Below are positions 1 to 64,000 of a DNA stretch of 64,000 nt, in pieces. Location: positions 23,368,828-23,432,827 of the forward strand of contig NC_087076.1 of the NCBI RefSeq assembly GCF_026151205.1. The letters are read 5' to 3'. This DNA comes from Bolinopsis microptera (lineage: Eukaryota; Ctenophora; Tentaculata; Lobata; Bolinopsidae). Below the pieces are notes generated by a model. That model ran no database searches and was not told the DNA's origin. It saw only the letters and a program-made list of their open reading frames with translations. Positions within the stretch are counted from its first letter, which is position 1. Each line of letters starts with the position of its first letter. Position numbers and translations under genes: made by a program.

Positions 1-1859
1 TGGGTTTTGTCCTTCTCTTTTCTGTGTCCCGTCCGTTTTGTTTTGTGAATTGTTTTGTAGGAGTGTTTTAATATTTTAAATCGAATACGTAACTCAATAG
101 GTTAATAATAACAAACACCATACTTATTTTAAATTAATTGATTAATATCGATATATAACCAACATCCAAACATTAATTTATTTATTACCTTTTATATATG
201 AGTTAAACGATCGATGGCTTATCTAAAATTTCGATAATGAACTTCATATTTATTAGTGCCGCGTGCTGATATATATTTGGGATTCAATCCCACCCAATCG
301 TGGCGATAACATACTTTTGTGCTTGGCCGGTTTTAGGTTTGAGGTTTGTGCTCCAAAAGTGGTAAATCGGGTGCTAGGTAAAGACTCTGCAGCCAACTGG
401 GTCCTTTTTGCCATATAATAATACAAAAGTAATAAATCAAAGTTAAATTTATTACCATTATTCACATCAATACTTATCATAAATTCTAAGATTGGCAACA
501 CAATGCGAAAATGGATGTCTTAATAAAAACTTGATTTTGTGTTCACTAATAATCTATGTACTTTCAAAGTTGAATTTAGTTAATGTATGAAATGCCACCC
601 TCATTGTTAGGGTTAAAATTTAATTCTTAAAAATTTTTTAAAATTGAGAAGATTGCTCATATGACTTAAAATTTATATTTTAGCATAAGATATCTAATTT
701 TTAAATAGTTGGTTACAGTTCTATGACAGTACTGGCATGATCAATTTTGTTGTGGCTGGTAAAAGGACCCAGTGCCTGTAAGGGCTTTACAGAACCCCTG
801 GGGCCCACAATGTGCTGGGATCAGGCCAGATGTTATATGTAGAGCAATGTATTTATTTCGGTGCTAGGGTACGTGGTATAGTGGTGGTTCATGTTTAATG
901 GGTCAGTTTTTCTTTGTGTGATAATGATCCATCCAGTGCTAGTGATGTGAGTAAATCATGCCCTTCCTACAATATATCACGTTTAACTATAAATTTGGTT
1001 TTTACCAAAGAAATACTGTGGCACTAAGTCAAGAATTTAAAATTTGTTCTCTCATGGGACTCATTGTATTGTTAAAGCGTTTTTTTTCCCCAGCACTATA
1101 CACAACAAAAACCTGATCGGCCCACGAGGAAACCACAGTCGCAGAACAGGAACCCCAATTCGTGATCCTCTATTCTGCAGATCGTGTGTATTTATCTATG
1201 AACTAAGCTTAATGCAGTTAGTAAATTTTCTGGATAATTAAAGTCGTTTGATTTGTTTATGTGTCAAAGTAATGTCCTGTTATCATATATTGGCATCCCG
1301 GTGGGCAAACACTCCACCCAAAGGCTAAGGCAAAACCCTTTCAGTGTTTCACCATACGAAGTTTAGGTGATTTGAACACTTACTTCAGCTACAACTCCTC
1401 ACCCATGGACGGCGAGACGTAGTGAGCTCAAAATATCTATAGCATTTACAGTCAGCAAACACTATACACAACATACATACGATAACTAACAATGTTCAAT
1501 GACATTACTCATTTAAAAGAAAATATAATCTGTATCTAATTTTTAAAATAAATTGAAGAATAATAATACCTGAAAGAGAGGAAGTGAAGGTGTGTGGGGG
1601 TTCGGGTGAGGTTAGATAGAGTAGGAAAACAACCAGGATCCTGGGGCCGCAGGATTTTATAACTTTGTTGTTGATGATTCGTTTTTTGTCGTCTCTTAGG
1701 TTAAATATAGGCTGATAACTTGTCATGGTTTTTTTTATTTTGCAATACACCGTGGTTTACTATATGATCTATGTTTACTAAATGCCAACCTATTTCAATG
1801 ATAATTCATTTGCATCAAAGTTGTAACTGCACCAAAGCTGTCGGTGCATATTTAGATTT
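1..1859. other. AT-rich spacer between units, no defensible gene
   Basis: No coding region I can defend. Around 720-880 (plus) a short open stretch beginning FYDSTGMINFIVAGKRTQL recurs in all four copies, and around 1,095-1,210 (plus) another follows a ccccag acceptor-like site. Other frames are equally open in both places and neither resembles a known protein. The equivalent stretches at about 17,989-19,825, 35,813-37,635 and 53,593-55,395 read the same. The 3' UTR and end of the minus-strand LINE probably lie within 1,450-1,860, but I cannot find its exact terminus. Confidence 0.5.
365..805. repeat. Imperfect inverted repeat, arms about 40-50 bp
   Basis: The reverse complement of about 365-415 (reading caaaaaggacccagttggc) and the plus strand at about 757-805 (reading taaaaggacccagtgcctg) are close matches, separated by about 340 bases. 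The pair recurs in the other copies, for example at about 18,350-18,400 with 18,733-18,780. It could be the ends of a small foldback element, but no target-site duplication is evident. Confidence 0.5.
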
Positions 1860-4800
1860 ATTGTTCTAACATTAGATTTCTTATGAATTAATTCTTGATT
1901 TTACTGATGGGAGTGAGAGAAAGTCTATTTATACTTGTTGACTTCGGTCAGTGAATTTCCAAATACTAGTTGATTTGATAGATGAAATAGTGATGGATGG
2001 AGTGGTTGGGATGAAGTAGTTGTCTCGTCTTGGTGACTGTTGAATAATGAGAACTTGAGACTGGTGATTGGAACTTATTAATTTATCATTTCCATTTATC
2101 AGTGAACTTATGAAGATTGTGTGGAACTGTCAGAATGTTAACTAGGTACAGCATTGTTTTACTGTGAGTCTAGTCAGAATTCTTTGCCTAACATCTGCTT
2201 GATGTACTTTCGGTCTTTTCCGAGTGATAGGCCTTACTCTGGCACTTGTTTGATTTATTGAAGTATGTAATCATTATCACCAAGGAGATAATCTATGATT
2301 TCTTTTGTGTTTTAAATATGGCTTCTAGTTTTTATGTGTTACTCCTCCCCAAACAGATATTCAATAACATAGGTGTGATTAAAATGGGTGGAGGTACAGG
2401 TCCCTTATATAGTTTTTTAGGTACTCAGCAGTCTTAAGTTCCACATAGTATACCTATCTAACATTTCCAATTTACGGTTTAACGCTCTTAAAGGAGCATC
2501 CAAGTTCAGTTTTTGTTCAATACTGGACTCCAGAAACTTAGTTTTCCCTCCACCTTTTTATTTAATATTTTATTTAGTGTCAGTTCTAATTACATTTGTG
2601 TTTGAATCTGGTTCATTTCTACAGTTCGGGCTTTAAAGTGGATTTTAACTAACATTTCTTTATGTTGATTTTGCAGCAAGTTACTATTCATATACTGGAT
2701 GACATGTGTAAGTATTTTTATTTGCTTTGCAGTTAAAAGTGTTTTTATACATTTATCTACAACAAATATGTTGGTTGTAATCGGCAAAAAAGTATAAACT
2801 TACCTAGGTCTGATAATCTGTATATTTCATGATGTTGATTAAGAAATGCAAGGGACCTAATATACCCCTGAGGTACTCCAAATATTACAGCAGTTTCGGA
2901 TCTTCTCCAGTACTGAATACATTTTGCTGTCTATTAGTAAGGTAACTGGCTATCATATTTATTTGCCCGTCCCCCGAATTCCATTATCATTCACTGTTTT
3001 TAAGTCAGTTTATCATGACAGATTGTGTCAATTGCTTTTCTTAAATCAATGGAAGTTGCCTAGTACGTGTTTTTTATCTCTTTAAGAATTTTTCAATGTT
3101 GTCGCAAGATGTTGAGTGCATGGTTGTCGAGTGATTTTTTCTTAAGCATATTGATGTTCATATAATAATCCTGCGACTGTAAGAAACTGTTAAGCCTGGA
3201 GAATTTGATTTATTTCATGTATTTTTACCGAATATTGCTATGATTGAGATAGGCTGTAATTTTCTAGAAGCTACAGCATTTTCTTTCTGAGTTTTGGACT
3301 TATTTTACCTACTTTTAGGTCTCGAAAAAGTCACTGTTGCAACTTTCGTAGTACAATAACGATTTGTTGTGGTGCTACATTTTGACTGATTCTGCCTTTT
3401 ACTTATGTACTGGTATGTCGCTAGCCTTGCCATTCTTAAGTTCCCGATATGTTCTTAGCCACCTCATCAGGTGAGCATCATGTAGCTATATATTTGCTGT
3501 ATTCGATTTAGTAAGAAGTCACAGGAACTTGGAAGCTGATTATTTGTAAGCTTCCTAGTTCTGTGTATGGCTGCATTAGTTAGATGCTAGGGTACAAAAT
3601 ACTTATGAATTCATTAGCGATAAACTCTGCGAATCAGTTATCTTTTCATTGTCTTTGGTAAAATATAGGTCTGATATCACGGTTTCGGTTGCACGAATTT
3701 TTATTTATCAGTGCCCTGGTTTTACTTGGATTTCCCTGAGTTTCCAAGTAAATTACTTGTCAGAATAATATCAAGATACAGCTTTTGATTACGAACCTTT
3801 TTTAGTAGACTTTCTATATGCTTTGTAGTCATCATAACGGTTTCTTTTATTACAGCAGATTTGAACACAGGCATGGCCCCTTTTGTGTCTGTTTCGCCTG
3901 GTTACACTTAACTTTTCCTGACTTTCGCCCCAGTCATATAAGCCCATGGCTGTGGTTATGAGGGCTATATCCCGCCAGTAATCCATGGTTGTTCTGGATA
4001 GTGCGCTTAGTGGTTTTGGTACCAGCTAGTTTGCAGTTTCGTCAATTGCTGTTTTTAAAGATATCATGAAGTAGTAAAATCTATAATTGGTTCAGTGGTC
4101 TAGTTTGTTACCCAAGACTTCAGCAAATGTATCAGTGGTTTGATTTACTATAGTCATATAATGAGTGTGCTTGTGTCATAATTTTTGGTCTTGCTAATTT
4201 CCAGTCAAATATTGTAATTAGGGAGGTGATGAGATATGTGTTCAGTTATGTCTCAGAGCAGTATCAGAGTCTAGGTCTTTTGTAATGATGTTGTCGATGC
4301 ACTGAGGCATTACATCCAGGCTTTTCATGGAGTTGCTAATGATTATCAATGGAAGAAGGCCTACTACTAAATAGGTACATCTTCATACTGTGCAATAATG
4401 CTACTGTGGTTACTATGGAGATTAATGTTAAATCATCGACTCCTGCCATAAAAAAAAAAAATAAATTGTGTGTATGTTTTGGTGCTTTATCAAGTATTGA
4501 CGTCTGTTCTTGGAGAGCTTGCCTCTGCATTGCCACTTGGAGGGCGGTATACTACTCCTATAGAAGTAGAATTCCTAGTGAACTTCCTATTGTTACCAAA
4601 GGGGTTTCTAGATTTTCTGTTACTTGATGAAAGAGTTGTTTTTTGGGGACAGCATTTGAAGTGTTCGGAATAGGAGCTACTCCTGAGCCTTTTTCTTTCG
4701 AGTCGTAGGTATCTTGATAGAAGCCTCTCATAGCCTTTGTGTGTTCGTACTAGTTTTTCATTTCAGGGCCTACATTGTTTCGCAAGACCCAATTACATGA

Positions 4801-4960
4801 GAATTTGTTAGTAAACCTAGCGATTTCAATTGCCAGCGAGTCAAAAGTTTGATTTGTTGCCATCAAGATTTTGAAATATTAGTGAGTTTTGCACTTGTAA
4901 TTCGTTAGCAAAGGTGCGGTATATGTCTGTTACTGAATATGAGTCACAGCTTTCAAAGTA
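1860..4960 (-). mobile_element. LINE (non-LTR) retrotransposon ORF2: APE endonuclease and reverse transcriptase, copy 1
   Basis: The minus strand encodes an endonuclease/reverse-transcriptase polyprotein, readable as a consensus of four copies. N-terminal APE-type endonuclease at about 4,850-4,200: motifs LAETN, a GVxxYRPP-like block, GDFNIN (near 4,430), then SCIDNIITN and DHISHHLPIF. Reverse transcriptase at about 3,500-2,500: NGKASDIP, NYRPIS, YGFRKNHST, FIDLSKAFDT, VPQGSVLGPLLF (near 2,870) and the catalytic FADD (near 2,780). The C-terminal region includes FLGVIID and a thumb/tail block ending near 1,870. It copies itself by target-primed reverse transcription. The layout, and the lack of LTRs, RNase H or integrase, indicate a LINE; the clade is not assigned. 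In this copy the frame is broken many times, but the breaks are not shared between copies. Confidence 0.93.
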
Positions 4961-5779
4961 ACTCAGAGATTTTACGTATTACATTCATCTGATCAGTGTT
5001 GTCTTCATTGTCTCATTCAGAAGCTTAAATGGGTTATAACGGTTTACTGCTAGGTGGGATACAATTATTGCAGTACAAGTAAACTTTTTTATTTTGTTTG
5101 TACTGGTGTTAAAACATCTAGAGTGAATGGACAATTTACAGTGGTTGCCATTCAATTTTAGATTGACCTAAGTAAATACTTTTTTAACTGTGGGACAACC
5201 TCTTTTTTAAGAACTTTCGTGTTGGAGGCTGATAGCCTTCAACATTGACGGCTGTCCTCACGGCGGATGAGAATAAAGTGTTGAACCTACCTTACCGTCC
5301 TCCTCCACCTCTTCCTCTATCAGTCCCTCCATGCATCCTAACATGGAAGTATTACGGATTTAAAGTAGAGTTTGGCCACTCCCTTTCCATTTGAGGTGCA
5401 GGTAATCACGTTCGGCCTTATCTGTCAACTTCCCTGGACATGGTTAGGCAAAGTAAGCCAGTGTTTATTGTCAGGAAGTCATCAAAGCATCAACGAATCT
5501 GGAACACCAAAGTTTTTGGGGAGTAGCTCACGCGAATAAGTTCTATAAATGTAAGATCTTTCCTATTTAAACAGCATTTCGAGTTGGTTAAAAGAGGGAC
5601 AAGAAATAACTTGGCGGTTGGATTGGCCTCTTGCATTTGTCAATCTTGAATTCTAGATGACTAATTATAGCAAAAAATTGCACGCTGAGATATTTAAACA
5701 GATGGTCTTCTATCATCATTTATACACCACACTTAATAACAATGTTCTTGTATCACATGCAAGGATAAGGGTTAATGTT

Positions 5780-6470
5780 CAATCTATTGTAGGAGTCCAA
5801 ACATCCGACAGGCAGCCACTTACCAAAGCTCCCTTTTGTGTTCCTCTCCAAATTTCATACCTGCTCCATTTGAATCAGAAGAAGATACAAGTATGGCACG
5901 ATTCTTTCCATCTATGATCTGAAGGTGGAACTATATCGTACTGCACCAGTGACTGACCCCTTCTGGATAGAGTGCTTGTAGTGAGCTGCTCCTTCTGGTC
6001 ATCCTGTAAAGATCTTGGAGTACACTTGTGCGTGTGAACTGGGTTGTTTCATTTCAGTGAAGAGATTTGCATCACTCAATGGGAAATGATGTCATATATG
6101 CTAGACTCTGGTTGTATCACCGTTTCTTAGTCTGTATTGTTCAGGCAGATACCCTGCCTTCTTCAGCAGCGGTTGTGATTCAACTCCGATGTTATTTACA
6201 GGGTTTCCTTCTGACAGAACTCCTATTGATTTTAGGACAAGTGTAAGCAATTTTATCAGGGATCTCACGGTTTTCTTATTCTCATCTCTGGATCGCTATA
6301 CTTGTACCTCTCGCAAAAGGTAAATACTGAAGCCCATTCTCCGAACTGAACTGAAGAGATTCGCAGTATTGGAGAAGGTCTGATTCTGCATTCCACTGTC
6401 GTTGAATTATTCACGGTGTCTACCACAGGTTTTTCCTCTGTTTTGATTGAAATAAATTTCGTGCACATAC
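5780..6470 (-). CDS. Unidentified minus-strand coding-like segment upstream of the LINE, copy 1
   Basis: A minus-strand frame starting with an ATG near 6,468 recurs in all copies. Its start is acidic, followed by blocks such as PILRISSVQSG and SFGERYKYSDPEMRIRKPW, then, after frame breaks, YPKGQSLC, SFTSDQIDGK and SDSNGAGMKFERITKEL. About 800 bases separate it from the endonuclease start, with partly open frames between. I do not recognise the protein. It may be ORF1 of the LINE (same strand, immediately 5') or a separate host gene. No CCHC knuckle or RRM is visible, so the ORF1 reading rests on position alone. Confidence 0.4.
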
Positions 6471-6479
6471 ATGAATGAA

Positions 6480-7264
6480 TGGTTATTAATTTAATTTTAT
6501 GTAGACCAAGCTCGTGACGGATGCTTCCTGGTAGATTCCAGTTCTTTTAGGCGGGGCACCCGACTAAAGCCAATTTAGATATAATAATCTATTTCATGAG
6601 AAATTAACAGAAAACGGAATACCAATCAAATAGATGATTATAGATGAGTTAGTACCATATTGAATATGCAAAATGCCCCCAACCACATAGTGTAAATTTA
6701 TATAGAATTCAATTCCATATTCCTCATTAAACCTCAATACCTAGTCAATATAATAGCCCAAGCAAAATTTAAATAACTTCTTATATACCTTACATTGTCA
6801 TACTACAAATGAATTAAAACATTTTAAATACTGCTTGACCTAGAGAATAAATTCTAAGCCTATAATGCAAGTGAAATATTTAGATGCAATTAATGTATGC
6901 CTAATGTGAGTATCATTTGTCATGTCCTTGTAAAAAAGTCTGTACATGAGATTTGAGTAAAACTAATATAGAAGAAAAAACAGGAAGTTGTCGTCTGTTG
7001 TAATATTATATAAAATATCTAGAATTTTATTAGAATATAAATATCATTCAGTCAAATTGGGTTGTTCAATATACTGTACATTATCAAATGTTAAAACTGG
7101 GTGATACAGTCACACAAAATAAAAATTTACTAAGTATGATATGTTAATAAATTAATGTGGTCCTATAAAAACTACCAACTAAGTATAATAGGTCAATAAT
7201 TAAAAGTGGTTTAATGGTGGTCTTTGATAGGAAGGTGCTTAGCATTTTATGCAGAACAGTTGAT
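6480..7264. other. AT-rich stretch, no gene seen
   Basis: Between the end of the readable OSGEP homology and the minus-strand segment below. Very AT-rich with many stops in all frames. The family's C-terminal block (normally with GGVGCN-like and FCIDNGA-like motifs) was looked for here on the minus strand and not found. Equivalent stretches lie at about 24,470-25,255 and 42,265-43,090. Confidence 0.6.
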
Positions 7265-8718
7265 GGATTATCTGAGGAATTGTCGTCTGTTGGGAGATAG
7301 ATCGCTCGTTCGGTTATCTCCACTGCATCGCGAACACTGTTTCTGGAAATTACAGTATTATTATGTTTAATCAACAGATAAATGCATTATCCGGCCAAGT
7401 TTCAACAAACTGAAAGTTAGTAATGGGTGACGTTTAATAAGTGAACCCATGTTAATTTTACGCACAGAAGATGATTTTGTTTTGCTTAACCCTGTAAAGA
7501 ATAACAAAGATCGCTTTAGGGCAGTCTCCTGCCGCAAGGCATCTTTACAGCAGTCCTTCAATGTGCGATAACAGTCTGGAAATTGCAGGGTGACGCCAAT
7601 TGAATGTTAGAGAATGGGATGTATATTGTATATGAAAGAAGATATTACATGATACAATATCCGAGCTTATCTTTACTATATATAAACGCGAGACGATATA
7701 TTTGTATGTATATATCCGTGCCCTTTTACTGACTCCACGGCATCAACTTTAACGCATCTTTCCGCAAAAACCGTTATAAGTTATACAACTGAAACTTTTT
7801 TTGACTGGGTCAATGCTTTAATGGCTTCAAATCAGCACTGAAAAAAATAAAATAAAAAATGGCCAAGGAATATTAATTTAGTGCCCAATAAAATAATAAA
7901 AAATTTTTTTTTGGGGTACTCCAAGTGGTTGTCAAAAAACGCGAATTAAATAGGGAATAATCACTTTTTGTCTATCGTGTCTTAAAACCACTTTAGTGTT
8001 AGACGGGGTTCCTGCTAGAATAAACATTCTTTGACCAAACCAAGGAAAAGATGACCATCCTTTCCTTTGACTCAGTTAAGGTAGCTCAATAAAACTTTTT
8101 TCCCTGTTTAGCAAGTGCTCACATGTTGTATCCTGGGACAGGGGTCGTTACTTACTTCATCACTCTGGCTAACCTGCATGTAGGCGTCTTATTTTGGAAT
8201 TAATTCGGCCAGAATCCAATGTTGAAATACCAAAGATACTAAGTTTGGCTATACAAAATAGTTTTTACGAAATAGAAAGCGGAGATTTACTCTTTTAAAT
8301 AATTTGATTAAACGTTTAAACTAAAACCGTTCCAAGTGCTTTGACGACTGCTAGTATCCAGGGTTTCAACGTTATCATGTATCTCTGTTTCATGTAATTG
8401 ATCAACCTGTGTATGGCCTCCGACTCGTAGAGTACTGTGGGGTTATTGCAACCTGTTCCTGGTCAGTATACACTACACCTATGCTTTATTGTATTCTGTA
8501 TACATCTGATGATTATATGTATTGATTTTCCTTCTTATTACACATCAATCTGCATTATAATCATTTTAAACTATTTATTATTTTGTTTTTCGGAATATTT
8601 TACCCACGTATTGATTTCCTTATCCTTGGCAGAAGTATTGTAAAAATATCTTTTCCTTCGTAGATTAAACAAAATAAGTCAAGGCTGTAACTCAATTCAA
8701 CTGAGGGAAAGGGGGGGG

Positions 8719-8761
<43 letters not shown>

Positions 8762-9364
8762 AAAAAAAAAAAAAAAAAAAAAAAAAATGGATTGAAATCT
8801 GTTTTCACCAAAACTGAGAATATCATTGAAGAAAATAAAGATTAAATTCACAACAACATGTAATACAGACCTGTCTCACCCATTCTCAAAATGAGACGAT
8901 ACATTGGTTAAAAGGCATTGAGTGGAATGTTCCAGGTTGCTCCAGAGAGAGGTGCGCGCGCTACACGGCAGTGCTGGACATAGCCGGCGCTCCCATCCGG
9001 TCTTTAGTATAACTCACACAGTCTATATCGGTTATTGATAGACCACCTGTTCCTGAAAAGAAGAGATACGGTGTTAAGCGCTCGTTTTTCCATACAAAAC
9101 TACACATCAAGTTTCAAGTATGGCTCGGTGAAAGTCCATAGATTGAGTATGTTAAGTTTTAAAACAGCATACTTAATCGATAGCCTGTTTGAATAGTTTG
9201 AGGATATTGTCTCGGTGATGTTGCGCGGTGTGACGTTGGTAAGACCGTTGACCGGGGGTGCACAGTAGGGTGGTCGGGGGTTGGACAATACTTCCACCAT
9301 CCGCTCAAATCCCTACTCCTTTTTACTTGTTTGCATCTTCCTTCAAACCGATTGAGAGTACCAT
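7265..9364 (-). CDS. OSGEP: OSGEP/Kae1 homologue (KEOPS tRNA threonylcarbamoyltransferase), C-terminus not found, copy 1
   Basis: Catalytic subunit of KEOPS, which makes t6A at position 37 of ANN-decoding tRNAs. Six minus-strand exons read as consensus. E1 (about 9,364-9,185): ATG, then GFEGSANKIGVGIVRDG and a TARHH-like block. E2 (about 9,055-8,870): YTKGPGMGAPL, ARTLAQLWN, VNQCIAHVEMG. E3 (8,460-8,330): NPTVLYVSGGNTQV to GNCLDR. E4 (about 8,174-8,039): FARVLKLSNDPCPGYNIE, YTVKGMDVSFSG. E5 (about 7,575-7,491): LSHIEGTAV, CTKADLCFSLQ. E6 (about 7,342-7,297): ETVFAMLVEITERA. Then the frame reads about ten unrelated residues to a stop. The family is about 335 residues; about 250 are visible, and the last 85 or so, which hold a metal-ligand Asp, are missing. 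The first His of the HxxxH metal motif reads Gln here. It is the last gene of the collinear minus-strand cluster, about 210 bp after WDR55. A poly-A insertion lies in intron 2. Confidence 0.9.
8711..8787. repeat. Expanded homopolymer: G8 followed by about 69 A
   Basis: A run of eight G, then A from 8,719 to 8,787 with one T at 8,760. At the same place copies 2 and 3 read only about gagaaatg and ggaaatgg, so the run is private to copy 1. It falls in an OSGEP intron. It is best explained as a local consensus or read error that extended a short A tract. Confidence 0.9.
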
Positions 9365-9575
9365 TGTTTCAGCTAACTTTAAGATGGAAATTATTGTGTT
9401 GATTGTTGCGTACTATTCGTACTATTTATTTAGTATATATAATCAAATTGATTGAGAACAGTTAATTAGGCAGGTTAAATACCATACTATGGTCAATTTT
9501 ACGGTAAATAGAAATAGTTAATATAAAAAGTCAACGGTAGTCTATACTTCTCTTTAACCGTTCACTATAGTAAGA

Positions 9576-10826
9576 CTAAGCTAAGTTGCTGGAAATAAAT
9601 CCGCAGTCTCGTTCGTACTTAATTTCCTTCGAACTAATATGTTTAATTTTCTTTTTCTTAGGTTGCTCATCTTCTGACGATTCTGACTCTTCATCATCAT
9701 TATCCTCTGAATCACCACTATCCTTATCACTGTCCCTCAACAGAATGTTTTTAATATCCTCATCCTGTTTTCAACGGGACCACTGCCCTAACAAATTAAT
9801 CATTCTATTGTCATGATCTCTCTTCATCATGCGACAAACTACAGGCCCTTATAGAGTTATCAGAGTGATCCCAATGTGGCGTCAGGGGTTTGTGAGGGAA
9901 AGAGGGTGGATGGAGGTAGCTCGGATAACACCGTCCATACATCCTAAAACTAGAATATCATAAGAATAACACAACCACGTATTCCACGCTCACTTCCTCC
10001 GAAAGGGTATCCTGTCTGATATTCCCCCCAGTTGTCCCACGGAAATATGTTCAACACCCTCTCCGTCCCCGCAAACAACTTACGTTGGTTCGCTCCAGTC
10101 ACATGTTAACAGCTCACTGTCTCATTCGTCAGAACGTGCTATGAGTTTGCTTTGTGTCTTGGTTCCAGACTAGAGAGGCGCCATCTCCAGATGCAGTACC
10201 ACGGGTGGATCCTGTGGATATCGACTGAGAAGGCGGCGATGAAGTGTCGTGCTTGGTTGTATCATCACGATGGGTTCTCTTTTGTCAGTTCCCACAATTT
10301 ATAACCTGTAATATTTGAAAAGACAATTAGTAAAGTTTGTTATATGCACAAGGCTCTTAATTAGGAAAGGATTTGAATGTATTTTGACTTTTTGAGGGAG
10401 GGAATCAGCAAAGATATTTTCAGGAATTATTACTAACCTCACAAAAACATTCCTTAAAATAACTGAGCTTAAAAACTAAAGAAGTATAAAACAAACTTAC
10501 CCCTTCGTCATCCCCAGTAGGCGAATACTTCCCATCCCTGACTTCTACAGTGCATACAGCGGATTATCGTGAGGGCATTGATACCTATGCGGTTCTTCCT
10601 AGTCTCAATATATCTCACACAAATGATTGTCACTTGAAATGGACAGGAGTGAAGTGCCTGAAAACAAAATACGCGACAAGAGTCCGTGTGTTTGACCAGT
10701 ATATATTTTGGGAGATATATCTTGCAGGGACAGATAGACGATCTCACTCTCGATGGTGCTGACTGCTGTGAGGTCTGGGTCGGTGGGGATGATGTCGAAC
10801 GGGAAGGCTGTTTATTTGCGAGACAT
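9576..10826 (-). CDS. WDR55: WDR55 homologue (WD40 protein, nucleolar rRNA processing), copy 1
   Basis: WD-repeat protein of the WDR55/Jip5 family, which acts in the nucleolus in rRNA processing. Two minus-strand exons. Exon 1 (10,826-10,501) starts at an ATG reading MSTN, gives a first WD-like block, then FSEDGTHLISISSDKSFCVC and DIET, and ends FATGDDEG at a gtaagttt donor. Exon 2 (about 10,305-9,576) opens after an acceptor with IKLWDLKKR, then SASGDGRLSVWNHDKRKL, SKVVCGDGEGVLNIFTWDNW, VLGCMDGVIRAT, EALCLSHDEEL and SSHDCVVRVWKLDEDI. It closes with an acidic Ser/Asp tail and a basic PKKKKIKH stretch that looks like a nuclear signal. The intron position inside the ATGDD/LWD block and the motif order match the animal protein, which is about 380 residues; length is comparable. 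The frame is broken here by small indels. The start is the first consensus ATG in frame. Confidence 0.88.
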
Positions 10827-11356
10827 CTTTTGGGCTTCTTCATTGTGCTTTGTGTTCTTAATTACTTGTTGTCTACAATCTACTGCATGCTATCTGTAGA
10901 TCACTTTATTAATAACGGTCCGGATATAATGCTGGTATCGTGATTTATGCACTCCAAAAGCAAACATTGCAACAGTGTATGATATGATTCGAATTTTTGC
11001 CTTCAATAAAACACAGTGAAAAATTACATCTTGTTCGTATCTTCTTAACATTATAAAAATCAGTTCGTACTTTATAACTCACAATAAATAGGTAATATGG
11101 CTGTGGTAGACGTTAAAGTCAATAATATTTGTCAAAACTGTATTTCCGTCGTTGTGTGTCAAAAAAACTAGTAGTCTGTTTGAGAGTTTGTAGAAAATAT
11201 AACTGGGGTTAATTCAAGAGTTAATACCTTTTAGTCCATATCATGTGTATTTTGTAATCCCGATAACATTCTAGTTGACGTACTGTATTGAAATACTTTT
11301 TCAGTATTTTATGATTAAATCGTAGTTCAGAAACTCTGAATCTCAGAAAACTCATG

Positions 11357-12530
11357 ATCATTCTTTTGAATCCTCATGTCCGACGGGTTGTGTCTCCTTT
11401 TTTTCTTCTTTTTATTTTTCTTTTCTGAACTCCTCTTTTTTCCATGATCTGTATCTTTCTCCCTCGTGGATTGATTGACTTTTTCTTTTCTTCTTATTGC
11501 CTCTTCTTCTTTCGTCTTCTTCTTTTCTTTTTCGGAGTCTTCATCACTGCCACCACTAGTATCTTCTCCACTTTGCTTTTCATCTGAGCTATCCCTCAAC
11601 TCTTTTTGGTGTTGCCATCCTCATCCTGGTCATCGTTTGCTGAGGAATTATTTTAATTATTTATTATATTAATTGCCATGCCTAGCATGAAATATTTTAC
11701 TACTTACTTGCACTTGTGTAGGTTGTAGTAGCATTAGATCGGCGTTGTCTGCCACAGGCTATCCCGAATTAAGGAAGCTTGCTTCATCATTCATCAATTT
11801 ATTAATTGATATTTGTAATATACATCAATTTTATTGCTTGATTGGATTTTCAAAAATAAATGTGTAAGCTGAATCAAAGTATACTGATCGTTCATTACTG
11901 ATGGGCAAATCGGTCGATACAATTTTAAACGACACTTCTAAAACATAGCAATTACAACGTAGACCAACGAAGGATCTCTAGCTCAAAGGCTCAATTTACC
12001 TACCTTCTGCCGCATCATGTGATACATTGATCCTCGTGAATCTTACGAAGCTGTTCGTTTGAGGTTCCCTTTAGAGGCTAATGTTCACTCTTTATTCCTG
12101 TTTCGGTGACCATACTGTGTGCATCGCCAACATTGCATCACTTTTACCTCCTTCCCTAGTGGCATCCACAGCCCTTTTGTTGGGGCAGACTTCAGAATTT
12201 TCTCGCACTGCAAACGATAAACATACATTATGTGCCTAACTTATTCCCTTCGAAAACATTTTATCGAAATATCGTACCTGCATAGCCACGAATATAAAAT
12301 TATCAAAAGACGTATTTTAAAACGTTATAAACATATTGTACACTTGTTTGTTATAAACAAATTTACACGTTTTCACCTCGCTGTTCATCCGGCAGGCGGC
12401 TCACAAGTCTCGGGTTTCTGCTTCAGATCTGCTACGTGACCATTTCTAATGGATCTTGGTAGAACAAGTCAGTTTGTGTTAACTTGTTGGCTTCTTTTCT
12501 CGGAGTTTTGGAGCCAGGCGATCTCGAGCT

Positions 12531-12593
<63 letters not shown>

Positions 12594-12621
12594 TCGGGGG
12601 GATAATGAACCCTTCCGACAT
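11357..12621 (-). CDS. RP9: RP9/PAP-1 homologue (retinitis pigmentosa 9 protein family), copy 1
   Basis: Nuclear protein of the RP9 (PIM1-associated, splicing-linked) family. Minus-strand exon 1 (12,621-12,377) starts at an ATG reading M-V/S-E-G-F, then LAPKLREKSNKLKQLDLFYQ and a basic/acidic linker to a gta/gtg donor. Exon 2 (about 12,207-12,004) gives SAPTKGLWMPLGKEVKVMQC and the zinc knuckle C-x2-C-x4-H-x6-C (CWRC, GHRTG, DKEC), then NEQFRKMHEDPMYHMMRQKE and a gtaggt donor. The last exon (about 11,639-11,357) is acidic and serine-rich, then strongly lysine-rich, as in family C-termini. A further short exon may sit near 11,700-11,770 before an acttac donor, but its frame is unclear. Human RP9 is about 220 residues and this is similar. 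In this copy a 58-base poly-C run interrupts exon 1. WDR55 follows about 530 bp downstream. Confidence 0.9.
12533..12590. repeat. 58-base poly-C run inside RP9 exon 1
   Basis: An uninterrupted C tract from 12,533 to 12,590 followed by aattc and then the normal GGGGGG. Copies 2 and 3 read only cgagattggggggat or cgagttggggggat at this site, so the C tract plus aattc is a private insertion beside a natural G6 tract. It creates long Pro and Gly runs in translation that are not real protein. Confidence 0.95.
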
Positions 12622-13374
12622 TTTCGCTACAGGGTGGGATATTGTATAAACAATGGTTATTTTAGATGGTTTAGTGTCTGTAGGATGATGATTTAAACAA
12701 TTCCAGGAACGAAAACATAGAGCTTTACATAATAGAATGTATCGTGGCAAATTAAACCATAACGAGCTTTGAATATCTTGAATAATGGCCAACTTTATGT
12801 AGTCGTAAACGCGATTCTGATCATTAGTCAGCGAAATATAAACAGGATACTAATATTAAGAGCTTAGTTGGTCATAGCTATACTAACATCACATATACTT
12901 TCTTATCGGTACCAAATCATCATTTTCGTAGTCGGTTATGTAGCATGTTCTTGAAAAAGAAATGTATTAACTCACTCTAATAAATATTTTGAAATACAGT
13001 CGGAGAATTTAACTAAAAAGTCTAGGGGGTCCAAGGTGAAATTTTGAATTGTTTAATATTTAATCCCTTAATACAGACCTGTGAGCTAAAAGGTACAACA
13101 AAAGAGATCTTTGAAACTAAACTTAACTGTTATTAAACTATCTTCAATATATGTAATAATCAATTAAAACGTTATGAATAGATTAAAATTTGATTATCAG
13201 ATAAACTGTCTAGCAAAAACTTTTGGTTTTTTTTAAGATGAAATTTAAGGGTATTTAAAGTAATATTACAGTCTAAAACTGGTGCAATTTTTTATGTAAA
13301 TAAACGAGAATTATATCAGTTACTGTGGTGACCCAGAATAATTTATTCCCATTTCAACACCTAAAGTTAAATGT
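12622..13374. other. AT-rich intergenic region upstream of RP9
   Basis: About 750 bases between the RP9 start and the stop of the next minus-strand gene. No coding frame, RNA gene or repeat that I recognise. It would be the RP9 promoter, or an inter-cistronic spacer if the minus-strand genes are co-transcribed. Equivalents: about 30,471-31,204 and 48,278-49,014. Confidence 0.5.
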
Positions 13375-13950
13375 TTCAGGTGTCTCAACCTTGACAGTTT
13401 TACCAAACCTATCGGTCAGACTAGTCCCGCAAAGACAATCTGCTGTCCATCCACTGTCGGGTTGCCAGGGCATTACAAACAATATCGACAGTATCCTCAG
13501 GATGTTAAAGTTACTTACGGGTTGGGGTCAGTTGGAGCACATCAGGGGCCCGAACTAGACACGGTGTGAAGATGAAGTTTGACCGTGGCACTGGCAACTC
13601 CGAATGTGAGATGTCGGAACGACTTCGCGGGTGTTTTGTGCAAGAATGTGTGGCTTCCCAGATCTCTCCAGTGGCAAAAGAGATATCGTCATGATCAACC
13701 TGAAATATATTGTCATAATTGATTTTGCAATTATACATCTCTCTTTATTTATAAACTAAGAAGCCACGGGAGAAGTTAATTTATGGACGGTGATGCAATT
13801 AACTAACCAATAGCAATGATTAGAGATACACTCACAGCTAGGATTTATATAAGTTTTGAAATATTTACATTGCTGACGGGGTTCATCATTAACATCATGT
13901 AGTGAGCTTCTTTCCGTGTCTCTTTTTCTTTGAGCTCTCAGTTTGGACGT
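13375..13950 (-). CDS. Unidentified spliced minus-strand gene, 3' exons, copy 1
   Basis: Three minus-strand exons are supported by splice sites conserved between copies. One of about 82 nt (13,950-13,869) lies between a ttacag-like acceptor and a gtaaata/gtaagat donor and reads about LTEWLKERDTEMKA. One of about 182 nt (13,700-13,519) after a tttcag acceptor reads about LLATGEIWEAHTFCTKHPKS, then SNFIF and FGPLMCSIDTN, and ends at a gtaagta donor. A short last exon (about 13,430-13,375) after a tctttgcag-like acceptor reads about NDRFGKTVQG then stop. A further upstream exon near 14,010-14,100 (LGQVVRLLIADNIACSCM) is possible. I do not recognise the protein. It lies upstream of RP9 on the same strand and could be the first gene of the cluster. 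Confidence 0.45.
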
Positions 13951-14647
13951 CTTGTAAGTGATAATTTTAATTAGTGATATTCGTGAGTACGACTTCCGAC
14001 ATGGAACTAGCATGCAAGGAGCAGGCTATATTGTTCAGCGATGAGAAGTTATTGTACTTACTTGGCTATGTATTTTATGGTCAAAGTTTTAACCTTTTAT
14101 CAAATCGGTTTTATTATAAGGTAAAACGACGGCAATTGTGCAGATTATACAGATTGTCAAAATGTTAAGTCAATCACATAGCTTCAAAACAAGCTAAATG
14201 ATTCCGAATAAGAAGTTAGTTATATTTGTCGTCTGTACCCACCAAGTGTCAAAGGATGTGTGAAAGTAACAATTTCAACTGAACAATCGTAAATCCAGAG
14301 CCGTCGATTTACCGTTCTTTATACATGCACAGAGCATCTCCAACTACTATCAACTCACGACAGGTCTTGACATCTATTATACCTTTTTCTGAGTTAATTT
14401 GATAAAAATAAACCAAAGTTATCGTACTTAACATTAAGGTCACTGTTTTTTTCAATTAACTCACATTGTGATACATGGAGCAAAAGCTTCTCCTGTTCAA
14501 TTTCAACATCATATAAAACCCAGACAACTGCTTTTGTTTATACGTACCAGCTAATATCACTCAAGCAGCTCACGGGAATGGGTTTACAACTCTTGTCAAC
14601 ACTTGCGTTCGGATAGTTGGCCTTTTAAGGGAGGCATGGAGGCCAAC

Positions 14648-15037
14648 ATGGGCTCCAACGTAAGTAACTCCGCTGATATATCTAGGTATGATGTGTTTTG
14701 TCCGGAGGCGTGTCTGTCACCAGGAAGTATTCCTGTAATTAAATGGGTATTTACAGACACAATGTAAGACCACTTCAGGTACTGATCACTATTTGGCTTC
14801 TAAAAAAATAGCCAATTATATTTGTCACAATGGTTTGTTATAGGTCACATGGTATTTTAGACATGATTAAGTAGTACCATACCTTTGGCGACATAGCATT
14901 GATGATGCACTGGCAAAAGACAAGAAACATGGTGTAGAAATATTCTCTCATTTTCAGCCCCATATGTTCCTCTTGTTATTTTCTTCGTTGGGACATATGC
15001 CGTAGTACGAAGTAGCAACAGGAATATTTCCCGAAAA
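14648..15037 (+). CDS. 5' exons of an unidentified plus-strand single-pass membrane protein, copy 1
   Basis: A plus-strand ATG in a good context (ccaacATGG) gives MGSN and ends at 14,659 on a strong gtaagtaa donor kept in all three copies. In phase, a later exon (about 14,879-15,037) after a tatgtag acceptor reads YHTFGEHSIDDALAKVKKHG, then IFSHFQPHMFLLLFSLGLYA, then VVVVATGIFPE at a gtaagttt donor. Joined, this gives about 35 polar residues, one hydrophobic segment of about 22 residues and then a lumenal or cytosolic start: a signal-anchor or small single-span protein. Downstream exons were not identified. The gene points away from the minus-strand cluster, so the interval at 14,100-14,650 may be a bidirectional promoter. 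The family is not recognised. Confidence 0.45.
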
Positions 15038-15039
15038 GT

Positions 15040-15778
15040 AAGTTTTAATGAACTATCTAATTCAGGGAATTTTTGGTATGAAGTATGTCATCTGTTTGTG
15101 TAAGCTTAAAGCGTCATTGGTTAGATAGATGGAATCTTTACATGGACCACAGATACTGATTTACTGACTTATTTAACATATGTAATGGTCGATGAATTAA
15201 ATATATCACCATTTACATATAAAATAGTTGTAACTTGCAATTGTGTCCAATTTCTGATATATAAAAAACTCTAATCTGAGAGAATGGTGTTTTCAGTACA
15301 ACAGTTTACTTTTTATAATATTACATAAGTATTATTACTGGTTTTATGTAGCTTAACACAATAACCACCTCTTATCTCTAAATAGAGTTATGCTAAAAAA
15401 TGGTAATTTATAAACAACTTCATTTAAGATTTTATATATTGGTGTGAAAACAAATAATGAGTAAATTTAAAGTATTGAATGTATATAATTTGAGATTAAC
15501 GCGTTTACTATGTGACTTCATTTTCTATGCAATCTCAAATCACAAAACTGTTGGACTGGACCCAAATCATAAGTAATCTCTAAATAGCTCCTGGGAAGCA
15601 ATCTGGTAGTAGTTACTTGTGCAAGATGTCGATGTTGTGAGGTCAGTACACAGTGTCAACAACATTCTTTTAGATATACTACTGAGGAAAAGAAAACAGA
15701 CAAAGCACATTTGCAGGGTGACCACACGCGAAATAAGGAAGTTCCTGTTAGGTACAAAGCGACTCAAAATCAGCTATT
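15040..15778. other. No defensible gene; possible intron or exon fragments
   Basis: Mostly AT-rich. A segment around 15,560-15,760 is open in several frames on both strands in all copies, and no frame has convincing splice borders or recognisable motifs. It may contain an exon of the plus-strand membrane-protein gene. Equivalents: about 32,900-33,647 and 50,700-51,454. Confidence 0.4.
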
Positions 15779-15934
15779 GGGGGTGTTCACATAATACGTA
15801 ATCAGTTTTTGGAACATTTTTTAACCCCCCTTTCCCCTCCGTATCAGATTTCCACAAAGTATTGTGTCAAATTACCTATCGTTATTTTGGAAAACCTTCC
15901 TCCCTCGGTGAGTACGTAATTATGTGAGCGACCC
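15779..15934. mobile_element. MITE-like element with ggggtcgttcacat...gtgagcgacccc ends, copy 1
   Basis: About 156-164 bp element with terminal inverted repeats of about 22 bp. The consensus left end is ggggtcgttcacatattacg and the right end is close to its reverse complement (acgtaat...tgtgagcgacccc). The interior is non-coding with poly-T and C-rich tracts. Short elements with this kind of end are, to my knowledge, common in invertebrate genomes. No transposase is encoded. In this copy the left end has lost a base (gggggtgttcac). A target-site duplication is not clear. Confidence 0.75.
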
Positions 15935-16249
15935 TGTGAACCAGGTACTATACTTGAAACATATAACAACCGTTGTGTGAATATGTCTTTTCCGCCAGGC
16001 CTAAAAAAACCTCACCCGTTCATAAAATGGTACGAATCGATAGCGCTCGATTTAAAATTTTTGGCAAATACGCGAATGGCCGCAAATTGTGTAACTTATT
16101 CAATGCTTGTTACATTGCTTTTTACGAAATAAAGTGTGTCCTAATTGCACATGGAATGTGCGCAGCGTACGAGGCGAACAACCGTCATTGACGGGTGATG
16201 TTACTGGTTAAAATTTTGTCTCTAAAGACCGTCGACGAGTCCGCTCGCG

Positions 16250-16278
16250 TTTTTGTAGGTTTATAAACCTACCAAAAA
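16250..16278. repeat. Long near-perfect palindrome, copy 1
   Basis: Reads tttttgtaggtt, tata, aacctacaaaaa in consensus: 12-bp arms around a short TA centre. Copy 1 has one extra C in the right arm. It sits directly beside the CpG-rich patch. It could be a binding site or the stem of a structured RNA; nothing decides which. Confidence 0.8.
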
Positions 16279-17120
16279 TTGCAATGCTTTACAGTTTGGG
16301 ATTTGCAAATTATACTCGTCTAAATTTCTTCGATGGATGCGCACGCTTGCTTCCTTTTGATATCACCTGAAAACAATGTCATGGTCCCTGCTCTAGTATA
16401 ATTTTCCGACCTTTCTTCCCCCCACTCAATTTCAAAGAGCCGTATCAAAAAGCTCTTACGTGAAAACCCAGCTAATTGACAACATGGGCGTCCAGTGAAA
16501 TTGAGTGGCTCCCTCCTAATTGCTGGAATTGTAACCAGCTTTGTCTATCAGCATCCCTTCCCTTGCATACATCTAAATTACAAAAGCGCTTATTAGACCT
16601 GTTTCAAAAGCATCCCTGTCTGAATGTTACCTGACTGCCGTGTGAATTCTTTGGATCTATTTTTGGATCTATTTTTTATTGGATATGATTTTTATATACA
16701 TTTATATTACCTCGCTTATTTCCATGTCCGCCTGAAACAAACCTGGCACATCCTAAATCCTACTCCCCACCCCTAGAAACCCCAGACGCATCAAGCCTAG
16801 TCTGAATTCAAAACTAGGTGACCTGCTTCGTTAAGTTTCCTGGACAACTCGAACCTTTTGGGCCATGCACAAGCCAATAGCATGTATGGTCCTGCAGTGG
16901 GGTCTCCTTTGTCCTTGGATCTGTGTTTTTGATCCGTCTTTTCTTAAAATTTTCCATTTGTGTCACTTTAGAAGCACCTTTTTAAAATTGTTAATCGACA
17001 CCACTGGTCCTAGTTAAATTTAGCCATGGCACGACTACTCGAAACGTATCAGTTATATGGTGTGAATTACTATTATATTCTTATAATTATTTCTTATGAA
17101 TCGATTGCATGCTAATAAAT

Positions 17121-17162
17121 AAAAATACTTTGTTTTACTAAAAATTACTTTGTTTTACTAAA
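17121..17162. repeat. Short tandem duplication, two copies of about 17 bp
   Basis: The motif actttgttttactaaa occurs twice in a row here, and again at about 34,957-34,994 and 52,738-52,775. It is part of the unit rather than an error of one copy. Confidence 0.8.
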
Positions 17163-17541
17163 GCGCAAAAGCGGTGGGTTGCATTTCATTAACAATTGAA
17201 AAGTTTGGGATTGTGCTTTGACATTTTCCTAGCTTGATGTTCCTTGTGTGATCCTCTCATCGTATTTTTCTTCTGTACGCGACGTTCATGAAGCTTGAAA
17301 AAAGCGGCGTGCAAAGCGCTAGTGACTGCTGCCATGTTAAAATAAGGGGTAAACTAAAAGAAAAAATCCGAAAAACACTTTTATTCGAGGTAGACGTGCA
17401 TTTTGATTGTTATGTTAAATTATTATATTGCAATTGTTTTATCGACGGCTTAATGAAGAGATATGGGACTCTGAATTTTTGGTATAGTGTTGGAGGTCTC
17501 GCCGCTTCGACTGCGCCGCAGCGAACTTAGCATTCTTGCTT

Positions 17542-17640
17542 CGCATCTTCGATGGAGTCATGCGTCGTACGTTCGGCGTCGCGTCGACGTTGCTCTGCTT
17601 CGCAGAGCAAACGATTCTGGTCGGATTGACTTTGTCAATC
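17542..17640. repeat. CpG-rich cluster of three perfect hairpins, copy 1
   Basis: Three stem-loops lie within 100 bases of a CpG-rich island. (1) Consensus cgcatc-ttc-gatgcg at about 17,542 (right arm interrupted in this copy). (2) ttgctctg-cttcg-cagagcaa at 17,590-17,610. (3) gattgac-ttt-gtcaatc at 17,624-17,640. Between 1 and 2 is a variable run of cgt/gtc trinucleotides. All three hairpins are kept in copies 2 and 3. No Rfam family comes to mind and it does not look like a tRNA. It could be a structured RNA, a foldback element or a replication or recombination hotspot. Confidence 0.6.
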
Positions 17641-17699
17641 AAGGTATAGCGCGCCAAAAACTTAAACATTGTATAACTTTTTCATTTCATTACCCAGCG

Positions 17700-19824
17700 T
17701 GATTTACCAGCGCCAGAATTATGAAATGGCGCCGCTCGCTCGCGCTATATCCGTAAACTTGCAGTATTTATATTCTTTATATTTTTTATTTTGTATCTCT
17801 TACTAGTAAAAACAGCGAAAATTATAAGTTGTACTCAACACTCTACGTTTTGGACCCCAATGTTAAACCTTGCAGCAACTGTGACAGCCCAATATACTCT
17901 AGTAGTATGATCACACCTTTTTAATTGAACAAAGATCATAATTAAATATAATTCAGATTCTCAATCTACAGCAAGCCAGTTCTCCGTGTGTGTGGTGTCC
18001 TTCTCCTTTCTGTGTCCCGTCGTTTTGTTTTGTGAAAGTATTGTAGTAGTGTTTTAATATGTAAGCGATCGTAAATCAAATAGTTACTATTACAAACACA
18101 TATTACTATTTTAATAATTGATAATATCGATATATCCCAACAACCAATCATTAAATTATTCTTTAATAACCTTCTATTTTATGTGTTAAACGATCGATGG
18201 GCATACTAAAATTAGTATTGAACTTCATATATTAGTGCGAGTGCTGATAAATATTTTGGATTCAATCAACCCAATGTTGTGCGATAACATTTCTTTTGTG
18301 CGGCGGTTTTAGGTTGAGTTTGTGCCCAATAAGTGGGTAAATCGGGTGCTAGTTAAAGCTCTTGCTGGCATCTGGCTCCTTTCGCCCAAATAATAAATAA
18401 AGGTTAATAAATACCATAAATGTTAATTTATTACCAATTATTCAATCAATACTATCTTAAACTTCTAATATTGGATAACACAATGGCAGATTGGATGTCT
18501 TAAAATATAATTTTTGTATGTCACTTCTAAGCTATTTACTTTCCAAAGTTGAAATTTTTAGTTAAGTAGAAATGCCACCCACATCATTGTTAGGGTTAAA
18601 AATATCATCTTAAAAATTTTAAATTGAGAAGATTGCTCTAGGAGACTTAAATTGAAATTTTGCAAAAGATATCTAATTTTTAAATAGTTGGTTACAGTTT
18701 TATGACAGTACTGGCATGATCAATTTTATTGTGTGGTTAAAAAAGGACCCAGTTGCCTGTAAGGCTTTACGAACCCTGGGACCACAATGTGATGAGATCA
18801 GGCAGATGTTTTCTATGTTAGGAGCAATTTATTTATTTCGGAGCTATGGTTACGTGGTTATAGCTGGTGGTCTGTTTAAAGGTCCGTTTATCTTTGTGCT
18901 TGCTAATTATCCATCCTGATGCTTAGTGATGTGAGTAATCATGCCCTTAGACAATATATCACGTGTAACTATAAATTTTGTTTTTACACAGAACTGTGGC
19001 CAATAAGTAAAGTAGTTAAAAATTTGTACTCTCATTGACTCATTGATAGTTATAAGCGTTTGTTTCCCAGCCACTACTACACAACAAAAACTGTCGGACC
19101 ACCGAGGAAACACATTCGCAGAAAAGGAAACCCAATTGTGCTCCTCTATTCTGCGATTCGTGGTGTATTTACTATATACTAGCTAAATGCAGTTAGTATC
19201 AATTTTCTGGAATCATTAAGTCGTTTGATTAGTTTATGTGTCAAAGTAATGTCCATGATAATCATATATTTGGAGCCCGGTGGGCATAAAACACTCGACC
19301 AAAGGCTAAGGCAAACCTTCAGTGTTTCACCATACGAAAGTAAGGAGATTTGAAACACATACTCAGCCTAAACTCCACCCAGGGTCTCGAGACGTTCGTG
19401 AGCCTCAAATTATATAGCAAGACACCAGTCAGCAAAACACTATACACAAACATACATACGATAACAATAACAATGTATAATGCCATTACTTTCATTAAAA
19501 GAAATATATCTGATATCTAATTTAAAAAATGAAGAATAACTGAGAGAGGAGATGGGAGAGTGGGGTTTGGGAGAGAGTAGGTAGGAAAACAAACTGGGAT
19601 CCTGTGCCGCAGGATTTTAAAATTTGTTGTATGATTGTTTCGTTTTTGTCGTCTCTTAGATTATTTTGATGTTCTGATACCCTTGTCATGGTGTTTTTTG
19701 CAATAACACCGTGGTGTTTTACTCATATGTTTTGTTTACTAAATCAACTATTTCAATGATAAGCATTTGTATTCAAAGTTGTAACTGCACCTAAGCTTTC
19801 GGTCATATTTTGAATTGTCGTTCT
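17700..19824. other. Spacer spanning the copy 1/copy 2 boundary
   Basis: No coding region recognised. The interval runs from the hairpin cluster through the arbitrary unit boundary to the 3' end of the copy 2 LINE. There is no telomere-like, satellite or rRNA sequence at the boundary, and the copy junction leaves no scar visible by eye. Equivalents: 35,520-37,635 and 53,290-55,395. Confidence 0.5.
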
Positions 19825-22800
19825 ATCATAAGACTTTCTTAAGTTATTCTTGAATTTACTGATGGGAGTGGGAGAAGTCTATTTACACTTGTGGACTTAC
19901 GGCAGTGATTCCAAATACTAGTTGATTGATGAGAATTAGTGAGGATGGAAGTGGGTGGGATGAGTAGTTGTCTCGTCTTGGTGACCTGTTGATTAAAGTG
20001 AACAGTGAGACTGTGTGTATGGGAACTTATTAATTTTTATATCATTTCCAGTAAACAGTGCAACTTATGAAGAATGTGGTCAGTCAGGAAGTTATGTCTC
20101 CGTTACTGATTGGTTTACTGTGTTCTAGTTCAAAGAATCTTTGCCTAACATTCTGTTGATAACTTACGGTCTTATCCCTAGTGATAGGCCTTACTCTGGG
20201 CACATGTTTTGAACTTATTGAAGATATGCTTAATTATCACACAAGAGAATTCTTATGCATTTCTTTTGTGTTTAAATATGGCTTTAGTTTATTATTGTTA
20301 CACCTCCCCCCAAAAAGATATTCCATAACTTAGGTGTGATTCAAAAAAGGGTGTCTGGTACATGTCCTTTATATAGTTTTTTAGGTACACAGCGTCTAAT
20401 TCCACATAGTCTACTATCTCACATTTCAATTTTACGTTTAACGCTCTTACAGTGGCATCCAAGTTCAGTTTTTGTCAATATATGACTCCAAGAAACTTAG
20501 TTGCTCCACCTTTTTAATCCTATATTATTTAGTGTCAGTTCTAATTCATTGGTGTTTGATCTGGTTCATTTCATACAGTTCGGCTTAAGTGGATTTAACA
20601 ACAATTTCTTTATGTTGATATGCAGCAAGTTACTCTTCATTTACTGATGACATGTTTTAGTATTTTTATTAGCTTTGCAGTAAAGGTTTTTATACATTTT
20701 TCTAAAAACAAATAGGTTGGTGTTCTTCGGCAAAAAGTATAAACTTACCTAGGTCTGATACTCTGTATATTTCATTGATGTAGATAATGAAAAGCAAGGG
20801 ACCTAATACTGACCCCTGAGAACACCAATATTACCGTACAGTTTTTCGGATTCCTTCATCCACAAGTACTGAAAACATATTTGCTGTCTATTGAATGGTT
20901 AAACTGCTATTCAATTTATTTGCAGTCCATCGAAATTCTATAATCACTTCAGTTTTTTAAGCAGTTTAATCATGACAGTTTGTGTCAAAAGCTTTACTTA
21001 GATCATGAAGATGCCTAGTACGTGATTTTTTATCTCTTAAAGATTTTTCAATGTTGGTCGTCAGAGATGTTGAGTGCATGGCTTGTCGAGTGATTTTTTC
21101 TAAAGCCATATTGGATTTTCATATTTAATTTTTAAAAAAATTAATAAAATTATTTCCTTTTGGGGGCGGAACGAAATAAATAAAATAAGAAAACTGTAAT
21201 GCCTGGAGATTATGATTTTTTGCAAGTATTTTTCCGAATATTGCTATGGTTGAGGTTGGCCTGTTAAATTGTCAAGAAGCTCAGCATTTTCTTTTACTTA
21301 TATATTGGATTATTTTACTACTTTTAGGTCGAATATGGAAAAAAGTCCCTGTTGCATACATTCGTTGTACAATACCGATAGAGTGGGCTAATTTTGCCTG
21401 AAACTTGCCTTTATATATGTAATGGTTTGTCGTAGCACTTGCCATTCTTAAGTGCCGATATGTTCTAGCCACTCCTCAGGTGTGCAGTCAGTAAGATATA
21501 TATTTGCTGTATTCGTATTTAGGTAAGAAGTCACAGAAACTTGGAAGCTGATTTATTGGATCTCTCCTGTTCTGTGTAGGCTGCATTAAGGTTAGATGCT
21601 AGGGATACAAAATTGCTATGATTTCATTAGCTATAACTCTGCGATCAGTTATTTTTTTCAATTGTCTATGGTTAATTTAGGTCTGATATCCGTTTCTGTT
21701 TGCCTCGATTGTATTTTTCAGTTCCAGTTTTCTTGGAAATTTCCCTAGTTTCAAGAAACTTGTCTAGAATAATATTCAGATACAGCTTTTTTACGAACCT
21801 TTTTTAGAGCCTTTCTATATTCTTTGTAGTCAGTCATACGGTTTCTTTTATTACATGCAGATAGATACACTGGCTTGTGCCCCCTTTTGGGTCATTTGCA
21901 TTGTTCTACACTTAATCTTTCCTGACTTTCGCCAGTCATCATACAGGCCCATGGCAGTGGTGTACTGAGGCTTTAATCCCGCCAGTATCCTTGGGTTGTT
22001 CTGGATAGTGCGTTAGTGGTTTGGGGCTACAGCTAGTTTCAGGTTTCGCACTGCTGTTTTTTAAAGATTTATGATAGTTAGTATCATCTATAATGGTTCA
22101 TTGTCTAGTTTGTTACCCAGTCTTCTCAGCTTTTTTATCAGTGTTTGTTTTACAATTGTCATAATTTTGAGGTGCTTGTGAATTATTTTTGGTCTTGCTA
22201 ATTTTCCCAGTCTCATATTGTAAATATAGGGAGGTGATGGATATGTGTTCAGTTATGACTCCAGAGGCAGTAACAGGTCTAGTATTTGTAATGTTGTTGT
22301 CGATTGCACGAGGACATTACATCCAGGCGTTTCTTGAGTTGCTAATGTATCAAATGGAAAGAAGATCTACTAATAGGACATCTTCATATGTGCAATAATG
22401 TACTGTGGTTACTATGGAGATTAATGTTAAATCAACCTGCAATGTGTGTTATGGTTTGGTGCTGTTATCATGTATTGACGACAGTTCTTGGGAGAGCTTG
22501 CTCAGCATTGCCACCTTGGAGGGCGGTATATTAATCACTATAGAAGTTGAATTTCCTAGACTACTATAGTTACAAAGTGGGTTTCTGATTTTCTGTTTAC
22601 TTGTGATATGGTTGTTATTTTTGACAGCTTTGAAGGTAGTTACTCTGGACATATGGAGCTTACTCTTGTGACATTTTACTTTCGAGTCGATGGTATCTGG
22701 ATAGAAGCTTCTCATAGCTGTGAGTTCGTACAAGTTTTTCATTTAGGCCTACATTCGTTTCAGCAGACAATTACAGAGAATTTGTTAGTAATCTAGCTAT

Positions 22801-22930
22801 TTCAATGCCAGCGAGTCAAAGTTTGAATTTGTTCCCATCAAGGATTTTGAATATTAGTGAGTTTTGCACTTGTAATTCGTTTGCAAAGGTGCGGTTTTAT
22901 GTCTTTTATAGATATGAGTCACCGCTTTCA
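19825..22930 (-). mobile_element. LINE ORF2, copy 2
   Basis: Same element as at 1,860-4,960. Here the block GSVLGPLLF lies near 20,800 and FADDTN near 20,735, where this copy reads particularly cleanly. LAETN lies near 22,760 and GDFNIN is degraded near 22,430. A private A/T-rich insertion at about 21,126-21,185 interrupts the segment between the YRPIS and FIDLSKAFD motifs. Confidence 0.92.
21126..21185. repeat. Private low-complexity insertion in copy 2 LINE
   Basis: A/T-rich stretch with a tttgggggcgg core. Copies 3 and 4 read only about taatccttgcgatctgaaag here. It belongs to the same class of local error as the poly-A and poly-C runs in copy 1. Confidence 0.8.
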
Positions 22931-23769
22931 AGTAACACAGGGATTTTTCGTTTTTACATCATCTGCTTCAGTGTTGTCATTCTCATTTCATATTCAGAAG
23001 CTTAAATGGGTTTTATAACGGTTTTACTGCTAGTTGGGATTCTATTATTGCTGTACAAGTCAACTTTTTATTCTTGTTTGTTATGGTGTTAAATATTCTA
23101 GAGTGAATGGGACTATTACCGTGCGGTTGATCCAATTACTAGATTGGGACCTAAGTAAATAATTTGATAAACCAGTGGGCACAGATCCTCTTTTTTTTAG
23201 AACATTCTATGTTGGTGGATGTTTGCCTTCAAACATGTGGCTTCCTCCGGCTGCATGAGTGATAAAGTGTTGAAACCTACCTTTACCGTCCCTCCTCCCC
23301 CTCTTCCTCTATCAGTCCCTCAATGAATCCTTACAAGGGACAGTATTACGGATTAAAGTAGGCAGTTTGGCCACTCCCTCCTCCAATTTGAGGTGCAGGT
23401 AATCCGTTCGGCCTTATCTGTCAAACTCCTGGTCTAGGTTAGGCTAAGTAAGACAGTGTTATTGTCAAGGAAGTCAGCAAGCAATCATCGAACTGGACAC
23501 AAAAGTTTTTTGGGGAGTTGCTCACGACGAATAAGTTCTTATTAAGTAAAGAACTTTCCTATTTTAATCTGCATTCGAGTTGGTAAAGAGGACAAAGAAA
23601 TATCTTGGCAGGTGTTTGGCCTCTTGAATTTGCTCATTATGATTCTTGATGATCTTATTTAGCAAATTTTTCACGCTGAGTTTTTACATGGTCTTCTAAT
23701 CATCATTTTTATTTCCTCACATATATACAATGGTTTGTTTCCACATGCAAGATAGGTGGTAGGTTTCTA

Positions 23770-24465
23770 TTGGTGGTGTCATACATTCCGAACAGCAGCC
23801 ACTTACAATGTCTTTTGTGATCCTCTCCAAATTTCATACCTGCCCATTTGAATCAGAGGAGATACAAGTATGGCACGTTTTTCAATCTATTGATTGAAGG
23901 TTGAATCTATATCGTACTGCACCCCAGTGAATGACCTTCTGGTAGTAGTGCTTCTTGTAGTGAGCCTGACTCCTGATGGTCATCTTGTATATCTGTTCTG
24001 GGTGTTACACTTGGGCGTGTGAACGGGGTTGTTCAATTCAGTGAAGAGGATTTGCTGGCTACCTCCAAGGTATAGAGTCATTATGCTAGATCTCGGGATG
24101 TTTCACCGGTTTTTGTCTGATGTTCAGGCAGATAACCCTCGCCTTCTTTCATTGCGGTGATCAACACGCGGTTCATTTCAGGGTTCCTTCTGACAGAATC
24201 CTCATTGATTTCAGGACAAGTGTAGCCATTTTATCAGGGATCTCCTCGGTTTTTATTATCTCATCTCTGGATCTCGCCTATACTTGTACCTCTCTCCAAA
24301 TGAAAATACTGAATGCCCATTTCCTGACTGAACTGAAGAGATTCGCAGTATTGGGAGATGGTACTGATTCGCATCAATGTCGATGAATTCTTCCACCGGT
24401 GGTCTACCACAGGTTTTCCTCATGTTTGATTGAAAATAAATTTTTCTGTGCACTTACAGTTAATG
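23770..24465 (-). CDS. Unidentified coding-like segment upstream of LINE, copy 2
   Basis: Copy 2 equivalent of 5,780-6,470. The first 65 codons are open here from an ATG near 24,453, including PILRISSVQSGNGHSVFSFG and ERYKY. The remainder is frame-broken. Identity remains open: LINE ORF1 or host gene. Confidence 0.4.
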
Positions 24466-25254
24466 GTTAATAATTTATATTTATGTAGACCAAGCTCTGT
24501 GCACGGATGCTTCCTGGAATGATCACCGTTCTTTTTGGGGGCACCCTACCTAAAGCCAATTGAGATTATATTATCATATTCCTAGAGAAATAATCAGAAA
24601 TAGAATACACAATCAAATCATCTATGATATATTTTGAGTAGTAACCATATTTATATGCAAAATGCCCCAAACCACATAGTGTAAAACTTATATAGTTTTC
24701 AAATTCCAATATCATCATTAAACCTCAATAAACCTAGTCAATATTATAGCCCAAGGAAAATTATATAACTTATTATATACCTTATGTCATACTACAAAGT
24801 ATTAACAACATTTGAAAATCTGTTGACCAGAGAATAAATTTCTAAGCCTTCATGCAAGTGAAATAATTTAGATGCAATATGAATGCCTAATGTGAGCTAT
24901 CATTTGCAATGTTCCTTGTTAAAAAGTCTGTACAAGAGATATGAGTAACTAATATAGAAGAAAAAACAGGAGTTGTCGTATGTTGTAAAATAATAAAAAT
25001 ATCTAGATATAAATTAGAATATTTAAAATCACATTCAGTCAATATGTGTTCGTCAATAAATTTTACAATTATCAAATGTTAAACTGGGTTGTACTGTCAC
25101 CAAAAAAAAATACAAGTATGATAAGTTAATAAATTAAATGTGGTCTATAAAACTTCCACAAGTTAATAGGTTCAATAAATTTTATGTGGTTTAAAGTGGT
25201 CTTGTTTAGAAGTGGCTTATCATTTAATGCAGAACAGATGATGGTGATTCATGA

Positions 25255-27236
25255 GGAATTGTCGTCTGTTGGAAGATAGATCGCTCGTTCGGTTATCTCC
25301 ACCAGCATCGCGACACTGTTTCCTGGAAAATAAAAAGTATTATTACTGTTTAATCACCAAGTAAGTGCATTATCCGGCCAAGTTTCAACAATTCTGTAAA
25401 GTTTGAACTGGTGGTGTCGTTTAATAAGTGAACCTCATGTTTAATTTTTTCGCACAGATGATTTTGTTATGGTAAACCTGGTTTAAAGATAACAAAGATC
25501 GCTTTAGTGAGTCTCCATGCCGCAAGCATCTTTTCAGCAGTCCTTCAATGTGCGATAAACAGTCCTGGAAATAAATAGCTTGGTGACGCAATGAATGTCG
25601 AGATTGGTGTATATTGTATTTGAAAGATGATATTACATGCAACAATATCCGAGTTATCTTACTATTTATAAAGCGAATGACGATATATATGTATGTATAT
25701 ATCAGTGCATTTACTGACACCAGCGCATCACTTTTTAACGTAACACTTCCGACATAAAAACCGTAAAAGATATATACAACTGAAACTTTTTTTGATGGGT
25801 CATATGCTTTATATGGCCTTCAATCAGGCATGAAAAAATAAAAATTGGCCAAGGATTATAATTTAGTGCCCAATAAATTGGACTACCAAGTGTGTCAAAC
25901 CGCGAATTAAATATGGTAATAATCATTTTAGTCTCTCGAGTCTTAAAACCTACTTTAGGGTTAGCCGGGTCTGCTAGACTATACTTCTTGGACAAACCTG
26001 AAAAAGCATAGACAATCCATTCTTTGACACAGTAAGGTTAGCTCAATAAACTTTGTTCCCTGTTTTGCAATGTGCTCAATGTTGTATTCAGGCCAGGGTC
26101 GTTACTTAACTTAACACTCTGGCAATCCTGCATGAGCGTTTTTTGATTAAGTAGGCCAGAATCAATGTTGAATTACAAAGATACAAGTTTTGGCTAACAA
26201 AAACTAGGTTTTTACGAAAATACAAAGCGGGAGATTACATCTTTAAAAATTTGTATTATCGTTTAAATCTTACCTGTCCGAGCTATTGCCGACAGCTATA
26301 ATCCAGGGTTTCACCGACTTTTCATGTTTCTCTGATTTTGGAACTGATTACCTGGTAATTGCCACCCGAACGTAGAGTACTGTGGGGTTATCTGCACTGT
26401 TACCTGGTCGTTTACTTTTACACATGTTTATATGTATTCCAGTTTACCTCAGATGATTATATTCGTATTGATTACACTTCTTATTACACTCAATCTGCAT
26501 TTATAATCATTTAAACATTTATTATTTTGTTTCGGAATAATTTTTCACTGTCATAGATTTCCTTATCCAGGTGCAGAGTATGTAAATATCTTTTCCTTTG
26601 TAGATTAAACATTAATTCAAGGCTGTAACTCAATCAATGAGAAATGATTGAAATCTGTTTTCACCAAAACACGAGAACTATCATTCTGATGAAAATAAAG
26701 ATTAATTTCACAAACAACTTGTCAAACAGACCTGTCTCCCCATCTCCAACATGAGCGATACATTGGTTAACAGGGCATGAGAGGAATGTTCAGAGTTGCG
26801 CAGGATGTGCGCGCCTGCAACAGCAGTGGCTGACTAGCGGCCGCTCCCATGCCCCCGGTCCTTTAGAATACTCACATCATTCTATATCGGATATGATCCC
26901 TCGCTTCCTCCCCCTGAAAAAGATGAGGATACGTTGTTAAGCTGCACGTTTTTCCTTAAAAAACTACACAACAAGGTTTCAGTATTGTCGGTGAAAGCCT
27001 GAGATTGGAGTCATGTTAAAGTTTTAAACAGCAACTTTACTCGATTAGCCTGTTTTGACTTGGTTTGAGGATATTGTCTCGGTGTGTTGCGCGGTGTGAC
27101 GTGGTATGAAAACCACGATTGACCCGTGGGAGCACAAGTAGGTGCGTCGGGGGTTGACAATTCTTCACCATCCCGCACAATCCCCTACTCCCTATCATGT
27201 TTGCACTTCCTTCCAAAAACCGATTGAGATAACCAT
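25255..27236 (-). CDS. OSGEP: OSGEP/Kae1 homologue, copy 2
   Basis: Copy 2 exons at about: E1 27,236-27,050; E2 26,925-26,720; E3 26,407-26,276; E4 26,128-25,996; E5 25,567-25,482; E6 25,324-25,280. This copy shows the E3 donor best (gacag then gtaagattt), confirming that E3 ends GNCLDR-like. The HxxxH block again reads Asn-Gln-Cys-Ile-Ala-His. Homology again stops after VEITERA, with no donor recognised and a stop soon after. Confidence 0.88.
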
Positions 27237-27452
27237 TGTTTCAGCTATCTATAAATAGTTGGAAATTAATTGTGCTGAATGTTGCTTACTATTCGTTTCA
27301 ATTAATACAGTATATAAAAATAAATTGTTTGAGTACACAGTAAATTAGGCGTAAAATTACCATTCTATAGTCAATTATACGGTAAAAGAATAAGTTAAAT
27401 AAAAAAGTTAAACCGGTAGTCAATATTCGTCATAAACGTTCACAAAAGTAAT

Positions 27453-28714
27453 GCTAGCTATATGTCAGCTGAAAAAAGCAGCAGTCTCGTTCGACTTTTA
27501 TTTCCTTCGTTACTAATATGTTTAATTTTCTTTTTTGGTAGACTCATCCTTCTACGAATCTGATCATCATCATCATTATCTCTCGAATCACCATATCCTT
27601 ATCACTGTCCTCAATGCAGAAAGTTCTTAATATCCTCGTCCAGTTTCTCACACGGTCCACGCCCGAACAAATAATCCATGTCTATTGACAAGATTTCCTC
27701 TTCTCATGCGACAAACACAAGCCTCTCTATTTAGAGTTATCTGAGTGATCCCCATGTGGGTCAGGGGTTTCGTGAGGAAAGAGGGAGGTAGCTCGAGAAT
27801 AACACCGTCCATACATCTAAAAACTAGAATTTCTCAGAATATCACAACTCAGTATCCACGTCACTTCCTCCTGAACGGGTATCCTGTTGATATATCCCCC
27901 CAGTTGTCCATACGTAAAATATGTTCAACACCCCTCTCCGTCCCGCACACAACTTTACTGTTGGTACGCACCACGTACATGTTACCAGCTCACTGTCACA
28001 TTCGTCATGAACGTGTGCTCATGAGTTTGCGTTTGTCGTGAGTTCCAGACAGAGAGGCAGACCATCTCCAGATGCAGCTACCAGGGTGATCTGTGGAACG
28101 ACTGAGTAGGAGGTGATGAGTTGTCGTGACTCTGGTTGTATCAATTCACGATGTGTTCTTCTTTTCTTCAGATCCCACAATTTTATAACTGTAAATTGGA
28201 AAAGCATTAGGTAAAGTTTGTTAAATGCCACATAGGCTATAATTAGGATAGATTGAATGATATTTGACTTTGAGGAGAATCAGCAAGATTTTCAGTATTA
28301 TTACTCAAAACCTCACCAAAAACATTCACATATAAAACTGAGCTTAAAAACTAAAGAAAGTAAAAAACAAACTTACCCCTTCGTCATCCCCACGTAGCGA
28401 ATACCTTCCCATCCTGACTTCACACAGTGCATACAGCGGATTATCGTGAGCATTTTTTGATACCTATGTGTTACTTTCCTAGTTCAATATCACACACACA
28501 AAAATTTTTGTCAACTTGAAATGGAAACAGGCGTGAGGCCTGAAAACAAAATACGCCGACAAGGAGTCCGCGTGATGTAGTACAGTATTATTTTGGAGAT
28601 ATCATCTTGCTGGGACAGAAGGACGTATCTCACCCTCGGATGGTGCTGACTGATGTGAGGTCCTGGTTCGGATGGGAGATGATTGTCGAAAGGAAGGCTG
28701 TTAGTTTGAGAAAT
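27453..28714 (-). CDS. WDR55: WDR55 homologue, copy 2
   Basis: Exon 1 about 28,714-28,377, exon 2 about 28,189-27,453. This copy preserves the exon 2 opening in one frame: acceptor tttacag then VIKLWDLKKRRTHREL. The gtaagttt donor after GDDEG lies at 28,371-28,376 on the plus strand (acttac). The acidic tail and lysine stretch are present but frame-broken. Confidence 0.87.
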
Positions 28715-29252
28715 CTTTTGGGCTTCTTCATTGTGCTTCGTGTTTCTTAATACTTGTAGTCACAACTCTTCTGCATGACTATCTGAGATCATATTATAAT
28801 AACGGTACGGGATATAATGCATGTTTCGTGATTATGCACTCCACAAAGCAATACATTGCAAACAGAGTACATGATATGACTTCTAATTTTTGCTTCATTT
28901 AAACACAGAAAAATTACATCTGTCGTATCTTATTAAAATTATATAATCAGTTCGTACTTAAAACTCACAAGAAATATGTAAATATGCTGTGTGGTAGACG
29001 TTAAAGTCAAATTATATTTGTCAAACTGTATTGCGTCGTAGTTGTGTCATAAAAAAAACAGTAGCCTGTTTGAGTTTTGTATCAAAATAAACTGTTTAAT
29101 TTCAAGAGTTAATACCCTTTTTATCCATATCATAGTTGTTATTTCTTGTAATCCGATAACATTCTAGTTGACTGTACTTTATTGAAATACTTTTTCCAGT
29201 ATTTTTAAGATTAAATGTAGTTCAGAAACTCAGGAAACTCAGAAACTCATGA

Positions 29253-30470
29253 TTCAATCTTTTGAATCCTCACTAGTCCGACGGATGTTGTCTCCTTTTT
29301 TTCTTCTTTTTATTTTCTTTTCTAGAACTCCTCTTTTTACCATGATCTGTATCTTTCTCCTCAGGGGATTGATCTGACTTTTTCCTTTTCTTCTTCTTGT
29401 CTTCTTCTTCTTCTTCTTCTTTTTCTTTTCGGAGTCCTTCATCACTGCACATAGTATCTTCTCCAACATTGCTTTCATCTGAGCTTACCTCAACTCTTTT
29501 TGGTGTGTGCCTCCTCCTTCCTGGTCATCGTGCTGGGAATTATTTTAATTATTTTAATTATTAATTACACTTGCAACACAGGCATAGCTCTATGAAATAT
29601 TTACCTACTTACTTGCACTTGTGTCGGTCTGTAGAAGCATTTGAACTCGGGCTTGTCTGCCACAGGCTATCCCGAATTTAGAAGCTTGCTTTCTTCATTC
29701 ATCATATTATTATATTGATAATTGTAATTACATCAATTTTTATTGCTTGATTGGATTTTCAAATATAAATGTGTAAGTGAACTATGAATACTGATCGTTC
29801 ATTACTGATGGGCAAATCGGTCGATTACATTTTTAAAACGAACACTTCTAAAAACTAGAATTACACGTAGGGTCCAACGAAGATCCTTCTAGCTCACAAA
29901 GCATTTCTTACTTCTGCCGCATCATGTGACATTGGAATCCTCGTGCATCTTACGAAACTGTTCGTTCTGAAGGTTCCCTTTAGAGGCTAAAGTACACTCT
30001 TTTTTCCTGTTCGGTGACCAAACTGTTTGGCATCGCCAACTTTGCATCACTTTTACCTCCTTCCCTAGTGGACATCCACCAGCGGAGGCTTTTGTTGGGG
30101 CAGAACTTCATAAATTCTCGACTGCAACGAAAAAACATACATTATGTGCCATAACTTATTACCTCGAAAACATTTTACTCGAAATAATAGTACAGCATAG
30201 CACGAATATAAAATTTAATCAATAAGACGTATTAAAACGTTTATAAACAACTTGTTACACTTGTTTGTTAGAAACACTTGTAACGTTCTTACCTCGCAGT
30301 TCTACGGCAGGTCGGGCACACAGTTCCTGGGTTTTCGCTCAAGTTCTGCCTCGTGACCTCTTTCTATGGATCTTGGTTGAACAGGTCCAGTTGTTTTAAC
30401 TTGTTGCTCTTTTCTCGGAGTTTGGGAGGCCAGGCGATCTCGAGATTGGGGGGATACTGAACCTTCGACT
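29253..30470 (-). CDS. RP9: RP9/PAP-1 homologue, copy 2
   Basis: Exon 1 about 30,470-30,293 without the poly-C run, so the N-terminus reads continuously from the initiation region into PPTRDRLAPKLREKS. Exon 2 about 30,121-29,911 with the zinc-knuckle block. Last exon about 29,531-29,253, lysine/glutamate-rich. One or two bases are lost around the start codon. Confidence 0.88.
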
Positions 30471-31204
30471 TTTCTCGCTACAGGGTGGGATATTGTATAT
30501 ACAAATGGATATTTTAGGAGGGTTTAGGGTCTGTAGGAAGATGAATTAAAACAATTCAGGAACGAAAATTAGAGCTTTCACATAATAGGAATGAATCGTG
30601 CAAAATATCCAAAGCTTTGATTATCTAGAATATTGCCAAACTTTATGTAGTCAGTAACTCGATTCTGATCATTAATCAGCGAAATAAAAAACATGAACTA
30701 AAAATTAAAGAGCTGGTGGTCATACGTATATAACTTCCACAATTTACTTATATATCGGTTACCATATCATCATTTTAGTAGTCGGTTATGTAGATGTTCT
30801 TGAAAAATAAATGTATTAACATCAACTCTAAATAATATTTTGATCGTCGAGAATATAACTAAAAAGTCTAGGGCTAAGAGGGTCCAAGGTGAAATTTTGA
30901 TTAGTTAAATATTATATCCTTAATAACAGACCGATGAGCTAAAAGGTACAACATAGACATTGGAAAAACTAACTCTAAATGTTATTCTCACTAATTCAAT
31001 ATAATTAATAATCAAATAACGTTAAGAATTGATAAAATATGATTATAAGTAACTGTCAGCATAAAACTATGTTAATGGTAGATGGAAATTTAAGGGACTT
31101 TAAAGTAAAATAAGCTACTGGTTGCATTTTAATGAAAAATACGAGTAATTATAAATCAGTCTGTGGAGACAGAAATATTAAACCTTAACCCAACCTAAAA
31201 TTAA

Positions 31205-31832
31205 ATGTTTTCAGAGTTTCTCACCTTGGACAGTTTACAATACTAGTTCTGGAAGTCCGCTAAAGACAACAGCGTACTTATCCCACGGCCGGGTGGACTG
31301 TGCATTAACCAAACAAAACGATCAGATCCAGGATTGTAAAAGAACTTCCGGGTAGTGGTCATGTATGGAGCACATCAGGGGCCCGAACTCAGACACGGTG
31401 ATGAAGATGAAGTTTGACCGATGGCACTGGCAAATCCGAAAGTGATGTTTTCCGGGAACGACTTCGGTTGTTTTGTGCAGATTGTGTGGGCTTCCAGGTT
31501 CTCTCCGTGGCCAACAGAGATTCGTCATGACTACGAAATATATTGTCATAATTGATTATGCAATATAATCTCTTTATTTATAAACTTTAAGGATGCCACG
31601 GGAAGTTAATTAGGACACGTGGACAGCATTTTAACCAACCATTTGCCAATGTTCTCTAGGAGAGTACACTCTCTGCTTGGAATTTTATTGATAGTTGGAT
31701 TATCTAAATATTTCTTACCAATGCTGGGGGAAAAGGGTTCATCATTAAAATCATTTTTTGTTATTATGGTTAAGTTGAGCTTTCATTTCCGTGTCCTATC
31801 ATTTCTCCTGAGCCACCACTAAGTTAGACCGT
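31205..31832 (-). CDS. Unidentified spliced minus-strand gene, copy 2
   Basis: Equivalents of the copy 1 exons: about 31,832-31,719 (lengthened by insertions), about 31,530-31,345 and about 31,265-31,205. The middle exon keeps a long frame reading SNFIFITVSEFGPLMCSI. Acceptor and donor dinucleotides fall in the same places as in copies 1 and 3. Confidence 0.42.
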
Positions 31833-32511
31833 CTGTAAGTGAATAATAATTAGTGGAAATTGTGAGTACGTAATGGAAAACTTTGCCATGCAAGAGCAGG
31901 CTACTTATATTGTCATGCGATGAGATGTCTGTAATACTGGCAAGTATTTTATGGTCAAAGTATTTAACATTTTAATCAAATCGGTTTAATTATAAGTAAA
32001 AACGACGGCAATCTGTGCAGATTATAAGTTTTGATCTATATGTTAGTCACTCTCATATATCAAAAAGCTAACTGTTCGATAGAGTTAGTTATATTGTCGT
32101 GGTACCCACCAAGTGTCAAGGATGTGAGAAGTACATTTTCACAGAACCAAATCGTAAATCAAGCCGTCAGATTTACCGTTTCTTTATTCATGAAAAGAGC
32201 AACTCCAACTACTATCAACATCACGACAGGTACTGACAATATTATACCTTTGTCCTGAGTTAATTTGAAAATAAACCTAAGGTTATCGTCACTATAACAT
32301 TTTTGTCATTGTTATTTTCAAATTAATCACTATTGTGATACATGGAGCAAAGCTTGACTGTTCAAATTTAACATCATAAAACCAGACTTGCTTTGTTTTA
32401 ACGTACAGCTATATATCACCTATGCAGCATCACGGGAATGGTTTACAAACTCTTTCCCAACACTTGAGTCGGATTTGTTGACCCTTTTAAGGGACGGCTT
32501 TTGGAAGCCAC

Positions 32512-32895
32512 ATCGGCTCCAACGTAAGTAATCCGCAGATTCAAACATCAAGGTATGCTGGGTCTTGTTCCGGAGGCGAGTCTGTCACAAGAAGTATTCC
32601 TGTAATTATATGTGTCATTTACAGGACACAATGTAAGACCACTTTCCGGTACATGAACACTATTTGGCTTCTAAAAAATAGCCAATTTTAATAGTTCAAT
32701 GCGTTTGTTAGTACATGGTTTTTTTAGACATGATTATGTAGTACCATTACCTTTGGCGAACACTAGCTTTGATGATTGCACTGGCAAAAGTCAGAACATG
32801 GGATAGAAATATCTCTCAATTTCGGCCCCTATGTTCCTCTTGTTATTTTCTCTTGGTCTATTGCAGTTGTAGAGTAGCACAGAATTTTCCTGAAA
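32512..32895 (+). CDS. Plus-strand membrane protein 5' exons, copy 2
   Basis: The initiator reads atc instead of atg in this copy (catcggctcc), which looks like a read error given the other two copies. The gtaagtaa donor is intact at about 32,524. The transmembrane exon (about 32,745-32,895) is frame-broken, but the hydrophobic block is recognisable. Confidence 0.4.
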
Positions 32896-33647
32896 AGTAG
32901 TTTAAAATGAAACTATTAAGTTTAAGGGATTTTTGTTATGAATAAGATAATGTTCATTGTTTGAGTAAGCATTAAAGCAGCTCAATTGGTTAGATAGAGG
33001 AATCTTAATCATGGACACAGATACTGATTTACTGACATATTTTAACATAAGTAATGTACGAGTGAATTATATATATCACCATCTTACCTAATTAAAACAT
33101 AGTAGTAACTTGGCTTTGTGTCCCAATTTCATGATATAAAACTCTAAATCTGAGAGAATGGTGTTATCAGAAAACAGTTAACTATAATATTACAAGTTAT
33201 TATAATTGGTTTATGTAACTTAACCCAAAACACCTCCTCTAATCTTTAAATAAGGTTAATGCTAAAAAAACTTGGTAAGTATAAAAAAACAACTTCATTT
33301 ACGATTTATATTATGGTGAAAACAAATATGATAAATTTATAGTAATGAATGACATTATTTGTGATAACAGCGTTTACTATGTGACTTAATTTTCATTGCA
33401 ATCTCAAATCAAACTGTTTGACTGGACACAAATCAAAGTAATCTTAAATAGCTCCTGGGAACAAATATTGTAGTAGTACTTTGTGCAAAGATTTGTCGAT
33501 TTGTGAGGTCAAAGTACAGTTGTCAACAACAATCTTTTATATATACTACAGAGGAAAGAAAACAAGACAAAGCACATTGCAGGGTTACCTCACGCCGAAA
33601 AATGGAGTTCCTGTTAGGTACAAGCGACTCCAAAATCAAAGCTATTA

Positions 33648-33811
33648 GGGGTCGTTCACATATTACGTAATCTGTTTTGGAACAATTTTTTAACCCCCTT
33701 CACCTCGTAAGCAGTTTACACAAAGCTATTGTTTCGTCAAAATTACACCTTAGTTACTCATTTGGAAAACCCTTCTCACCTCGGCTGATTAGTAATAGTG
33801 TGAGCGACCCC
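33648..33811. mobile_element. MITE-like element, copy 2
   Basis: This is the cleanest copy: it starts ggggtcgttcacatattacg and ends agtgtgagcgacccc, 164 bp. The flanks are ctatta on the left and tgagtacc on the right. Confidence 0.8.
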
Positions 33812-34100
33812 TGAGTACCTGGTAACTTACTTTGAAACATATAACAAACGTTGTGTGAATATTTTTCATAAAAAAATTGTCGAATTCGATAGCGCGCGAT
33901 TTAAAATTTTTGGCAAACATACGCGATGGTCCATTGTGTAACATTATTCAATGCTTGTTATCATTGATATAAAACGGACAATTAAAGTGTTTTTTCCTAT
34001 TTGCACATTGAATGTGCGCAGCGTACGAGGCGTCAACGTCCTTGACGGGTGATACTGGTAAAAATTTGTTCCAAAGACCGTCGACGGAGTCCGCCCAGCG

Positions 34101-34126
34101 TTTTTGTAGGTTATAAACCTACAAAA
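34101..34126. repeat. Palindrome, copy 2
   Basis: tttttgtaggtt followed by ataaacctacaaaa; the arms are intact, confirming that the structure belongs to the unit. Confidence 0.8.
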
Positions 34127-35379
34127 TTGCAATGATACAGTTTGGATTTGCAAATTTACTCGTCTAATTTATGCTGAAGTAGCGCACGCTGCTTCCCTTT
34201 GATCTCACCAGAAAAACTATGTCTTGGTCCATGGCTCTAGTAAATTTCCGACCTTTCTTCCTACATTCAATTATCAAGAGCACGTATAAAAAAGCTCGTA
34301 CTGAATACCCAGCATTTGCAATACACCTGGGACGTGAAATTGAGTGGCTCCCCACTAAATAGCTGGGCTTGAACCAGACTTAGTCATTCAGCATCCCACC
34401 CTTGCAACAACTAATTACAATAAGCGCTAATTATTACCTGTTTCAAAGCATCCTGTCATGGAAGTTCCACTGACTGCCGTGTGAAATCTTTGGATCTATT
34501 TTTTTGATCTATTTTTATTATTGATATGAGTTTTATTTCCTTTATATTCCTCGCAGAATTTCATGTCCGCCTGACAAACCTGGCACCATCAATATCCTAC
34601 TCTAGACAACCCCAGCACTCATCATGCTTGTTGAATTCAAAACTAGTTGACCAGGCTACGTTACTGTTTCACTGGTCATACTGGAACCCTTGGGACATGC
34701 ACAAGACAATTAGCATGTTTGGTCCTGCAGAGTGGGGTTCCTTGTCTTGGATCGGTGTTTTGATCCGTCTTTTCTTAAAATTTTCCATTTGGTCAACTTA
34801 GAATCACCTTTTAAATTTTAATCGACACCACTGGGTCCTCCTAGTTAAATTTAGCTCATGGCACGACTATCGAACGTAACAGTTAAATAGGTGTGACCTA
34901 CTATTATATTCTTATAATTATATCATATGAATCGATGCACTTGATAATAAATAAAATACTTTGTTTTTAACTAAAAATACTTTGTTTTACTAAAAAGAGG
35001 CAAGCGGTGGGTCTGCATTTCATTAACATTTGAAATGTTTGGGATTGTGCTTTGACATTACCTAGCTTGATAGTTCCTTGTTTGCTCCTTCTCACGTATT
35101 TTTCTTCCTGTATCGACGTTCATGAAGCTTGAATAAAGCGCCGTGCAAAGCGCTAGTGACTGGCGTGCCATGTAAATATTAAGTAAAACTATAAAAAGAA
35201 AATCACGAAAAACAACTTTTTTTATCGAGGTAGACCGTGCATTTTGATGTTATATTAAATTATTATTTTCGCACTTGTTTTTCGAACGCTTAATGGATGA
35301 GATATGGGGACTGACAATTTTGGTATAGGGTTGGAGGACTTCGCCGCCTCGTCGCGCATGCGGTACTAGCTTCTTGCTT

Positions 35380-35480
35380 CGCATCTTCGATGCGCGTCAT
35401 CGTCGTCGTCGTCATCGTCTCGTCGTCGATCGTTGCTCGGCTTCGCTGAGCAACGTTCTGGACGGATTGACATTGTCATT
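35380..35480. repeat. Three-hairpin CpG cluster, copy 2
   Basis: Hairpin 1 is perfect here (cgcatcttcgatgcg, 35,380-35,394). Hairpin 2 (gttgctcggcttcgctgagcaac, counted from 35,432 to 35,454) shows two base differences that still pair across the stem. Hairpin 3 begins near 35,465. The cgt/gtc run between 1 and 2 is longest in this copy. Confidence 0.6.
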
Positions 35481-37634
35481 CTTAGGTTTAGCGCGCAAAA
35501 TCTTAAACAGTGTATAACTTTATCATTTTTCTTTAACCAGCAGTGATTTACCGCGCCAGATTAATGAATGGCGCCGCGCTATATCGTAAACTTGCAGTCA
35601 TTTATATCTTATATTTTAGTTTTTGTATCTCTTATACGTAACGCGAAATAAGTTGTATCACAACTCCCGGTTTTGGACCCCAATGTTAACCTTGCAGCTA
35701 ACTGTGCCAGCCCAATATACTCTAGAAGTATTGATCACACCTATTTTATGAACAAGCGATCCATAATTATATAATCAGATACTCATCAACAGCAGCAGTT
35801 TTCCGTCCGTGTGATGTGTTGTCCTTCTCATTTCTGTGTCCCGTCAGTTGTGTTTGTGTATTGTATTGTAGTAGTGTTTTATTATTTAATCGAAACGTAA
35901 CTCAATAGTTTATTATAACAAACACAAATCTATTTTAAATAATTGATTAATATCGATATATACCAACAACCAATATATTAATTATTCTTTATAACCTTTT
36001 ATATATGTGTTTAACGATCGATGGCATATCTAATTTCGATAATGAACTTCATATTATTAGTGCCGCGTGATGATAAATATTTTGGGATTCAATCCTCCCA
36101 TGTGGCGCTAACATACTTTTGCTGCATGGCCGGTTTTAGTTGAGTTTGTGCTCCAAAAGTGGTAAATTCGGGTGCTAGTAAGCTATTGCAGGCAACTGGT
36201 CCTTTGCAATAATAAAACAAAAGTTAATAAAAACAAAGTTAAATTTAATTACCATTTATTCATTCAATAACAATATCATAAATTCTATATTGGAATACAC
36301 AATGCAGAATGGATGTCTTAATAATATAATTTTGTTGGTCGCTAATTATCTATTTACTTTCAAAGTTGAAATTTAGTTAAGTTGAAATGCCACCACTTCA
36401 TAGTAGGGTAATATATTAATTCTTAAAAATTTTAATTGAGAAGATTTCTCTTTGACTTAAAATTTTAAATTTAGAAAAGATATCTTATTTTTAAATTGTT
36501 GGTTACAGTTCTATGGACAGTACTGGCATGATTCAATTTTATTGTGGCTGGTAAAAGGACCCAGTTGCCTGTAAGGGCTCTTTACGAACACCTGGGGACC
36601 ACAATGTGCATGGGATCCAGGCAGTTGTTTTATGTGAGAGCAATTTATTTTATTCGGAAGCTATGGTTACGTTGGTATAGCTGGTGGTCATGTTTTAAAG
36701 GTCAGTTTATTCTTTGTGTGCTAATTATCCATCCTGAGCTTAGTGATGTTGAGTAAATCATGCCCTTCTACAATATATCACGTTTAATTATTAATTTGTT
36801 TTTACCACAGAAACTGTGGCACTAGGTCAGAATTTATAAATTGTACTCTCATTGACTCATTGATAGTTAAAGCGTTTTTTTCCCCAGCACTATACACAAC
36901 AAAAAAACCTGTCGGCCCACCTCGAGGGAAACACGTCGCAGAACGAGGAACCATTTGTGTCCTCTTTTCTTTGCGATCGTGTGTATTTCTATATACATTG
37001 ACTTAATGCAGGTTGTAAAAATTTTCTGAATCATTAAAGTCGTTTGATTAGTATGGGTGTCAATGTAATGTCCATGTAATCATATAATTGGATCCCCGGT
37101 GGGGCCAAAAACACTGATCCCAAAGGGCTAAGGCAACCTTTCAGTGTTTCAACCATACGATGTAAGGAGATTGAACACATACTCAGCCTACCAAAACTCC
37201 ACCCATGGGAAGAGACGTCGTGAGCCTCAAAATATCTAGCATATCCCCAGTCATAGCATACACTATACACAATTACATACGATAAAACAAAACAATGTAT
37301 AATGCCATTATTCATTTAAAATAGAAAATATATACTGCTATCTATTTTTCAAAAAATTGAAGAATAAACCTGAAGAGAGGAGAAGGAGAGTGGGGTTTGG
37401 TGAGGTAGTGTAGGGAAAACAAACAGGATCCTGTGCGCAGGATTTTCAAAATTTGTTGTTGATGATTCGTTTTTTGTGTCTCTTAGATTAATATAGGTCT
37501 GATACTTGTCATTGGTTTTTGCAATAACACCATGGTTTACTCATATGATTATGTTTACTAAATCCAACCTATTTCAATGTAATTCATTTGCTTCAAGTTG
37601 TTGTAATGCACAAAGCTGTCGGTCATTATTTAGA

Positions 37635-40600
37635 TTGTAGTTCTAACAAAGATTTCTTAAGAGTATTCTTGTGAATATATTATGGGAGTGGAGAAGTCTA
37701 TTTCCTTGTTGACTTACGGCAGTGATTCCATAATACTAAGTTGATTGATAGAGGATAGTGAGGATGGAGTGGGTGGGATGAAGTAGTGGTTCGTCATGAG
37801 TGAAATGTTGAATAAAGGAGAACTTGAGACTGTGGATTGGAAACTTATTAATTTTAAACAGTTACAGTAATACAGTGAATTATGAAGATTGTGACAGTCA
37901 GGAATGTTATATCGTTAAGATTGGTTTTAATGTGTGCTAGTTCAAAGAAATCTTTGCCTACATCTGCTTGATAACTTTACCGGTTCTTACGTCCCTGTGA
38001 TAGGCCTTACTATGGCACATGTTTTGAACTTATTGAAGTAGCATCCATTATCACCAAAGAGAATTCTTATGCATTGCTTTTGTGTTTTAAATATGGCTTC
38101 TAGATTTTTATTTGATACACTCCCCAACTGATATTCAAAACATAGGGTGATGATTCAAAAAGGTGTGGTACAGGTTCCTTATATAGTTTTTAGGTACACA
38201 GCGTCTAATTCCACATAGGTCTACCTATCCTCACATTTCAATTTACGTTTAAACGCTCTTAAGTGAGCATCCCAGTTTCAGTTTTTTGGTCAATAATGAC
38301 TCCAAGAAAACTTAGTTTCCTCACCCTTTTAATTACTATATTTTTTAGTGTCCGTTCTAATTCATTGGGTGTTTGAATCTGGTTCATTTTTACAGTGGTT
38401 AAAGTGGATTAACAAAATTTCTTTATGTTGATATGCTGCCAGTTACTCTTCATATATGATGTAACAAAGTTTATGAAATTTTATTAGCTCTTGGCAGTAA
38501 AGTGTTTTTATTACATTTATCTACAAAATTATCGTTGGTGTTCATCGGCCTAAAAGTATATACTTACCTAGGTCTGATTTATCGGTATATTCATTGATGT
38601 AGATAATGAAAAGCAAGGGGACCTAATATGTTCCCCTGAGGAAACAACAAATATACAGACAGTTTTTCGGATTCTTCTCCCAAGTACTGAACATATTGCT
38701 GTCTATAGAAAGGTAATGGCTATCAATTTATTTGCAGTCCCCCCGAATTCCATAATCCATTCAGTTTTGTAGCAGTTTATCATGACAGATTGTGTCAAAA
38801 TGCTTTACTTAAATCATTGAAGAGGACTAGTACGTGAATTTTTATCTCTAAAGATTTTTCATTGTAAGTCGACAGAGAAGGTGAGTGAATGGCTTGTCGG
38901 TGATTTTTCTAAAGCCATAGTGTTTCATATATTTAATCCTTGCGATCTGAAAGGAAACTGTAAAGCCTGGAGAATATGATTTTTTCAAAGTATTTTACGT
39001 TATTGCTTAAGGTTGGGGTGGAGAAATAGGCCGTATTTTCTGAAGAAGCTAGCTTTTTCTTTCTTATTTTTGGACTTATTTTTACTACTTTTAGGTCGCT
39101 GGTGAAATACGTCCCTGTTGCATACATTCGTTGTACAATACCGTAGTTACTTTGTGGTAATTTTGCATGATACTGCCTTTACTATTTGTTACTGGTATAT
39201 TGTCGCTAGCCTTGCCATTCTTATGTTCCGATATGTTATTAGCACCTCCTCAGGTGAGCGTATGGTAGATATATATTAGCTGTAGTCGATTTAAGGTAAG
39301 AAGTAAAGAAACTTGGAAGCTGATTTATTTTGTATCTCTCCTAGGTCATGTGTAGGCTGCATTAATGTTGATGCTAGGGTTACACAATTACTTATTGAAT
39401 CATTTGATTTAAAACTTGCGCTCTGTTATCTTTTCTTCGTCTATGGTAATAAATATAGGTTCTGATATCACGTTTATGTTTGGCCACGAATTATATTTAT
39501 CAGTTCCCAGTTTTCTTGGTAGAATTTCCCTGATGTTATTCAAGTAACTTGTCAGAATAATATTCAGATACAGCTTTTTTACGAACTTTTTAGAGCATTT
39601 CTATATTCTTTGTAGTATCCATAACGGTTTCTTTTATTACAGAAGATAGGAACACAGGCTTGTGCCCCCTTTTGTGTCAGTTTCGCCTTGTTTACACTTA
39701 AACTTTCCTGACTTTCGCCCAGTCTTCATACAGCGCTTGGCAGTGGTTTATGAGGCTATATACGCCAGTAATCCATGGTTGTTCTGGATAGTGCGCTTAG
39801 TGGTTGTTGGTACAGCTTAGTTTGCAGGTTTCGTCTATGCTGTTTTTTTAAGATATATGAAAGTTAGTAAAATTCTATTAAATTGGTTCATTGTTCTAGT
39901 TTGTTCACCAAAGACTTCTAGCATAAATTTCATCAGTGTTGATTTACAATTGTCATAATATTGAGTGTGTTGTGAAATATGTTTGGTCTTGCTAATTTCC
40001 CAGTCAAATATGGTAAATATAGGGAGGTGAGAGATTATGTGATCAGTTATGACTCCAGAGGCAGTAACAGAGTCTTAGGTCATTTGTAATGATGGTTGTC
40101 GATGCACGAGGCATTTTCATCCAGGCTTTTCATGAGTTGCTATTTGAATATCAATGGATAGAAGCCTCTACAAATAGGAGACTTCTTCATACTTTTGGTT
40201 TTTTTTTTGTATGCTATATGCTACTGTTGTTACTATGGTGATTATGTTAATATCACCTGCTATGTGTGTAAGTTTGGGGCTTTATCAAGTATTGACGACT
40301 GTTCTTGGTGAGTTGCTCAGAATTGCACCACTTGGAGGCGGTATATTAACTCCTATTGTGTTGATGTCCTTAGACTTCCCTATAGTTACAAGTGGGTTTA
40401 TAGTTTTCTGTTACTTGTGTAAGGTTGTTATTTTGACTGCTTGAAGGGTTCAGGACTTATAGAGTACTCCTGAGCCTTTACTTTTCGATCACGAAGGTAT
40501 CTGATGGATGCTCTCTTTAGCCTGTGAGTTGTACAAGTTTTTCATTTCAGGGGCTACATTCGTTTCTGCAAGGACCAATTACAGAGAATTTGTTAGTTAA

Positions 40601-40725
40601 CCTAGCTATTTCATTGCAAGGAGTCATAGTTGATTTGTTGCCTATCAGATTTGAAATATTAGTGAGTTTTGCACTTGTTATTCGTTAGCAAAGGTGCGGT
40701 TTTATGTCTTTTAACAGAATATGGT
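37635..40725 (-). mobile_element. LINE ORF2, copy 3
   Basis: Copy 3 of the element. The GSVLGPLLF region lies near 38,610-38,650 and the catalytic FADD equivalent near 38,545. The block YATGT followed by DLKVVKISP keeps frame near 39,060-39,127. A T10 run at about 40,198 disrupts the endonuclease part. Confidence 0.91.
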
Positions 40726-41559
40726 CACAGCTTTCAAGTAATAGAGATTTTTACGTTATTACTTCATCTGCATCAGCTGTTGTCTTCATTGTCCATCATT
40801 CAGTAGCTTAATTGCGGTTATAACGGTTTAATGCTAGGTGGATTACTATTATGGCAAGTACAACGTAACTTTTTATTTTGTTTGTCACTGGTGTTAATAT
40901 CATCTAGAGGGATTGGACAATTGCAGTGGTTGCATTAATTATAGATTGTCCTAAGTAAAATACTTTTTAAACAGTGGGCACAGACCTCTTTTTTATGAAC
41001 ATTCATGTTGGAGGAGTGTTGATAGCCTTCAAACATGAGGCGGTCCTCCGGCGCATGAGTATAAATAGTGTTGAACCTCCTTACCGTCCCTCCTCCCCCT
41101 CTTCCTCTATCGTCCTCATGCATCCTAACAAGGACAGTTATTACGATTAAGTAGAAGTTTGGCCACTCCTTCCAATTGAGGTGACAGGTAATTCGTTCGG
41201 CCATTTCTGTCAAACTCCCTGGACAAGGTTAGGCAAAGTAAGCAGTGTTATTGTCAAGGAAGCATTCATTGCCTCTCATCGTATCTGGACTCCAAAAGTT
41301 TTTTGGGGAGTAGCTGACGACGAATAAGTTCTATAAAGTATAGAACTTTCTATTTAAACAGCAATTTCGGTTGTAAAAGGGACAAAGAAGAAATACTTGG
41401 GGCATGTTGGATTGGCCTCTTGATTTTGCTCATTACTTGCATTCTAGATGACTAATTATAGCAAATAATTTCACGCTGAGATTTATACAGATGGTCTTCT
41501 ATACATCATTTAGTACCACCATATAAAACTATGTTCTTGTATCCTCAGCATGATATGGG

Positions 41560-42260
41560 TTATGTATCTATTGTAGGAGCCAAACCATTCCGACCAGGCA
41601 GCCACTCCCAAAGCTCCTTTGTGATCCTCTCATATTTCATACCTGCTCCATTTGAATCAGAGATAGATACATGTACTGGCACGATTTCCTTTCCATCTAT
41701 TTGATCGGAGGTGAAACTATATCGTACTGTGCACAGTGACTGACCCTTTGGATAGAGTGCTTGTAGTGAGCCTGACTCCTTCTGGTCATCTGTAACTGAA
41801 TCTTGGAGTACACTTGTGCGTGTGAACTGGTTTGTCTTTTCAGAGAAAGGGACTTTTGCTTTCACCTCCCAATGGAAGAGTCAATATGCTAGTCTCTGGA
41901 TGTATCACCGGTTCATTGTCTGAATGTTCAGGCAGATAACCTCGCACTTCTCATTGCGGTTGTATAACACGCTGTTCATTACAGGGTTTCTTATGCTACA
42001 GATAATCCTCATGATTTTCAGGACAAGGTGTAGCAATTTTATCAGGGATCTCCACGGTTTTCTTAGTTCTCATCTCTGGATCGCTATACTTGTACCTCTC
42101 TCCAAAAGAACATACTGAATGCTTTCTACCTGACTGAACTGAAGAGATTCGCCGTCATTGGTGAAGGTCTGATTTCAGCATACTGTCGATGAATTCTTCC
42201 ACGGTGTCTACACTGGTTTTTCCTATGTTTGAGTGAAATAATTTTTCGTGTGCACATACA
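41560..42260 (-). CDS. Unidentified coding-like segment upstream of LINE, copy 3
   Basis: The best copy for the C-terminal half. One frame runs from about 41,865 to 41,560 and includes FTRTSVLQDSVTDDQKESGS, YPKGQSLC, YSFTSDQIDGKE and SDSNGAGMKYERITKELWEW. No known domain comes to mind. Confidence 0.42.
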
Positions 42261-43089
42261 GAATGTTGGTTATTAATTTAATATATATGTAGACAAGCTC
42301 TTGCTCGGATGCTCCTGGAAGAATCAAGTTTCTTTTTGCGGGGCACCTACCTAAAGCCTAAATGAGATATTAATAATCATATTCCTTGAGTAATATTCAG
42401 GAAATCGAATTACCAATCTCAAATAATATGATATATATGAGTTGTAATCCTATTTACTATGCAAAATTCCCAACCTCATAGGTTAATTTTATGATTTCAA
42501 ATTCCATATCTTCATTAAACCTCAATACATAGTTCAATATAATAGCCCAAGCTAATATTAATTAACTTCTTATATACTCTTTTTTTTTTGTTTTTTTTAA
42601 CACTGGTTTTTCATACTACATAATTAATTAAACATTTGAATATCTGTTGACGCAGAGAATATAATTTCTAAGCCTAATGCATGTGAAATAATTTAGATGA
42701 AATATGATTGCCTAATGGTGTGTATCTTTGCAATGTCTTGTAATAAAGTCGGTATCAAGAGTTATGGTAACTAATATTGAAGAAAAAACAGGACAGTTGT
42801 CGTCTGTGGTAAAATAAAAAAAATATCTAGAATATAAAGTAGAATATAAAATAAAATTCAGTTCAATGTGTCGTCAAATAATACTGTACAATTATCAAAT
42901 GTTAAAACTAGGGTGATACTGTTCACCAAATTAATATATAAATAAGTTGATAAGTTTAATATTTAAATGTGGTCTATAAAACTACCACTAGTATAATAGG
43001 TCATATATAATTAGAAGTGGTTTAATAGGTGGTCTTTGATAGAAGGGGCTTATCATTTAATGCAGAACCAGAAGATGGCTAGATCATGA

Positions 43090-45077
43090 GGAATTGTCGT
43101 CGGTGGGGGAAAGATAGTAGATCGCTCGTTACGGTTATCTCCTCCAGCATCGCGAACACTGTTTCTGGATTTAAAGTATTATTTAGTTTAATCAAGATTT
43201 AAATGCATATTTCAGGCAAGTTCTCATACAAAACTGTAAGTTTGAACTTGGTGAGTGTTATAAGGTGGACCTCATGTTATAATTTTACGCATCAGTGGAT
43301 GTTGTGATGGTTTTAACCTGTATAGAAAAACAAAGATCCGCTTTAGTGCAGTTCTCCCTGCCGCAAGGCATCGTTACTGCTGTCCCTTCAATGTGCGATA
43401 GACAGTCCTGGGAAGAATAGCCGGGTGACGCCAATGGAATGTCGAGAAATGGGATGTTATTGTTTATGAAAGTAGATATTACATGCAACTATCCGAGTTA
43501 TTTACATATATTATGCGAGACGTTAATATGTATGTATATTCCGTGCATTTTACTGTCACAACGGCATCAACTTTAACGCAACTTTCCGCAAAAACCGTAA
43601 AGATATACAACTGAAACTTTTTTGACTGGGTCAAATGCTTTTTATGGCTTCATAATCGCATGAAAAAATTAATAATTGGCCTAGGAATAAATAATTTTAG
43701 TGCCACAATTTGGGCTCCCAAGTGGTGTCAAAAACGCGAATTAAATAGGTAATTAATCATTTTAGTCTCTCGAGTCTTAAAAACCACTTTAGGGTTTAGG
43801 ACGGGTTCCTGCTAGATATACATCTTGACAAACCAGAAAAAGACTGACATCAATTCTTTGGACACAGGTAGGTAGACTCTAATAAACTTTTTCCCTGTTT
43901 GCAAGCTGCTCAATGTTGTATCCAGGACAGGGGTCGTTACTTAAACTTCAACACTCTGGCAAACCTGGCATGAAAGCGTCTTATTTGGATTAAGTACGGC
44001 CAGGAATCCAATGTTGAAATACAAAGATACAAAGTTTGGCTAACATAATACTAGTTTTACGAAATACAAAGCGGAGATTTACATCTTTAAAAATTTGTTA
44101 AGTTTTTAAACTACATCCTGTCCCAGGACATTGCCGACTGCTATATCAGGGTTTCACCGTATCATTGTATCTCTGAGTCTTGTAACTGTTAACCTTGTGT
44201 TTTGCTCCCGACACGTAGAGTACTGTGGGGTTATCTGCCACTGTTACCTGTGTCAGTATACATACACATGATTATATTGTTATTCAGGTATAACCTCTCA
44301 GATGATTATATTGTATTGATTAACCTTCTTATTAAACATCATATCTGCATTATAATCAATTTGTAATCATTTATTATTTTGATAATCGGAATAATTTACT
44401 CTGTCATGGATTTTCCTTATCCATGTGCTAGAAAGTATGTAAAATATCTTTTTCTTGTAGATTTAAACAAATAATCAAGGCTGTAACTCATCTCAACTGG
44501 AAATGGATTGAGAAATCTGTTTTCATCAAATCACGAGAACTATCATTCTGAAGTAAAATAAAGATTTAATTCACAACAAACATGTAATCGACCTGTTCTC
44601 CCAATCTCAAACATCGAGCGATACAAATGGTTAACAGCTGAGAGGATTGTTCCAGAGTTGCGCTCAGAGTGCGCGCTACAATCTGCAGTGCTGACTATCG
44701 GTCGCTCCCATGCCGGTCCGATAGTATAACTCACACAAGTTCATATCGGATATTGATACAACTGCTTCCGAAAGAAGAGGATTACGTTGTTAGAGCTGCA
44801 GTTTTTCCTTACAAAACAACACAATACAAGTTCAGTGATGGCTCGGTGAAAGTCCAGAGATTGTGTATGGTTAAGTTTTCATAACAGCAACTTAATCGAT
44901 AGCCTGTTTGGACTAGTTTGAGGATATGAGTCTCGGTGATGTTGCGCCGGTGTGAGTGGTAAGAAACCGTGGAACCGTGGGAGCAAGTAGGTGCGTCGGG
45001 GTTGGACAATACTTCACCATCCCGCACAATCCATACTCCTATCTTGTATGCACTTCCTTCAAAGATTGTGATAACAT
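43090..45077 (-). CDS. OSGEP: OSGEP/Kae1 homologue, copy 3
   Basis: Exons at about: E1 45,077-44,915; E2 44,770-44,590; E3 44,250-44,113; E4 43,965-43,826; E5 43,408-43,318; E6 43,168-43,118. E5 keeps the frame LSHIEGTAV and, after a break, NCTKADLCFSIQ. The HxxxH region here reads ccatttgt instead of ccaatgt, which would allow His, so this residue differs between copies. The C-terminal block is missing as in copies 1 and 2. Confidence 0.87.
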
Positions 45078-45289
45078 TGTTTCAGCTTAATTCTATAAAG
45101 ATGGAAATAATTGTGATGATGTGCTTCACTATCGTTCAATTTATACAGTATATAAAATCAAATTGATGAGAACCGTAAATTAGGCAGTAAAATACCATAC
45201 TTAGATCAATTATACGGTAAATAGAAATTAGGTAAATAAAAAGTATCCGGTAGTCCAATTATTCTCTTAAAACGTTCACAAATGTAAGC

Positions 45290-46533
45290 TAAGCTAAGTC
45301 GCTGAAAAAATCAGCAGTCTCGTTAGGACTTAATTTCCTTACGAACTATTATGTTTTAATTTCTTTTTCTTAGGTTGCTCATTTCTGACGATCTGACTCA
45401 TCATATCATTATCTCTGAATCCACTATCCTTATCACTGTCTCAACAGAAGATTCTTAAATATCCTATCCAGTTTCTCAAACGGACCCGCCCGACAAAATA
45501 ATCATGTCTATTGACAAGTTTCCTCTTCATCATGCGACAAAACAAAAGGCCTCTATGAGTTATCAGAGTGATCCCCTAGTTGTGGGTCAGGGGTTTGTGT
45601 GAAAGAGGGAGGTAGCTGGATAACACCGTCCATACATCCTAAAACTAGAATTTCCTCAGGAATACACAACACAGTATCAAGCTACACTTCTCCTGAACGG
45701 GTATCCTGTTGATTTATACCCCCAGTGTCCACGTAAATTTTGTTCAACACCCCCTCTCCGTCTCCCTCGCACACAACTTTACTGTTGGTTATGCACCACG
45801 TAACATGTTACAGCTCATGTACACATTCGGTCAGATACGTGCTATGAGATGCGTTGTCGTGGTTCAGACAGACGTGCGACCTTCTCCAGATTTGTAAGAC
45901 TACCAGGGTGGATCCTGTGGATCGACTGAAGAAGGGGAGATGAGTTTGTCGTGCTCTGGTTTATGCATCACGATGGGTTCTTCTTTTCTCAGATCCCCAC
46001 ATTTTATACTCTGTAAATTGGAAAAGCATTAGGTAAAGTTTGTTAAATGCCAAAAGGCTATAATTAGGATAAGATTGAATGAATTTTGAACTTTTTGAGG
46101 AGCTCAGCATGATATTCAGAATTATTATCAACCTCACAAAAAACTTTCATAATAATAACTGTAGCTTAAAAAACTAATGAAGTAAAACAAACTTCCCCTT
46201 CGTTCATCACCAGTAGCGAATATCCTTCCCATCCCGACTTCACACAGTTCATACAGCGGATTATCGTGTGCATTTGATACCTATGCTGTAATTTCCTAGT
46301 CTCAATATCACACACACAAAATGATTTGTCACTTGAAATGGACAGGTGTGAAGTGCTCTGAAAACAAAATACGCCGACAGATTCCGCGTGCGTAGAACAG
46401 TATCTATTTGGAGATATCATCTTGCAGGGACAGAGGAAGACGGATTCTCACCTCCGATGGTGCTGACTGCTGTGAGGTCATGGGTCGGATGGGGAGATGA
46501 TGTCGAAGGGAAGGCTGTATAGTTTGTCGACAT
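45290..46533 (-). CDS. WDR55: WDR55 homologue, copy 3
   Basis: Exon 1 about 46,533-46,195, exon 2 about 46,010-45,290. This copy preserves the ATG reading MSTN (46,533 downward) and the long exon 1 frame SSDKSFCVCDIETRKLQHRY. The donor is damaged (acttcccc for acttacccc). Confidence 0.86.
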
Positions 46534-47068
46534 CTTTTGGGCTTCTTCTATTGTGCTTTGTGTTTATTAATAACTTTGTTGTCTACACTCTAAGCATGCT
46601 ATCTGTAGATCATCATTATAATAACGGTCCGGGTCCGGGATATAAGACTGGTATCGTGTTATGCACTCAAATAGCAAAACATTTGCCAAAAGTTAATGAT
46701 AAGATTCTATTTTTGCCTTCAATAAAACACAGGTAAATTACATCTGTTCGTATCGTTTAACATTAGAAAATCAGTTCGTAATTTAAAACTCACAATAAAT
46801 AAGAAATATGCTGTTGGTAGACGTTTTAAGTCAAATAATATTTGTCAACTGTAAGTCCGTAGTAGTTGTGTCAAAAAACAGTAGCTGTTTGAGAATTTGT
46901 AGCAAAATAAAATCTGTTTAATTCAAGAGTTATAATACTTTATATCCCATATCATAGTGTATTCTTGTAATCCCGTACATTTCTAGTTGACTGTACTTTA
47001 TTGAAATACTTTTTCAGTATTTTAAGATTAAATCGTAGTCGAACTTCAGAAACTCAGAAACTCATGAT

Positions 47069-48277
47069 CAATCTTTTGAATCCTCATCCTGTCCGGAGGA
47101 TGTAGTCTCCTCTTTTTTCTTCTTTTTATTTTTCTTTTCTGAAACTCCTCATTTTCTACATGATCTTATTCTTTCTCCTCGCTGGATTGATCTGAATTTT
47201 TCCGTTCTCTTTTGCACTTCTTCCTTCTTCCTTTTCTTTTTCTTTTGGGAGTCTTCATCACTGCCACCCCACTTTTATCTTCACTACATAATGGCTTTCA
47301 TTGAGCATATCCTCAACTCTTTTGGTGTGCCTCCTCATTCCTGGTCATCGTGCTGAGGAATTATTTTAATATTTAATTATTAATTTAAATTGGCCTCATG
47401 CTAGCATGAAATATTTACCACTTACTTGCATTGTGTAGGTCTGTAGAGCATTAGAATCGGGCGTTGTCTTGCCACAGGCTATCCGAATTTAGAAGCTGCT
47501 TTCATCATTATCAATTATTAATTTGATATTTGTAAATAACATCACAATTTTTATGCTTGATTGGTTTTTCAATAATAAATGTGTATGCTGAATCAAAAAG
47601 AATACTGATCGTTCATTTATGATTGGCAATCAGGTCGTTCAATTTTAATCGACTCTTCTAAAAACTAGCAATACACGTAGAACCACGAAGGATCTCTAGG
47701 CTCAAAGCAATTTCATACCTTCTTGCCGCATCTTGTGGTACATTGGATCCTCGTGCTTTTCGAAACTGTTCGTTCGAAGGTTCCTTTAGAGTAAAGTTCA
47801 CTCTTTATCTCCTGTTCGGTGACCATAATGTTTGGCTTCGCCAACATTGAATACTTTTACCTCCTTCCTAGTGGATCACAGCCCTTTTGTTGGGGCAGAC
47901 TTCAGATATTCTCGCACCTGCACGAAATTCATACATTATGTGCCCCATAACTTATTTCCCTCGAAAACATTTTACTCGAAATTAATAGTACCAGCATAGC
48001 CACGAATATAAATTAATCACAAAAGAGGACGTATTTAAACGTTTTTAAATAACTTGTACACCTTGTATGTATATAAACAACTTGTACACGTTCTTTCCTC
48101 GCTGTTCTCCGGCAGGGCGGAACATCAGCCTCGGGTTCTGCTCAGATCTGCCTCCGTGACCATCTTCTAATTGGATCCTTTGTTAGAACTAAGTCCAGTT
48201 GTTTTACTTGTTGCTCTTTTCTCGGAAGTTTTGGAGCAGGCGATCTCGAGTTGGGGGGATACTGAACCCTTCGACCA
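47069..48277 (-). CDS. RP9: RP9/PAP-1 homologue, copy 3
   Basis: Exon 1 about 48,277-48,096 (ATG as MVEGF after correcting small indels), exon 2 about 47,916-47,718, last exon about 47,351-47,069. It reads the same protein as copies 1 and 2. Private indels break the lysine-rich tail. Confidence 0.87.
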
Positions 48278-49014
48278 TTTCTGCTACAGGTTGGGATATT
48301 GTATAAAATGGATATTTTAGTAAGGTGTTAGAGTCTGTAGGAAGATGATTTAAACAATCAGTGAACGAAACTTAGAGCTTTCATTTATAGAATGAATGTG
48401 CAAAATAAACAAGCTTTGATTAATCTCGATTTTTGCCAACTTTATGTAGTCAGTTTTAAACTCGATTCTGATCTTGAAATCAGCGAAATAAATAAATGAA
48501 TAAAAATTAAGAGCTTAGTTGGTCATACGTTATACTAACCATCCACAAATACTTACTTATACGGTTACCCAAATCATCATTGTACGTAGTCAGGTTAGTA
48601 GCATGTTCTTGAAAAATAATTGTATTATCATCAACTCGAATAAATTTTTTTGAATCCACGTCGAGAATATATCTAAAAAGTCTAGGGGTCTAGGTGAAAT
48701 TTCTGATAGTTAAATATTAAATCCCTAAAACAGACCGAATTGAGCTAAAGGCAACATAAGACATCTGAAACTACTTAAATGTTATTAATCTAACTTCCCA
48801 TATAATTATTAAACATAATATTCGTTATGAATAGATAAAATTATGATTATCAGAAACTGTCAGACAAAACTATTGTTAATGTTAGATGAAATTTAGTAGG
48901 GAATTTAAAATAAAATACAGCTATACTGGTTGCAATTTTTTTATGAATTAACGGAATTGATATCAGTCTGTGGAGACAGATAATTTTAACCCATTTAACA
49001 CCAAATTAATTGTT

Positions 49015-49620
49015 TCTGAGTGTCTCAACCGTGTACATGTTTTACCAAAACCTATCGTTCTGGACTAGTCCCTGCATAGACAACAGCATACCTATCCACT
49101 GACGGAGGTGGCCAGTGCATATGCATTACCAAACAAAAACGACAGATCCCAGGATTGTAAAGATACTTGGGTTAGTGTCTATGAGGAGAACATCAGGGGC
49201 CCGACACTTCATGACACGGGGTATGAAGATGAAGTTATGACCAGAGAGCACTGGCAATATCGTAAAGTTGATGATTTCGGGGGAACGACTTTCGGGGTGT
49301 TTTGTGCAGAATGTGAGGGCTTCCCAGATCTCTCCAGTGGCCAACAGAGAATTCGTCATGACACCTGATATATATTGTCATAATTGATTATGCAATAGAC
49401 ATCTTCTTATTTATAAACTTAAGAAGCCACGGAAGTTAATATATGGACACGTGACAGCAATTAACCAAACCAATTGCAATGTTCAGGAGATAACTCTCAC
49501 AGCTAGGATGTTATAAAGTTTGAAAATATCTTACCATTGCTGACAGGTTCATCTACTTCATGTTGTGGCATTTCATTTCCGTGTCTATCTTTCCTTGAGC
49601 CACTCAGTTAGTAAGACCGT
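49015..49620 (-). CDS. Unidentified spliced minus-strand gene, copy 3
   Basis: Exons at about 49,620-49,535, 49,365-49,165 and 49,080-49,015. The middle exon is open as NSLLATGEIWEALTFCTKHP. The gt of its donor is lost by an indel (acccaagtatc where copy 1 has acccgtaagtaac). Confidence 0.42.
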
Positions 49621-50303
49621 CTGTAAGTGCCTTTTAATTGTGGAAATTCGTGAGTTACGGTCATGGATACCTATAGCCATGCAAGAGCAGGCTATATTGT
49701 CAGCGATGAGAAGTCTTACTACTTGGCCAAGTATTATATGGTCAAAGTATTTAACATTTTAATCAAATCGGTTTAATTATAGTAAACGACGGCATTGTGC
49801 TGATTATACAGATTTGATCAAAATGTTAAGTCCATTACATAAATCAAAAAGTAACTGATTCGGTTAAGAAGGTAGTTATTTTTGTCGTGTACCCACCAAG
49901 TGTCTAGGATGTGAGAAGTAAATTTCACCAGAATCATGTAAATCCAGGAGACGTCCCGATTTATCCGTCTTTATACATGAACAAAGAGCAACTCAACTAC
50001 TATCTACATCACCGACAGGTATTGACAATATTTATACCTTTTTCTCTGAGTTAATTTGAAAATAAACCAAAGTTATCGTCACTTAACATTAATGTCATGT
50101 TATTTTCAATAACTCACAATTGTGTTACAAGGAGCTAAGCTTCTCCTGTTCAAATTTACATCATAAAAACCAGTCATCTGCTTTGTTTTAAAGTACCAGC
50201 TAATATACTCCAAGCAGCATCACGGGACTGGGGTTACAACTCTTTCCCAACGCTTGAGTCGGATTAGTTGAACATTTAAGGGGACGGGCATTTGGAAGCC
50301 AAA

Positions 50304-50695
50304 ATGGCTCCAGCGTAAGTAACTCGCAGTTAAACTAGGTATGTGGTGTTTGTCCTGGAGGCGAGTCTGTCACCAGAAGTATTCCTGTAATTAAAGTGTT
50401 TTTTACAGCACACAATGTTAGACCACTCTTTCAGGTACATGAATCACTATTTGGCTTCTAAAATAATAGCCAAGTATAATAGTTCATATCAAGGTTTGTT
50501 AGTAAAATGGTTTTTTAGGACATGATTATGTAGTAACCATACCTTTGGCGAAACATAGCATTGATGATGCACTGGCAAAAGTCAAGAAACATGGAGTAGT
50601 ATATATTCTCATTTTCAGACCCCATATGTTCATCTTGTTTATTTTCTCTTGGACTCTATGCCGTAGTTGATGTAGAAACTGAATATTCCTGAAAA
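50304..50695 (+). CDS. Plus-strand membrane protein 5' exons, copy 3
   Basis: The ATG and gtaagtaa donor are present (first exon 50,304-50,314 or so). The second exon is at about 50,533-50,695 with the hydrophobic stretch and a gaaaagttag donor, slightly changed from gaaaagtaag. Confidence 0.42.
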
Positions 50696-51454
50696 GTTAG
50701 TTTTAAATAAATGAATATTCTAATTTCAGGGAATTTTTGTTATGATGTAATGTCATCTGTTTGAGTAAAAGCCATTAAAGCGCTCTATTAGTTAGATAGA
50801 TGGAATCTTATACATGGGTCACAGATACTGGATTTTACTGAACTTATTTGAACACATAAGTAATGGTCGAATGATTAAATATATCACCATTCTTACATTT
50901 AAAACATTTGTAGTAATTGCATTGTGTCCCAATTTCATGATATAAAAAAACTCTAAATCGTGAGTATGGTGTTATCAGAACAACAGTTATCTTTATAATA
51001 GTACAAGAATTATAACTTGGTTTATGTAGCTTACCAAAACAACACCTCTATATCTTAAATTAAGAGTAATGCTAATTAATCTGTGTAAATTATATAAACA
51101 ACTCATTTTTAGTTTTATATATTGGTGGAAATACAAATAATGAGAAATTAAGTAATGAAAGACTATAATTTGAGATATACAGGTTTATACTATGTGCTTA
51201 ATTTTCATGCAATCTCAAATACAACTGTTTGACTGGGACACAATTTCATAGTATTAAATAGCTCTGGGGAAGCAATTTGTAGTAGTACTTGTGCAAAGAT
51301 TGTCGATTTTGTGAGGTCAAGTTACAGTGTCAACTAACATCTTTTATATATACTCAGACGGGAAATGAAAAAGACAAAGCACATTGACAGGGTTATACCA
51401 CCACGCCGAAAATGGAGTTCCTGTTAGGTACATGCGACTCCAAATCAAGTATTT

Positions 51455-51609
51455 GGGGTCGTTCAATAAATACGTATCAGTTTTTGGACAATTTTACCCA
51501 CTTCCTCCGTTAATCTGTTTTACACAAAGCGATTGTGTCATAATTACACTATCGTTATCATTGGGAAACCTTACTCCCTCGGCTGTTTAGTAATATAGTG
51601 TGCGACCCC
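51455..51609. mobile_element. MITE-like element, copy 3
   Basis: Left end ggggtcgttca and right end gtgcgacccc, with small losses in both arms. Flanks match the other copies. Confidence 0.72.
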
Positions 51610-51897
51610 TGAGGTACCTGTTATATACTATGATACATATAAACAAACCGTTGTGTGAATATTTTCATAAAAATTGTACGATCGATATGCGGCTCGATTT
51701 AAAAATTTTTGGCACAAATTACGCATGGTCCATTTGTAATATTCAATGCTTGTTTATCAATGCTTATAAACGACAATAAAGTGTTTCCTATTTGCATCAT
51801 GAATGTGCGCAGCGTACGAGGCGGACAAGTCCTTGAGGGTGATACTGGTAAAATAATTTGTTTCCAAGAACGGTCGCGAGTGTCAGCCACGCGGGGC

Positions 51898-51924
51898 TTT
51901 TTTGTAGGTTATGAACCTACATAA
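51898..51924. repeat. Palindrome, copy 3
   Basis: tttttgtaggtt then atgaacctacataa: same structure with two mismatches. Confidence 0.7.
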
Positions 51925-53160
51925 TTGCAATGCATTCAGTTTGGGGATTTGCAATTATACTCGTCTAATTCATTCGAAGTAGAGCTCGCTGCTTCCTTTG
52001 ATCTCCACCAGAAAACAATGTCATGGTCCCTGGCCTCTAGTAAATTTCCGACTTTCTTCCCCCATCTCAATTATCAAGAGCCGTATCAAAAAGCTCTTAC
52101 TTGAATCCCAGATCGATGACAACACCTGCGGGCGTGAATTGAGTGGCTCCCATAAATAGCTGGGGCATGATCAGCTAGTCAATCAGCATTCCCATCCTTG
52201 CATACAACCTAATTACAAATGCGCTTAATTATTCTGTTCAAAAGCATCCTGTCTGGAAGTTCCCTGACTGCCTTTGGGTGAATCTTTGGATCTATTTTTG
52301 GATCTATTTTGAATATTGATATGATTTTTATATACTATATATTCATCGCTTAATTTCCATTGTCGCCTGAAACAATGGCCACAATCAAATCTACTCTAGA
52401 AACCCAGTACTCATCAAGCCTAGTTGAATTCATAACTAGTTGAACAGATAAGTTCCAGTTTCATGGTCAACTGGAACCTTTTGGGCCATGCACAAGCCAA
52501 TAGCATGTATGGGTCCTGCAGTGGGGTCTCTTGTCTTGGATCTGTGTTTTGATCCGTCTTTTCTTAAATTTTCCATTTGTGTCACTAGAATACACCTTTT
52601 AAAATGTTAATCGACACCACTGGTCCTAGTTAAATTAGCCATGGCGCGACTTCTCGAACGTAACAGTTATTATAGGTTGTGACATACTATTATATTCTTA
52701 TTTTTATATTCATATGAATCGAGTGCATGCTAATAAATAAAACTTTGTTTTACTAAAAATACTTTGTTTTACGAAGAGGCAGCGGCTGGGTCTGCATTTC
52801 ATTAACCATTGAATAAGTTTGGGATTGTGCTTTGACATTACCTAGCTTGATTGTTCCTTGTTTGCTCCTCTCAAGGATTTTTCATCCTGGAAGCAGGACG
52901 TTCATGAAGCTTGAAAAAAGCGACCGTGAAAGCGCTAGTGACTGGCGTGCCATGTAAATAAGTTAAACTAAATAAGAAATCTCGGAAAAACACGTTTATT
53001 CGAGGTAGGACGTGCATTTTGATTTTTATATTTAATTATTTATATGTCGACACTTGTTTTCGAACGGCTTAATGAAGTGATATTGGGATCTGATTTTTGG
53101 TATTGTGTGGAGGACTTAGCCGCCGTCGACGCACGCCGCGCGTAATTGCAGTTCTTGCTT

Positions 53161-53258
53161 CGCATTCTTCAGATGCGCGTCTTCTGTCGTCGTCGTCGTC
53201 AGTCGTCGTCGTTGCTTGCTTCGAGAGCAAACGATCTGGTCGGAGTGACATTGTCAAT
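53161..53258. repeat. Three-hairpin CpG cluster, copy 3
   Basis: Hairpin 1 with small insertions (53,161-53,177), hairpin 2 truncated (gttgcttgcttcgagagcaaac, near 53,210-53,231), hairpin 3 gtgacattgtcaatc near 53,244-53,258. The cgt/gtc run is present between them. Confidence 0.55.
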
Positions 53259-55394
53259 CATGGGATAAGCGCAGCAAACTTAAACATTGTATAAACTTTA
53301 TCTTTTCATTTCCACTGCGTGATTTACCGTCGCCGATATAATGAAATGGCGCACGCGCTTATCCGTAACTTGCAGTCTTTTAGTTCTTTATATTTTATTA
53401 TTTGGTATCTCTTACGAACGTAACGCGAAAATAAGTTGTATCACACTCCCGGTTTTGGAACCTCAATGTTAACTGCAGCACTGTGCCAGCCCAATATACT
53501 CTAGAAGTATGATCACACCTATTTGAAATGAACAAGGATCCATAATTTAATATAATCAGATACTCATCAACAGCAGAGTTTCCGGTCCGTGTGATGTGTT
53601 GTCCTTCTCCTATCTGTGTTCCACGTCGTTTTGTTTTTGATGAAATGTATTGTAGTAGTGTGTTAATATTTAAATCGATCGTACTCAATTGTTAATAATA
53701 ACACAAAATCCAATTACTATTTTAAATTAATGGATTAATATCGGATATATACCAACAACAACATTAATTATTCTTTAATAACCTTTTATATATGTGTTAA
53801 CGCTCGATGGCATATCTAAATTGAATAATGAACTTCTATATTATTGTGCCGCGTGCTGATAACTTATTTTGGGAATCAATCCCACCAATCGTGCGATAAC
53901 ATACTTTGTGTTGGCGGTTTTAGGTTTGAGTTTGTGCCCAAAAGTGGTAATCGGGTGCTAGTTAACGCTCTTGCAGGCAACTGGCTCCTTTTGCCAAATA
54001 ATAAAACAAAAGTTAATAAAACAAAAGTTAAAATTTATTACCATTATTCAATCATACATATCATAATTTCTAATATGGAAAAACAATGCAGAATGGATGT
54101 CTTAAACTATATTTGTTGGCATAATAATCTATTTACTTTCAAGTTGAAATTTAGTTAAGTATGAAATGCTCCACATCATAGTTAGGGTTAAATTATAATT
54201 CTTAAAAATTTTAAAAATTGAGAAGATTGCTCTTTGATTAAATTTCAAATTAGCAAAAGATTTCTATATTTTTAAAAACTAGTTGGGTTAAGTTTTGGGC
54301 AGTACTGGCTTGATCAATTTTTTTGTGGTGGTAAAGGACCCAGTTGCCTGTAAGGGCTTTACGAACCCTGGGACCCACAATGTGATGGGATCAGGCCAGA
54401 TGTTATATGTAGAGCAATTTATTTATTTCGGAGTATGGTTACGTGGTATAGCTGGTGGTCATGTTTAAAGGTCAGTTTATCTTTGTGTGCAATTTTCATC
54501 CAGTGCTTAGTGTGTGGAGTAAATCATGCCCTTCTACATTATATCACGTTTAACTAATAAATTTGTTTTACCACTGAAATCTGTGGCACTAAGGCAAGAA
54601 TTAAAAATTTTGTACTCTCATTGACTCATTGGATAGTTAAAGCGTTTTTTTCACCAGCACTACTACACAACAAAAAACCTGTGGCCACCGAGGTCAACAC
54701 AGTCGCAGAACAAGGAAACCAATTGTGCTCGCACTCTATTCTGCGATCGTGTTTATTTACTTTAAACTAGCTAATTGCAGTTAGTAAAAATTTTTGGAAT
54801 CATCTAAGTCGTTTTGATTAGTTTTTATGTGTCAAAGTAATGGCATGATAATCATATATGTGTGATCCCCGGTGGGCAAACACTTCGACCCAATAGGCTA
54901 AGGCAAACCGTTTTCAGTGTTTCACCTTTACGATGTAGAGATTTTGAAACATACTAGCACCTACAAACTCACCCATGGGACGAGACGTCGTGAGCCTCAA
55001 AATATATAGCATATACCAGTCAGCAAACACTATACACACATACTACGAATAACAAACAATGTATAATGCCATTACTTCAGTAAATGACAAATATATTGCT
55101 ATCTAATTTTAAAAAAATTGAAGAATAAACCTGATGAGAGGAGAAGGAGAGAGGGGTTTGGGAGAGTTAGAGTAGGAAACACAGGATCCTGTGCGCAGGA
55201 TTTTAAAAATTTGTTGTATGATGATTCGTATTTTGTCGTCTCTTTGTATTAATATAGGTCTGATATCTTGTCATGGTTTATTCGCTAAAACTCCGTGGGT
55301 TTACTCATATGATTATGTTTACTAAATCACTATTTCATGATAATTCAAATTGCATCAAAGTTGTAACTGCACAAATGCTTGTCGGTCATTATTT

Positions 55395-58300
55395 AGATTG
55401 TAGTTCTAACAATGATTTCTTAAGATTATTCTTGAATATACTCGATGGGAGTGGAGTAGTCTATTTCACTTGTTGACTTACGGCAAGTGAGTCCAAATAC
55501 GAGTTGATTGATAGATGGAATAAGTGAGGATGGAGTGGGAGGATGAAGTAGTTGTCCGTCTTGTGACCTGTTGAATAAAGAGGGAAACATTGAGACTGGT
55601 GATTGAAATTTATTAATTTAAACATCTTTCAGTAAACAGTGCAACTTATGAAGATTGTGGACAGGGCAGGAAGGTATATCTTACAGTTTGGTTTACTGTG
55701 TTTCTAGTTCAAGAAATCTTTTGCCTAACATCTGCTTGATAACTTTTACGGTCTTTTCCCTAGTGATAGGCCTTACTCCTGGCACATGTTTTGAACTTTT
55801 TGAAGTATGAATCATTCTCACCAAAGTGAAATTCTTATTGCATTTCTTTTGTGTTTTAATAAATATGGCTTCTAGTTTATTATTGATACACACTCCCCAA
55901 AAGATATTCCATAACAGAGGTTGGTGTTCAAAAAGGGTGTGGTACAGGTCCTATATAGTTTTTTAGGTACACAGGTCTAATTCCACATGTCTACCTATCT
56001 CACATTCAATTTACGGTTTACCGCTCTTAAGGTGAGCATCCCAGTTCAGTTTGGTCAATAATGACTTCCAAGAAATCTTAGTTTCCTCCACATTTTTAAT
56101 TTCTAATATTTAATTTAGTGTCAGTCTATTTCATTGGTGTTTGAATCTGATCATTTCTAACAGTCGGCTTAAAGTGGATATATCAACATTTCTTTATGTT
56201 GTTATGCAGCAAGTTACTCTTCATATACTGATTGAACAAGTTTAAGAATTTTATTAGCTTTGCAGTAAAGTGTTTTTATACATTTATCTACAACAATATG
56301 TTGGTGTCATCGGCAAAAAGTATAAGCTTACCTAGGTCTGTTACTCTGTTATTTCTTTGATGTAGATATTGAAAAGCAAGGGACCTAATACTGACCCCTG
56401 AGGACACCAAATATTTACAGACAGGTTTTTTTTCGGAGTCTTCTCCAAGTTACTGATAATATTGTGTCTATTAGAAATGGTAACTGTGCTATCAATTTAT
56501 TTGGCCGTCCCCCGAAATTCCATAAATCATTCAGTTTTTTAAGCAGGTTTCATGACAGATTGTCAAAAGCTTTACTTTATCAATGAAGATGCCTAGTACG
56601 TGATTTTTATTCTCTTAAATGATTTTTTCAATGTAGTCGACAGTGAAGTTGAGTGCATGGCTTGTCGAGTGATTTTTTCTAAGCCTTATTGATTTTTCAT
56701 ATAATAATCCTTGCGACTGAAAGAAAACTGTTAAAGCCTGGAGAAATATGATTTTTTCAAGTATTTTTACAGAAATATTGCGAGATGAGTTAGGCCTGTA
56801 TTTTCAAAGAAGCTCAGACATTTTCTTTCTTATATATTTGACTTATTTACTACATTTAGGTCGTTTCTGGAAAAGTCACGTGTTGCATACATTCGTTTAC
56901 AATACCCGATAGTAGGTGGGCTAATTATGCATGATATGCCTTTACTATATGTACTGGTATGTCGCTAGCCTTGCCATTCTTTAAGTTCCGTTGATCTTAG
57001 CCACTCCTCAGGTGAGCTAGTCTGTAGTTTATAATTAGCTGTATTTCGGGAAATTTTTTAGGTAAGAAGTCACAGAAACTTGGAAGCTGATTTATTTGTA
57101 TCTCTCCTAGTTTGTGTAGGCTGCATTAAGTTTAGATGCTAGGGATACAAAATACTTATTGAATTCATTAGCTATAAATCTGCGAGCAGTTATCTTGCAT
57201 TGTTCTATGGAAACTATAGGTCTGATAATCACGTTTCTGTTTTGCACGAATTTTATTTATCAGTTCCAGGTTTTCTGGAAATTTCCTGAGTTTTCAGGTA
57301 ACTTCGTCTGAATAAATATTCAGATACAGCTTTTTTACGAACCTTTTTTAGAGCCTTTCTATATTTTTGTTTGTCATCACATAACGGTTTTTCTTTTATT
57401 ACAGCAGATAGAACACAGTGATGTGCCCCTTTTGTGTCAGTTTCGCTTTGTTTACACTTAACGTTCCGGACTTTCGCACCAGTCATCGTACAGCCCATGG
57501 CCAGTGGTTTACTTGAGGGCTTTATCCCGCAGTATCAATGGGGTGTTCTGGATAGTGCGCTTAGTGGTTTTGGGTACAGCTAGTTTGCAAGTTTTTCGTC
57601 AATGTGTTTTTAAATATATCATTGAAAGTTAGTTAAAATTCTATATTTGGTTCATTGTCTTGTTCTAGTTTGTTACCCAAGACTTCCGAAAAATTATCAT
57701 GTTGTTTGATTTACAATAGTCATAATTTTGAGTGTGCTTGTGAATATTTTTGGGTCTTGCTAATTTCTCCCAGTCTTATATTGTTAAATAATTGGGAGGT
57801 GATGAGATATGTGATCAGTTATGACTCCAGATGCAGTAACCAGAGTCTAGGTCATTTGTACTGTATGTGTGTCGATGCACGAGGCATTACATCCAGGCTT
57901 TTATGAGTTGATAATGATATTCAATGGAAAGAAGCCTCTACTTAAATAGGAACATTCTTCATATCTGTGCATTAATGCTACTGTTGGTTACTATGGAGAT
58001 TATAGTTAAATCACGCAATGTGTGTATGTTTTGGTGCTTTATAAGTATGACGACAGTTCTTGGTGAGCTTGTCAGCTTGCCACTTGGCAGGGCGGTTATA
58101 GTACTATATAGAAGTAGAATTTCCTAGACTACCTTATAGTTACAAAGAGGGTTTCTAGATTTTCTGTTACTTGTGAAGGGTGTTATTTTTGACAGCATTG
58201 AAGAGTCAGGAATTATAGAGCTAATCCTGAGCCTTTTACTTTCGAGTCGAAGGTTCTTGATAGACTGCTTCATAGCCTGTGAGTTGTACAAGTTTTTCAT

Positions 58301-58475
58301 TCAGGGCCTTCATTCGTTTTCAGCAAGTCCATATTACAGGAGAATTTGTTAGTTAAACCTAGCTATTTCAATTGCAAGCGGTTCAAAGTTTGATTTGTTG
58401 CATCAAGATTTTAAATTATTAGTGAGTTTTGACTTGTAATTCGTTAGCAAAGGTGCGGTTTATGTCTTTTACAAG
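55395..58475 (-). mobile_element. LINE ORF2, copy 4
   Basis: Fourth copy. The catalytic region (GSVLGPLLF near 56,380, FADD near 56,305) and the following KFLGVIIDQKLNWDAHL-type block near 56,050 are the cleanest of the set. Long frames also survive at 55,693-55,893 and 57,253-57,498 (connector with TGAKVR and CKQSETDTKGA). Confidence 0.92.
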
Positions 58476-59309
58476 AATAAGAGTCACAGCCTTTCAAGTA
58501 CCTCAGAGATTTTACGTATTACTCATCTGCATCTGTGCTGTCATCATTGTCTCATTCAGATAGCTTAAAGGGGTTATAAAACGGTTTACTGCTAGGTGGA
58601 TACAATTATTGCAGTACAAGTCAACTTTTTTATTTGTTTGTCACTGGTGTTAAAACATCTAGGGAGTGAACTGGGACAATTACAGTGGTAGATTTCAATT
58701 GATAGATTGACTAAGTAAATACTTTTTAAACTGTGGGCTACAGACCTCTTTTAATGAACATTCATGTGGAGGCTGATGCCTTCAACATGGAGGCTGTCCT
58801 CCGGCGGGATGAGAATAAAGTGTTGAACCTACCTTACCGTCCTCCTCCCCACCTCTTCCTCCTATCAGTCCCTCATGCATCTAACAAGGACAGTATTACG
58901 GAATTAAGTAGCAAGTTTGGCCACTCCCTTCCATTGAGGTGCAGGTAAATCCGTTCGCCATATCTGTCAAAGCCTGGGACTAGGTTAGGCAAAGTAAGCA
59001 GTGTTTTTGTCATGGAAAGTCATCAAAGCCAACAACGACTGGACACCAATGTTTTTGGGGCGTAGCTTCACGACGGACTAAGTTCTATAAAGAGTACATT
59101 TCCTATTTAAATCAGCATTTCGAGTTGTAAAAGAGGACAAGAAAATACTTGGGCAGTTGATTGGCCTCTTGAATTTGCTCAATCTTGAATTCTAGATGGA
59201 CTAAATTGGCAAAAAGTTCACGCTGAGATTTAACAGATGGTCTTATAACATCATTTATTACCCAAATAAAACAGGTTCTTGTATCCACATGCCAAGATAT
59301 GGGTTAATG

Positions 59310-59990
59310 GTCCATCCTATTGTAGAGTCCAAAATTCCGACAGGCAGCCACTTACCAAGCTCTTTTGTGATCCTTTCCAAATTTCATAACTGCTCCATTG
59401 AATCAAGAGAAGATAATTACTGGCACGTCTTTCCATTATTGATCTGATGGTGAAACTATATATCGTACTGCACAGTGACTGACCCTTATGGAATAGAGTG
59501 CTTGTAGTGAGCCGACTCTGTCTGGTATCCTGTAAAACTGGATCTTGGAGTACACTTGTGCGTGTGAATGGGTTGTTCATTTCAGTGAAGAGGATTTGCA
59601 TTCACCTCCAATGGAAAAGAGTCAATATGCTAGACTCTGGATGTATCACCGGTTCATTGTCTGAATGTTCAGGCAGATAACCCTTCGCCTTCTTATACGG
59701 TTGATAAAACATCGCTGTTTCATTCTGGAGTTTCCGTCGGCCACGAACTCTCATGATTTTCAGGCAAGTGTAGCAATTTTATCAGGGATCTCCACGGTTT
59801 TCTTATTCTATCTCGGGATCCGCTATACTTGTATCTCTCAAATGAACATATGAATGCCCATCTCTGACTGAACTGAAGAGATTCGCAGTAATTGGTGACA
59901 GGTCGATTCAGCATCACTGTTTCATGAATTCTTCCTACGTTGTCTACACAGGTTTTTCCTCATGTTTTGATGAAAATAAATTTTTGTGCA
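59310..59990 (-). CDS. Unidentified coding-like segment upstream of LINE, copy 4
   Basis: Last copy of this segment, 570 bases before the array ends. Frame pieces FTRTSVLQD and KGQSLC (about 59,480-59,580) and RIRKPWRSLIKLLHLPE (about 59,750-59,820) match the other copies. Confidence 0.4.
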
Positions 59991-60573
59991 CATACAGAAA
60001 TGGTGGTTTAATAATTTAATATATATGTAGACCAAGCTCTGTGCACGGGATGCTTCCTGGAAGAATCACAGTTCTTTTAGCGGGGCACTACCTAAAGCCA
60101 AATTGAGATATAATACTCTTATCCTAGAGAAATTAATCAGAAATCGAATACCACATCATAATAATTGATATATATGAGTTGATAACCATATTTACTATGC
60201 AAAATGCCCCAACCACATAGCTGTAAATTTATATAGATTCAAATGCCATATTCATCATTAAACCTCCATACCTAGTCCATATAATAGCCCAAGCAAAATT
60301 AAATACGTCTTTATTACTTACTGTCATACTTCAATTAATTAACATTTGAAATCTGTTGACCAGAGAATAATTTCTAAGCTATGCAGTGAAAAATTTAGAT
60401 GCATTAATGAATGCCTAATGTGGGTATCATTTGTCAATGTCTTCGTAAAAAAGCTGTTCAAGAAGATAGGAGTAACTAATATAGAGAAAAATTACAGGAA
60501 GTTGTCGTCTGTTGTAAAAGAAAATAAAATATCTAGAATATTAATTTAGAATATAAATAACTTTGCATTTCAG

Positions 60574-60741
60574 TGTTAACTTTTACAAGCCATTCGGCGT
60601 GAAGTGGTTTTATCTTAGACAACTTAAGGTTAACCTTAACATCACGTGGAGCTTTCCTACTCCTAGCACTGTTTCATTACTACCCCTGAGTAATATGAGC
60701 TATAACAACGTCGGACAATGTCCTTGGCAACACGATTTACC
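60574..60741 (+). CDS. Candidate exon just after the array boundary
   Basis: An acceptor ctttgcatttcag (ending 60,573) precedes 168 open bases to ttacc and a gtaatat donor. The frame reads VNFYKPFGVKWFYLRQLKVN, then NITWSFPTPSTVSLLPL, then NNVGQCPWQHDLP. It contains a possible N-glycosylation site (NITW). Its exit phase does not match the next convincing exon at 61,531 directly, so either an exon is missed between or this is a different transcript or a chance frame. It starts within about 15 bases of the array edge. Confidence 0.4.
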
Positions 60742-61530
60742 GTAATATCTAGGCTGGAACAAGTTTGTCATGTTGGCGAGGACTAGTTCATGAACTATGT
60801 TGTTGAGTGCCATAATTTCGTTGACTTTTTTCCGCCAAGTGACCCTTGAAAACATCATATACTAGTAAAGTTTTCTGTGCCTCCGGCAGACCAAGGAGAA
60901 CCTTTCCGTCGTTAACTTACGGCGCAATAAAGTTCTCAAAGTTGTCATATTATGGACAAAAAGTTCGAAATGGAAAAATTTTTGAAAAAATTTCAACGGA
61001 CTTTAACTTGGACGGACATTAATTGAACGGACTTTATTTGAAATACTGATATCTGGATATTATCCGGTTGAAAGACTTTATTTGAACGGACATTAAAATG
61101 AACGCTAGGGCCTCCAGCGTTCAAGTAATGTCCGTCCAAATAAGGTCCGATAAGGTATGTCAAAGAAGGTAATAACTCAAATTGTACTGTGGGCCTTGAC
61201 ATACCGAGGGTTGGTTTTCTTGAACAAGGCCGAGGACTCAATCGATCGGTTATAAGTTGCATGAACTCGAATTTTAAAAACAGTGGTTATTTACCTTTCG
61301 GCATTAGTGAAAAGACTAAGTTCACATTCTAAATTTACATCCATGAAATAATCTTGAGAAATAGCAAAGGGACGCTCTTATCGTACATTATTTTTATAAG
61401 GATCTGCTCATTTTGATTTTTACGCGTGCATGATTCAATGTATAAACATTGAACATTGTGCAATTGTCGATGATTTATTCAAAGTAATCTTTTCTATTCG
61501 TACTCTCTCATGTGACGAGATAATTACCAG
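60742..61530. other. Non-coding interval (intron or intergenic)
   Basis: No coding frame with splice support. It holds the inverted-repeat element at 60,997-61,149. Clean sequence, AT-rich. Confidence 0.5.
60997..61149. mobile_element. Small inverted-repeat element (MITE-like), 153 bp
   Basis: Left arm 60,997-61,030 (cggactttaacttggacgga and on) and right arm 61,118-61,149 are reverse complements, with only a few mismatches over about 33 bases. The centre repeats the same words (ttgaacggactttatttga; gaacggacattaa) in direct orientation. Non-coding. Unlike the array MITE in sequence. No clear target-site duplication. Confidence 0.7.
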
Positions 61531-64000
61531 GTGCAATTCCAATGTAAAGATCAAACGATGACAGTGGAAGGAACTACAGATAACATATTTGAGGCTGAAT
61601 GTGGAACAAATGGAGGGGAGATAGTTTTAAAGAAATGCTACCCTTCGTGTTCGGTAAGTGTTTTAGTAGTGACAGTGTTGATTGTAACACAATTTTACTA
61701 TATAGGTTTATCTTTGGTACAGAGGAGAACCGCTGTTACCATTGTTACCATGGTTACGTTGCAAGTGACTTTTAAAATAGCCATCTCATTAACATTAATT
61801 CTATTTCAAATCTGGTAAAAGATTTCGAGTCTGTCAAGTCTGATCTGCACTAAATCAAGTTTTACCGACAAACTTTGAACCGATATGGTTACATGCACTA
61901 TGCAGTTCTTAAATGTATCTGCGTGATAGATGTTAGGTGAAAATAATATCTTGGAGATGGATTTAAGACAAAACATTTTGCATAGTAATTCTCCATCTTT
62001 TCAGGTAACTGAGATTCCCAACCCTAACGCCAACACCATCGTTAGTGCCGTAGGAAGTCAGACCGGAACCAAAGTTGCATGGGGTGAAGAGGTGGAAATT
62101 AATTGTTCTAGTGACGACTATGTCATGGCTTTCGATGTAACCAAAAGAGCAATTGGGTCTTATGCTGAGTGTAAGACAGATCCTAACGATAATACAAAAG
62201 TAGAATTGAAGGAGGCAGGAACACATGCTGGCGAAGATTGGTGTGCTGGTAAGTGTACGAATTTAAAACAAGTGGGACACAGAGACTAATGATGTCAAGT
62301 TCCGGTCCAAACTTTTTCAAAGCATGTCTCATTACGGATAACTGAATTTAGATATTTATGCTTCCAAAGGGAAAATTAAACGAAAGTTAAACTAAATTGA
62401 ACAGAATTTTTCTCGCCAAAAAAATACTCCCCGCCATCTTAAAAGCAATGCAATCATAACAATACAAAATAATCTGAAACACGCAACACATGTTTCATTT
62501 CCAAAACCTAACTGTGTACAGTCACGACGTGTTTATTTTTCTCTGCTTTTTTCCTGATCATTTCTTCAACTTGAAAATTACGTTCTGCACTGTCTCCGAT
62601 TTCTTCGTTCCCGCTCTCCGACTAGCCAAGATCCGGGGACCAAGATACCATTTTTATGGATAGTTTTACCATGGGCCATTATCAAGTCTAAAGTTTTTTT
62701 GTAAACGGCCTAGTATCATCTCTACGTCAGTAACAAATTAAATTACTTCAGCTGTCCCAAAGTTGGGTGCACCAACAGCGTCAACCGGATCGTACACCTT
62801 TACAGCTTCTGTGGTATTGCCTTCAGACAGAGATACGTAAGTCTATAGGATACCTTTTTTAGATACCATCAGTTTCAACAAAATAAAATCTGTGCTTGAC
62901 AACAGACTTAAAGCTACGACTGGGGACCCGAAGTATTTTGTTGTGAGACAGCGCCCAATCGGGTACGAATCACGGAATCAGCTGTTTCAAAACACCGTGT
63001 ATCATTGTATGCAAAACAACACATCCGTATTCATGGGTCATGTTTATTGCTTCATTTTGTAATCTTCAAAAGGTTTGGAAAAAATTTCTTCGCTTCCCTC
63101 AACCGAATTTTAACTTTATAACCAATTCAGATTTGATGATTGGAAGATATACGAAGTGCAAGTCGCGGACAGTACTGGTGATATAATTTGCACCATTACT
63201 ACTATCAACGCAGACTCCGATACTTACGATTGCCCGTACACTCTATCTACTTCTGATGCTGATTGGAAAGCCAAATTAAAAGATGGTTTCTCACTGCATG
63301 TCTATCATATCATATATCCAAGCAAAGATGTAGTTTATATGACTAAAAAAGACGTTACTGGATTTTATGTTGGACCTCCACCCTTGGACGCAGGTATTTG
63401 CTATATAATATGTACTCACCTATTTTTCTATTTCGATAAAACTCACGATGTGTTGTATGACTAGTTGACAGCCGCTATTATTAACAGTGTTGCCGTCTAA
63501 TGCTATTATTTACTGTACATGTATTTGATTCGTAACTTCCTAATTTTTGTCATTTCTTCAGGTGACGTCACGATTAGTGTTGTCGGCGCTAAAACTGTAA
63601 CTATGATTTTCAAAGACACTTTGCCTGCTGATATTGGAGAAATCACTGCAATCGGCTCATACGAACCAGTGTATGCAATGAAGATAAGTGAGAAGGATGG
63701 TGAAGAGAAACAAGCTTACGATGCTAAGAGTAAGTTAATTTGTGTAACTGTGAATCATAATCTCCATGTTTGAGAAATAAACGTTACTAAACAGCTATAC
63801 ATCTGAGCTGTTGTTGATATTTGTCATCATTAAAATTATGATTTAAGGAACTTATCTCCAGAGTTAACTAAAATAACCTAAAAAATAACCTAATATTCGT
63901 TTCTAGAACTGGCTTCCAGTTTATATAGAAGAATTGCGCGATTGTAACGTGGACTGTTCCCAACAGTTTGCACCATACAATTACAAAGATAACTCCATCG
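61531..64000 (+). CDS. Multi-exon gene for an unrecognised, probably extracellular beta-rich protein (partial)
   Basis: Six plus-strand exons with clean borders and compatible phases: A 61,531-61,653; B 62,005-62,248; C 62,752-62,836; D 63,131-63,393; E 63,562-63,729; F from 63,920 past the window end. Spliced, they give one open frame of about 320 residues with no start or stop inside the window. Exon A has four Cys (QCKD, AECG, KKCYPSCS). Exon B has three (EINCSSDD, AECKTD, DWCAG), with Trp beside the last, faintly like the second half of a sushi/CCP domain. C-E are rich in Thr, Ser, Val, Asp and alternating hydrophobics (SYTFTASVVLPSDRD; GDVTISVVGAKTVTM), suggesting Ig- or FN3-like sandwiches. 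F is Cys-bearing again (LRDCNVDC). Introns are 168-503 bases. No family recognised. The frame is clean, unlike anything in the array. Confidence 0.75.

Follow-up and report, generated by a model that had tools for sequence, protein, structure and literature searches.

The systems closest to the locus analysed here are long-read gap closing, rolling-circle reads of eccDNA and recent gene-sized tandem duplication. For gap closers such as LR_gapcloser, PBJelly and TGS-GapCloser, the benchmark in PMC8848313 describes fills of about 88% identity, with a mean of approximately 87.7% for LR_gapcloser on simulated reads of three species. The present locus resembles such fills in this identity and in an abrupt change from clean to error-rich sequence, but differs in that one stretch is found at four places on four chromosomes, with up to 102 kb at one of them, and in that the inserted stretch is itself tandem, without flank overlap at the edges compared. 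The eccDNA rolling-circle reads described in PMC9295135 and PMC10462705 are alike in carrying tandem copies of one template per read; as set out there, they derive from deliberate circle enrichment and amplification, whereas the preparation here may differ, and 99.5% of the circles given in PMC9295135 lie within 3 kb, compared to a unit of 17.2 kb here. A duplication described in the Arabidopsis ddm1 mutant (PMC10462705) shares with this locus a gene-containing unit, a breakpoint within an exon and the lack of SNPs between copies, but that report gives two copies and junction-crossing reads, whereas no clean junction or flank accompanies the copies here.

The window, i.e. the whole stretch of 64,000 nucleotides analysed, belongs to chromosome C5 of Bolinopsis microptera (NC_087076.1, positions 23,368,828 to 23,432,827) and had been annotated initially as an array of a unit carrying housekeeping genes. 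The data presented below indicate that positions 1-60,563 almost certainly belong to a block of unpolished long-read sequence, 102 kb in all, that is misplaced in C5, whichever molecule was its source.

Results

Self-comparison of the window revealed copies all in one orientation, with a spacing of about 17.8 kb, many small gaps and a pairwise identity of 81-83%. Positions 8-3163 aligned with 17,996-21,124, 4-4389 with 35,816-40,193 and 4-7043 with 53,596-60,559, and the landmarks previously reported at 11, 17,999, 35,823 and 53,603, in one orientation, all lie on these aligned pairs. The right edge of the array, placed near 60,560, agrees with a start of clean sequence at about 60,564. The left end assigned to position 1 has to be moved to C5:23,327,196, 41.6 kb beyond the window; the whole C5 array therefore measures 102,196 bp and holds about 5.7 units, the 3.4 copies counted initially being the share of the window. 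The unit is 17.2 kb long in C2 and 17.8 kb as written in C5. The features of the window are as follows, those of genes in copy D being approximate positions projected from C2.

1..60563, + strand: unpolished error-rich read sequence, head-to-tail copies of the C2 unit, extending left to C5:23,327,196
1..7300, + strand: array copy B, right part, with the remainder left of the window; stops at a unit junction
7301..25279, + strand: array copy C, corresponding to C2:4,101,525-4,118,752
25280..43120, + strand: array copy D, with perfect (100%) matches of probes 26,700-28,200 and 34,200-35,700 on C4 and C1
25280..27270 (copy D, approximate), - strand: OSGEP/KAE1, 3' end missing, junction inside its exon
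27480..28770 (copy D, approximate), - strand: WDR55 exons
29250..30600 (copy D, approximate), - strand: RP9-like exons
31280..32980 (copy D, approximate), - strand: exons of a UAA-family nucleotide-sugar transporter
37600..43120 (copy D, approximate), - strand: LINE region with a reverse-transcriptase ORF and a PHD-finger ORF, junction inside the latter
43120..43121, no strand: unit junction, C2 4,118,752 joined to 4,101,525, repeated at 7,300/7,301 and 25,279/25,280
43121..60563, + strand: array copy E, ending at the patch edge at C2 ~4,118,505
60564..64000, no strand: clean C5 flank, a dispersed repeat, after which the sequence matches a region near C5:22,702,000 at 95% identity

The exons at 29250..30600 are presumed to be RP9-like, a name that we keep from the initial annotation; an exon of this gene had no match in Pfam or among solved structures. 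OSGEP, which had been counted among the amplified genes, is split by the unit junction, and because the junction cuts its exon there is no whole extra copy of it.

The differences between copies were analysed with an anchor-based aligner with cheap gaps. MAFFT had also been tried on the full copies, but it over-aligned indels as mismatches (71-76% between copies, 78-83% to C2) and its figures were discarded. Each full copy was 86.4-88.3% identical to the consensus, and insertions were the largest class of errors. Compared to the clean C2 sequence in 2.5-kb blocks of seven copies, insertions exceeded deletions in 26 of the 28 blocks and the ratio of A>T to T>A was over 3.6 in every one of them, with the same strand direction of the bias in all seven copies. 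The low identity to the consensus, the predominance of insertions and the substitution bias on one strand together identify the array as unpolished long-read sequence. An excess of insertions would be a mark of PacBio CLR reads. In a table of PMC5964698, deletions are more numerous than insertions in raw CLR reads, although the counting may have been done from the opposite side.

Over 16,300 columns of six full copies, a non-consensus base was shared by at least two copies in 230 columns (expected 211 ± 12) and by at least three copies in eight (expected 14.1 ± 3.7). The absence of shared variants noticed earlier was thus borne out, with no excess over chance, and, as far as this test has power, nothing distinguished the six full copies prior to sequencing, such lack of true variation between copies being what rolling-circle copying predicts. 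The pairwise identity of 81-83% could by itself be read as that of old tandem paralogues diverged by 17%. However, the differences are private and strand-biased, and mostly disappear once a consensus is formed; over 10.3 kb, the consensus agrees with C2 at 99.5% identity. This reading was rejected and we give it practically no credit. On C1, the LINE region is also present outside the array, in a copy that was 87-91% identical to each window copy, compared to the 81-83% of these copies among themselves.

The C5 stretch, private errors included, was also detected on C4, C1 and C2, with 100% identity wherever it was compared, i.e. on probes and end pieces. Probe 26,700-28,200 matched perfectly at C4:608,384 and C1:16,387,130, and probes 34,200-35,700 and 42,300-44,300 were likewise identical off C5 (C4, C1). 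Longer perfect matches to C5 covered 9,700 bp on C4 and 2,800 bp on C1, and 13,324 bp of C5:23,373,756-23,387,079 (window 4,929-18,252) were repeated without a difference at C2:4,527,722-4,541,045. The patches extend over 102 kb on C5, 92 kb on C4, 80 kb on C1 and 13 kb on C2. A further raw patch of the same unit, of at least 43 kb, was found on C13 with different errors and the same junction, and may be another part of the read that appears in C5. The only clean full unit found was C2:4,101,525-4,118,752, a true locus elsewhere, as is expected for a filler made of uncorrected read sequence.

These matches bear directly on the proposal of a real and very recent tandem amplification at C5, with copies differing by sequencing error only. 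Such an event would account for copies in one orientation, alike apart from errors and with a single junction. Nevertheless, the errors that a genuine C5 array would keep to itself reappear exactly, in the stretches compared, on three other chromosomes (C4, C1 and C2), the unit has its clean home on C2, and the C5 edges are abrupt, with no relation to the unit; the proposal is thus refuted and retains a negligible probability. The suspicion that the copies represent 'error-prone reads of one sequence' was, on the contrary, well founded, as the errors are private, indel-rich and strand-biased and recur exactly on those three chromosomes.

At the abrupt edges, a raw-read error rate inside gives way to clean sequence outside, the latter examined in the right flank within the window, as expected when a filler has been inserted. 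Aligned to four other copies, the first 479 bases of the dispersed repeat that begins at 60,564 showed 95.7-96.7% identity and 2-3 gap openings. Positions 60,564-61,157 had been considered as raw sequence on account of matches of 88-89% to many copies; this was rejected, the first 479 bases being clean. In those matches, about 594 bases of the query were aligned to about 546 of the target, a length difference of around 50 bases that explains much of the lower identity. The overlap of gap flank and read that a filler would also predict was not found at the edges compared: there was none over about 100 bases between flank and continuing read at three edges (C4 right, C1 left and C1 right), the C5 flanks and the C4 flanks (300 and 1,470 bp) had no BLAST match to the C2 region, and the C1 flanks gave only short matches to it (29-104 bp), away from the edge. 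At the edges, the flanks thus have no homology with the unit or with the read as it continues, by which a gap filler could have anchored it.

All eight independent junction readings fit one join of C2 4,118,752 to 4,101,525, one head-to-tail junction per copy as in rolling-circle products. The sequence AG/ATCG was exact at the join in six of them, with single-base errors in the other two. A search at the join revealed no repeat or microhomology between the two ends of the unit, by which a repeat-bridged loop was ruled out. The junction occurred exclusively in raw patches (18 of 18 places), and none of the 39 candidates in the assembly, all of which were scored, was clean sequence carrying it.

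The initial annotation had also considered that an assembler or gap filler looped one locus. The artefact holds, but the looping fits less well with blunt ends and identical joins. In its most explicit form, one locus would have been circled several times through different error-prone reads, always with the same junction, which would agree with errors that are independent in each copy. Against it, there is no repeat or microhomology at the ends of the unit by which a loop could form, the error signature lies on one strand in all 28 blocks, the same chain with the same errors stands at four places, and original molecules with the junction would still be required, so we regard such chaining as improbable. 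With a looping assembler disfavoured and all readings fitting one blunt join, the sequenced molecule itself was probably head-to-tail.

Among the sites left of 4,108,398, the copies differ from the assembled C2 at 44 of 6,838, and among those right of 4,108,426 at 3 of 10,074, a split that places the source molecule at this C2 locus. One candidate source is a recent array on one C2 haplotype at 4.10 Mb, of which the assembler kept one copy while an inner read was misused as filler; such an array is compatible with the misplacement and concerns the source of the read. It would explain why the head-to-tail sequence runs on for about 113 kb and never exits into the C2 flanks, and why the C13 patch differs in its errors yet has the same junction, and it agrees with the origin of the molecule at this locus; SNP-free recent tandem duplications of gene size are moreover known from long reads, as the ddm1 case reported in PMC10462705 illustrates. 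On the other hand, the assembly contains no clean junction, no variation was detected within the array, and a germline array of at least seven copies should have left a polished contig and numerous reads across the junction. We therefore consider this source possible but rather doubtful.

The source that we favour, with some reserve, is a circle of C2:4,101,525-4,118,752 copied by rolling circle. The circle would have arisen in the cell or, during library preparation, when a sheared fragment ligated to itself, and a strand-displacing polymerase would have copied it repeatedly. Whatever the source, a gap-filling step probably used the uncorrected read; the same stretch with its errors was put into C5, C4, C1 and C2, and another such patch into C13. 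The blunt junction, its absence from clean sequence and the same strand of the C13 and C5 copies are points in favour of a circle.

Discussion

In total, about 331 kb of the assembly consists of raw sequence that originates from one C2 locus and is misplaced. Such patches would yield false copy numbers and broken false duplicates of WDR55, RP9 and OSGEP, and private errors shared between unlinked places provide a simple, read-free test for artefacts of this kind.

It is quite possible, although slightly less likely than not, that a molecule of real biology lies behind the pasted read, either a circle of 17.2 kb that carries genes or a recent array from C2:4.10 Mb with at least 6-7 copies. In that event, WDR55, the RP9-like gene and the UAA transporter would apparently be whole and OSGEP truncated, the origin being a blunt join of an OSGEP exon to a LINE ORF, and if the source was a natural circle or array, its single junction makes testing by PCR easy. 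The genes of the unit really sit elsewhere, on C2, as one clean copy; the housekeeping-gene array is thus not a real feature of C5, and only the head-to-tail source molecule may be of interest.

The same raw sequence on several contigs

The initial annotation had noted landmarks recurring about every 17.8 kb over window positions 1-60,560, and self-comparison confirmed them as collinear copies on the same strand, with pairwise identities of 81-83%, many small gaps and offsets of ~17.8 kb. The window lies at C5:23,368,828-23,432,827, and a search of the genome (264,652,675 bases in 232 contigs) revealed that the array extends to the left beyond the window, as far as C5:23,327,196, and comprises 102,196 bp, or ~5.7 units, on this contig.

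On the right side, clean sequence begins at window position ~60,564. It opens with a dispersed repeat, whose first 479 bases align to four copies retrieved from other places at 95.7-96.7% identity and with 2-3 gap openings; among themselves, these four reach 96.7-99.6% identity. This repeat (window 60,564-61,157) has dozens of genomic copies among the matches listed, many with a ~40-base match nearby on the opposite strand, and may be a terminal-inverted-repeat element. The following repeat (window 61,156-64,000) shows 95% identity to a stretch near C5:22,702,000 and has a further copy near C5:21,469,510.

When a 1.5-kb probe from copy D of the array (window 25,280-43,120) was compared with the assembly, 100% identical sequences were detected on contigs C4 and C1 (19/19 candidates scored). 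C5, C4 and C1 each had five matches, C13 had two and C2 had one raw copy; the clean copy on C2 has 87% identity to the probe. Two further probes were also 100% identical on C4 and C1 (among 40/824 and 40/2,428 candidates scored). Fetched pieces of C4 (9,700 bp) and C1 (2,800 bp) were identical to C5, as was C2:4,527,722-4,541,045 (13,324 bp), and C4 and C1 differed by one gap over 3,255 bp. As random errors would not recur by chance, a single piece has been pasted several times. Therefore, of the two possibilities that the initial annotation left open, a real and recent array or an artefact, the identical errors on other contigs decide for pasted raw sequence, and the array is no real feature of this C5 locus. 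The C5 and C4 versions combined represent ~113 kb of one source sequence. The raw patches on the other contigs include:

C4:564,970-657,199, raw patch
C1:16,348,992-16,429,045, raw patch
C13:12,659,500 (or earlier)-12,702,625, raw patch with the unit and junction as in the C5 array

Directly after the C4 patch, from C4:657,200 onwards, there are long poly-C runs resembling sequencing junk.

No stretch at 97% identity was found between the C13 patch and the C5 array or the fetched end pieces of C4; thus, its errors are its own. Compared by probe score, it also differs from the central part of C4 copy F. The full C13 copy, turned to the array direction, has an excess of A>T over T>A of the same sign as the C5 copies. 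The C13 patch is either a second read or a different part of the same read.

The clean unit on C2

The clean unit occupies C2:4,101,525-4,118,752 (17,228 bp), with different sequence on both sides, and carries the following features, whose completeness was judged by ORF positions only:

Minus strand, OSGEP (TsaD)
Minus strand, WDR55, two exon pieces matching PF24796, each under the whole-protein cut-off
Minus strand, putative RP9-like gene
Minus strand, UAA transporter
Minus strand, LINE region with reverse-transcriptase and PHD-finger ORFs

The best matches of the WDR55 exon pieces among solved structures were WDR55 chains; the RP9-like gene had no match in the family search or among solved structures. 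The left end of the unit lies inside the OSGEP exon C2:4,101,419-4,101,583. In a solved relative 337 residues long, the stretch aligned with this exon is residues 233-283, and therefore the C-terminal part is absent from every array copy. The right end lies inside the PHD-finger ORF C2:4,118,645-4,119,565.

Nearby, C2:4,122,487-4,138,064 repeats parts of C2:4,106,510-4,111,076 and 4,120,322-4,122,482 in a diverged and fragmented second copy, in pieces 91-98% identical and without the LINE, which looks like the other haplotype set in tandem or an old duplication. At C2:4,095,718-4,098,478 there are two adjacent gene-like stretches with 84% DNA identity, whose translations may resemble aerolysin-type pore-forming proteins.

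Errors and variation among the copies

A consensus was built with an indel-suited aligner from the six full copies among nine extracted pieces, leaving out three partial ones. The six were 86.4-88.3% identical to it, with 2.6-3.6% mismatches, 2.7-4.3% deletions (with the top value in the truncated copy E) and 5.9-7.2% insertions. The insertion figure is too high, since some sequence present in all copies is missing from the consensus near its positions 0-1,000 and 3,000-5,000. Seven copies were also compared with clean C2 in 28 blocks of 2.5 kb; insertions (72-164 per block) exceeded deletions (60-102) in 26/28 blocks. A>T changes numbered 185-337 per copy vs. 19-45 for T>A, and were more than 3.6-fold in excess in 28/28 blocks. 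Single-strand reading accounts for this bias, which mutation of double-stranded DNA would hardly produce; thus, the read did not change strand across the copies tested.

Shared variants were assayed over 16,300 columns of the six full copies, with context-preserving shuffles as control. At least two copies shared a non-consensus base in 230 columns (211 ± 12 expected) and at least three in 8 (14.1 ± 3.7 expected); excluding A>T, there were 50 shared-base columns (48 ± 5.9 expected). The largest pair excess, between copies B and C (31 vs. 23.1 ± 4.1), was unremarkable among 15 pairs, and a small excess under a base-only control (4:2 pattern, 192 vs. 160.7) mostly disappeared with the context control. 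Within the power of this test, the copies did not differ from one another before they were sequenced.

At least five of the six copies differ jointly from assembled C2 at 44/6,838 sites to the left of 4,108,398, where several larger indels are also found, whereas to the right of 4,108,426 there are only 3/10,074 such sites, none of them more than 200 bp from that position. This pattern indicates that the source molecule came from the C2 locus itself, and assembled C2 departs from the source haplotype near 4,108,400.

Unit junction and proposed origin

The junction joins C2 4,118,752 to 4,101,525, without microhomology, as the native continuation on the left side and the native preceding sequence on the right side both differ. 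With the joined native halves as query, 18 places matched at least 368/375 bases, all of them in raw patches (C5, C4 and C1 with five apiece, C13 with two and C2 with one). These provide eight independent readings (five from C5, one common to C4 and C1, two from C13), of which six show precisely AG|ATCG across the join; the other two, one from C5 and the one from C4, carry single-base errors. The junction was not found in clean sequence in the assembly (39/39 candidates scored).

An uncorrected read was probably inserted by a gap-filling step. According to an excerpt of PMC8848313, fills by LR_gapcloser have a mean identity of ~87.7% with simulated reads of Drosophila, Arabidopsis and hummingbird. 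No overlap between flank and read was found at the patch edges examined, which counts against the simplest gap-filling account.

The tandem read itself may derive from a circle on which a strand-displacing polymerase made many rounds, which would cover the single junction, the single strand, the lack of variation and the absence of a clean junction; such reads are known from sequencing of circles after amplification, as described in excerpts of PMC9295135 and PMC10462705. A self-closed sheared library fragment would also fit the 17.2-kb unit and its blunt exon-LINE join. It is possible, alternatively, that the source was an array at C2 left out of the assembly. For this genome, the array is of use as an assembly correction.
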